Origin: Apostichopus japonicus
Taxonomy: Eukaryota > Echinodermata > Holothuroidea > Aspidochirotida > Stichopodidae
Assembly: GCF_037975245.1 (NCBI RefSeq)
Contig: NC_092576.1
Span: forward strand, 14,712,611 to 14,776,610
Reading direction: 5' to 3'
DNA: 64,000 bases
Made by a program: the position numbers and the translations under genes. The notes under the pieces were generated by a model. The model was not told the DNA's origin. It worked only from the letters and a program-made list of their open reading frames with translations, and did not search any database. This document shows, in pieces, positions 1-64,000 of the stretch (position 1 is the first letter of the stretch; every line of letters begins with the position of its first letter).

Positions 1-460
1 TTCAATTTAGTTTACTAAAGTATGCGTGCCAAAAATGTCCTTGACAACAGTACAAGATCATTACGTACCATAATCAATTATGAGACTTAGGTTGCTCTGG
101 TCATGAGTTATATTCCTATAACCCTGAAAACTGAATGTAATTGTGATCAGTCGCTTGATAGTATAATGATTAATACTTAAATAAAGCAGAAATGTCATCG
201 TGTTTCATAAATAAGTAAGATACTAATTCGAAAATTGTTGTAACTGTTACATTTCCTTATCATTTTGACTTTTTATATCATATTACCTCATGTTTTGATT
301 ACTATAGCTTTAGCTTTGCATTGTCTAGTTGTTTGTGCAGACTAACTAATGAAACATTTAAAGCAACAAATATACAAGTCAGAAAGAGAAATTACTGTAG
401 TTACTTAAACTTTGTTTTCTATCTTTGTTATCAAATTCATTTCGTTAGAGCAAGGTAAAG
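1..460. other. non-coding, nothing recognised
   Basis: AT-rich sequence with no frame, RNA gene or repeat that I can support. It lies 3' of the GPCR exon on the minus strand and could include its 3' UTR, but I cannot point to a specific polyadenylation signal. Confidence 0.5.
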
Positions 461-520
461 GTGGGAGGGAATGGGATGGGGTGGGGAAGAAGGGGTGGGT
501 TGGGGTGGGGAGTAGGCGGA
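461..520 (+). other. G-run cluster, possible G-quadruplex
   Basis: About sixty bases contain at least eight runs of three or four G separated by one to five bases, in a region that is otherwise AT-rich. Several overlapping sets of four runs would meet the usual G-quadruplex pattern. On the opposite strand, which carries the GPCR exon, the same stretch is C-rich and lies about 270 bases past the stop codon. Confidence 0.5.
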
Positions 521-789
521 AGGATGTAATACTGGAACTCAACATCCGTTCCTATGCCTCTAATACAATTTCAGTAGTCACTCATTAGTTTGTAACTTAA
601 CATTCGTTAATTGGAAAAGATCGACACGACATTAGCGTTAATGATATACACCGGTAAATGGCTTCAAATGGTTATCACTTGACATTTATTCATTCTATCA
701 ATTCCTGCGACACAGTTCACATTTAAAACATTTATGTTAATAGTTATCATAAGGTTATTACAATAATACAATGTTATGCTTTTTGTATA

Positions 790-925
790 TTATAGTCTCA
801 ACATGTGCTTGAACACTCGTCTGAAGTTTTTATTAAACCCACAGTAAACCAAGGGGTTTGTGACTGAATTCATTGCCACGGTAAAAAATATCAAAACTAA
901 TTCCCCATGCTTTAATTTGGTACCT
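790..925 (-). CDS. last coding exon of a class A (rhodopsin-family) GPCR, TM7 and helix 8
   Basis: The exon encodes 44 residues plus a TAA stop. It carries a hydrophobic helix followed by NSVTNPLVY, which is the TM7 NPxxY motif, then GFNKNFRRVF, a typical amphipathic helix 8, and a short basic tail. A pyrimidine-rich acceptor ending in TTTTCATTAG sits just upstream on the minus strand, so the exon opens with the third base of a split codon (phase 2 entry). The open frame continues upstream of the acceptor, but that part is pyrimidine-tract translation and not protein. NPxxY is a switch motif of rhodopsin-type receptors at the plasma membrane, so the product should be a seven-helix receptor. 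The ligand class cannot be told from one helix; the NPLVY plus FNKNFRRVF pattern resembles peptide receptors. Exons for TM1 to TM6 must lie at higher coordinates, and I did not find them. Confidence 0.8.
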
Positions 926-2289
926 CTAATGAAAAGAAAGGAAAACAAAGGAGACAAAAACAAAACATTTGTATTAAATAAAAAGAAGTTGGCTTTTGTT
1001 AGTTCGATTTCATAGGAGGAAGATTGTCTACATGATTGTATGTGATTACCAGTCGTTTGATTATTTTGTCCAGCGGATGATGATAGTTGGCTTGTTTGTA
1101 CAAGAATTACTGACACTTTGCTTGTTACAGTTCGTAAAAACAGGACATAAAACAATGGAATTGTTACAAAACAACTACAAAATCTAATAATTATGTGGAA
1201 ACTGTGTACATGTTTCCGATGAAGCTATTCTCTTCGTAAAAGCAGAACTCTTTACCGAAGCAACGTTCTGTTCCATACGAAGTAACGGAGACTGTCAAAT
1301 TTAGAAGTATATTAAAAATCCATATAAATGCGATCTGCAATGTTATATTTCGTGTGTTCAACAGTTTATGTTATACGGTGCGGCCTTATGTCACAAGTAC
1401 ATACCTGTTAAGAGCAATCAGTAACATATGTTGAATCGAAACAGGAGTAAATGTTGAACTCGTTTGGTAAAAAAAATCGACACAAAAATGAAATTGAAAT
1501 CACAGTCTCTTATAAAGCAAACGCGACCGCCAGTAGAGGTAACACAAGGCAGCAAGTTCCCAAATCAGAAAAGACCAAACTGACTAAATAGCTGCAAAAA
1601 TCCGTAATTTTCTTTTCTGGGTGATCGCGAAAACAACGAGAGCATTACCAAAACGATCAAAAATAAATCATAAACTGCACATGATAATATTAAGATATAT
1701 TTCAAGATTGGTGGTATCAGCAAACGTAAAATGGTTGGATCTAGTGTATTGTGCGTAGTCACAAAGATTGGCTGGTCGGTTGTTAAGTGTGTGTCTATTT
1801 TTGGGTTTTTGCGCGTATGTCTTCAGTTAACAAACGTGTTTTTCAAACAGTAATTCACTGGACGTATATTTTTAATTATAACTTTAGTACCACTGCTTTC
1901 ACTAAATGGCACTTTGCTCATTCAGCCATTCTGAATAAATCTAGAAAAAAAATCATAGGTTTTAGGGTGGAGCTGTTTTACAAAGCGGATTTGCTCCAGC
2001 AAATGAATAATGTGCAAACATGGTATTCTGTATGTTGAAGATAACACTCCAATAATTCCAATGTATGCTCATTTAGCTGGAGTCGTTGTTGGGTCAATTT
2101 CTTTGTCCTTTTAATATGCTGATTGACAATAACATCAACTTTTTTATTTACCTCACAATTAGAGAGGACTGACTCACACGTAACAGAACAATATTTGACC
2201 GGGGTTATATTGATGTACCACGCACACATGCTTAAGCTTTTTAATTTTTAGTTATATTTTAAGATATATGCAAGAAAACGTTTTACTTC
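926..2289. other. non-coding, probable intron of the GPCR gene
   Basis: Upstream of the TM7 exon acceptor on the minus strand. Short open frames on both strands here show no family motif. No repeat stands out. Confidence 0.4.
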
Positions 2290-4650
2290 AAAAATAAATG
2301 CTAGTCCTTTTTATTTCTACCCCAGAGTAATTTTGATCAACTATTGACAATGTTCTGTCAACAACCGGTGAGTCGCTCAGAACCATTGGCATTTGTTGTG
2401 ATAGGACAACTACATTACCGTCCTGTGAAGCATCATATGCTAACACTTATTCTCAGTTAGAACCAAAGTATGCCAACCTTTTTTTTAAGTTAGAAATTTC
2501 TTTACATTCTTGGAATGCTCTACGTTCTCTCTGTAACCACATTTGTTCAATAACCTGTAGATGGGGGGAGGGGGGCAATGTTTCTATTATATCAGGTGTG
2601 AATGATAAGTAAATACCTCAAGATAATATTTTAAGTCAGTATCACTCTTGCTCAACAACTCGAATATTATCACTTGTAGGATGTTACCCATTTACATCAA
2701 TCTTATAGCCCAGATAAATAACAGACTCTGACTTAAAAATACATTTGTCTCTTTTCAGGGAGTAATCCCGCAGACCCTGATTGTGTCAGTACTATGTTCA
2801 TTGTGTCCATATAATATGTATTTGACCTACCTGTGCTCCATATATCATTCAAGTACATAGTACTTGTGATATACAAATCCCTGGAGCGGATGATCATCCA
2901 ACATGTAATCTGTTATATCGGTATAGCCCTTTTTGTGTGTTTACTAATACCCATTGCATTATATTGTCATCTAGCAGTACCTGTTGATGCGCCTGGCTAA
3001 GATCAATATTCGAAAATTTCTTTCCACGCATGAATGTTGCGAATATGTCTTCCGCCTTTGGAATAGGATAGTTGCCAATCTCAGCTGCCTAATTAACTGT
3101 TAGCTTGTAATCTCCTTAGATGAGTATTGGTTCGTCTGGCTTCAATACTTGAACTATAGGCGCTTCCCACTCAGCATGTGGTACCGGTTCGATGAGTTCA
3201 GCTTTCTCTAATCGCATTATTTTATCTTCAAACTTCTGTCTAACAGCATAGACTACGGTCCTAGTTCGACAGTACTTTGGCGGTATCGTTTTATCAATAT
3301 GAATGTTCGTTTGGTTCCATTCAATGATCCTGTTTTTCTTTGAATATTGGCTCATGTCTACTCAGTATCTCTTTAAGCGACTTTGGACAATTCATATCAC
3401 TAACCTTGTATACACTCTGAAATATGGTCACCCAATCTAGTTTTAAACTCGTTAATTAATCACGACCTAACAACTTACAGCTAACAACGGTTCCGCTGTG
3501 AAGTCATATGCTTATATCGGCGGTCCTGCCTCACATAACAAAGTAATTTGGTAAGTTCACGATACCTTTATCGCTCTTTTCTTCAGATTGCATTAAACCA
3601 ATATCTGTGAGTCTTTCTCCAGTGTATGTACATACTCTTAATTTAGCTGTACTAGTACATAATGTGGAAAGTACTCCTGATACAATGCCTCTCCAACTAC
3701 GGTGAATGACGCCCTATATAGTTCAAAGCAAACGTACTTACCCTCACTTCATGTATTGCTGTCAATGTGTTGTAATGTAGCTTCATTCCATCATTATGAT
3801 TTATTGTAAACATTCTTCCCGCGGTGAGTCATCACTTTCACTTTTGTCGTTCTTGGCATGCTTAACAGTCTGTGGTTAGAACGATTTTGGACTTTTATCA
3901 TTTTTATGTTTCACTTTCGAACTCTGACTGAACATATACGCTGTTGACCTTTCACACTACCGCGATATGATTGTTTATCTTTGAGCAATACGATTCAGTA
4001 CGATTTCTTTTACCACAACGATAATGCTGTGCTTTAGGCCTACTCTCTTTCCCCAATTAGATTTGACATGATTTGGCTTTGCTTATACTTTGTGTACGAT
4101 TGTTCAGTTGTTGTCACAGTAGCATATGCTAATTTTTGACTATCTTCGACATTATTAGAAGCTAATTCTACTCCAATCGCTAACTTTAGAGCTCTTGTTA
4201 ATGTTAATTTGGATTCCGATAGCCATCTTGTTTGCATTTGACTATCGTTAATTGTACGAACTAGTTATGTGTCATATAGTGGTTGACCAAAGTTACAGGT
4301 GTCAGCTAATGCATGTCAATCCAACATGAACATTGCTACTGTCTCGGTAAACCTTCTATCAAGGTTGTTGAATTTAAACCTTTACTCTATTTCAGATGGT
4401 GGAGGATCGTAATGATTTGTCATTAGCTCAACCAGTTTGGCAAATTTATTTTCTCCTGGTTTATACGGTGCCACTAAATGTATCATAACCTTGTATGCAC
4501 TCGACCCAATTGCTCTTAAAGTTATGCTCATTTTCTTACCGTCCTCTGTAATTTCATTAACATTGTACCACATAGTTGCAACAGATTGCTGTAAATCATA
4601 CAAAATATCTTCATCAAATTGACATTTCTTGTAACGTAGACAATATTCTT
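2290..4650 (-). pseudogene. decayed Ty3/Gypsy retrotransposon, gag and pol remnants
   Basis: Several frames on the minus strand match consecutive parts of a Gypsy polyprotein. At 4603-4382 a Gag capsid-like piece ends in a region of the type LVELMTNHYDPPPSE. At 4237-4040 there is a continuation of the SESKLTLTRALKLA type, as found just before the Gag zinc knuckle. At 3355-3116 is the start of reverse transcriptase, with PHAEWEAPIVQVLKPDE. At about 3075-2930 come YPIPKAEDIFATF and FSNIDLSQAHQQV, which carries the first catalytic aspartate. Near 2800 the YxDD box is damaged (YMDTM), and thumb and linker-like pieces (VIYLGYKIDVNG) follow down to about 2,500. Frameshifts and in-frame stops separate the parts and I saw no LTRs. 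The element cannot make a working protein; it is an old copy. Confidence 0.8.
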
Positions 4651-5430
4651 CAATGTTGTCCTATTATTCTCCGGCTTCCAGTTGTAACTTACCTATTCTT
4701 AAAACATTGTCACATGACAAGGAAAACATAAATATGGTTATTTTCTTTTATTTTATTATGGCCGTGACAACTTTGTGTAAGAACGAGCCACGTCGCATAA
4801 TATCACATGTTCAGTGCTGCCTCTTATTTACTTAATAGTGTAGTACCGTACATGAGCTCGAGTAATACGCCATTATGTGCTATGCAGCCTGTAACTTGAA
4901 AGAACAACAGGGGAAGTACACATCGTTTCCTGAGTAAATCTGATTACCAATCCATCCATCCAGTAATAACAGAGTATCACTTTCAACGTATTTACATTTG
5001 TTGCTTACAAAATACTTCATTATTAGTTTCGATACCGGAAAATTCCGACGATCTTGTGAAGGAAGAAAAATGTTTGCGCTTTCAGTAAAATTTGAAAGTA
5101 ACAAGCATCCTGTATGTATCACCTAGTGTAAGGGCCTGTACAATAGACAATCAAAGACATGGGGTTAAAAAAGTAGTAGTGATAAGAAGCTTAGGTACGG
5201 TATACCATGAAGGCTAGCCTTAACGACAACCGCATTCATGATAATGGCAATGACTGGAAAGTTATGCACTGTCATTGTCTTGAACTGGATATTTCATTTG
5301 CGAATGATTTCACGTCGATAAAACCAGTCAGACTATGTCAAGATGAATACTTATCAAACTCTTTACATAAGTAGTTTAAATATACAAGGTTAAAGATACG
5401 ATACACTATATGTATACGTACTGACTTTGT
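4651..5430. other. non-coding, nothing recognised
   Basis: No convincing coding frame or repeat. It may include the 5' part of the Gypsy relic, but no LTR or primer binding site could be identified by eye. Confidence 0.4.
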
Positions 5431-5433
5431 AAC

Positions 5434-5665
5434 ATGTTGTTTGGGACCCCCTATGATCAACGTTTATTTGTTGCAAGCACGGTCGGCGATCTGTTTCAAA
5501 TATGGGGGGGGGGGACATTTGCTTGGATGCAGGCGAATTACTATCAAAAGCGGAGCGCCACCATCAGTTGGTGCGCAGCGTACAAGAACATTTCTGGTTT
5601 TGATAGCCCCCCAGATCATCGGAAATGGCACTTCTCGGGCTTGAAAATGACCAACTAGCCTGTAC
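5434..5665. repeat. dispersed repeat, copy 1
   Basis: A G-run and the segment GGCGCCACC-like/AGTTGG.GCG, then CCCAGATC..GGAAATGGCACTTC, is shared with 6355-6520. The similarity (roughly three quarters by eye) is over about 110 bases. Overlapping open frames on both strands are by-products of this repeat. Confidence 0.5.
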
Positions 5666-6354
5666 ACTTTGCCTGAGAACCAAGTTTTTCCTAATAGTTT
5701 TTTTTTTCATTCATAACCTTTTTTCAAGATTGTCACCGGTCACACATCATGTTCTACCTCATTGCATCTCCTGTGGATCATTGCTTTTGTAGGTAATTCT
5801 ACGTAACGCCCCACAATACCCGTCATCCCCACTTTTCAAGGTTTTAAGCCCATTATTTGTTCAGAATTTGAATAATAAATTCACTTCAAAACATACCCAT
5901 AATGTTGCACAAAATTTCATCTATGGACAACCAATATAGAAAAACTCCCCTCAATCCCTAACAGACCGGTCAAAATTGCACGAGTAGAGGGAAGTTTGAT
6001 GAAGAATGTTGGTCAAGGAATTTTCGAAAATTCAGACACAGTTAAATTATTGGTGTACAAATATTAAAACCTCTTATAACGGCTACTATAAAACTTCGAT
6101 TTCATAGAAAATACCCCACCCTCCGCCCCCTCCCTTTGCTACGCACCTGTGGTTAGAAATCTTGTAGGAAACAGGCCAAATGGAAACCCAGTGAACCCAT
6201 ATCGATGTGGATCATATGTGTGATTGTACGTACTTACACTCATACACAAGAGGCAAACCAAATTTCATTACGGATGCGGTCCGTCTAGCTATTCATATCG
6301 AAAAAAAGTAAAAACTACTTTCGGTCATATATAGTAACAAATTGTGACACGGTT

Positions 6355-6530
6355 AGACAGGCGCCTTGCGAGGAATTTGCCAAGGGAGGGGCAAAGCTTG
6401 TACCTAGACTTTCTAAGCGTAGCGCCACCATAAGTTGGCGCGAAGCGCAAAAGAAAATTTTGGCCGAAAATGCCTCCCAGATCGCTGGAAATGGCACTTC
6501 CCAGGCCTTGTAAGTTGCATCTAAGCATTT
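6355..6530. repeat. dispersed repeat, copy 2
   Basis: Second copy of the element at 5434-5665, in the same orientation. It includes GCGCCACCATAAGTTGGCGC and the GGAAATGGCACTTCCC motif. The first of these contains a short palindrome. Confidence 0.5.
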
Positions 6531-6589
6531 TCTATTTTGAAATTACTAGCGATATCATAAAAAAATACAAAACATATGCTTAAAAAAAA

Positions 6590-6690
6590 CTATGCCTCCA
6601 AATATTGGGGGGATATTAGATACTATATCCCCCACCTAAAGTATTGGGGGGGACATGTCCCCCCGTCCCCCCCCATGATCGCCGCCCATG
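6590..6690. repeat. G/C-run repeat fragment (mobile element end)
   Basis: Alternating runs of six to eight G and C around ATATTGGGGGG and GGGGGGACATGTCCCCCC. The last block is a perfect palindrome. Such G-run termini are common at the ends of dispersed elements in marine invertebrate genomes, but the family is not identified. Confidence 0.35.
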
Positions 6691-7816
6691 GTTGCAAGTT
6701 TGTCCTTACAAATCTCAAAGAGATATATAAAGATATAAACATGAGTCTGTAGTCACAAATGACAGTTAGTCTCACTAAACGTCAAGTTATTGGATTTGTT
6801 ATCGTAGTCACTAGAAGTATACGTTCAACACATTAAACGTCATATGACAACCGAGAAATATTAGTAAACACACATATATTGATGAAAAGAGCTCATTGGT
6901 ACAGGCCCCGAATCTTCTGATGTAAAAAAGAGTGCGTCCTATGTTGACTGTACATACTTTAGTTGCTGTATGGCAGGATATATTGGGTTCAGTTCATATC
7001 TGACATTCAAACTCTTCAGGTTAAACGTCGAACGAAGACGAAATTAACCCAGGTTTCTGTCAAGCAAGTTGCACAAAAGAGAAACGACTAGAACATGGTC
7101 ATAAGTTGCCGTGTGTACAATTTCCAGGTAGAATCTAAATGGTTTGCTGTAATCATTGTATTATACATATCGTATTATGAAAAGACTTTCAACCGGATCC
7201 AAGATTAAGATTGGATAGATAAACAACAACATATTTCCAGGTAGATTTCAAACGCGAGTAACTTTGCTCAGGCCTAGTTTAACAAAATGCTGGCATCGAT
7301 TGACACCGATAAACGTTTTTGACTATTAAAGTAAATTTCACCTTAATTTAAAGAAAAAGACTGCTTAAAAGTCCACTTACAATTTGAAAAGACAAGGGTA
7401 ACCTTGTGCATTTTGGATAGATAAACATATCACAAACAACTTAACACCATGTTCAACATATTTCACAGATCTTGATTATAGATTCGAATTAAGGAGTAAA
7501 TTCGGCGGCAACGCAAATAGTAACCTTCTAATTAAAATAGTCCCGATGATTAGCCTTATTTATTATCGCACAAACAATAAGTAGGCATATTGTAACACTT
7601 TCCTCTTTAGGGTAGCGCAAGCCAGTAGGTTCAGGATTATTATCCTAAGATGTAGTATTTTAATTGGCCAGAGAACGAAGACATACACAAAATAAATCCA
7701 GAGAGTTATACAGTTAACCCGGAAATATTGAATACGAAAGGACTTCTTACAGTAAGGTTGTATGCGTAGAACCAGATGCTTTGTACAACTTGGTGCTACG
7801 TAGCCCTGAAGCTTAC
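6691..7816. other. non-coding, nothing recognised
   Basis: No supported gene or repeat. Confidence 0.4.
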
Positions 7817-7919
7817 CATTAAAATGTTCCTTCCAAACGGCAACTAGACTAGACTGTCCTGTCCCGCCCAAGTCATACATTTTATATAAGTCCCTTAACA
7901 ATACATGGCAATAACACAT
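7817..7919 (-). CDS. candidate internal exon of unknown protein
   Basis: On the minus strand a T9 tract and TATAG acceptor precede an open stretch of 103 nt that ends at an AATG|GTAAGC donor. The frame includes MYDLGGTGQSSLVAVWKEHF, which looks like ordinary protein, but I do not recognise it. The open frame runs on past the donor as low-quality hydrophobic sequence, which fits intron read-through. It could be an upstream exon of the GPCR gene on the same strand, although its exit phase (1 in this frame) does not fit the phase-2 entry of the TM7 exon directly. Confidence 0.3.
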
Positions 7920-10207
7920 CTATAAAAAAAAAGTGTACTGTACCTTAGAACGTAGCTAAAGACATATTACCCAAATACTACAGTGCATTCCCACCATCTC
8001 GAAAAAAATACACTCCTTTACAGAGATGAACGAGATTTTGTTTATATATTATCGTTAGAAACTATCACATGTGTAACAATTGAAACCATCAAGCGATGCT
8101 TCTTTGGGATTCATTGTCAATACCCTTTAAAGGTATGCTGTATAGACCCCAACTATAGCACGCTATCATTGAAACGTTTCTTGAGATTACGTAATCGACT
8201 TGCCTTGGTCGTAAAATTAACTCTTTTCACCAATTAGCCTGCACCGCCTGCCACGTATTTTTTTCTTGTATGAGGTTCTTTGTGTGTACGCTGTATGATT
8301 AACGAAACTGTAAACCTAAATATATTGCCACACAGTGTTTACACAATGAACCTAATGGTGATAAGAAGCTATGTTTTGAAGCCTGGGTTAGATTTACGAC
8401 CATGGCAGGTCGATTACGTAATCACAAAAATTTCCTAGCTATAGCTTGATATTATCAGAGCAAATAAAGCAGATCTTTAATACCAATACCAGGGGATATA
8501 AACTTCCTAAAGGCTCCACGACGTACACACATAACTTCCCCATTGCTCCACAGTAACAGTGTTACAGTATTATTGTAGAACAGCGAGCAAATGCTTCAGA
8601 ATAACAGCTTCTAACTTTTTGACATTTCTGAAAAAAATCACACGAAACTGCTTGAATCACGAACGTCTGAATATTTTCCACGTGTTGTATTACTTCCATC
8701 GTACCAGGAAGTAATGAAGAAATAACATATCATGCCACACTGTGTGTAGATTGTTTACATTGTACCATATCGTACCAGGCATAAGCATGATGAATCGGTC
8801 CGCCATGTCGTATTGTAAACGTTTAGATTTTGGAAAGGAAATGAAATACAATTGGAGCATAGGAAATATTCAAAACGACAACACTAGCATTTTCTAGGCA
8901 GTTTTTTTCAAACACTTCACAGTTTAAGACTCCATAGCGCGATGATTTAGATGATGTTAATTTCTACCCTTTGACGTTGTACGTAGGTTTAATTCGTATT
9001 ATGAGTCAATGTTGTACATTACAATAGGAGCTGTTTGGTTTAAAATCAACTTAGTGATGTCAAATGGCCGTTACATTGTAGCAAGTTCTATGCAGTGATA
9101 TGAACACGTGATATAATTAAATAATGTTCTAACATCTATATCGTCATTAGAGCTGTAGATGATATGAAACTGTAAAGTATTGTAATGTAACTGTATTGTA
9201 CTATGAACAACACTTAATTAATTTGTTTAACTACAACTGCACGTTTACAACGTATACTTTATTAGCTATAACGAGAAGTGTTGCATTAAGCCTTTTGTGC
9301 ATTTAATATATTGAACTGCATATAAAATATGTGACCATATCACAATACAATGTAACGATAGAAGTAATAATGTAGAGTTAATTCAAAGTTAAACTTAAAT
9401 GCAGTATACAGATTGTTACTTGTTAACACACGTTAAGTACAACTCTTAGTGCTGTAGGGGAGTACATTGATCCGATAACCAGCAACTTTGAGTATAAGGT
9501 TTCAAGTAACAAGTTAGACAAGACAATTAGCCTTTGCAGTCAAGTTTGCGTGTGTGCGTAGATCTCAAATTTGGCACGTGGCTTGATCATATTTAGTAAA
9601 GGAAACGTAATGTTTTTAGTGGAGGTCAATTATCAGTTGGGGTTGGCAGAGGTCAAAACACGAAAGCTTAAAGCTTTTAGCAATTTCCCAAAGTACTTTC
9701 AAGCAGTATCCGAGTAAATCACTGATTAATTCAATGTACAATCAAGAGTTTGTAATTGATTACTTCGGACATGATGGTCACTCAAAGCAAGTGATTCAAC
9801 AGTTGAAATCCACGATGCTCTTCATATATATTGTTAGTCACCAACTTCAGAATATATCAAATATTATATTAATGAGAACATTTATGATCGTATGGAAATA
9901 TAACTTTGTGGTAGCAAACAGCTTACTGATCATGTACGACATTTTATTTTGATATTAATACTGAAATCCAACTGCTACTATCTAAAAATATACATCGTTC
10001 ATGAACATTCCATATATTAGAGATACCAAGGAGCAACAAGGCATCGCTGAAGCAATACGAGGGATCCAGAGGGACATTCCATTTCAACCCAAGCCCAACA
10101 ATCGGGTGAATTGGGTGAGCGTATTTGGCTTGTATTTTGCACCTCTAGACACCCGCATACTTAATATATGGCACTCTCAGGCTTTCTCTGTTGAGAGGCT
10201 GATTACA
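7920..10207. other. non-coding, nothing recognised
   Basis: AT-rich. A short perfect hairpin TTACTTCC/GGAAGTAA occurs near 8,690. Open frames here lack any motif. Confidence 0.4.
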
Positions 10208-10243
10208 TTTAACTTTTGGTGATTATTTAACTTTTGGTGATTA
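10208..10243 (+). repeat. 18-bp tandem duplication
   Basis: Two perfect copies of TTTAACTTTTGGTGATTA. The second copy ends at the first base of the ATG of the candidate exon that follows. Confidence 0.7.
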
Positions 10244-10305
10244 TGTGGAAGAGATCTTTAAGAACTTTCCGAAACATTTTTAAAGAAACAAGGAAATATA
10301 TAAAG
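10243..10305 (+). CDS. candidate first coding exon upstream of the microexon array
   Basis: An ATG (A at -3) opens a 21-codon frame that ends exactly at AAAG|GTAAGA, a good donor. The peptide is very basic: it starts MWKRSLRTFRNIF and ends ETRKYIK. Exit phase is 0. Joined to the 36-nt exon at 11,844 in phase 0, the frame stays open (LYTATNQDGSKQ) and the microexons would then be read as whole codons. No upstream promoter element is visible. It may be a chance frame; the alternative is that translation starts at the ATG inside the 11,844 exon. Confidence 0.3.
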
Positions 10306-10374
10306 GTAAGAACGTCAAATGGTGTAACCGAGGTACAATTAATTAAAGTTATGTCCATAATAAGGTCTAAATGC

Positions 10375-11843
<1,469 letters not shown>

Positions 11844-11879
11844 TTATACACCGCTACAAACCAAGATGGATCCAAGCAG
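11844..11879 (+). CDS. 36-nt candidate exon, splice-donor exon feeding the microexon array
   Basis: A long pyrimidine tract ending TTTTCTCAG is followed by 36 nt and a strong donor, AGCAG|GTAAGG. The length is a multiple of three, so phase is preserved. Two readings are open. In phase 2 it contains an ATG at 11,866 in a strong context (AAGATGG) and would start MDPS followed by a split AG codon. In phase 0 it reads LYTATNQDGSKQ. It is the nearest strong exon upstream of the array on the same strand, so it is the natural 5' partner for the first microexon at 13,920. Splicing is inferred from sequence only. Confidence 0.5.
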
Positions 11880-13139
11880 GTAAGGGTCGACACCATACAC
11901 AATGTATGATGAGGTGTATTTTCAAGGTTTAGATCAATTTACATGGCGATATAGGTCTGATAAACTATTAAGTAAATCCAATACATACATAGTTCAAGTA
12001 ACGTGTCTTATGTTGTAGGTTTAGTCATTTTGTGTCACGTCCAATACAATCCAATTGTGTAAACCATGTGGGAGCATAGTGCACTTTTCAGCACAGTGTA
12101 GTCATCTCAGGCGCGTACAAAGGAGGAATTCTCCCGGTACATATTAACATAGTGGTTTGGCAATGAATAGAAAAAGAAAAAAGAAATGCATCTTACATCT
12201 TTGGTTCTTAGTTGTCCTGAACACAAGAAAAAGAAAACGAGAGAGTACAAAGCAATTCTGGAATGTTCTCTCTTATCTTCGTTGAAGATATATTGAAGAT
12301 ATATCTCATGTAGAGGGTCGCAAAGAAATCTCTTAAAAAAAATTGGTGCTTGCGCTAGGTGATATTCAATAAATTCCTTCTTTGATATTAGTCACTCTTC
12401 AATAGATGTGTCTGATTGCACATAAAATATTCCAAACAAGGGAAATAAGAATATATTTTGCGGTTATGGTTAGAAAAATGCCCCTAACTAACATAAAATG
12501 TAACTAACCAACAGGTTAGCCCACGTGCCCTTGGATTGGTAGAAAAGGCTTAATTTGATTAGAGCGTAAACTGCTCTAAGGATCATCACAGTAGAGAACT
12601 TCACGTACACAATAGTAAATACATATTGAAATTTAGGTAAAAATAGTAAGCTTAAATATTTTCATTAAACATTACTAGTTTCTCCAGTACAGGATGTATT
12701 AGTGAGGAACCTGGAGAAGTGCCTGGGTTGAGCCCAGTACCTGTATCTTATTCGAAGTGAAGTGTATTAACCCTTTTCTTTCTTATTCTTCATCCCTACA
12801 GTTCGAGAAGTGTGAGTTGAATCAATTTCCTGCTTAATGTTCGAAGTAAAATATATGTTCACCAAGTCCTGTGATACTCTAATTAGTCAGGGCTGAAGTC
12901 GAGTCAGTTCATACGAGTCAAAGTTTGTATGGGGTTCCAAAGCAGACCCAGTCCGAGACAAGTATATAGTCGTCCGGGCCCCACAAGTCCCAGTCCTAGT
13001 GCCACTTCCGCCACACCGTTCCAACATCATAACTATGTGTTGCTAGGAAACATCACATGTGGCAGTTAACTTGGTTAGCAGAACTAACGAAGCCTACCCC
13101 TTCGGCTGTGTCATGTCGATATTGCAGCATACGGAAAGC
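11880..13139. other. non-coding spacer between the 36-nt exon and the array
   Basis: No repeat or gene except for one possible 10-nt exon at 12,802, listed separately. Confidence 0.4.
12802..12811 (+). other. possible 10-nt microexon outside the array
   Basis: The tract CTTTTCTTTCTTATTC..CCCTACAG is followed by TTCGAGAAGT and then GTGAGT. It has the same tight acceptor-donor layout as the array microexons but is 10 nt long, so including it would change the reading phase of everything downstream (phase 2 to phase 0). The flanking sequence is not related to the array modules by eye. Confidence 0.25.
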
Positions 13140-13620
13140 TTATGTTGAGAGCCAAAACCTTCGGAAAAGCTAGTTGTTCTATTTGTAACTCTAATAAAGT
13201 GGTGGTGGGAGAGGTGGGTAGTGTTATAGGTCATATATTAAGGTTATCTATGTTTTGGGTGTGTGTGGGGCGGGGGTAGTACTTTGATAGGTATTAAGGT
13301 TATCTATTTTCTTCGATGGGAGTACTCTATTCGATTAAGGCAAAAAAAGTTTCTTAGTTTACTTCCTTTCACATTTTTTACTTATTTGCAGTTATATTGT
13401 CTTATTCATCTTGTTATACTATGTGATGGAACAAATAAATAATTAAAGAAAAAAAATTGTTTAACCATCAATGATATCAGTTAGTCAAGTGTAGAGCCAC
13501 AAACAGAGGAAAGCTAATGAAAACTAATGATTTCACATGGCACAGATTTACATTTTATAGTCACTGTGCTTGTGTCTTTGCTGTTTTTTCTCATGTTTAT
13601 TTTTCATTATTTAAGGAAAT
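13140..13620. repeat. left-flank segment duplicated inside the array
   Basis: This block (GGTGGTGGGAG, GTGTGTGGGGCGGGGG, TTAAGGTTATCTATTTTC) recurs at 23,345-23,850 with few differences. It marks the left edge of the array and shows that flank DNA was carried into the array during rearrangement. Confidence 0.8.
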
Positions 13621-13869
13621 GTAACAATTTCCACAGCATTGGTAATGCACAACGAACATGTTTATCGAATACATGGATCGCAATGTCTATGGAGATAGAA
13701 AGATTGTTGTTATTAAGTTGCAGCTTAAACATTTAACAATTGACGATATGAGCTAGTGAGGTGAAGATGAAAATCAGGGAAATTGCTACAAAAAAGTACA
13801 TTATTTACTTATAATAAAAGTACATTTTAAAGACGCTGTGTTTGACTTTTTACTAGGATCCATTAACTA

Positions 13870-15870
13870 TATTAAAAGATGATAAGTTCTTTTCTTCTTT
13901 CTATGTAATTTTGTTTCAGAAGGTAAGTCTTTTTCATGAGTTACGTTTGTGTATACTGATTAATTTCAAATCCCTCTTCAAAGAAACCAACAGCCAGGGA
14001 ATTCAGTTCTAGTCAATTCCTTATTTCATACATAATATTAATGGAATATTTTTCATTTAACAACATTTGAAATAGTTATACGTTAACATTTTATCGATTA
14101 TAAGATGACAAGATCAATGAAAAAGAACGATTGTTTTGAAATTAAGTTGTTACTTTAATATTTAAACATTAATCATATGGACAAGGGATATTTATTCCTT
14201 TTTATTTTTTATTTTTAATGAAATGTTATTATTTTCACAACTTTGATAACGCACAACGAACATCTTTATCAGGCACGGAAAGCTAGTTGTTACAGTTATA
14301 GTAAACTGACATTTTAACGTCCCTGTGCTTGTGTTTTTACTATTTTTCTCTATTATATGATGATTTCTTTGTTTACTTCTTTCCATCTGTTCGTTTCTTT
14401 ATAGCCGGTAAGTCTTCATCATAATTAACTTTTGTAGAACCGTGTCATAATCTATTCCAACGAGGGCAATCAATTCCTGTAATTTCTTTATGTTCATGAA
14501 AACTAGTTGTTTCTCTTATAATAATGATATCAGTGAGTCAAGTGTAGACCCACAAACAGAGGAAAGCTAATGAAAACTAACTATTTCATATATCATCATA
14601 TCATAAATCCCTGTTCAAAGAAACCATCAGCCAGGAGAATTAATTCATATTAATTCCTAATTTGATACATAATATTAATGGAAATGTTTTATTTAACACA
14701 TTGTTTAATAGTTTAATTCAATAACATGTTCATCGATTATATGATGACAAGTTCAATGAAGATAGAACGGTTGTTTAGAAATGAATTTGTAACTTTAATA
14801 TTTAACCATCAATGTATCAGTTAGCCAGGTTTAGAGACACAAACAGTGAAAGCTAATGATAAATAATGATTTCAAATGTCATAAACTTATATTTTATAGT
14901 CACTGTGCTTGTTGTCTTTGCTGTTTTTTACTCTATTATATGACAATTTGTTCTTTCCTTCTTTCTCTCTGTTTCTTTTCAGGGGGTAAGTATTTATCAT
15001 GATTAAAGATTGCAGATACATGTTATTATATATTCCCCTTACAAAGAAGCAACCAGTGAAATCAATTCCTGTTACTTCTTTGTTATCATCATCAACAATG
15101 TCAATGACATATTAAAACTTGCACAACATTGGTAACGCACAATTTAAGACAATTAAATGTTTATCGATTATATGAATAACAAGTTCAATAAAGATAGAAC
15201 AATTGTTTTGAAATTAAGTTGTTACTTTAAGATTTAAACATTAATGAAATGGACCAAAGATATAAATTCTTGTTTATTTTTCATGATTTAAGCAAATGTA
15301 ACAATTTCCACAGCATTGGTAACGCACAACGAACATGTTTATCGAATACATGGATCGCAATGTCTATGAAGATAGAACGATTGTTGTTATTAATTTGTAG
15401 CTTTAACATTTAACCATTGACGATATGCGCTAGTGAGGTGAAGATCAAAAACAAGGAATAGGCTACAGAAAACTGTTTAACCTGTAGTAAACGTACATTT
15501 TAAAGACGCTGTGTTTGTCTGTTTACTAGGATCCACTAACTATATTAAAAGATGATAAGTTCTTTTCTTCTTTTCTATGTTTTTTTTTCAGCCGGTGAGT
15601 CTTTTTCATGAGTTACGTTTGTGTATACTCATGATTATCAAATCCCTGTTTAAAGAAACCATCAAACAGGAGAATTAATTCATATTAATTCCTTATTTCA
15701 TACATAATATTAATGGAAATGTTTTATTTAACAACATTGTTTAATAGTTTAATTCAATAACATGTTCATCGATTATATGATGAAAAGTTCAATGAAGATA
15801 GAACGTTTGTTTGAAATGAATTTGTTACTTTAATATCTAACCATCAATGTATCAGTTAGTCAGGTTTAGA
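13870..15870 (+). repeat. array segment 1, microexons 1-4
   Basis: Microexons: AAG 13,920-13,922; CCG 14,405-14,407 (acceptor TAG); GGG 14,983-14,985; CCG 15,592-15,594 (donor GTGAGT). Four different module types sit side by side and none is a close copy of its neighbour, so this is probably an older part of the array. The first two modules are close relatives of the last two modules of the whole array (50,488 and 50,971). Confidence 0.8.
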
Positions 15871-18800
15871 GTCACAAACACTGGAAAGCTAATGATAACT
15901 AATGACTTCAAATGTCATAAACTTACATTTTATAGTCACTGTGCTTGTGTCTTTGCTGTTTTTTTCTCTATTATATGACGATATGTTCTTTCCTTCTTTC
16001 TATCCGTTTCTTTTCAGGTGGTAAGTATTTTTGTATAACATGTATAACAAGTATAACAAGTATAACATGATTTAAGATTGCAGATACATGTTATTACATA
16101 TTCCCCTTTCAAAGAAGCAACCAGTGAAATCAATTCCTGTTACTTCTTTGTTATCATCATCAACAATGTCAATGAAATATTAAAATTTGCACAACATTGG
16201 TAACGCACAATTTAAGACAATTAAATGTTTATCGATTATATGAATAACAAGTTAAATAAAGATAGAACAATTGTTTTGAAATTAAGTTGTTACTTTAAGA
16301 TTTAAACATTAATGATATGGACCAAAGATATAAATTCTTGTTTATTTTTCATGATTTAAGCAAATGTAACAATTTCCACAGCATTGGTTACGCACAACGA
16401 ACATGTTTATCGAATACATGGATCGCAATGTCTATGAAGATAGAGCGATTGTTGTTATTAATTTGTAGCTTTAATATTTAACCATCAATGTATCAGTTAG
16501 CCAGGTTTAGAGACACAAACAGTGGAAAGCTAATAATAACTAATGATTTCAAATGTCATAAACTTATATTTTATAGTCACTGTGCTTGTGTCTTTGCTGT
16601 TTTTTTCTCTATTATATGACAATTTGTTCTTTCCTTTTATCTATCCGTTTCTTTTCAGGGGGTAAGTATTTAACATGATTAAAGATTGCAGATACATGTT
16701 ATTGCATATTCCCCTTACAAAGAAGCAACCAGTGAAATCAATTCTTGTTACTTCTTTGTTATCATCATCAACAATGTCAATGACATATTAAAACTTGCAC
16801 AACATTGGTAACGCACAATTTAAGACAATTAAATGTTTATCGATTATATGAATAACAAGTTAAATAAAGATAGAACAATTGTTTTGAAATTAAGTTGTTA
16901 CTTTAAGATTTACACATTAATGATATGGACCAAAGATATAAATTCTTGTTTATTTTTCATGATTTAAGCAAATGTAACAATTTCCACAGCATTGGTAACG
17001 CACAACGAACATGTTTATCGAATACATGGATCGCAATGTCTATGAAGATAGAGCGATTGTTGTTATTAATTTGTAGCTTTAATATTTAACCATCAATGTA
17101 TCAGTTAGCCAGGTTTAGAGACACAAACAGTGGAAAGCTAATAATAACTAATGATTTCAAATGTCATAAACTTATATTTTATAGTCACTGTGCTTGTGTC
17201 TTTGCTGTTTTTTTCTCTATTATATGACAATTTGTTCTTTCCTTTTATCTATCCGTTTCTTTTCAGAGGGTAAGTATTTAACATGATTAAAGATTGCAGA
17301 TACATGTTATTGCATATTCCCCTTACAAAGAAGCAACCAGTGAAATCAATTCCTGTTATTTCTTTGTTATCATCATCAACAATGTCAATGACATATTAAA
17401 ATTTGCACAACATTGGTAACGCACAATTTAAGACAATTAACTGTTTATCGGTTATATGAATAACAAGTTCAATAAAGATAGAACAATTGTTTAGAAATTA
17501 AGTTGTTACTTTAAGATTTAAACATTAATGGTATGGACCAAAGATATAAATTCTTGTTTATATTTAATTATTTAAGCAAATGTAACAATTTCCACAGCAT
17601 CGGTAACGCACAACGAACATGTTTATCGAATACATGGATCGCAATGTCTTGATCATGATTAACAATTATATAACCGTGTAATTGTCTCATCCCAAGGTGG
17701 TAAACAATTCCTGTTAATTCTTTCTTTTGATGTACACACAATTTGAATAATTTATGATAATTAGCACAACTTTGGTAACGTACGATTTAATACAATAACG
17801 TGTTTTTCGAGTATATGAATGGCAATGTCAATGAAACTGGAACTCATTTTTAAATAAATGTGTTCAACATATATTGATCCGTTAATGATATTAGCTAGTG
17901 AAGTGATGAGCCAAAACAAAGTGAAAGCTCATGTAAAACTAGTTGTTTCTCTAATAATATACTTACACCTAAATTCGCTCTGCTTGTGTTTTGAATGTGT
18001 TTTTCCCCATCATATAACGATTGTTCTTTACTTCTATCTATTCGTTTTCATTCAGTTGGTAAGTCTTAATCATTATTAACGGTTGTAGATACAAGTCATT
18101 GCATATCCTCCTGTCAAAGAAACCACCGGAGAATCAAGTCCTGTTAATTCTTTATTTTCATACACAATTTGAATGAAATATTAAAATTTGCACAACATTG
18201 GTAACGCACAATTTAAGACAATTAAATGTTTATCGATTATATGAATAACAAGTTAAATAAAGATAGAACAATTGTTTTGAAATTAAGTTGTTACTTTAAT
18301 ATTTAAACATTAATGATATGGACCAAGGATATAAATTCTTGTTTATTTTTCATGATTTAAGCAAATGTAACAATTTCCACAGCATTGGTAACGCACAACG
18401 AACATGTTTATCGAATACATGGATCGCAATGTCTATGAAGATAGAGCGATTGTTGTTATTAATTTGTAGCTTTAATATTTAACCATCAATGTATCAGTTA
18501 GCCAGGTTTAGAGACACAAACAGTGGAAAGCTAATAATAACTAATGATTTCAAATGTCATAAACTTATATTTTATAGTCACTGTGCTTGTGTCTTTGCTG
18601 TTTTTTTCTCTATTATATGACGATATGTTCTTTCCTTCTTTCTATCCGTTTCTTTTCAGGTGGTAAGTATTTTTGTATAACATGTATAACAAGTATAACA
18701 AGTATAACATGATTTAAGATTGCAGATACATGTTATTACATATTCCCCTTTCAAAGAAGCAACCAGTGAAATCAATTCCTGTTACTTCTTTGTTATCATC

Positions 18801-21800
18801 ATCAACAATGTCAATGAAATATTAAAATTTGCACAACATTGGTAACGCACAATTTAAGACAATTAAATGTTTATCGATTATATGAATAACAAGTTAAATA
18901 AAGATAGAACAATTGTTTTGAAATTAAGTTGTTACTTTAAGATTTAAACATTAATGATATGGACCAAAGATATAAATTCTTGTTTATTTTTCATGATTTA
19001 AGCAAATGTAACAATTTCCACAGCATTGGTTACGCACAACGAACATGTTTATCGAATACATGGATCGCAATGTCTATGAAGATAGAGCGATTGTTGTTAT
19101 TAATTTGTAGCTTTAATATTTAACCATCAATGTATCAGTTAGCCAGGTTTAGAGACACAAACAGTGGAAAGCTAATAATAACTAATGATTTCAAATGTCA
19201 TAAACTTATATTTTATAGTCACTGTGCTTGTGTCTTTGCTGTTTTTTTCTCTATTATATGACAATTTGTTCTTTCCTTTTATCTATCCGTTTCTTTTCAG
19301 GGGGTAAGTATTTAACATGATTAAAGATTGCAGATACATGTTATTGCATATTCCCCTTACAAAGAAGCAACCAGTGAAATCAATTCTTGTTACTTCTTTG
19401 TTATCATCATCAACAATGTCAATGACATATTAAAACTTGCACAACATTGGTAACGCACAATTTAAGACAATTAAATGTTTATCGATTATATGAATAACAA
19501 GTTAAATAAAGATAGAACAATTGTTTTGAAATTAAGTTGTTACTTTAAGATTTACACATTAATGATATGGACCAAAGATATAAATTCTTGTTTATTTTTC
19601 ATGATTTAAGCAAATGTAACAATTTCCACAGCATTGGTAACGCACAACGAACATGTTTATCGAATACATGGATCGCAATGTCTATGAAGATAGAGCGATT
19701 GTTGTTATTAATTTGTAGCTTTAATATTTAACCATCAATGTATCAGTTAGCCAGGTTTAGAGACACAAACAGTGGAAAGCTAATAATAACTAATGATTTC
19801 AAATGTCATAAACTTATATTTTATAGTCACTGTGCTTGTGTCTTTGCTGTTTTTTTCTCTATTATATGACAATTTGTTCTTTCCTTTTATCTATCCGTTT
19901 CTTTTCAGAGGGTAAGTATTTAACATGATTAAAGATTGCAGATACATGTTATTGCATATTCCCCTTACAAAGAAGCAACCAGTGAAATCAATTCCTGTTA
20001 TTTCTTTGTTATCATCATCAACAATGTCAATGACATATTAAAATTTGCACAACATTGGTAACGCACAATTTAAGACAATTAACTGTTTATCGGTTATATG
20101 AATAACAAGTTCAATAAAGATAGAACAATTGTTTAGAAATTAAGTTGTTACTTTAAGATTTAAACATTAATGGTATGGACCAAAGATATAAATTCTTGTT
20201 TATATTTAATTATTTAAGCAAATGTAACAATTTCCACAGCATCGGTAACGCACAACGAACATGTTTATCGAATACATGGATCGCAATGTCTTGATCATGA
20301 TTAACAATTATATAACCGTGTAATTGTCTCATCCCAAGGTGGTAAACAATTCCTGTTAATTCTTTCTTTTGATGTACACACAATTTGAATAATTTATGAT
20401 AATTAGCACAACTTTGGTAACGTACGATTTAATACAATAACGTGTTTTTCGAGTATATGAATGGCAATGTCAATGAAACTGGAACTCATTTTTAAATAAA
20501 TGTGTTCAACATATATTGATCCGTTAATGATATTAGCTAGTGAAGTGATGAGCCAAAACAAAGTGAAAGCTCATGTAAAACTAGTTGTTTCTCTAATAAT
20601 ATACTTACACCTAAATTCGCTCTGCTTGTGTTTTGAATGTGTTTTTCCCCATCATATAACGATTGTTCTTTACTTCTATCTATTCGTTTTCATTCAGTTG
20701 GTAAGTCTTAATCATTATTAACGGTTGTAGATACAAGTCATTGCATATCCTCCTGTCAAAGAAACCACCGGAGAATCAAGTCCTGTTAATTCTTTATTTT
20801 CATACACAATTTGAATGAAATATTAAAATTTGCACAACATTGGTAACGCACAATTTAAGACAATTAAATGTTTATCGATTATATGAATAACAAGTTAAAT
20901 AAAGATAGAACAATTGTTTTGAAATTAAGTTGTTACTTTAATATTTAAACATTAATGATATGGACCAAGGATATAAATTCTTGTTTATTTTTCATGATTT
21001 AAGCAAATGTAACAATTTCCACAGCATTGGTAACGCACAACGAACATGTTTATCGAATACATGGATCGCAATGTCTATGAAGATAGAGCGATTGTTGTTA
21101 TTAATTTGTAGCTTTAATATTTAACCATCAATGTATCAGTTAGCCAGGTTTAGAGACACAAACAGTGGAAAGCTAATAATAACTAATGATTTCAAATGTC
21201 ATAAACTTATATTTTATAGTCACTGTGCTTGTGTCTTTGCTGTTTTTTCTCTATTATATGACAATTTGTTCTTTCCTTTTATCTATCCGTTTCTTTTCAG
21301 GGGGTAAGTATTTAACATGATTAAAGATTGCAGATACATGTTATTGCATATTCCCCTTACAAAGAAGCAACCAGTGAAATCAATTCTTGTTACTTCTTTG
21401 TTATCATCATCAACAATGTCAATGACATATTAAAACTTGCACAACATTGGTAACGCACAATTTAAGACAATTAAATGTTTATCGATTATATGAATAACAA
21501 GTTAAATAAAGATAGAACAATTGTTTTGAAATTAAGTTGTTACTTTAAGATTTACACATTAATGATATGGACCAAAGATATAAATTCTTGTTTATTTTTC
21601 ATGATTTAAGCAAATGTAACAATTTCCACAGCATTGGTAACGCACAACGAACATGTTTATCGAATACATGGATCGCAATGTCTATGAAGATAGAGCGATT
21701 GTTGTTATTAATTTGTAGCTTTAATATTTAACCATCAATGTATCAGTTAGCCAGGTTTAGAGACACAAACAGTGGAAAGCTAATAATAACTAATGATTTC

Positions 21801-23330
21801 AAATGTCATAAACTTATATTTTATAGTCACTGTGCTTGTGTCTTTGCTGTTTTTTTCTCTATTATATGACAATTTGTTCTTTCCTTTTATCTATCCGTTT
21901 CTTTTCAGAGGGTAAGTATTTAACATGATTAAAGATTGCAGATACATGTTATTGCATATTCCCCTTACAAAGAAGCAACCAGTGAAATCAATTCCTGTTA
22001 TTTCTTTGTTATCATCATCAACAATGTCAATGACATATTAAAATTTGCACAACATTGGTAACGCACAATTTAAGACAATTAACTGTTTATCGGTTATATG
22101 AATAACAAGTTCAATAAAGATAGAACAATTGTTTAGAAATTAAGTTGTTACTTTAAGATTTAAACATTAATGGTATGGACCAAAGATATAAATTCTTGTT
22201 TATATTTAATTATTTAAGCAAATGTAACAATTTCCACAGCATCGGTAACGCACAACGAACATGTTTATCGAATACATGGATCGCAATGTCTTGATCATGA
22301 TTAACAATTATATAACCGTGTAATTGTCTCATCCCAAGGTGGTAAACAATTCCTGTTAATTCTTTCTTTTGATGTACACACAATTTGAATAATTTATGAT
22401 AATTAGCACAACTTTGGTAACGTACGATTTAATACAATAACGTGTTTTTCGAGTATATGAATGGCAATGTCAATGAAACTGGAACTCATTTTTAAATAAA
22501 TGTGTTCAACATATATTGATCCGTTAATGATATTAGCTAGTGAAGTGATGAGCCAAAACAAAGTGAAAGCTCATGTAAAACTAGTTGTTTCTCTAATAAT
22601 ATACTTACACCTAAATTCGCTCTGCTTGTGTTTTGAATGTGTTTTTCCCCATCATATAACGATTGTTCTTTACTTCTATCTATTCGTTTTCATTCAGTTG
22701 GTAAGTCTTAATCATTATTAACGGTTGTAGATACAAGTCATTGCATATCCTCCTGTCAAAGAAACCACCGGAGAATCAAGTCCTGTTAATTCTTTATTTT
22801 CATACACAATTTGAATGAAATATTAAAATTTGCACAACATTTGTAACGCACAATTTAAGACAATTAAATGTTTATCGATTATATGAATAACAAGTTAAAT
22901 AAAGATAGAACAATTGTTTTGAAATTAAGTTGTTACTTTAATATTTAAACATTAATGATATGGACCAAGGATATAAATTCTTGTTTATTTTTCATGATTT
23001 AAGCAAATGTAACAATTTCCACAGCATTGGTAACGCACAACGAACATGTTTATCGAATACATGGATCGCAATGTCTATGAAGATAGAACGATTGTTGTTA
23101 TTAATTTGTAACTTTAATATTTAACAATCAATGTATCAGTTAGCCAGGTTTAGAGACACAAACAGTGGAAAGCTAATGATAACTAATGATTTCAAATGTC
23201 ATAAACTTATATTTTATAGTCACTGTGCTTGTGTCTTTGCTTTTTTTCTCTATTATATGACAATTTGTTCTTTTCTTCTATCTATCCGTTTCTTTTCAGG
23301 AGGTAAGTCTTTATCATGATTAAAGATTGC
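15871..23330 (+). repeat. array segment 2, 2,642-bp higher-order repeat, microexons 5-16
   Basis: Microexons: GTG 16,018; GGG 16,659; AGG 17,267; TTG 18,056; GTG 18,660; GGG 19,301; AGG 19,909; TTG 20,698; GGG 21,301; AGG 21,909; TTG 22,698; GAG 23,300 (first base given, each three bases). The four-exon unit GTG-GGG-AGG-TTG repeats at exactly 2,642 bp. A third copy lacks the GTG module and is offset by exactly 2,000 bp, so one 642-bp module is missing. The copies are nearly identical, with single differences such as a one-base T-tract change near 21,242 and ACATTTGTAACG for ACATTGGTAACG near 22,840. This is a recent duplication. Repeated 73-codon open frames at 17,858, 20,500 and 22,500 run across a donor and are not genes. 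Confidence 0.85.
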
Positions 23331-23860
23331 AGCTTATGTTGAGAGCCAAAAGCTTATGTTGAGAGCCAAAACCTTCGGAAAAGCTAGTTGTTCTATTTGT
23401 AACTCTAATAAAGTGGTGGTGGGAGGGGGGGTAGTGTTATAGGTCATATATTAAGGTTATCTATGTTTTGGGTGTGTGTGTGGGGCGGGGGGGTAGTACT
23501 TTGATAGGTATTAAGGTTATCTATTTTCTTCGATGGGAGTACTCTATTCTATTAAGCCAAAAAAAGTTTCTTAGTTTACTTCCTTTCACATTTTTTACTT
23601 ATTTACAGTTATATTGTCTTATTCATCTTGTTATACTATGTGATGGAACAAATCAATAATTTAAAAAAAAAAATTGTTTAACCATCAATGATATCAGTTA
23701 GTCAAGTGTAGAGCCACAAACAGAGGAAAGCTAATGAAAACTACTGATTTCACATTGCACAGATTCACATTTTATAGTCACTGTGCTTGTGTCTTTGCTG
23801 TTTATGCTCATGTTTATTTTTCATTATTTAAGGAAATGTAACAATTTCCACAGCATTGGT
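23331..23860 (+). repeat. array segment 3, inserted copy of the left flank, no microexon
   Basis: This segment repeats the left flank at 13,140-13,620, including GTGTGTGTGGGGCGGGGG and the T-rich TTTACTTATTTACAG tract. It opens with a short tandem duplication of CTTATGTTGAGAGCCAAAA. There is no NNG microexon in it, so the intron between GAG 23,300 and GCG 24,103 is one of the longest in the array, about 0.8 kb. Confidence 0.8.
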
Positions 23861-26790
23861 AATCTTCAAGTTCAATGAAGATAGAACGGTTGTTTTGAAA
23901 TGAATTTGTAACTTTAATATTTAACCATCAATGTATCATTTAGCCAGGTTTAGAGACACAAACAGTGGAAAGCTAATGATAACTAATGATTTCAAATGTC
24001 ATAAACTTATATTTTATAGTCACTGTGCTTGTGCCTTTGCTGTGTTTTTTCTCTATTATATGACAATTTGTTCTTTCCTGCTATCTATCCGTTTCTTTTC
24101 AGGCGGTAAGTATTTATCATGATTAAAGATTGCAGATACATATTATTACATATTACCCTTTCAAAGAAGCAACCAGTGAAATCAATTCGTGTTACTTCTT
24201 TGTTATCATCATCAACAATGTCAATGAAATATTAAAATTTTCACAACATTGGTAACGCACAATTTAAGACAATTAAATGTTTATCGATTATATGAATAAC
24301 AAGTTCAATAAAGATAGAACAATTGTTTTGAAATTAAGTTGTTACTTTAATATTTAAACATTAATGGTATGGACCAAAGATATAAATTCTTGTTTATTTT
24401 TCATTATTTAGGCAAATGTAACAATTTCCACAGCATTGGTAATGCACAACGAACATGTTTATCGAATACATGGATCGCAATGTCTATGAAGATAGAACGA
24501 TTGTTGTTATTAATTTGTAGCTTTAACATTTAACCATTGACGATATGCGCTAGTGAGGTGAAGATCAAAAACAAGGAATAGGCTACAGAAAACTGTTTAA
24601 CCTGTAGTAAACATACATTTTAAAGACGCTGTGTTTGTCTGTTTACTAGGAGCCACTAACTATATTAAAAGATGATAAGTTCTTTTCTTCTCTCTATGTT
24701 TTTTTTTCAGCCGGTGAGTCATTTTCATGAGTTACATTTGTGTATACTCATGATTATCAAATCCCTGTTCAAAGAAACCATCAAACAGGAGAATTAAATC
24801 CTTATTTCATACATAATATTAATGGAAATGTTTTATTTAACAACATTGTTTAATAGTCTAATTCAATAACATGTTCATCGATTATATGATGACAAGTTCA
24901 ATGAAGATAGAACGGTTGTTTTGAAATGAATTTGTTACTTTAATATTTAACCATCAATGTATCAGTTAGCCAGGTTTAGAGACACAAACAGTGGAAAGCT
25001 AATGATAACTAATGATTTCAAATGTCATAAACTTATATTTTATAGTCACTGTGCTTGTGTCTTTGCTTTTTTTCTCTATTATATGACAATTTGTTCTTTT
25101 CTTTTATCTATCCGTTTCTTTTCAGGTGGTAAGTCTTTAACATGATTAAAAGCTTGCAGATACATGTTATTACATATTCCCCTTACAAAGAAACAACCAG
25201 TGAAATCAATTCCTGTTACTTCTTTGTTATCATCATCAACAATGTCAATGAAATATTAAAACTTGCACAACATTGGTAACGCACAATTTAAGACAATTAA
25301 ATGTTTATCGATTATATGAATAACAAGTTCAATAAAGATAGAACAATTGTTTTGAAATTAAGTTGTTACTTTAATATTTAAACATTAATGGTATGGACCA
25401 AAGATATAAATTCTTGTTTATTTTTCATTATTTAGGCAAATGTAACAATTTCCACAGCATTGGTAATGCACAACGAACATGTTTATCGAATACATGGATC
25501 GCAATGTCTATGAAGATAGAACGATTGTTGTTATTAATTTGTAGCTTTAACATTTAACCATTGACGATATGCGCTAGTGAGGTGAAGATCAAAAACAAGG
25601 AATAGGCTACAGAAAACTGTTTAACCTGTAGTAAACATACATTTTAAAGACGCTGTGTTTGTCTGTTTACTAGGAGCCACTAACTATATTAAAAGATGAT
25701 AAGTTCTTTTCTTCTCTCTATGTTTTTTTTTCAGCCGGTGAGTCATTTTCATGAGTTACATTTGTGTATACTCATGATTATCAAATCCCTGTTCAAAGAA
25801 ACCATCAAACAGGAGAATTAAATCCTTATTTCATACATAATATTAATGGAAATGTTTTATTTAACAACATTGTTTAATAGTCTAATTCAATAACATGTTC
25901 ATCGATTATATGATGACAAGTTCAATGAAGATAGAACGGTTGTTTTGAAATGAATTTGTTACTTTAATATTTAACCATCAATGTATCAGTTAGCCAGGTT
26001 TAGAGACACAAACAGTGGAAAGCTAATGATAACTAATGATTTCAAATGTCATAAACTTATATTTTATAGTCACTGTGCTTGTGTCTTTGCTTTTTTTCTC
26101 TATTATATGACAATTTGTTCTTTTCTTTTATCTATCCGTTTCTTTTCAGGTGGTAAGTCTTTAACATGATTAAAAGCTTGCAGATACATGTTATTACATA
26201 TTCCCCTTACAAAGAAACAACCAGTGAAATCAATTCCTGTTACTTCTTTGTTATCATCATCAACAATGTCAATGACATATTAAAACTTGCACAACATTGG
26301 TAACGCACAATTTAAGACAATTAAATGTTTATCGATTATATGAATAACAAGTTAAATAAAGATAGAACAATTGTTTTGAAATTAAGTTGTTACTTTAATA
26401 TTTAAACATTAATGATATGGACCAAGGATATAAATTCTTGTTTAATTTTCATTATTTAAGCAAATGTAACAATTTCCACAGCATTGGTAACGCACAACGA
26501 ACATGTTTATCGAATACATGGATCGCAATGTCTATGAAAATAGAACGATTGTTGTTATTAATTTGTAACTTTAATATTTAACAATCAATGTATCAGTTAG
26601 CCAGGTTTAGAGACACAAACAGTGGAAAGCTAATGATAACTAATGATTTCAAATGTCATAAACTTATATTTTATAGTCACTGTGCTTGTGTCTTTGCTTT
26701 TTTTCTCTATTATATGACAATTTGTTCTTTTCTTCTATCTATCCGTTTCTTTTCAGGAGGTAAGTCTTTATCATGATTAAAGATTGCAGG
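23861..26790 (+). repeat. array segment 4, 1,024-bp two-exon repeat, microexons 17-22
   Basis: Microexons: GCG 24,103; CCG 24,711 (GTGAGT); GTG 25,126; CCG 25,735 (GTGAGT); GTG 26,150; GAG 26,757. The CCG-GTG pair repeats at exactly 1,024 bp and the two copies look almost identical. The CCG modules carry GCCACTAAC about 60 nt before the acceptor, matching a strong branch-point consensus (CTAAC). Confidence 0.85.
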
Positions 26791-29700
26791 TACATGTTCT
26801 TACATATTCCCCTTTCAAAAGAAGCCACCAGAGAAATATATTCCTGTTAATTTTCTATTTTCATCATCAACATTGTCAATGATAAATAATAATTTGAACA
26901 ACATTGGTAACGCACGATTTGAGACAATAACATGTGTAGCGAGTATATGAATGACGAGTTCAATGAATATACAACGATATGTTGTGAGCAATAAGGTTAA
27001 GACCTAAAGCAGGGAAAAGTTTCGGAAAACTAGTTGTTACAGTTATAGTAAAGTGACATTTTATTGTTACTGTGCTTGTGTTTTTACTGTTTTTCTCTAG
27101 TATATGATGTTTTTTTTACTTCTTTCCATCTGTTCGTTTCTTTACAGCCGGTAAGTCTTCATCATTATTAATATTTGTAGAACCGTGTCATTATCTGTTC
27201 CAAGGAGGTCAATCAATTCCTGTAAATTCTTTATTTTCATGTTTACACAATTTGAATGAAATATTATCATTTGCACAACAATGGTAACGCACGATTTAAT
27301 ACAATAACAAGTTTATCGATGATATGAATGACAAGTTCAGCAAAGATAGAACAATTGCTTGGAAACTAAGCTGTTACTTTAATTTTTAAACATTAATGAT
27401 ATGGACCAGGGATATGAATTCTTGTTCTTTTTTCATTATTTAAGGAAATGTTACAATTTGGACAACATTGGTAACGCACAACGAACATGCTCATCGAAAA
27501 CATGGATCGCAGTGTCTATGAAGATAGAAAGATTGTTGTTATTAATTTGCAGCTTAAACATTTAACAATTGACGATATGAGCTAGTGAGGTGAAGATGAA
27601 AATCAGGGAATTTGCTACAAAAAAGTACATTTTTTACTTATAATAAACGTACATTTTAAAGACGCTGAGTTTGACTTTTTACTAGGATCCATTAACTATA
27701 TTAAAAGATGATAAGTTCTTTTCTTCTTTCTATGTAATTTTGTTTCAGAAGGTAAGTCTTTTTCATGAGTTACCCCTATGTATACTGATTAATTTCAAAT
27801 CCCTCTTCAAAGAAACCATCAACCAGGAGAATTAATTCATAATAAATCATTATTTCATACATAATATTAATTGAAGTGTTTTATTTAACAACATTGTTTA
27901 ATAGTTTAATTCAATAACATGTTCATCGATTATATGATGACAAGTTCAATGAAAATAGAACGTTTGTTTTGAAATGAATTTGTAACTTTAATATTTAACT
28001 ATCAATGTATCAGTTAGCCAGGTTTAGAGACACAAACAGTGGAAAGCTAATGATAACTAATGATTTCAAATGTCATAAACATATGTTTTATAGTCACTGT
28101 GCTTGTGTCTTTGCTTTTTTTCTCTATTATATGACAATTTGTTCTTTTCTTCTATCTATCCGTTTCTTTTCAGGAGGTAAGTATTTATCATGATTAAAGA
28201 TTGCAGGTACATGTTATTACATATTCCCCTTTCAAAAGAAGCCACCAGAGAAATAAATTCCTGTTAATTTTCTATTTTCATCATCAACATTGTCAATGAT
28301 AAATAATAATTTGCACAACATTGGTAACGCACGATTTAAGACAATAACATGTGTATCGAGTATATGAATGACGAGTTCAATCAATATACAACGATATGTT
28401 GTAAGCAATAAGGTTAAGACCCAATGCAGGGAAAAGTTTCGGAAAACTAGTTGTTACAGTTATAGTAAAGTGACATTTTAATGTCACTGTGCTTGTGTTT
28501 TTACTGTTTTTCTCTAGTATATGATGTTTTTTTGTACTTCTTTCCATCTGTTCGTTTCTTTACAGCGGGTAAGTCTTCATCATTATTAATATTTGTAGAA
28601 CCGTGTCATTATCTGTTCCAACGAGGTCAATCAATTCCTGTAAATTCTTTATTTTCATGTTTACACAATTTGAATGAAATATTATCATTTGCACAACAAT
28701 GGTAACGCACGATTTAATACAATAACAAGTTTATCGATGATATGAATAACAAGTTCAGTAAAGATAGAACAATTGTTTGGAAACTAAGTTGTTACTTTAT
28801 TATTTAAACATTAATGATATGGACCAGGGATATGAATTCTTGTTCTTTTTTCATTATTTAAGCAAATATTACAATTTTGACAGCATTGGTAACGCACAAC
28901 GCACATGTTCATCGAAAACATAGATCGCAAGGTCTATGAAGATAGAAAGATTGTTGTTAATAATTTGCAGCTTAAACATTTAACAATTGACGATATGAGC
29001 TAGTGAGGTGAAGATGAAAATCAGGGTATTTGCTACAAAAAAGTACATTTTTTACTTATTATAAACGTACATTTTAAAGACGCTGAGTTTGACTTTTCAC
29101 TTGGATCCATTAATTATATTAAAAGTTCTTTTCTTCTTTGTATGTAATTTTGTTTCAGAAGGTAAGTCTTCTTCATGAGTTACCTTGGTGTATACTTATT
29201 AATTCCGAATCCCTGTTCAAAGAAACCATCAAACAGGAGAATTAATTCATATTAATTCCTTATTTCAAACATAATATTAATGGAAATGTTTTATTTAACG
29301 ACATTGTTTAATAGTTTAATTCAATAACATGTTCATCGATTATATGATGACAAGTTCAATGAAGATAGAACGGTTGTTTTGAAATGAATTTGTAACTTTA
29401 ATATTTAACCAACAATGTATCAGTTAGTCAGGTCTAGAGACAGAAACAGTGGAAAGCTAATGATAACTAATGATTTCAAATGTCATAAACTTATATTGTA
29501 TAGTCACTGTGCTTGTGTCTTTGCTTTTTTGTGTTCTCTATTATATGACAATTTGTTCTTTCCTTCTTTCTATCCGTTTCTTTTCAGGTGGTAAGTATTT
29601 ATCATGATTAAAGATTACAGATACATGTTATTACATATTCCCCTTTCAAAGAAGCAACCAGTGAAATAAATTCTTGTTACTTCTTTGTTATCATCATCAA

Positions 29701-32700
29701 CAATGTCAATGAAATATTAAAATTTGCACAACATTGGTAACGCACAACGAACATGTTTATCGAATACGTGGATCGCAATGTCTATGAAGATAGAACGATT
29801 GTTGTTATTAATTTGTAGCTTTAACATTTAACCATTGACGATATGCGCTAGTGAGGTGAAGATCAAAAACAAGGAATAGGCTACAGAAAACTGTTTTACT
29901 TGTAGTAAACGTACATTTTAAAAACGCTGTGTTTGTCTGTTTACTAGGATCCATTTCTCTATTAAAAGATGATAACTTCTTTTCTTCTTTCTATGTTTCT
30001 TTACAGCCGGTAAGTCTTCATCATTATTAATATTTGTAGAACCGTGTCATTATCTGTTCCAACGAGGTCAATCAATTCCTGTAAATTCTTTATTTTCATG
30101 TTTACACAATTTGAATGAAATATTATCATTTGCACAACAATGGTAACGCACGATTTAATACAATAACAAGTTTATCGATGATATGAATGACAAGTTCAGC
30201 AAAGATAGAACAATTGCTTGGAAACTAAGCTGTTACTTTAATATTTAAACATTAATGATATGGACCAGGGATATGAATTCTTGTTCTTTTTTCATTATTT
30301 AAGGAAATGTTACAATTTTGACAACATTGGTAACGCACAACGAACATGCTCATCGAAAACATGGATCGCAATGTCTATGAAGATAGAAAAATTGTTGTTA
30401 TTAATTTGCAGCTTAAACATTTAACAATTGACGATATGAGCTAGTGAGGTGAAGATGAAAATCAGGGAATTTGCTACAAAAAAGTACATTTTTTACTTAT
30501 AATAAACGTACATTTTAAAGACGCTGAGTTTGACTTTTCACTAGGATCCATTAACTATATTAAAAGTTCTTTTCTTCTTTGTATGTAATTTTGTTTCAGA
30601 AGGTAAGTCTTCTTCATGAGTTACCTTTGTGTATACTTATTAATTTCAAATCCCTGTTCAAAGAAACCATCAACCAGGAGAATTAAGTCATATTAATTCC
30701 TTATTTCAAACATAATATTAATGGAAATGTTTTATTTAACGACATTGTTTAATAGTTTAATTCAATAACATGTTCATCGATTATATGATGACAAGTTCAA
30801 TTAAGATAGAACGTTTGTTTTGAAATGAATTTGTTACTTTAATATTTAACCATCAATGTATCAGTTAGTCAGGTCTAGAGACAGAAACAGTGGAAAGCTA
30901 ATGATAACTAATGATTTCAAATGTCAAAAACTTATATTGTATAGTCACTGTGCTTGTGATTTTGCTTTTTTGTGTTCTCTATTATAAGACAATTTGTTCT
31001 TTCCTTCTTTCTATCCGTTTCTTTTCAGGGGGTAAGTATTTATCATGATTAAAGATTACAGATACATGTTATTACATATTCCCCTTTCAAAGAAGCAACC
31101 AGTGAAATCAATTCTTGTTACTTCTTTGTTATCATCATCAACAATGTCAATGAAATATTTAAATTTGCACAACATTGGTAACGCACAATTTAAGACAATT
31201 AAATGTTTATCGATTATATGAATAACAAATTAAATAAAGATAGAACAATTGTTTTGAAATTAAGTTGTTACTTTAATATTTAAACATTAATGATATGGAC
31301 CAAGGATATAAATTCTTGTTTATTTTTCATTATTTAAGCAAATGTAACAATTTCCACAGCATTGGTAACGCACAACGAACATGTTTATCAAATACATGGA
31401 TCGCAATGTCTATGAAGATAGAACGATTGTTGTTATTAATTTGTAGCTTTAACATTTAACCATTGACGATATGCGCTAGTGAGGTGAAGATCAAAAACAA
31501 GGAATAGGCTACAGAAAACTGTTTTACTTGTAGTAAACGTACATTTTAAAAACGCTGTGTTTGTCTGTTTACTAGGATCCATTTCTCTATTAAAAGATGA
31601 TAACTTCTTTTCTTCTTTCTATGTTTCTTTACAGCCGGTAAGTCTTCATCATTATTAATATTTGTAGAACCGTGTCATTATCTGTTCCAACGAGGTCAAT
31701 CAATTCCTGTAAATTCTTTATTTTCATGTTTACACAATTTGAATGAAATATTATCATTTGCACAACAATGGTAACGCACGATTTAATACAATAACAAGTT
31801 TATCGATGATATGAATGACAAGTTCAGCAAAGATAGAACAATTGCTTGGAAACTAAGCTGTTACTTTAATATTAAAACATTAATGATATGGACCAGGGAT
31901 ATGAATTCTTGTTCTTTTTTCATTATTTAAGGAAATGTTACAATTTTGACAACATTGGTAACGCACAACGAACATGCTCATCGAAAACATGGATCGCAAT
32001 GTCTATGAAGATAGAAAGATTGTTGTTATTAATTTGCAGCTTAAACATTTAACAATTGACGATATGAGCTAGTGAGGTGAAGATGAAAATCAGGGAATTT
32101 GCTACAAAAAAGTACATTTTTTACTTATAATAAACGTACATTTTAAAGACGCTGAGTTTGACTTTTTACTAGGATCCATTAACTATATTAAAAGTTCTTT
32201 TCTTCTTTGTATGTAATTTTGTTTCAGAAGGTAAGTCTTCTTCATGAGTTACCTTTGTGTATACTGATTAATTTCAAACCCCTGTTCAAAGAAACTATCA
32301 ACCAGGAGAATTAATTCATATTAATTCCTTATTTCATACATAATATTAATGGAAATGTTGTATTTAGCAACATTGTTTAATAGTTTAATTCAATAACATG
32401 TTCATCGATTTAATGATGACAATTCAATGAAGATAGAACGTTTGTTTTGAAATGAATTTGTAACTTTAATATTTAACTATCAATGTATCAGTTAGCCAGG
32501 TTTAGAGACACAAACAGTGGAAAGCTAATGATAACTAATGATTTCAAATGTCATAAACTTATGTTTTATAGTCACTGTGCTTGTGTCTTTGCTGTGTTTT
32601 TCTCTATTATATGACGATTTGTTCTTTCATTCTTTCTATCCGTTTCTTTTCAGGGGGTAAGTATTTATCATGATTAAAGATTACAGATACATGTTATTAC

Positions 32701-33200
32701 ATATTCCCCTTTCAAAGAAGCAACCAGTGAAATCAATTCTTGTTACTTCTTTGTTATCATCATCAACAATGTCAATGAAATATTAAAATTTGCACAACAT
32801 TGGTAACGCACAATTTAAGACAATTAAATGTTTATCGATTATATGAATAACAAATTATATAAAGATAGAACAATTGTTTTGAAATTAAGTTGTTACTTTA
32901 ATATTTAAACATTAATGATATGGACCAAGAATATAAATTCTTGTTTATTTTTCATTATTTAAGCAAATGTAACAATTTCCACAGCATTGGTAACGCACAA
33001 CGAACATGTTTATCGAATACATGGATCGCAATGTCTATGAAGATAGAACGATTGTTGTTATTAATTTGTAGCTTTAACATTTAACCATTGACGATATGCG
33101 CTAGTGAGGTGAAGATCAAAAACAAGGAATAGGCTACAGAAAACTGTTTTACTTGTAGAAAACGTACATTTTAAAGACGCTGTGTTTGTCTGTTTACTAG
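26791..33200 (+). repeat. array segment 5, three-exon repeat, microexons 23-34
   Basis: Microexons: CCG 27,148; AAG 27,749; GAG 28,174; CGG 28,566; AAG 29,159; GTG 29,588; CCG 30,007; AAG 30,600; GGG 31,029; CCG 31,635; AAG 32,228; GGG 32,654. The order is a trimer, first CCG (once CGG), then AAG, then a G-starting triplet that varies (GAG, GTG, GGG, GGG). Unit length is about 1.4-1.6 kb. The modules are less alike than in segments 2 and 6, so triplet bases have diverged while splice signals have not. The CGG at 28,566 differs from its CCG relatives by one base. Confidence 0.85.
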
Positions 33201-36200
33201 GATCCATTAACTACATTAAAATATGATAAGTTCTTTTCTCCTTTCTATGTTTTTTTTTCAGTCGGTAAGTCTTTTTCATGAGTTACGTTTGTGTATACTT
33301 ATGATTATGAAATCCCGGTTCAAAGAAACCATCAAACAGGAGAATTATTTCATATTAATTCCTTATTTCATACATAATATTAATGGAAATGTTTTATTTA
33401 GCAACATTGTTTAATAGTTTAATTCAATAACATGTTCATCGATTTAATGATGACAAGTTCAATGAAGATAGAACGTTTGTTTTGAAATGAATTTGTAACT
33501 TTAATATTTAACTATCAATGTATCAGTTAGCCAGGTTTAGAGACACAAACAGTGGAAAGCTAATGATAACTAATGATTTCAAATGTCATAAACTTATATT
33601 TTACAGTCACTGTGCTTGTGCCTTTGCTGTGTTTTTCTCTATTATATGACGATTTGTTCTTTCCTTCTATCTATCCGTTTCTTTTCAGGGGGTAAGTATT
33701 TATCATGATTAAAGATTACAGATACATGTTATTACATATTCCCCTTTCAAAGAAGCAACCAGTGAAATCAATTCTTGTTACTTCTTTGTTATCATCATCA
33801 ACAATGTCAATGAAATATTAAAATTTGTACAACATTGGTAACGCACAATTTAAGACAATTAAATGTTTATCGATTAAATGAATAACAAGTTAAATAAAGA
33901 TAGAACAATTGTTTTGAAATTAAGTTGTTACTTTAATATTTAAACATTAATGATATGGACCAAGGATATAAATTCTTGTTTATTTTTCATTATTTAAGCA
34001 AATGTAACAATTTCCACAGCATTGGTAACGCACAACGAACATGTTTATCGAATACATGGATCGCAATGTCTATGAAAATAGAACGATTGTTGTTATTAAT
34101 TTGTAGCTTAAACATTTAACAATTGACGATTTGAGCTAGTGAGGTGAAGATGAAAATCAGGGAATTTGCTACAAAAAAGTACATTTTTTACTTATAATAA
34201 ACGTACATTTTAAAGATGCTGAGTTTGACTTTTCACTAGGATCCATTAACTATATTAAAAGTTCTTTTCTTCTTTGTATGTAATTTTGTTTCAGAAGGTA
34301 AGTCTTCTTCATGAGTTACCTTTGTGTATACTGATTAATTTCAAACCCCTGTTCAAAGAAACCATCAACCAGGAGAATTAATTCATATTAATTCCTTATT
34401 TCATACATAATATTAATGGAAATGTTTTATTTAGCAACATTGTTTAATAGTTTAATTCAATAACATGTTCATCGATTTAATGATGACAAGTTCAATGAAG
34501 ATAGAACGTTTGTTTTGAAATGAATTTGTAACTTTAATATTTAACTATCAATGTATCAGTTAGCCAGGTTTAGAGACACAAACAGTGGAAAGCTAATGAT
34601 AACTAATGATTTCAAATGTCATAAACTTATGTTTGATAGTCACTGTGCTTGTGTCTTTGCTGTGTTTTTTTCAATTATATGACGATTTGTTCTTTCATTC
34701 TTTCTCTCTGTTTCTTTTCAGGGGGTAAGTATTTATCATGATTAAAGATTACAGATACATGTTATTACATATTTCCCTTTCAAAGAAGCAACCAGTGAAA
34801 TCAATTCTTGTTACTTCTTTGTTATCATCATCAACAATGTCAATGAAATATTAAAATTTGCACAACATTGGTAACGCACAATTTAAGACAATTAAATGTT
34901 TATCGATTATATGAATAACAAGTTAAATAAAGATAGAACAATTGTTTTGAAATTAAGTTGTTACTTTAATATTTAAACATTAATGATATGGACCAAGAAT
35001 ATAAATTCTTGTTTATTTTTCATTATTTAAGCAAATGTAACAATTTCCACAGCATTGGTAACGCACAACGAACATGATTATCGAATACATGGATCGCAAT
35101 GTCTATGAAGATAGAACGATTGTTGTTATTAATTTGTAGCTTTAACATTTAACCATTGACGATATGCGCTAGTGAGGTGAAGATCAAAAACAAGGAATAG
35201 GCTACAGAAAACTGTTTTACTTGTAGAAAACGTACATTTTAAAGACGCTGTGTTTGTCTGTTTACTAGGATCCATTAACTACATTAAAATATGATAAGTT
35301 CTTTTCTCCTTTCTATGTTTTTTTTTTTCAGTCGGTAAGTCTTTTTCATGAGTTACGTTTGTGTATACTTATGATTATCAAATCCCTGTTCAAAGAAACC
35401 ATCAAACAGGAGAATTAATTCATATTAATTCCTTATTTCATACATAATATTAATGGAAATGTTTTATTTAGCAACATTGTTTAATAGTTTAATTCAATAA
35501 CATGTTCATCGATTTAATGATGACAAGTTCAATGAAGATAGAACGTTTGTTTTGAAATGAATTTGTAACTTTAATATTTAACTATCAATGTATCAGTTAG
35601 CCAGGTTTAGAGACACAAACAGTGGAAAGCTAATGATAACTAATGATTTCAAATGTCATAAACTTATATTTTACAGTCACTGTGCTTGTGTCTTTGCTGT
35701 TTTTTCTCTATTATATGACAATTTGTTCTTTCCTTCTTTCTCTCTGTTTCTTTTCAGGGGGTAAGTATTTATCATGATTAAAGATTGCAGATACATGTTA
35801 TTACATATTCCCCTTTCAAAAAGAAGCCACCAGAGAAATCAATTCCTGTTAATTTTTGATTTTCATCATCAACATTGTCAATGAAAAATTATAATTTGCA
35901 CAAAATTCTTTATTTTCATGTATACACAATTTGAATGAAATATTATAATATGCACAACAATGGTAACACAAGATTTAATACAATAACAACTTTATCGATG
36001 ATATGAATGACAAGTACAGTAAAGATAGAACAATTGTTTGGAAACTAAGTTGTTACTTTATTATTTAAACATTAATAATATGGACCAGGGATATGAATTC
36101 TTGTTCTTTTTTCATTATTTAAGGAAATGTAACAATTTCCACAGCATTGGTAACGCACAACGAACATGCTCATCGAAAACATGGATCGCAATGTCTTTGA

Positions 36201-39200
36201 AGATAGAACGATTGTTGTTATTAATTTACAGCTTAAACATTTAACCATTGACGATATGCGCTAGTGAGGTGAAGATCAAAAACAAGGAATAGGCTACAGA
36301 AAACTGTTTTACTTGTTGTAAACGTTCATTTTAAAGACGCTGTGTTTGTCTGTTTACTAGGATCCATTTCTCTATTAAAAGATGATAAGTTCTTTTCTCC
36401 TTTCTATGTTTTTTTTTTTTTTTTTCAGTCGGTAAGTCTTTTACATGAGTTACGTTTGTGTATACTCATGATTATCAAATCCCTGTTCAAAGAAACCATC
36501 AAGCAGGAGAATTAATTCATATTAATTCCTTATTTCATACATAATATTAATGGAAATGTTTTATTTAACAACATTGTTTAATAGTTTAATTCAATAACAT
36601 GTTCATCGATAATATGATGTCAAGTTCAATGAAGATAGAACGTTTGTTTTGAAATGAATTTGTAACTTTAATATTTAACTATCAATGTATCAGTTAGCCA
36701 GGTTTAGAGACACAAACAGTGGAAAGCTAATGATAACTAATGATTTCAAATGTCATAAACTTATATTTTACAGTCACTGTGCTTGTGTCTTTGCTGTTTT
36801 TTTCTCTATTATATGACAATTTGTTCTTTCCTTATATCTATCCGTTTCTTTTCAGGGGGTAAGTATTTATCATGATTAAAGATTGCAGATACATTTTATT
36901 ACAAATTCCCCTTTCAAAGAAGCAACCAGTGAAATCAATTCTTGTTACTTCTTTGTTATCATCATCAACAATGTCAATGAAATATTAAAATTTGCACAAC
37001 ATTGGTAACGCACAATTTAAGACAATTAAATGTTTATCGATTATATGAATAACAAATTAAATAAAGATAGAACAATTGTTTTGAAATTAAGTTGTTACTT
37101 TAATATTTAAACATTAATGATATGGACCAAGGATATAAATTCTTGTTTATTTTTCATTATTTAAGCAAATGTAACAATTTCCACAGCATTGGTAACGCAC
37201 AACGAACATGATTATCGAATACATGGATCGCAATGTCTATGAAGATAGAACGATTGTTGTTATTAATTTGTAGCTTTAACATTTAAACATTGACGATATG
37301 CGCTAGTGAGGTGAAGATCAAAAACAAGGAATAGGCTACAGAAAACTGTTTTACTTGTTGTAAACGTTCATTTTAAAGACGCTGTGTTTGTCTGTTTACT
37401 AGGATCCATTTCTCTATTAAAAGATGATAAGTTCTTTTCTCCTTTCTATGTTTTTTTTTTTTTTTTCAGTCGGTAAGTCTTTTTCATGAGTTACGTTTGT
37501 GTATACTCATGATTATCAAATCCCTGTTCAAAGAAACCATCAAGCAGGAGAATTAATTCATATTAATTCCTTATTTCATACATAATATTAATGGAAATGT
37601 TTTATTTAACAACATTGTTTAATAGTTTAATTCAATAACATGTTCATCGATTATATGATGTCAAGTTCAATGAAGATAGAACGGTTGTTTTGAAATGAAT
37701 TTGTAACTTTAATATTTAACTATCAATGTATCAGTTAGCCAGGTTTAGAGACACAAACAGTGGAAAGCTAATGATAACTAATGATTTCAAATGTCATAAA
37801 CTTATATTTTACAGTCACTGTGCTTGTGTCTTTGCTGTTTTTTCTCTATTATATGACAATTTGTTCTTTCCTTCTTTCTCTCTGTTTCTTTTCAGGGGGT
37901 AAGTATTTATCATGATTAAAGATTGCAGATACATGTTATTACATATTCCCCTTTCAAAAAGAAGCCACCAGAGAAATCAATTCCTGTTAATTTTTGATTT
38001 TCATCATCAACATTGTCAATGAAAAATTATAATTTGCACAAAATTCTTTATTTTCATGTATACACAATTTGAATGAAATATTATAATATGCACAACAATG
38101 GTAACACACGATTTAATACAATAACAACTTTATCGATGATATGAATGACAAGTACAGTAAAGATAGAACAATTGTTTGGAAACTAAGTTGTTACTTTATT
38201 ATTTAAACATTAATAATATGGACCAGGGATATGAATTCTTGTTCTTTTTTCATTATTTAAGGAAATGTAACAATTTCCACAGCATTGGTAACGCACAACG
38301 AACATGCTCATCGAAAACATGGATCGCAATGTCTTTGAAGATAGAACGATTGTTGTTATTAATTTACAGCTTAAACATTTAACCATTGACGATATGCGCT
38401 AGTGAGGTGAAGATCAAAAACAAGGAATAGGCTACAGAAAACTGTTTTACTTGTTGTAAACGTTCATTTTAAAGACGCTGTGTTTGTCTGTTTACTAGGA
38501 TCCATTTCTCTATTAAAAGATGATAAGTTCTTTTCTCCTTTCTATGTTTTTTTTTTTTTTTTCAGTCGGTAAGTCTTTTTCATGAGTTACGTTTGTGTAT
38601 ACTCATGATTATCAAATCCCTGTTCAAAGAAACCATCAAGCAGGAGAATTAATTCATATTAATTCCTTATTTCATACATAATATTAATGGAAATGTTTTA
38701 TTTAACAACATTGTTTAATAGTTTAATTCAATAACATGTTCATCGATAATATGATGTCAAGTTCAATGAAGATAGAACGTTTGTTTTGAAATGAATTTGT
38801 AACTTTAATATTTAACTATCAATGTATCAGTTAGCCAGGTTTAGAGACACAAACAGTGGAAAGCTAATGATAACTAATGATTTCAAATGTCATAAACTTA
38901 TATTTTACAGTCACTGTGCTTGTGTCTTTGCTGTTTTTTTCTCTATTATATGACAATTTGTTCTTTCCTTATATCTATCCGTTTCTTTTCAGGGGGTAAG
39001 TATTTATCATGATTAAAGATTGCAGATACATTTTATTACAAATTCCCCTTTCAAAGAAGCAACCAGTGAAATCAATTCTTGTTACTTCTTTGTTATCATC
39101 ATCAACAATGTCAATGAAATATTAAAATTTGCACAACATTGGTAACGCACAATTTAAGACAATTAAATGTTTATCGATTATATGAATAACAAATTAAATA

Positions 39201-42200
39201 AAGATAGAACAATTGTTTTGAAATTAAGTTGTTACTTTAATATTTAAACATTAATGATATGGACCAAGGATATAAATTCTTGTTTATTTTTCATTATTTA
39301 AGGAAATGTAACAATTTCCACAGCATTGGTAACGCACAACGAACATGATTATCGAATACATGGATCGCAATGTCTATGAAGATAGAACGATTGTTGTTAT
39401 TAATTTGTAGCTTTAACATTTAAACATTGACGATATGCGCTAGTGAGGTGAAGATCAAAAACAAGGAATAGGCTACAGAAAACTGTTTTACTTGTTGTAA
39501 ACGTTCATTTTAAAGACGCTGTGTTTGTCTGTTTACTAGGATCCATTTCTCTATTAAAAGATGATAAGTTCTTTTCTCCTTTCTATGTTTTTTTTTTTTT
39601 CAGTCGGTAAGTCTTTTTCATGAGTTACGTTTGTGTATACTCATGATTATCAAATCCCTGTTCAAAGAAACCATCAAGCAGGAGAATTAATTCATATTAA
39701 TTCCTTATTTCATACATAATATTAATGGAAATGTTTTATTTAACAACATTGTTTAATAGTTTAATTCAATAACATGTTCATCGATTATATGATGTCAAGT
39801 TCAATGAAGATAGAACGGTTGTTTTGAAATGAATTTGTAACTTTAATATTTAACTATCAATGTATCAGTTAGCCAGGTTTAGAGACACAAACAGTGGAAA
39901 GCTAATGATAACTAATGATTTCAAATGTCATAAACTTATATTTTACAGTCACTGTGCTTGTGTCTTTGCTGTTTTTTCTCTATTATATGACAATTTGTTC
40001 TTTCCTTCTTTCTCTCTGTTTCTTTTCAGGGGGTAAGTATTTATCATGATTAAAGATTGCAGATACATGTTATTACATATTCCCCTTTCAAAAAGAAGCC
40101 ACCAGAGAAATCAATTCCTGTTAATTTTTGATTTTCATCATCAAAATTGTCAATGAAAAATTATAATTTGCACAAAATTCTTTATTTTCATGTATACACA
40201 ATTTGAATGAAATATTATAATATGCACAACAATGGTAACACAAGATTTAATACAATAACAACTTTATCGATGATATGAATGACAAGTACACTAAAGATAG
40301 AACAATTGTTTGGAAACTAAGTTGTTACTTTATTATTTAAACATTAATAATATGGACCAGGGATATGAATTCTTGTTCTTTTTTCATTATTTAAGGAAAT
40401 GTAACAATTTCCACAGCATTGGTAACGCACAACGAACATGCTCATCGAAAACATGGATCGCAATGTCTTTGAAGATAGAACGATTGTTGTTATTAATTTG
40501 CAGCTTAAACATTTAACCATTGAGGATATGCGCTAGTGAGGTGAAGATCAAAAACAAGGAATAGGCTACAGAAAACTGTTTTACTTGTTGTAAACGTTCA
40601 TTTTAAAGACGCTGTGTTTGTCTGTTTACTAGGATCCATTTCTCTATTAAAAGATGATAAGTTCTTTTCTCCTTTCTATGTTTTTTTTTTTTTTCAGTCG
40701 GTAAGTCTTTTACATGAGTTACGTTTGTGTATACTCATGATTATCAAATCCCTGTTCAAAGAAACCATCAAGCAGGAGAATTAATTCATATTAATTCCTT
40801 ATTTCATACATAATATTAATGGAAATGTTTTATTTAACAACATTGTTTAATAGTTTAATTCAATAACATGTTCATCGATTATATGATGTCAAGTTCAATG
40901 AAGATAGAACGGTTGTTTTGAAATGAATTTGTAACTTTAATATTTAACTATCAATGTATCAGTTAGCCAGGTTTAGAGACACAAACAGTGGAAAGCTAAT
41001 GATAACTAATGATTTCAAATGTCATAAACTTATATTTTACAGTCACTGTGCTTGTGTCTTTGCTGTTTTTTCTCTATTATATGACAATTTGTTCTTTCCT
41101 TCTTTCTCTCTGTTTCTTTTCAGGGGGTAAGTATTTATCATGATTAAAGATTGCAGATACATGTTATTACATATTCCCCTTTCAAAAAGAAGCCACCAGA
41201 GAAATCAATTCCTGTTAATTTTTGATTTTCATCATCAACATTGTCAATGAAAAATTATAATTTGCACAAAATTCTTTATTTTCATGTATACACAATTTGA
41301 ATGAAATATTATAATATGCACAACAATGGTAACACACGATTTAATACAATAACAACTTTATCGATGATATGAATGACAAGTACAGTAAAGATAGAACAAT
41401 TGTTTGGAAACTAAGTTGTTACTTTATTATTTAAACATTAATAATATGGACCAGGGATATGAATTCTTGTTCTTTTTTCATTATTTAAGGAAATGTAACA
41501 ATTTCCACAGCATTGGTAACGCACAACGAACATGCTCATCGAAAACATGGATCGCAATGTCTTTGAAGATAGAACGATTGTTGTTATTAATTTGCAGCTT
41601 AAACATTTAACCATTGACGATATGCGCTAGTGAGGTGAAGATCAAAAACAAGGAATAGGCTACAGAAAACTGTTTTACTTGTTGTAAACGTTCATTTTAA
41701 AGACGCTGTGTTTGTCTGTTTACTAGGATCCATTTCTCTATTAAAAGATGATAAGTTCTTTTCTCCTTTCTATGTTTTTTTTTTTTTTTCAGTCGGTAAG
41801 TCTTTTACATGAGTTACGTTTGTGTATACTCATGATTATCAAATCCCTGTTCAAAGAAACCATCAAGCAGGAGAATTAATTCATATTAATTCCTTATTTC
41901 ATACATAATATTAATGGAAATGTTTTATTTAACAACATTGTTTAATAGTTTAATTCAATAACATGTTCATCGATTATATGATGTCAAGTTCAATGAAGAT
42001 AGAACGGTTGTTTTGAAATGAATTTGTAACTTTAATATTTAACTATCAATGTATCAGTTAGCCAGGTTTAGAGACACAAACAGTGGAAAGCTAATGATAA
42101 CTAATGATTTCAAATGTCATAAACTTATATTTTACAGTCACTGTGCTTGTGTCTTTGCTGTTTTTTCTCTATTATATGACAATTTGTTCTTTCCTTCTTT

Positions 42201-45200
42201 CTCTCTGTTTCTTTTCAGGGGGTAAGTATTTATCATGATTAAAGATTGCAGATACATGTTATTACATATTCCCCTTTCAAAAAGAAGCCACCAGAGAAAT
42301 CAATTCCTGTTAATTTTTGATTTTCATCATCAACATTGTCAATGAAAAATTATAATTTGCACAAAATTCTTTATTTTCATGTATACACAATTTGAATGAA
42401 ATATTATAATATGCACAACAATGGTAACACAAGATTTAATACAATAACAACTTTATCGATGATATGAATGACAAGTACAGTCAAGATAGAACAATTGTTT
42501 GGAAACTAAGTTGTTACTTTATTATTTAAACATTAATAATATGGACCAGGGATATGAATTCTTGTTCTTTTTTCATTATTTAAGGAAATGTAACAATTGC
42601 CACAGCATTGGTAACGCACAACGAACATGTTTATCGAATACATGGATCGCAATGTCTATGAAGATAGAACGATTGTTGTTATTAATTTGTAGCTTTAACA
42701 TTTAACCATTGACGATATGCGCTAGTGAGGTGAAGATCAAAAACAAGGAATAGGCTACAGAAAACTGTTTTACTTGTTGTAAACGTTCATTTTAAAGACG
42801 CTGTGTTTGTCTGTTTACTAGGATCCATTTCTCTATTAAAAGATGATAAGTTCTTTTCTCCTTTCTATGTTTTTTTTTTTTTTTTTTCAGTCGGTAAGTC
42901 TTTTACATGAGTTACGTTTGTGTATACTCATGATTATCAAATCCCTGTTCAAAGAAACCATCAAGCAGGAGAATTAATTCATATTAATTCCTTATTTCAT
43001 ACATAATATTAATGGAAATGTTTTATTTAACAACATTGTTTAATAGTTTAATTCAATAACATGTTCATCGATTATATGATGTCAAGTTCAATGAAGATAG
43101 AACGGTTGTTTTGAAATGAATTTGTAACTTTAATATTTAACTATCAATGTATCAGTTAGCCAGGTTTAGAGACACAAACAGTGGAAAGCTAATGATAACT
43201 AATGATTTCAAATGTCATAAACTTATATTTTACAGTCACTGTGCTTGTGTCTTTGCTGTTTTTTCTCTATTATATGACAATTTGTTCTTTCCTTCTTTCT
43301 CTCTGTTTCTTTTCAGGGGGTAAGTATTTATCATGATTAAAGATTGCAGATACATGTTATTACATATTCCCCTTTCAAAAAGAAGCCACCAGAGAAATCA
43401 ATTCCTGTTAATTTTTGATTTTCATCATCAAAATTGTCAATGAAAAATTATAATTTGCACAAAATTCTTTATTTTCATGTATACACAATTTGAATGAAAT
43501 ATTATAATATGCACAACAATGGTAACACAAGATTTAATACAATAACAACTTTATCGATGATATGAATGACAAGTACACTAAAGATAGAACAATTGTTTGG
43601 AAACTAAGTTGTTACTTTATTATTTAAACATTAATAATATGGACCAGGGATATGAATTCTTGTTCTTTTTTCATTATTTAAGGAAATGTAACAATTTCCA
43701 CAGCATTGGTAACGCACAACGAACATGCTCATCGAAAACATGGATCGCAATGTCTTTGAAGATAGAACGATTGTTGTTATTAATTTGCAGCTTAAACATT
43801 TAACCATTGACGATATGCGCTAGTGAGGTGAAGATCAAAAACAAGGAATAGGCTACAGAAAACTGTTTTACTTGTTGTAAACGTTCATTTTAAAGACGCT
43901 GTGTTTGTCTGTTTACTAGGATCCATTTCTCTATTAAAAGATGATAAGTTCTTTTCTCCTTTCTATGTTTTTTTTTTTTCAGTCGGTAAGTCTTTTACAT
44001 GAGTTACGTTTGTGTATACTCATGATTATCAAATCCCTGTTCAAAGAAACCATCAAGCAGGAGAATTAATTCATATTAATTCCTTATTTCATACATAATA
44101 TTAATGGAAATGTTTTATTTAACAACATTGTTTAATAGTTTAATTCAATAACATGTTCATCGATTATATGATGTCAAGTTCAATGAAGATAGAACGGTTG
44201 TTTTGAAATGAATTTGTAACTTTAATATTTAACTATCAATGTATCAGTTAGCCAGGTTTAGAGACACAAACAGTGGAAAGCTAATGATAACTAATGATTT
44301 CAAATGTCATAAACTTATATTTTACAGTCACTGTGCTTGTGTCTTTGCTGTTTTTTCTCTATTATATGACAATTTGTTCTTTCCTTCTTTCTCTCTGTTT
44401 CTTTTCAGGGGGTAAGTATTTATCATGATTAAAGATTGCAGATACATGTTATTACATATTCCCCTTTCAAAAAGAAGCCACCAGAGAAATCAATTCCTGT
44501 TAATTTTTGATTTTCATCATCAACATTGTCAATGAAAAATTATAATTTGCACAAAATTCTTTATTTTCATGTATACACAATTTGAATGAAATATTATAAT
44601 ATGCACAACAATGGTAACACACGATTTAATACAATAACAACTTTATCGATGATATGAATGACAAGTACAGTAAAGATAGAACAATTGTTTGGAAACTAAG
44701 TTGTTACTTTATTATTTAAACATTAATAATATGGACCAGGGATATGAATTCTTGTTCTTTTTTCATTATTTAAGGAAATGTAACAATTTCCACAGCATTG
44801 GTAACGCACAACGAACATGCTCATCGAAAACATGGATCGCAATGTCTTTGAAGATAGAACGATTGTTGTTATTAATTTGCAGCTTAAACATTTAACCATT
44901 GACGATATGCGCTAGTGAGGTGAAGATCAAAAACAAGGAATAGGCTACAGAAAACTGTTTTACTTGTTGTAAACGTTCATTTTAAAGACGCTGTGTTTGT
45001 CTGTTTACTAGGATCCATTTCTCTATTAAAAGATGATAAGTTCTTTTCTCCTTTCTATGTTTTTTTTTTTTTTTCAGTCGGTAAGTCTTTTACATGAGTT
45101 ACGTTTGTGTATACTCATGATTATCAAATCCCTGTTCAAAGAAACCATCAAGCAGGAGAATTAATTCATATTAATTCCTTATTTCATACATAATATTAAT

Positions 45201-48200
45201 GGAAATGTTTTATTTAACAACATTGTTTAATAGTTTAATTCAATAACATGTTCATCGATTATATGATGTCAAGTTCAATGAAGATAGAACGGTTGTTTTG
45301 AAATGAATTTGTAACTTTAATATTTAACTATCAATGTATCAGTTAGCCAGGTTTAGAGACACAAACAGTGGAAAGCTAATGATAACTAATGATTTCAAAT
45401 GTCATAAACTTATATTTTACAGTCACTGTGCTTGTGTCTTTGCTGTTTTTTCTCTATTATATGACAATTTGTTCTTTCCTTCTTTCTCTCTGTTTCTTTT
45501 CAGGGGGTAAGTATTTATCATGATTAAAGATTGCAGATACATGTTATTACATATTCCCCTTTCAAAAAGAAGCCACCAGAGAAATCAATTCCTGTTAATT
45601 TTTGATTTTCATCATCAACATTGTCAATGAAAAATTATAATTTGCACAAAATTCTTTATTTTCATGTATACACAATTTGAATGAAATATTATAATATGCA
45701 CAACAATGGTAACACAAGATTTAATACAATAACAACTTTATCGATGATATGAATGACAAGTACAGTCAAGATAGAACAATTGTTTGGAAACTAAGTTGTT
45801 ACTTTATTATTTAAACATTAATAATATGGACCAGGGATATGAATTCTTGTTCTTTTTTCATTATTTAAGGAAATGTAACAATTGCCACAGCATTGGTAAC
45901 GCACAACGAACATGTTTATCGAATACATGGATCGCAATGTCTATGAAGATAGAACGATTGTTGTTATTAATTTGTAGCTTTAACATTTAACCATTGACGA
46001 TATGCGCTAGTGAGGTGAAGATCAAAAACAAGGAATAGGCTACAGAAAACTGTTTTACTTGTTGTAAACGTTCATTTTAAAGACGCTGTGTTTGTCTGTT
46101 TACTAGGATCCATTTCTCTATTAAAAGATGATAAGTTCTTTTCTCCTTTCTATGTTTTTTTTTTTTTTCAGTCGGTAAGTCTTTTACATGAGTTACGTTT
46201 GTGTATACTCATGATTATCAAATCCCTGTTCAAAGAAACCATCAAGCAGGAGAATTAATTCATATTAATTCCTTATTTCATACATAATATTAATGGAAAT
46301 GTTTTATTTAACAACATTGTTTAATAGTTTAATTCAATAACATGTTCATCGATAATATGATGTCAAGTTCAATGAAGATAGAACGTTTGTTTTGAAATGA
46401 ATTGGAACTTTAATATTTAACTATCAATGTATCAGTTAGCCAGGTTTAGAGACACAAACAGTGGAAAGCTAATGATAACTAATGATTTCAAATGTCATAA
46501 ACTTATATTTTACAGTCACTGTGCTTGTGTCTTTGCTGTTTTTTCTCTATTATATGACAATTTGTTCTTTCCTTCTTTCTCTCTGTTTCTTTTCAGGGGG
46601 TAAGTATTTATCATGATTAAAGATTGCAGATACATGTTATTACATATTCCCCTTTCAAAAAGAAGCCACCAGAGAAATCAATTCCTGTTAATTTTTGATT
46701 TTCATCATCAAAATTGTCAATGAAAAATTATAATTTGCACAAAATTCTTTATTTTCATGTATACACAATTTGAATGAAATATTATAATATGCACAACAAT
46801 GGTAACACAAGATTTAATACAATAACAACTTTATCGATGATATGAATGACAAGTACAGTAAAGATAGAACAATTGTTTGGAAACTAAGTTGTTACTTTAT
46901 TATTTAAACATTAATAATATGGACCAGGGATATGAATTCTTGTTCTCTTTTCATTATTTAAGGAAATGTTACAATTTTGACAACATTGGTAACGCACAAC
47001 GAACATGCTCATCGAAAACATGGATCGCAATGTCTTTGAAGATAGAAAGATTGTTGTTATTAATTTGCAGCTTAAACATTTAACAATTGACGATATGCGC
47101 TAGTGAGGTGAAGATCAAAAACAAGGAATAGGCTACAGAAAACTGTTTTACTTGTTGTAAACGTTCATTTTAAAGACGCTGTGTTTGTCTGTTTACTAGG
47201 ATCCATTTCTCTATTAAAAGATGATAAGTTCTTTTCTCCTTTCTATGTTTTTTTTTTTTTTTCAGTCGGTAAGTCTTTTACATGAGTTACGTTTGTGTAT
47301 ACTCATGATTATCAAATCCCTGTTCAAAGAAACCATCAAGCAGGAGAATTAATTCATATTAATTCCTTATTTCATACATAATATTAATGGAAATGTTTTA
47401 TTTAACAACATTGTTTAATAGTTTAATTCAATAACATGTTCATCGATAATATGATGTCAAGTTCAATGAAGATAGAACGTTTGTTTTGAAATGAATTTGT
47501 AACTTTAATATTTAACTATCAATGTATCAGTTAGCCAGGTTTAGAGACACAAACAGTGGAAAGCTAATGATAACTAATGATTTCAAATGTCATAAACTTA
47601 TATTTTACAGTCACTGTGCTTGTGTCTTTGCTGTTTTTTTCTCTATTATATGACAATTTGTTCTTTCCTTATATCTATCCGTTTCTTTTCAGGGGGTAAG
47701 TATTTATCATGATTAAAGATTGCAGATACATTTTATTACAAATTCCCCTTTCAAAGAAGCAACCAGTGATATCAATTCTTGTTACTTCTTTGTTATCATC
47801 ATCAACAATGTCAATGAAATATTAAAATTTGCACAACATTGGTAACGCACAATTTAAGACAATTAAATGTTTATCGATTATATGAATAACAAGTTAAATA
47901 AAGATAGAACAATTGTTTTGAAATTAAGTTGTTACTTTAATATTTAAACATTAATGATATGGACCAAGGATATAAATTCTTGTTTATTTTTCATTATTTA
48001 AGCAAATGTAACAATTTCCACAGCATTGGTAACGCACAACGAACATGATTATCGAATACATGGATCGCAATGTCTATGAAGATAGAACGATTGTTGTTAT
48101 TAATTTGTAGCTTTAACATTTAAACATTGACGATATGCGCTAGTGAGGTGAAGATCAAAAACAAGGAATAGGCTACAGAAAACTGTTTTACTTGTTGTAA

Positions 48201-50330
48201 ACGTTCATTTTAAAGACGCTGTGTTTGTCTGTTTACTAGGATCCATTTCTCTATTAAAAGATGATAAGTTCTTTTCTCCTTTCTATGTTTTTTTTTTTTC
48301 AGTCGGTAAGTCTTTTTCATGAGTTACGTTTGTGTATACTCATGATTATCAAATCCCTGTTCAAAGAAACCATCAAGCAGGAGAATTAATTCATATTAAT
48401 TCCTTATTTCATACATAATATTAATGGAAATGTTTTATTTAACAACATTGTTTAATAGTTTAATTCAATAACATGTTCATCGATAATATGATGTCAAGTT
48501 CAATGAAGATAGAACGTTTGTTTTGAAATGAATTTGTAACTTTAATATTTAACTATCAATGTATCAGTTAGCCAGGTTTAGAGACACAAACAGTGGAAAG
48601 CTAATGATAACTAATGATTTCAAATGTCATAAACTTATATTTTACAGTCACTGTGCTTGTGTCTTTGCTGTTTTTTCTCTATTATATGACAATTTGTTCT
48701 TTCCTTCTTTCTCTCTGTTTCTTTTCAGGGGGTAAGTATTTATCATGATTAAAGATTGCAGATACATGTTATTACATATTACCCTTTCAAAAAGAAGCCA
48801 CCAGAGAAATCAATTCCTGTTAATTTTTGATTTTCATCATCAAAATTGTTAATGAAAAATTATAATTTGCACAAAATTCTTTATTTTCATGTATACACAA
48901 TTTGAATGAAATATTATAATATGCACAACAATGGTAACACACGATTTAATACAATAACAACTTTATCGATGATATGAATGACAAGTACAGTAAAGATAGA
49001 ACAATTGTTTGGAAACTAAGTTGTTACTTTATTATTTAAACATTAATAATATGGACCAGGGATATGAATTCTTGTTCTTTTTTCATTATTTAAGGAAATG
49101 TAACAATTTCCACAGCATTGGTAACGCACAACGAACATGCTCATCGAAAACATGGATCGCAATGTCTTTGAAGATAGAACGATTGTTGTTATTAATTTGC
49201 AGCTTAAACATTTAACCATTGACGATATGCGCTAGTGAGGTGAAGATCAAAAACAAGGAATAGGCTACAGAAAAACTGTTTTACTTGTTGTAAACGTTCA
49301 TTTTAAAGACGCTGTGTTTGTCTGTTTACTAGGATCCATTTCTCTATTAAAAGATGATAAGTTCTTTTCTCCTTTCTATGTTTTTTTTTTTTTTTTCAGT
49401 CGGTAAGTCTTTTACATGAGTTACGTTTGTGTATACTCATGATTATCAAATCCCTGTTCAAAGAAACCATCAAGCAGGAGAATTAATTCATATTAATTCC
49501 TTATTTCATACATAATATTAATGGAAATGTTTTATTTAACAACATTGTTTAATAGTTTAATTCAATAACATGTTCATCGATAATATGATGTCAAGTTCAA
49601 TGAAGATAGAACGTTTGTTTTGAAATGAATTTGTAACTTTAATATTTAACTATCAATGTATCAGTTAGCCAGGTTTAGAGACACAAACAGTGGAAAGCTA
49701 ATGATAACTAATGATTTCAAATGTCATAAACTTATATTTTACAGTCACTGTGCTTGTGTCTTTGCTGTTTTTTCTCTATTATATGACAATTTGTTCTTTC
49801 CTTCTTTCTCTCTGTTTCTTTTCAGGGGGTAAGTATTTATCATGATTAAAGATTGCAGATACATGTTATTACATATTCCCCTTTCAAAAAGAAGCCACCA
49901 GAGAAATCAATTCCTGTTAATTTTTGATTTTCATCATCAAAATTGTCAATGAAAAATTATAATTTGCACAAAATTCTTTATTTTCATGTATACACAATTT
50001 GAATGAAATATTATAATATGCACAACAATGGTAACACAAGATTTAATACAATAACAACTTTATCGATGATATGAATGACAAGTACAGTCAAGATAGAACA
50101 ATTGTTTGGAAACTAAGTTGTTACTTTATTATTTAAACATTAATAATATGGACCAGGGATATGAATTCTTGTTCTCTTTTCATTATTTAAGGAAATGTTA
50201 CAATTTTGACAACATTGGTAACGCACAACGAACATGCTCATCGAAAACATGGATCGCAATGTCTTTGAAGATAGAAAGATTGTTGTTATTAATTTGCAGC
50301 TTAAACATTTAACAATTGACGATATGAGCT
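33201..50330 (+). repeat. array segment 6, ~1,095-bp TCG-GGG repeat, microexons 35-66
   Basis: Start positions. TCG: 33,262, 35,332, 36,429, 37,470, 38,566, 39,604, 40,698, 41,793, 42,891, 43,983, 45,078, 46,172, 47,266, 48,303, 49,400. GGG: 33,689, 34,722, 35,758, 36,856, 37,896, 38,993, 40,030, 41,124, 42,219, 43,317, 44,409, 45,504, 46,597, 47,693, 48,729, 49,826. One AAG at 34,295 replaces TCG. Intron lengths alternate: about 423 nt after TCG and about 608 or 667 nt after GGG. Units measure 1,092-1,098 bp, except three of 1,037-1,041 bp. The T tract before TCG varies from 9 to 18. Copies are almost identical, so this is the youngest part of the array. Recurrent 68-codon frames starting METKLLLYYLNINN are intron sequence. 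Confidence 0.88.
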
Positions 50331-51260
50331 AGTGAGGTGAAGATGAAAATCAGGGAATTTGCTACAAAAAAGTACATATTTTACTTATAATAAACGTACA
50401 TTTTAAAGACGCTGATTTTGACTTTTTACTAGGATCCATTAACTATATTAAAAGTTCTTTTCTTCTTTGTATGTAATTTTGTTTCAGAAGGTAAGTCTTT
50501 TTCATGAGTTACCTTTGTGTATACTTATTAATTTCAAATCCCTCTTCAAAGAAACCAACAGCCAGGGAATTCAGTTCTAATCAATTCCTTATTTCGTACA
50601 TAATATTAACGGAATCTTTTTCATTTAACAACATTTGAAATAGTTTATACGTTAACATTTTATCGATTATAAGATGACAAGATCAATGCAAAAGAACGAT
50701 TGTTTTGAAATTAAGTTGTTACTTTAATATTTAAACATTAATCATATGGACAAGGGATATTTATTCCTTTTTATTTTTCATTTTTAATGAAATGTTATTA
50801 TTTTCACAACTTTGATAACGCACAACGAACATCTTTATCAGGCACGGAAAACTAGTTGTTACAGTTATAGTAAACTGACATTTTAACGTCACTGTGCTTG
50901 TGTTTTTACTGTTTTTCTCTGGTATATGATGTTTTTTTTTACTTCTTTCCATCTGTTCGTTTCTTTACAGCCGGTAAGTCTTCATCATTATTAATATTTG
51001 TGGAACCATGTCATTATCTGTTCCAACGAGGTCAATCACTTCCTGTAAATTCTTTATTTTCATGTATACACAATTTGAATGAAATATTATAATTTGCACA
51101 ACATTGGTAACGCACGATTTTAATACAATAACATGTTTATCGATGATATGAATGACAAGTTAATGAACATACAATGATATGTTTGTAAGCTAGTGAGGTC
51201 AAGAGCCAAAAGCAGGCAAAAAGTGACGGAAAACTAGTAAAATGACACTTTAAAGTCATT
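50331..51260 (+). repeat. array segment 7, last microexons 67-68
   Basis: Microexons: AAG 50,488-50,490 and CCG 50,971-50,973. The intron between them shares diagnostic sequence with the intron between microexons 1 and 2 (CAACAGCCAGGGAATTCAG, GGACAAGGGATATTTATTCC), and the spacing is 483 against 485 nt. Array-like sequence fades out near 51,260, just before the GATA tract. Confidence 0.85.
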
Positions 51261-51382
51261 GTACTATAAAGAAAAATATTTTTCTACTGTTAAAACCTTT
51301 TAGAATGTATTATGAATGAAAAAACAGATTATTTATCTTATACAATATTTATATATATATATATATATAGATAGAGAGATAA

Positions 51383-52125
<743 letters not shown>

Positions 52126-52165
52126 TAAAGAGCGTACTGCAAAACGGTATTCTCTTAGCACAAGC

Positions 52166-52166
<1 letters not shown>

Positions 52167-52222
<56 letters not shown>
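52167..52222. repeat. (TA)n microsatellite
   Basis: 56 bases of uninterrupted TA, 41 bases after the GATA tract. Confidence 0.95.
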
Positions 52223-52226
<4 letters not shown>

Positions 52227-52385
52227 TGGTTGGTTGGCGTCCATCTTGGCGCAGAGTGATCTATGTCCAGTGGACAAAGCGGAATATGTGTTGATACTAG
52301 TTGAGACTAGTGGAACACTAGTAGTTGTAACTCGGAGTTTCACGCGTTATAGCGATCGTCAGACAACTGATAGTTTCAAGATATG

Positions 52386-52712
52386 TTATGATACACCTCG
52401 TATTACGCTTCCACCCGAAGGTGCTTCAGCAGACTAAGGAAATCCTTAGTCGGAAATTATCGATGTTCCAAGTTTTTGTGCGTGGAAGGACACCGGCGAA
52501 ACTCGCCTTCTCTTTTCGAATAGTGCCCTGAAGTAACGAGGCAGGGGTGTGTCCCCTCCGAAGGACGTGAGTAACGCTTTCCACGTGTAGCCACTTTCCT
52601 ACCACGTGAAAGGAGCGGGGTGAAAATTGGTGTCAGTGTCGACACCGAGGTTTGAACCAGGGACCTCAGGTACTGCAGATGTGTACTCTCCCGTTCTGCC
52701 ACCTCACCGCTC
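52386..52712 (-). mobile_element. tRNA-derived SINE with target site duplication
   Basis: On the minus strand the element starts with a tRNA-like head, with A-box-like TGGCAGAACGG (52,701-52,691) and B-box-like GGTTCAAACC (52,658-52,649), the correct spacing for internal Pol III promoters. It is bounded by a direct repeat: 52,366-52,385 and 52,713-52,732 agree at 19 of 20 positions (ACTGATAGTTTCAAG then A/T then TATG). This is a target site duplication of the length expected for LINE-driven integration. The body is not recognised. There is no long A tail. Confidence 0.75.
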
Positions 52713-52788
52713 ACTGATAGTTTCAAGTTATGCTCCATGAATATATAGGATCCTCGTCGGGATTACCGGGGATTATAGGGTTGTTGGT

Positions 52789-52936
52789 GTATTGTTCTTC
52801 TGCCAGCGTATTCTCTTTTGCGTTCGTTTTGTTGGTGGGTTTGTTCGACTTTCTTTGGTGTTCGGCTGTTGGTGTATTCTCTTTTGCGTCCGTTCTTTTG
52901 GTGGTTTTTTTTAATACGCTGGCAGAAGAACAATAC
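52789..52936. mobile_element. 148-bp MITE with perfect 24-bp terminal inverted repeats
   Basis: Positions 52,789-52,812 and 52,913-52,936 are perfect reverse complements (GTATTGTTCTTCTGCCAGCG at the left end). Between them are two imperfect copies of GTATTCTCTTTTGCGT followed by a TTGGTGG-like piece. There is no coding capacity, so it is a non-autonomous DNA element or a fold-back element. It ends 65 bases before the candidate exon at 53,002. Confidence 0.75.
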
Positions 52937-53001
52937 AAATGTTACTGCTGCAATCTTATTTTAGTATGTTCATTTTATCTGTTCTTTCTTTGCATTTACA
53001 G

Positions 53002-53031
53002 GCCAACTGATATGAGGGGGAGACTTTGCAG
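53002..53031 (+). CDS. 30-nt candidate exon 3' of the microexon array
   Basis: A strong pyrimidine tract ending CTTTGCATTTACAG precedes 30 nt, then TTTGCAG|GTATTG as donor. The length is a multiple of three. Only phase-2 entry is open (PTDMRGRLC plus a split AG codon); phase 0 stops at the third codon (53,008) and phase 1 at the fourth. The last microexon CCG joined in phase 2 gives an Arg codon. In that phase it also joins the exon at 56,692 without a stop. If the array is instead read in phase 0, this exon would end the protein after two residues. Confidence 0.45.
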
Positions 53032-53568
53032 GTATTGAAATGTTTGCCTATTGGTACCGATGAGGTGATACCAGTTAGATACATATTATTTTTTCGCCTT
53101 TTGATGAACCTTGAATGAAATTCAATCATGTTGGTTTGCCTGCAGCTAAACAAGCTTTTTTAAAAGCGCGAATTATGGGAATAGCGAGTAGCCATTACGA
53201 GCAAAATATATGGAAGTATCAAAGAGACAGAGAAAATAGCTTCAGAAAGATGGAGACAAGAACATCATTTAGTATGAACACCATTGTTCTTACAATAATA
53301 GCATTGTAACAGACCTATAGAATGAAAAAACGAGTAGCGATACAAATATAAAAATATAGCACTATAACTGAGTGTATTTGTAATGTGCATATGTTATGTG
53401 TGTTGGATGTCATGTGAATATAATTAAAACAAATGATAAATCTCACATGTAAAGAAAAAAACAGAGCAAACAAAGCAAGCATTGTAAACTAAGCAAAAGA
53501 AAGGAATACCAAAAGAATGATATAAATGAGGAGCAAAAATGTAAAAAAATAAAAATAAAACCTAATTT

Positions 53569-53570
<2 letters not shown>
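53032..53570. other. non-coding, candidate intron
   Basis: No supported gene. AT-rich before the TA microsatellite. Confidence 0.4.

Positions 53571-53655
<85 letters not shown>
53571..53655. repeat. (TA)n microsatellite
   Basis: 85 bases of TA, ending six bases before the tRNA-like sequence. Confidence 0.95.
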
Positions 53656-53659
<4 letters not shown>

Positions 53660-53661
53660 CA

Positions 53662-53734
53662 GCGTCCATGGCCTAGTTTGTTAGGGTGTCCGCGTACAAA
53701 GCGGGAGGTCCGGGTTCGAATCCCGGTGGAGGCT
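53662..53734 (+). tRNA. tRNA-like sequence, anticodon-position triplet ACA; pseudo-tRNA or SINE head
   Basis: The 73 bases fold as a tRNA: acceptor GCGTCCA with TGGAGGC (one G-G mismatch), D arm GCCT/GGGT, anticodon stem TCCGC/GCGGG with a seven-base loop GTACAAA, and T arm CCGGG-TTCGAAT-CCCGG. The B box GGTTCGAATCC is perfect. The triplet at 34-36 is ACA, which would read a Cys codon, but unmodified A34 for Cys and G at 32 are not normal, and the acceptor is mismatched. A T6 terminator follows. It is enclosed by TA microsatellites, so I favour a tRNA-derived SINE or tRNA pseudogene over a working tRNA gene. Confidence 0.55.
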
Positions 53735-53739
53735 GGACG

Positions 53740-53745
53740 TTTTTT
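53740..53745 (+). terminator. T6 Pol III terminator
   Basis: Six T residues five bases after the tRNA-like discriminator base. Confidence 0.5.
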
Positions 53746-53775
53746 CACTGTTCTGGATTTTCATTCTCATTACGT

Positions 53776-53779
<4 letters not shown>

Positions 53780-53854
<75 letters not shown>
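53780..53854. repeat. (TA)n microsatellite
   Basis: 75 bases of TA with one CA interruption near 53,829. It is the 3' tail side of the tRNA-like unit. Confidence 0.9.
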
Positions 53855-53855
<1 letters not shown>

Positions 53856-54216
53856 CCCTGGATCCATATATAGGTAAAAATCCTACAGATTGGGGTTATT
53901 GTTTACATTTTGGTCATGTGACTAAATCCCACGGTAGGGGCATGGTAAACACCAACCATAAAACAATACATATATAGAGTGTACACCTCTTAGGGCCTTT
54001 TTGTGGCCAAGTAATGCATATGTAATGCAATACCATTTCGGTTAACCTATGCTCAAATGTTACTTTTAAGAGGCATATGTTAGCACAGGCACAATATAGT
54101 GTTATTATGTATGGGAGATATAGGTAGTATGCCAATATGCATACGTACACATAAATGGAATAGCAAAATCACAAAGTCACACTTATAGGTAGCTGTAATG
54201 AAATTCTACCAGTGGA

Positions 54217-54480
54217 GTCGTGGGAGTGTTGTAGGTGGATTTGATGGTCTGGGGGGGGGGGGTGCATAGATGGGAGGCATGGGCGCAGTGCTAATCATGC
54301 AGGCGCGTAGCCAGTAATTTGTGAAGGAGGGGAAAGGCATAGTTTTTGGACACTGGTGTTACGGAAGTAGTGTAGGTGGATTTGATGATCGGGGAATGGG
54401 AGTGAGGAGAAGCATGGATATGAGGCATGGGCGTTTCATCAATAGGGGGGGGGGGGGGTAGTGTGATGGTGAATCATGAT
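54217..54480. repeat. G-rich imperfect direct repeat
   Basis: Two copies of a unit containing GTAGGTGGATTTGATG, a run of G, then GGCATGGGCG, at about 54,228-54,284 and 54,373-54,434. They are separated by GCAGGCGCGTAGCCAGTAAT, which resembles the end of a dispersed element. Confidence 0.5.
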
Positions 54481-54689
54481 TTCTGGACAAGAGGTTACTC
54501 GCAATACCGGGGGAGAGGTTAAAGAGGGATGTCTATCAAAATATGTATTTAATCTTGGGGTTTCAGATACATGAACATTAACAGTCACATTTCCATTCAT
54601 TCTGTAACTTAAAAATGAGCTCAAGGCGAGGCCTTATTATTAATGCACGAACGATAGAGGAGTTTTTTAAATAACGCAATATATAAACG

Positions 54690-55620
54690 AAAACTGTGCT
54701 CGAAGACATTGATTTTTCTCAATTTGTATGATTTTGATGAGGATTTTATCTAAAATCTGGCACTTAAACTGGAATTTTTTCTGGAAATAAATTGAGGTGC
54801 ATTTCAAATTAGAATATATCACAATGTGTTTAGCCTTGCTGTGTGATTCTAACAGACGAATTTAAAGTATCCAAAGGCATTGATATTTTTTTTTTCAATC
54901 TGTATGGATTTGTATAAGATCAGTTTCTCAAATTGAGCATGTTAATTCGAAAATGTGATTCAACTGATTCCTGAAAGTAGAAACAAATTTGAAACAATAT
55001 TATTGAAATCAATAGTTGTGCTTATCAGATTTGTATAGTTTTAACCGAATAGGCATTACCGTGACGTTATTTGAAAGGAAAAACGTATGCGAGGTACTTC
55101 AATCTGGGACCGTTTGTTTAATGAAATTAACTTCACAATTTCTCAAGTTGTGCATGTTAGTTCAAAAATGTGTTATTTTGATTGCTGAAAGCACAAAAGA
55201 GTCTGGAATATATTTCTGGAAATAAATATTGATGGTTCTCAGATTGGAATTACGATACATGACTTTAGTTTATATAACTGTACTATAGCATGTAGCAGGC
55301 GTGGGCTCGATTTGTCCAGAGTTTGTTCATGTTTTCTTTATTTTGAATTGGTCACAGAGCCAGAATTAGGTTATGAGAAATGTTTTAAACATACAATTTA
55401 AGTTTTGAAAAAGCAATCTTCAGGAAGAAAACAAGATTTGTTTCATCATGCTACGTACCATCGTACCAAGTTTTGTTCACAAAAAGCTTAATTATCAGAA
55501 TTGATTGAGTACATTTTGACCTTTTTTACTTACTTTGGGCAGAATATCTCCTCAAATTGTGCATGTTATATCTAAAATATGTTTTCTTTGATTTCTAATT
55601 GTAGTAAAAAAAAAAATGGG
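54690..55620. repeat. old, degenerate tandem repeat
   Basis: The motif CTCAA.TTG.GCATGTTA, followed by AAAATGTG and then a GATT.CTGAAAG-type piece, appears at about 54,927, 55,142 and 55,551. Related TTTGTATG.TTT segments lie between. Copies are strongly diverged. Confidence 0.45.
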
Positions 55621-55676
55621 TTAGATACATATTTCTCTCAGTGGATCACAAAGATATACACCAAGACAACCACAGA

Positions 55677-55990
55677 GTATCTGATTCCATTGTCTTCCTC
55701 ACCACCGCAATGTGAGTCTGAGGGTATCTGACTTCCATTGTACGACAATGAGTCTCATGGGTATCTGACTTCAATGTTCTTCCGCACTACCACAATATGA
55801 CTCTGATTGTATCTGACTTTCTTCGTCTTCCTCACTACTGCAAAGAGACTCTGGGGTATCTGACTTACATTGTCTCCATCACTACCACAATGTGACTCTA
55901 GTGGTATCTGACTTTCATGGTCTACCACCCTGTGACGCTGAATATCTGACTTACATTGTCTTCCTCACTATTACAATGTGACTCTGTAAT
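55677..55990. repeat. minisatellite, unit about 45-55 bp, about 7 copies
   Basis: Units contain TATCTGACTT, CATTGTCTTCCTCACTAC and CACAATGTGACTCT in this order, with length variation between copies. No coding role is apparent. Confidence 0.7.
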
Positions 55991-56076
55991 ATAGACAAAT
56001 ACATGCAACAAGTACTCCAAAAATTGGTTTTATACATAGTCGAAGAATTAATTGAGCCAACTAAATATACACACAG

Positions 56077-56547
56077 GCAGAGGGGTAGGAAGCTTCCAAA
56101 AAGTGGGGGCACAACCTCGGAGGGGCACTTTCTCATTCCACAACTACCACTCGATATGCTATAAACCGATACACACCGGCCATATCACTTAAATATATAT
56201 GATGTTTTAGTATGCTATCAATACTATTATGGTGCACGTGACTCTATCAACCTACATATATACTTCTGTCGATCCATTATTTAGAACTTTCCAAAAAAAT
56301 TCCTCCTGTTTTCATTCCTTGAACAAAAGTCTTTAGCAACCTCGGTTAAATCCTTAGCATGTACAGACTATAAATAAATAATTAAAATAAATAATTAAAA
56401 TTAACAAGGCTATATCCAAAAGACAGTTCTTAATCAAAGGGGCACATTTTATTTGCCAGTAGGGCACATTTGCTATTTTGTAAAATAGTAAAATTTTATG
56501 AAAAGTGGGGGCACGTGCCCCAGTGCACCCGGCTCCTACCCCCCTGC
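56077..56547. mobile_element. 471-bp MITE-like element with short TIRs and ACACAG target duplication
   Basis: The left end GCAGAGGGGTAGGA and the right end, read in reverse complement, GCAGGGGGGTAGGA agree at 13 of 14 positions. ACACAG flanks it on both sides (56,071-56,076 and 56,548-56,553). Inside are G-rich AGTGGGGGCAC motifs at both ends. There is no transposase frame. The superfamily is not assigned. Confidence 0.6.
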
Positions 56548-56553
56548 ACACAG

Positions 56554-56588
56554 GTATAATTACACTTCTTCATATAGTGTAATTATAC
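56554..56588. repeat. perfect 13-bp hairpin
   Basis: GTATAATTACACT at 56,554-56,566 is the exact reverse complement of 56,576-56,588, with a nine-base loop. It directly abuts the MITE target duplication. Confidence 0.7.
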
Positions 56589-56691
56589 GTTTTAGTTCTC
56601 TCATTTCATGCAATATCAAGTCAGCTGTAGCAATCACTCACGTGCATGTGTATGATACATGCTGATAATGATTTCCATTTGTTCTTTCCAG

Positions 56692-56782
56692 GCAGAAATC
56701 AAGTGGACGTAAATCCAACACAATGCCTCCCAGTGGTCAACCTAAGCTCCATGTTATGAAGCCTTTCGAATTGGTGAACTGA
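56692..56782 (+). CDS. candidate terminal coding exon of the microexon-array gene
   Basis: CCATTTGTTCTTTCCAG is a good acceptor. Entered in phase 2 the exon gives 29 codons and a TGA at 56,780. The peptide starts QKSSGRKSNTMPPSG and ends KPFELVN. It is basic and Ser/Pro/Gly-rich. Phase 0 entry stops after six codons; phase 1 entry stops after 21. The exon follows the 30-nt exon at 53,002 in the same phase, and an AATAAA with GT-rich downstream sequence follows 0.4 kb later. No family is recognised. Only the acceptor and open frame support it. Confidence 0.4.
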
Positions 56783-57197
56783 TTATGTGATACTATAGTG
56801 TAATAACTGAATTTAATGTAATAATTTTTCTACCAAAGCATGCAAAATGTGCTACTTATGGGGTGATTTTAACGAGAAATTAGAGAATGCGACATGACGG
56901 AATTATTTAACCCTGTATCACTAGTTAATAAGGAGAGAGATCCCCGACTTTTCTCTTGATTGCTAAGTTACTTATCCTGAAGTAATGATATGAGAACCAA
57001 ATTTTTAAATCAGCCATTTAATATATGCAAAAATTGCTAATTAGGTCAGTTAAATCCCCTTCCTGTTGGATTTTTTTTATTAATTAATTAATATTTGAGT
57101 GACTTAATTTATTTTATTTAATTTTGGTAAAACTTTCAAGTATCAACGACTACAAAAAAAATGATGATATATGACTTCATAACATGACTTCTAGCTT

Positions 57198-57203
57198 AAT
57201 AAA
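57198..57203 (+). promoter_or_regulatory. AATAAA polyadenylation signal
   Basis: A canonical hexamer, followed within 40 bases by the T/G-rich CTGTCATTTGTGTTTCTTC. It would close a terminal exon running from 56,692. Other AATAAA sequences exist in this AT-rich region, so position is the main support. Confidence 0.35.
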
Positions 57204-57229
57204 ACCACGAAACTGACTGCTGTCATTTG

Positions 57230-60200
57230 TGTTTCTTCACTCCTGCAAATTTTATTCGGAAATGTTTGCGAACATTTTCTGCACTCTGTGTAGAATTGGA
57301 ACGTATATGCGCAAGCAATTTAATGGAAGCGTTCAAGCCGAACATAGAATATGCTCTCCTTGCGCGCAAGACAAACGGTTGAAACTAGCAAAATATGTGC
57401 AATTTGTACGTTATAGTAGGGCATGCAAATACGCACTTTGAGAATACAAGCTTTTCGCGCACAATAGACACACAAGTGTCAATATTTTGACGTATTTCGT
57501 ATAGAATTACATGTCATATTCAGAATCATGAGTGCTCCACTCAGATAACGTCATAATTGTCCCTGGAAAATGCCTTGAAATGCCCCCCCCCCCCCCTCTT
57601 TCCCACACATCCTTAATTTTGTGTAATCTGTTCATGCAGCTCTCAATTTCATGTCAATTTTGCAAAGTGGGTAGAAGTTTATGCAGAATAAAAGATCCCC
57701 ACCTTATGAAGTGAGAGTGCAAAATGTTTGATGGATTTCTATATTCAGTCACAGTCATCAAAGGAAGAAATGTTAGCACGATTAGTAGCTTGAGTGTGTC
57801 CTTTTGCCTACAAAGCTGTGTCCGAACATGGTTAGTGAATTAGGCCTGGCTAGGTTGATTAGGCTTTGCCTACCTCAAAACTCAGATTACTGGCTAGGCC
57901 TGTACTTCTTAGGCCCCTTTTGCCATTTACAGTGTTGGGAATATTTTGCAAAAGGAGGTTGAAATTGAATATTATTATATTAATTCTAGTTATGGTAATA
58001 TACTGAAATATTCTAGACTTAAGTTATGACCTAGACTAGCCTAAGTTAGACCAAGAGCAAGGCTACGACCATAGCCATAAGTTAGACTAAGCCTATTTGC
58101 GTAGTATTTAATTGTTAGTGACATAAGCCCAGGACATCATAACCGCCATCCAATGTTATTCTGTCAAGTTCATTTACCCTTAGGGATACAGTTTCAAGTA
58201 AAATGAGGAGGTGATAATTGTTGTCATTAGGCTTTAGTCATATCGCATCCGAAAGGACGCCGTAACCGGTATATGGGCCTAGGCTAACTACATCCAGGGT
58301 GCACTTATATCCAGGAGGCCGGGATGGGCAATGGACTGTGCGCACCTGATGCACTTGATGCATGTATCGGAGATCCATTATGACAAAAAATGATGTAGAA
58401 GATAATTAAATGATAGGATTTCATACTTAATATCCTTCAACGAATGAACTATTCAAGTTTTTTACAAGAGTCAATAGTCGTATTAAAAATTGCATTACAA
58501 TAAGAAATAAAAGTGATTGGAGACATTTGCTTCATAATATTGAAAGCTTTTTGACTTGTTCCTGTGCAGGGTTTCATCATGCTCTCAACATGGAGGTAGG
58601 GGCTAAAGTCCGTTTGATTCCTTGGTGATGGCCATGCTTCAGGCAGCAAGCTCCGTTAACCATAAAGTTCTGCTCGTTTCCGAGGGAACATTGAAGGCAC
58701 TGGAGGGTCAAGCATATCAGAACATACAAATAGGTTGCAACGGGCATGTGCTAGAATGCTGGGCATTTTGTATACAGAACACCAATAGACTTTCAGGTAG
58801 CAGGAACTAACTCCTCGCCTGTCCCTACGGGGAGAAAAGAGGGCATGGGCAGGGCCTTGGGGGTAGTTCCCAAGTGCGCTCAACCATGATTAACTATTTC
58901 CCTAGTACCCACCAAGTATGTTATTGATCAATCATTCCATTGTTCAGTTATAATGCATGCAAACTAAAGTGTCACACACAGATATGCCGACCTGACTTCA
59001 TAGGTTCCATTGCTTTCAACGAGGAAACAAAAAACTATTTCCAATAATTGATATCATCGCTGTCCAGCTATACAGCATGTCCTTCATAGTGTGCACACCA
59101 AGGTTGTAACTGATTTCTTCATAAGGGACCACTTCACAGACAAAGGGGAGGAATGGCGAGTCTGAGGGCTATAATACGGCTATGACAATCTATGGGTACC
59201 TATTTAAATGTTGTTGTTGTTGCATTTGAATGTTATTAGGAGACAGGTTCTTTTGATTTTAAATAGAAAATACACAAGGGCAGAGAAGTGTCTTTTATTT
59301 CAGCTACCAGTTATTCATTAGGTGTATTATACTTCTTTTATTGGTGAATATACCTTTAGACTGCTACAAAACTTCTCTCCCCCTTATTTTGGTGATATAT
59401 ACAATCGTGCGGATGAAAGTCTCCTGAAAGCCATTTTAACCTACCAATTACAGGACCCAAGGCTAAGAACCATAACTATAGTATCCCCCGCCCCAATACA
59501 ATGCGCCTGCCTAACAACAAGTACAATTTTACTCTATCGAAGCCCAATGTAAAGATGTGGTGACCAAAATAAAGTGTGTTTCAGGAGCATTTGTGTCCAA
59601 TCTGTTTCTAATTTGAAACCTAGAGTGTCAGGTGCACTTTACTGCGGAATGTACCAATTGTTTTCGAAAACTGCCCACCCCTTCCATTTTTCGCTTCACA
59701 CTTCGCGGGGTTACTTCCATTGTTACTAACGTTGGCGATACAGTTCACAAACTATACTGAATGAAGATATGAATTATATGATAATAACACCATGCATACA
59801 CGATACCCACCAACGTATAGGCCGTAGGCGCCGACATTATCTATATATGTATAATATTTGATTCCAATTAAGAATTAGGGATAATTACTATATACACATA
59901 GGCATATATATGTTCTCGCACTGGACATGATTTTATCAAAAGAATACAACATGTTAATGAGAATACAGTACATCACTTGGTTAAACCATCTGGGTCTTTC
60001 CAAAAGAGATACTCCATAAGGTATGAAACTTAGCAAGACCAAAACATTTCATACGGCAGTTCGATTTTACCTCTTTCAAAAAGATCGATAACAACAACCA
60101 AATAAGATAGCGCTGGTTAACTAAATTCATTATCACCGCGCCAATTGTACTTAATCATCAATCCTCTTCCAAACCTAAGCTATCGTAAGAATCTACAGTC

Positions 60201-60880
60201 TCGAAGCATAATTCCAGCCAAATTGTATCCTCCTTCATCGTCCTAAATCATTTCATTGCGCCTATAATAAGTTCGGTAAGCCAATCTGCTCCTCAAAAAA
60301 CCCATTATTTTCCGCTGACAAAAACGTTGTAAAGGAAAGCACCGTGAGCGGAGAATAACGGGACCCTTAATTCTTTCACTTCGTTAGCTCGTTAGCAGAA
60401 TTAGAAGAGCGTGTAGTTTTTAATTATTATATTTTATAGACAGATTTCTTATTGTTTAATATTTTTAATATGACAATATTTTAATGAAGATATCAACAAT
60501 GATGGCTCAACAGAGAATTATCCAGAAATAGTGGTTTGATTGTCTCCATGAAGAGTTAGGTCCTGTAGACTTTAGTGAGTCTTTGAAAGAAATTGTCAGC
60601 GATGCTTCTGGTTGCAGTAATGGAGAGAATGGATCGATGATGCAAGGTAGCGAAGATGAAACTATTTCCAAAGGAGCCAGAATTACTGTGGCTGAAAGCA
60701 TGTGCTGATGCTGTTTATCACCCGTCATCGCATCACTGGTGCGCAGGGGCTGCGATTTGTTTCAAATATTGTTTCTTCTTCTAAACGTGAACAATTTGCT
60801 GTATTATTCCAAGGAGTATTTTTATGTAACTAAACGTAACTCCTTCAATGTGTGCTATATGCAAAATGGACACTCTTTTT
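57230..60880. other. non-coding, nothing firmly recognised
   Basis: Holds a C-run at about 57,584 and several unrelated short frames. A pair of overlapping frames at 58,620-58,880, on both strands, look somewhat protein-like but show no family motif and no clear splice sites. No RNA gene is seen. Confidence 0.4.
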
Positions 60881-60888
60881 TTTTTGAG

Positions 60889-60960
60889 GGAAGGAGAGGC
60901 AGGAAGGGAAAAGAAAAAGAAGAAAGAGAGAAAAGGAGAAATAGAGGAAGTAGAAGAAAA
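60889..60960 (+). repeat. purine-only tract
   Basis: About seventy bases of mostly A and G (GGAAGGAGAGGCAGGAAGGG and similar). Frames across it on both strands are compositional. Confidence 0.6.
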
Positions 60961-61035
60961 ACGCCAAGACACCGGGAAGAGAACGAGGAACAGTGACATT
61001 AATACAGCGCTGTTGCTTATTATATACACAGGGTA

Positions 61036-61110
61036 GCCAGTGACGGATCGAGGATTTCGGAAGGGGCGTGCGTCTTACCCTACCCCATACACCGACAATT
61101 CCATTTTTGA
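61036..61110. mobile_element. fragment resembling a DNA-element terminus
   Basis: CAGTGACGGATCGAGGATTT, followed by GGAAGGGGCG, has the form of a TIR found at the ends of dispersed non-autonomous elements in animals. No matching right end was found. Confidence 0.25.
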
Positions 61111-61164
61111 CGTTTCCGTTTTCCTACATCACTAATGTATATATATATATATATATATCTTATA

Positions 61165-61231
61165 TCTCTGGTTTTCTCTAATAATAATAATAATATATAT
61201 ATATATATATATTATTAGAGAAAACCAGAGA
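61165..61231. repeat. 21-bp perfect inverted repeat around a TA/TAA microsatellite
   Basis: 61,165-61,185 (TCTCTGGTTTTCTCTAATAA and one more base) is the reverse complement of 61,211-61,231. The 25-base centre is TAA and TA repeats. It could extrude as a cruciform, or may be the fold-back end of a Penelope-like element given the motif next to it. Confidence 0.75.
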
Positions 61232-61291
61232 AATAAGATATGACTCATAATTGACAAATAAGGAGTAAAGTTTTAGAAAATATATTGGAAT

Positions 61292-61318
61292 TTTCGGTCC
61301 AACTGGGACCTTCGTCAG
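61292..61318 (-). ncRNA. hammerhead-ribozyme-like core, probably a Penelope-like element remnant
   Basis: On the minus strand the sequence reads CTGACGA, then AGGTCC-CAGTT-GGACC, then GAAA. This is the hammerhead core CUGANGA, a stem II of five base pairs with loop, and GAAA. Upstream AGTATTG can pair with CAATAT(T) downstream as stem I. Stem III is missing or very short and a UH cleavage site is not clear. Such minimal motifs are known from Penelope-like retroelements in many animals. Activity is doubtful; the relation to that element class is likely. Confidence 0.45.
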
Positions 61319-61901
61319 CAATACTTGGCAGTCGAATGAAAAGTCCAAAGTGTAACGCAATGAAAGTATGACGCTAGATAAATGTAAGTTGCATTGATGG
61401 AATTAAAACCAAATAAACCATGACTATACAGGAAGCGGATTAAGGAGCAAAGAACGGATGACATATGCTTGTAGAACTGATAGTTGTTAAGGGGTCCCAA
61501 GTCTTTGTTGAGGACGGTGATGTGAGACTTAAACATATTTTATTCGAAAATTGATTTGGCTAGAAACGATAATGGTCCCAAATAATGTGAACACCATAAA
61601 ACTTCACAAGCACTGTTTGGGTCATAACAAACTTTGGGTCACATTTTTTTTCGTGAACCAAATTTTGGTCCCAAAAACTGTTGGTCCAAGACAAATTTGG
61701 TCACAAAAATATTGGGTTCACAAAACTACTTTTCTTGGAACAAACAAATTTTTGGATAAAAAAAAATGCTCCGAATGTTTTCTTTTTGTCGGAACATAGA
61801 TACGTCGGAACATAGGGATGTCACCATGTAATGAACTCAGTTGCCTTTTGAATGTCGAATTCCAAAATTATGTGCGGGGCAAAATAAACTATGAAGTATT
61901 T

Positions 61902-62042
61902 GCGGACATTTGTACAGGACATTTCGTCCGGCCGGACTATATTTGCTGTGAGGTGGGGTCACAATTTTCAGCAGATAATGTCCGACCGGACTAAATGTGC
62001 TGATACAAAGCCTCCCAGCGGACATTTTGTACAGAGGGACAC
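61902..62042. repeat. short element with direct and inverted parts
   Basis: GCGGACATTTGTACAG at 61,902 recurs at 62,018 as GCGGACATTTTGTACAG. Between them are the perfect palindrome GTCCGGCCGGAC (61,926-61,937) and a second GTCCGACCGGAC (61,980-61,991). The layout suggests a small non-autonomous element. Confidence 0.45.
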
Positions 62043-62243
62043 TGTACTGTCACTACGGTTTTCCTTTCCCTCTATACCTCCATATATGACATAACGACGA
62101 ATATTTTTACATTAAAATTACTACTTTGTAAGAAATGTTTCGATCAGCAACAAAGATGATAACTCAAAGTTCTATTTGTTATATTTTATATATTGACAAC
62201 CAGGGGCGGACTGGGTTTAAAAACCGGTCCGGGCATTTTCACC

Positions 62244-62455
62244 TACACTCTAAAAACAAAAGAGTGAACTTTTCACTCTTTTCACGGAGTGAAAAAAATT
62301 TAACTCCAAAGGAGCGGAAATTCACTCCATTAGACAACTGAAATCTTCGTATTTCAAAGCTAAAGTACTTAATATTCACTCTTTACAAAGGAGTGAACAA
62401 ATGAGCCAATCAAATGCTAAGAACGCTCACTCTTACTTTGGAGTGAAGGATCAAC
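62244..62455. repeat. cluster of GGAGTGAA/TTCACTC motifs
   Basis: Starts with TACACTCTAAAAAC and contains about ten copies of GAGTGAA or its complement in both orientations, for example AGAGTGAACTTTTCACTCTT, a near-palindrome. It lies 110 bases upstream of the candidate first exon at 62,566. It may be a short mobile element or a promoter-proximal regulatory array. Confidence 0.5.
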
Positions 62456-62565
62456 CAATCAGTCAGTACGCGTTTCTTCGAATACTTGAATACAAATATT
62501 TGTAGTTACGCCATTTTTTTTACTCGTTTGCCTTCGCTCGTTCTTGTCGTTTTACATCTTAAAAC

Positions 62566-62631
62566 ATGTCAGTTTCGCAGTGGCTTGAAGAAAGCGGATT
62601 TGGACGTGATGGTATTCAGTTGTTTGGGGAG
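62566..62631 (+). CDS. candidate first coding exon of a SAM-domain-like protein
   Basis: An ATG at 62,566 opens 22 codons that end at GGGGAG|GTAAGG, a strong donor in phase 0. The peptide begins MSVSQWLEESGFGRDG and continues IQLFGE. The spacing of W-L, G-F-G and I-x-x-F-x-E is that of the first helices of a SAM (sterile alpha motif) domain, a protein-interaction module. No downstream exon is visible in the remaining 1.4 kb, so the gene would continue past the window. Upstream lies a C/G-richer stretch with TTCGCTCGTTC and the motif cluster above, compatible with a promoter. Other short SAM-like starts exist by chance, so confidence is moderate. Confidence 0.5.
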
Positions 62632-62822
62632 GTAAGGTTAACAAGCAAATGTTGAAAGAACGTGAAATTATATAGAATTTAGAAGGTTGCCATGGCCGGA
62701 GGTCGTCGTTGCCTACAGTCGATTGGCTAGGCTCTTAAACGTTACGCTTAACAGTGTAGCGGAAACATTTAACATTAGGCTTGGTACCATACACATTAAC
62801 ACATTGGCTAGTTGTTTGGAGG

Positions 62823-62893
62823 CACAGGCATTCGTAACGTTATGTAGGTGTATAGTATATAAACACGCCTACATAACGTTACGAGTGCCTGTG
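62823..62893. repeat. 26-bp stem hairpin, 19-nt loop
   Basis: 62,823-62,848 and 62,868-62,893 are reverse complements at 25 of 26 positions (CACAGGCATTCGTAACGTTA at the left start). The fold has the size of a microRNA precursor, but perfect pairing of this kind is also typical of a tiny MITE. It lies in the presumed first intron of the SAM-like gene. Confidence 0.65.
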
Positions 62894-63351
62894 TTCGGAG
62901 GTAAGGCCTATGCCTAAGGCTAATGTTAGGCCTATGAGTAATGGGCCAGAAGTTAATGCAGCTAAGGTCCAGGAATTGTTTTTTCTTAATGAACGTTTTC
63001 CTTTATGATTTTTTGTTATTTCACGTATCAAGATGTAACGTCACAAACTGAAACAGACAGCAGAATTACCAGGTTGTTTTTGGATACATTTATTCACAGG
63101 TGGAAAATTCGGAATAAGGGGAAATTTCCTGAAAGAAAATTACAAAATAATAGTAGAAACAATCAACTTCGGACGACAAACAATTGCAATGTTCAATCAT
63201 AACTATCATGAATAGCAATAGCTAATAATATATATGTATGTCCCTCTTTACAAAGTTCACTAGGTCTATATCAATTTAACCTCAATATACGGGAGAAAAA
63301 TACTACATGGCATTAAGGTTAAATAGCATTTACAGTACAAACAATTCAGGT

Positions 63352-63892
63352 ATGTTTATGGTCCTACGCAGCTGAGAAAGAAACTTATGCCAAAAGATTG
63401 CATGACCTTCTAACCCCTTAAAAGCGAATATCCGAAGAGAGTTACAAATGCCTATACACAGTGTATGGACATAGCAAATGAAACACCCTCCAAAGCAAAC
63501 ACAAGATTCATCTACTTTAAGATGGGTACTATCTGTGATGTTGAGTAACTTCTTCATTCATAGTACAGACAGCAATGAGTAATAATGTAGAAAACCAGTC
63601 AGGGTCTGAAAGGAATATCAATAATTAACAACGTTGCCCTTTACCAGTTAATTATACAACAAAGATGTATCCCCTTTCACTATTTAATTCACAAGGGAAT
63701 ACAAAATTAATATGGACAGAAAATAGAATTAATCTATCAACTGTGTTGGAAAATCTGAATGATTGCTTACAACAGGGATGTTAATGGTCCTATGCAGCAG
63801 AGAGAGAAACTTATGCCAAAAGATTGATTGAACTTCTAACCCCTAAAAGGGAATATCCTAAGAGCGTTATATATGACTACACACACTGTATT
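63352..63892. repeat. 120-bp direct repeat, two copies 426 bp apart
   Basis: ATGTTTATGGTCCTACGCAG at 63,352 and ATGTTAATGGTCCTATGCAG at 63,778 start two copies that both continue with AAACTTATGCCAAAAGATTG and ACCCC..AAAA.G.GAATATCC. Similarity is about 80-85% by eye. The second copy fades out near 63,892. Confidence 0.65.
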
Positions 63893-64000
63893 GTTCTGTT
63901 AGTGCTGTACCAAAGGTAAGGAACATTTGTTGTGTTTGGTGTAAAGGTTATTACCCTTCCTGCTTCAACTGTTGGATAGTTTTTAATAGACACAATTGAT

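Follow-up and report, generated by a model that had tools for sequence, protein, structure and literature searches.

A 64-kb window of the Apostichopus japonicus genome, the whole stretch of DNA analysed here, holds an array of 68 three-nucleotide sites that probably act as functional one-codon exons, spliced stepwise. The array is then probably the body of a gene that encodes a protein and belongs to a family of at least eight loci. The cores, the selection acting on them, the repeated layout of a 5' block followed by an array, and the reading frame in one pair of copies can be read in the DNA itself. A pattern scan of the window found 68 YAG-NNG-GTRAGT cores, all on the plus strand and with donors at 13923-50974, and the gap between AG and GT is three bases in every one of them (68/68). 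The acceptor is CAG in 67 cores and TAG in one (at 14408). With the strict pattern CAG-NNG-GTRAGT, there are 67 matches in the window, 66 starting within the interval given in the original prediction and one just outside, at 13917; the minus strand has none. Relaxing the acceptor to YAG raises the count to 68, and the predicted 68 acceptor-3 nt-donor sites on one strand are thus confirmed. The microexons extend over 13920-50973, from AAG (13920-13922) to CCG (50971-50973), and the scan and the selection tests point to one codon each, in phase 0. Within 100 kb on each side, a strict scan gave no further 3-nt core on either strand, and GTRAGT outside cores occurs in the 37.9-kb array region once on the plus and four times on the minus strand.

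The splice signals of the array have been kept while the bases between them changed. When the 10-column shape of the core was slid over 466 placements in the window modules and changes were counted at each, the true core showed two, both consensus-preserving, against a mean of 19.0 and a next lowest value of 6, and the second exon base (N2) was the fastest of 478 columns. Modules from five samples were also analysed jointly (115, after one of 116 sites had been dropped for lying too near an end), which gave 312 columns, with a mean of 5.3 changes each by parsimony. In this set, the acceptor A and G had no change, the donor G had one and the donor T none; the four together had a single change against a mean of 21 for the same column shape. 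N1 and N2, with 17 and 22 changes, were the two highest of the 312 columns, and when rates were estimated by likelihood on a tree that left out these two columns, N2 took rank 1 and N1 rank 3. The core thus does not decay like its flanks, as would be expected of an unselected satellite, either in the window or in the joint set. Functional 3' splice sites are marked by an AG-free zone before the acceptor. The nearest upstream AG lies at least 31 nt away in all 114 listed cores tested, with medians of 78-82 depending on the sample; in the background, the medians are 8.5-12, and 17-26% lie at 30 nt or more. A scan of the 115 modules for YTNAY branch points gave no clear peak. Together, invariant AG and GT, hypervariable exon bases, the AG-free zone and a frame-preserving start exon give good support to selected splice signals around putative single-codon exons, and the predicted selection on the splice core is borne out by the invariant dinucleotides flanking the fastest-changing bases and by the zone upstream of the 114 acceptors. 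The original interpretation is thus supported in part; the very large splice-variant capacity that it proposes is hypothetical.

Ahead of the array lies a 5' block (10647-13175, plus strand) that is conserved in the family, has relatives 5' of seven other array groups and holds two candidate exons. Exon A (11844-11879, 36 nt, plus strand), which the original prediction had already proposed, has strong splice sites and was recovered in a paralogue on contig C8 as a 30-nt exon (positions 37-66 of L049, a related C8 array). Its candidate start codon, the ATG at 11866, stands 14 nt before the end of the exon in the context ACCAAGATGG; the L049 counterpart has the same distance from ATG to donor and an in-frame TAA upstream of the ATG. 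Exon B (12802-12811, 10 nt, plus strand) corresponds to a 22-nt exon at L049 1574-1595, and its pyrimidine tract and gtgagttgNatcaat are conserved between the two copies. The lengths of both exons differ between window and L049 by multiples of three (36/30 nt for A, 10/22 nt for B), and the stretch from ATG to the end of exon B is 24 nt in the window and 36 nt in L049. In both copies the frame therefore reaches the first microexon, and the triplets, in phase 0; the frame is preserved across paralogues in this one pair. Two other phasings were dropped: taking exon A for an internal exon in phase 0 (LYTATNQDGSKQ) gives, with the 10-nt exon B, a register with a TGA in L049, and so does the phase that would make all GNG triplets glycine.

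Across the five samples, the frame set by the ATG is the only stop-free register, each of the others containing one TGA, and none of the 187 lettered triplets is an in-frame stop. Genome-wide, TAG is absent from the triplets of about 233 cores, though 31 have T first and 40 have A second. Simulation on the 115-leaf tree gave P = 0.041 for the lack of an in-register stop, and the test is weak on thinned copies (41 unique, 2.1 stops expected, P = 0.11).

The array itself (13460-51264, plus strand), as delimited by profile matches and intron lengths, is a tandem series of intron-like modules, the introns measuring 388-800 nt with a median of 599. The window modules fall into 13, 7 and 5 clusters at 8%, 15% and 25% distance, respectively, in agreement with the earlier claim of at least five differing families, and the representatives of the seven 15% clusters are 57-83% identical to one another. 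Block copies of more than 3 kb at 92-98% identity show that duplication has also been recent; because many of the 68 cores are recent copies, they represent far fewer than 68 independent lineages. The claim that the core is intact in all copies holds for the 68 cores and fails for the modules, since a profile search revealed plus-strand remnants lacking the core segment, for example at 14506-14722 and at 17552-17807, the latter duplicated at 20194-20449 and 22194-22449. Whole cores may be absent, yet no point change has broken any of the 68 in the window.

Over the whole genome, one core pattern gave 233 matches on the plus and 2 on the minus strand (8 and 4 for the reversed-pattern control), and the matches listed for this pattern and its sub-patterns fall on C8 at 39.31-40.25 Mb and on C16 at 14.73-15.16 Mb. 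The 5' block recurs at seven further places (40 of 268 candidates scored), each time 0.2-7.4 kb before listed cores: at 98% identity at C16:15141239, at 83% at C8:39299052 and C8:40193264, and in pieces at 67-88% at four more C8 places. By this shared layout there are at least eight related loci, two on C16 and six on C8. A sample from C21 (L051), which adjoins an SRCR-like gene, proved not to be an array. The divergence is deep, the sampled modules of L052 and L053 being only 65-80% identical to those of the window. All 46 sites of the other samples have the 3-nt gap, which the regular expression used to list them required; a further L049 module, which came from the profile search, lacks GT at the donor position. 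The original prediction named many broken cores in other copies as evidence against itself, and such damage was found in part, as coreless modules and damaged C8 cores. Among the 17 modules of L049, the donor is lost at 8712 and weakened at 5359, 5968 and 9296, and the acceptor is AAG at 3570 and 5069; L052 and L053 (seven modules each) have one GTAGGT and one GTAAAT donor, respectively, and L050 also has partial profile matches without a core.

The remainder of the host gene was sought in the flanks. No convincing candidate for a 3' terminal exon was found within 19 kb, nor any exon upstream of exon A. A 42-nt candidate exon at 2326-2367, considered early, was not supported and was dropped; it was still part of the conceptual 94-aa protein with which a search returned no match. 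Two candidates for the host gene were dropped as well: four LRR-like membrane genes upstream each end in their own stop, and an EGF/FN3-like gene lying between -98 and -58 kb was not linked to the array. Pfam searches of 11 flank stretches gave nothing useful (one weak match below the cut-off), and Rfam gave only a tRNA.

We infer that the locus is transcribed, that its exons are joined in order and that they are included in a protein. Translation would start at the ATG of exon A, pass through exon B and continue with one codon per 3-nt exon. An acceptor and a donor three nucleotides apart could hardly be occupied at once, which suggests sequential (recursive) splicing: the upstream exon would join NNG, recreating a strong donor G/GTRAGT for the next step. 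The predicted product of the window copy begins with MDPSSSRS and continues with 68 residues of low complexity, the last part being mostly a Ser-Gly repeat. Recent duplication of two modules would by itself suffice to produce such a repeat. Because the repeat unit would be a complete intron plus one codon, unequal crossing-over would change the protein by whole codons and keep the frame.

The strongest competitor of this explanation shares its splicing claim and differs on function only. The array could be a stealth intron satellite inside a gene, whose units splice out leaving one codon, nearly harmless and functionless, with splice sites kept solely because breakage would spoil the host mRNA. 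Recent block duplications, and cores that are missing whole yet never point-broken in the window, agree with this, and N1 and N2 at the top of the rate range are expected of filler. However, filler alone needs no rate at or above that of nearly all intron columns (ranks 3 and 1 of 312), and eight loci keep the layout although modules have diverged as far as those of L052 and L053; we regard this account as unlikely, if still to be reckoned with. Much less probable is a ratchet of recursive splicing in a transcript that is non-coding or untranslated; the cores would then make a long intron shorter step by step, and the three nucleotides would be incidental. The core has the form of a ratchet point (PMC5126111, in part) save for the gap, and no 3' coding exon turned up nearby, but ratchet points are gapless, and the fixed gap, the absent stops and the frame-preserving exons A and B would be without reason in a non-coding transcript. 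We give almost no credence to plain unspliced satellite DNA whose motif is kept by homogenisation or otherwise, e.g., by protein binding. Tandem copies with recent large blocks would suit it, but the flanks have diverged between window families and the core has not, the fastest-changing bases are flanked by invariant ones next to an AG-free zone, and the located arrays share their orientation with a conserved 5' block.

The proposed coding array of one-codon exons has partial counterparts among known systems. Introner elements are repeated sequences that carry their own splice sites and spread introns, and they are dispersed; the array units are also repeats with their own splice sites, but they are tandem, are seen in quantity on just two contigs and leave behind an exon fixed at 3 nt. 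To our knowledge, animal microexons are single or few per gene, and 3-nt exons are known one at a time. Their range is given as 3-30 bp, including a 4-bp MPC1 exon (PMC9929638, in part). Like them, the array exons are too short for ordinary exon definition and have strong splice sites. Recursive splicing is stepwise removal (PMC5126111, PMC8605326, both in part), with the ratchet-point consensus (Y)nNCAG/GTAAGT (PMC5126111). In the array, too, the acceptor is followed almost at once by the donor; whereas ratchet points leave no bases, all 68 window cores leave three and stand in tandem. The exons of the micro-exon genes (MEGs) of schistosomes are larger, about 6-36 nt long, and are not known to form a tandem satellite. 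The coding region of these genes consists mostly of very small symmetrical exons, from which alternative splicing can make variants (PMC4350168, in part). The predicted array exons are symmetrical by sequence, but each is one codon, in an echinoderm, and the likeness is one of mode of working. Judging from their length, the arrays hold dozens, perhaps hundreds, of such exons. Among the matches listed from the open-licence PMC literature, none describes an array of single-codon exons.

Three-nucleotide exons are about the shortest that the spliceosome is believed to manage. If our explanation is true, the spliceosome can process dozens or more of them consecutively, a satellite can expand inside a gene with the frame unbroken, and proteins have a new route to variation in length and in sequence. 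Arrays kept intact over deep divergence offer a direct test case for recursive splicing, and similar loci may hide in other genomes because the aligners and gene-prediction programs in common use would probably overlook them. More tentatively, and with somewhat less than even confidence, we suggest that a satellite of intron-plus-codon units may have become the coding body in eight genes or more, in which copy number would set the length in residues, every residue would have its own exon, subject to alternative choice, and the codons would be under diversifying selection.

The window array is built of intron-like modules, each with a single putative 3-nt exon (microexon), and a pattern scan locates 68 cores in it, with donors from 13923 to 50974, all on the plus strand and all of the form pyrimidine tract, YAG, three bases ending in G, and GTRAGT. 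The strict CAG form of the core occurs 67 times on the plus strand and never on the minus strand of the 64-kb window, and scanning the flanking 100 kb at both ends under strict criteria showed no further 3-nt cores. Core-to-core introns span 388-800 nt (median 599). Shortly 3' of the array lies a 775-bp (ATAG)n run (51351-52125, 99% matches), and a tRNA is found at 53662-53734 (Rfam, 51.1 bits).

There is a strong case that the splice sites of these cores are under selection. On a tree of the 68 window modules, parsimony places 2 changes in the ten core columns (YAG, G, and GTRAGT), both keeping the consensus, against a mean of 19.0 and a minimum of 6 when the same core shape is set elsewhere in the alignment (466 placements). 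Of all 478 columns, N2, the second free exon base, has the highest count, with 10 changes; N1, the first, has 5, and a tree built with both masked gives 11 and 6 changes at the two exon bases. Dense arrays were also present in samples fetched from C16:15.15 (L050), C8:39.72 (L049), C8:39.31 (L052), and C8:40.69 (L053). Together with the window, they give a joint set of 115 modules (116 sites minus one L052 site too near the end), which includes two altered L049 sites put in by hand and in which an aligner gap falls inside the core in two L049 rows. Its 312 columns have a mean of 5.3 changes; the acceptor A, the acceptor G, and the donor T have none and the donor G has 1, so that AG and GT together changed once, where 300 placements of their shape average 21.0. 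The two fastest columns are N2 (22 changes) and N1 (17), ahead of a runner-up with 14. IQ-TREE site rates, obtained on a tree without these two bases, give N2 rank 1 and N1 rank 3 among the 312 columns, with AG and GT at the minimum or close to it. Parsimony counts and site rates thus indicate that invariant splice signals directly adjoin the most variable bases of the module. Such a juxtaposition would be expected whether the exon bases were unconstrained filler or under diversifying selection, two explanations that it does not separate.

Point damage to cores is seen in L049 but in neither the window nor L050. Among the 17 modules of L049, the donor GT is lost at 8712, donors are weakened at 5359 (GTTAGT), 5968 (GTATAT), and 9296 (GTAAGA), and the acceptors at 3570 and 5069 read AAG. 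One donor reads GTAGGT in L052 and one GTAAAT in L053, and C8 triplets not ending in G include TTT, GTT, GAA, GAC, and CCA; intact cores number 17 in L050 and 7 in each of L052 and L053. The core segment is missing from some module remnants within the window array and from partial profile matches in L050, and therefore loss of the whole core, which is frame-neutral, seems to be tolerated. Functional acceptors are known to have a tract devoid of AG downstream of their branch point. No second AG occurs within 30 nt upstream in any of 114 cores (shortest distance 31, sample medians 78-82), against medians of 8.5-12 for other AGs of the same arrays, under a site rule (AG-NNN-GT plus a pyrimidine-rich 24-nt tract) that by itself depletes part of this region of AG. 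A scan of the array modules did not locate the branch point.

The codon register contains no stops in 187 triplets with known letters, and the other two registers of the five sampled arrays have a single TGA apiece (one in L049, the other in L052). TAG is never the triplet in matches to the genome-wide core pattern; with 31 T-first and 40 A-second among ~233 triplets, ~5 would be expected if positions were independent. Array copies cannot be counted as independent: when each triplet is kept once per sample, 2.1 stops are expected (P 0.11), and a simulation on the module tree gives P 0.041 for no in-register stop. As far as sequence can tell, there are good grounds to regard the 3-nt exons as putative one-codon coding exons.

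Pattern scans of the whole 671.58-Mb assembly (35 contigs), in which the window is G000:C16:14712611-14776610, reveal a family of such arrays. The assembly includes a 16,099-bp contig that, over its first 10 kb, can be read with the echinoderm code as a mitochondrial genome. The intron motif CATNNTTA lies on the plus strand, +13 to +21 past donors, and recurs in modules of both C16 and C8. The pattern YAG NNN GTRAGT N6 CATNNTTA has 233 matches on the plus strand and 2 on the minus strand, against 8 and 4 for the reversed-pattern control. The 100 places listed for it (135 more lie beyond them) are all on C8 at 39.309-39.749 Mb, and among them gaps separate core positions. Two sub-patterns with full lists (31 and 40 places) fall solely at C8 39.33-40.25 Mb and C16 14.73-14.74 and 15.146-15.162 Mb. 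The strict-Y-tract core has 29 matches on the plus strand and 4 on the minus strand (control, 5 and 6); 11 of these 33 places are on C8 (39.31-40.69 Mb), 15 on C16 (13 in the window, 2 at 15.15 Mb), 3 on C21, and single ones on C11, C13, C18, and C23. Those on C21 are ~30 kb apart, each with the triplet TCG; the one fetched lies directly upstream of a signal-peptide-like ORF, and the C21 sample (L051, C21:20408000-20417999) holds a gene judged by eye to be SRCR-like. Six CAGNNGGTRAGT on the minus strand inside 453 bp (G000:C1:3938998-3939450) are probably a minisatellite.

Matches to the 2.85 kb preceding the window array lie at seven places, always 5' of an array group and in its orientation (best 40 of 268 candidates scored): at C16:15141239 (98%), C8:39299052 and C8:40193264 (83% each), and in pieces near C8:39.581, 39.715, 39.809, and 40.672 Mb (67-88%), with 0.2-7.4 kb to the next listed cores. 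This count excludes one 0.3-kb piece also matching C14 and the last quarter kb of the query (13196-13450), which is a repeat dispersed over other contigs in many copies (82-93%) and of which a 96% copy lies within the array at ~23.3-23.7 kb. L049 spans part of this 5' block and is the sole related block compared letter by letter. Candidate exon A (11844-11879, 36 nt, plus strand) has a 30-nt counterpart there, and candidate exon B (12802-12811, 10 nt, plus strand) a 22-nt one with matching preceding pyrimidine tract and following donor; in this one pair of paralogues, each of the two exons differs in length by a multiple of three. An ATG stands 14 nt ahead of the donor in each exon A, with an in-frame TAA upstream of it in L049. 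Window and L049 have 24 and 36 nt, respectively, from this ATG through exon B, so that the first triplet would be read as a codon in both copies of this single pair. Because exon A has an acceptor, an exon 5' of it is expected; none was found, nor any further strong exon between exon B and the first core in the window or L049, nor a convincing 3' exon of the array gene within 19 kb.

C16 carries, at 14.58-15.12 Mb, eleven near-full-length copies and one partial copy of an LRR-like membrane-protein gene (86-100% identical; single long ORFs of ~485 aa, assigned by eye, L015-L018), and each C16 array starts ~17-23 kb downstream of one; none is on C8 among the 102 matches listed. Since the ORFs of four flanking copies close with stop codons of their own, we regard these genes as neighbours that were duplicated together with the C16 arrays and as separate from the array gene. 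Two in-frame TAA lie in the copy closest to the array, and three copies have their last 70 residues duplicated ~1 kb downstream. From -98 kb to -58 kb of the window (L009-L013), plus-strand ORFs resemble by eye the exons of a receptor-like gene (EGF, Ig/FN3, transmembrane, and cytoplasmic). At 793-1224 on the minus strand lies what looks by eye like the C-terminal part of a seven-transmembrane receptor, for which Pfam gave no match.

Stepwise splicing of the array may be proposed because the 3 nt between acceptor and donor would hardly let both sites be bound together, and because the upstream exon, once joined to NNG, recreates a consensus donor that could serve the next step. Ratchet points likewise recreate a donor but leave 0 bases (PMC5126111), whereas the array cores would leave 3. 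The closest gene type is the schistosome micro-exon gene (PMC4350168). Read as codons, the triplets towards the end of the window array would encode a predicted Ser-Gly repeat.
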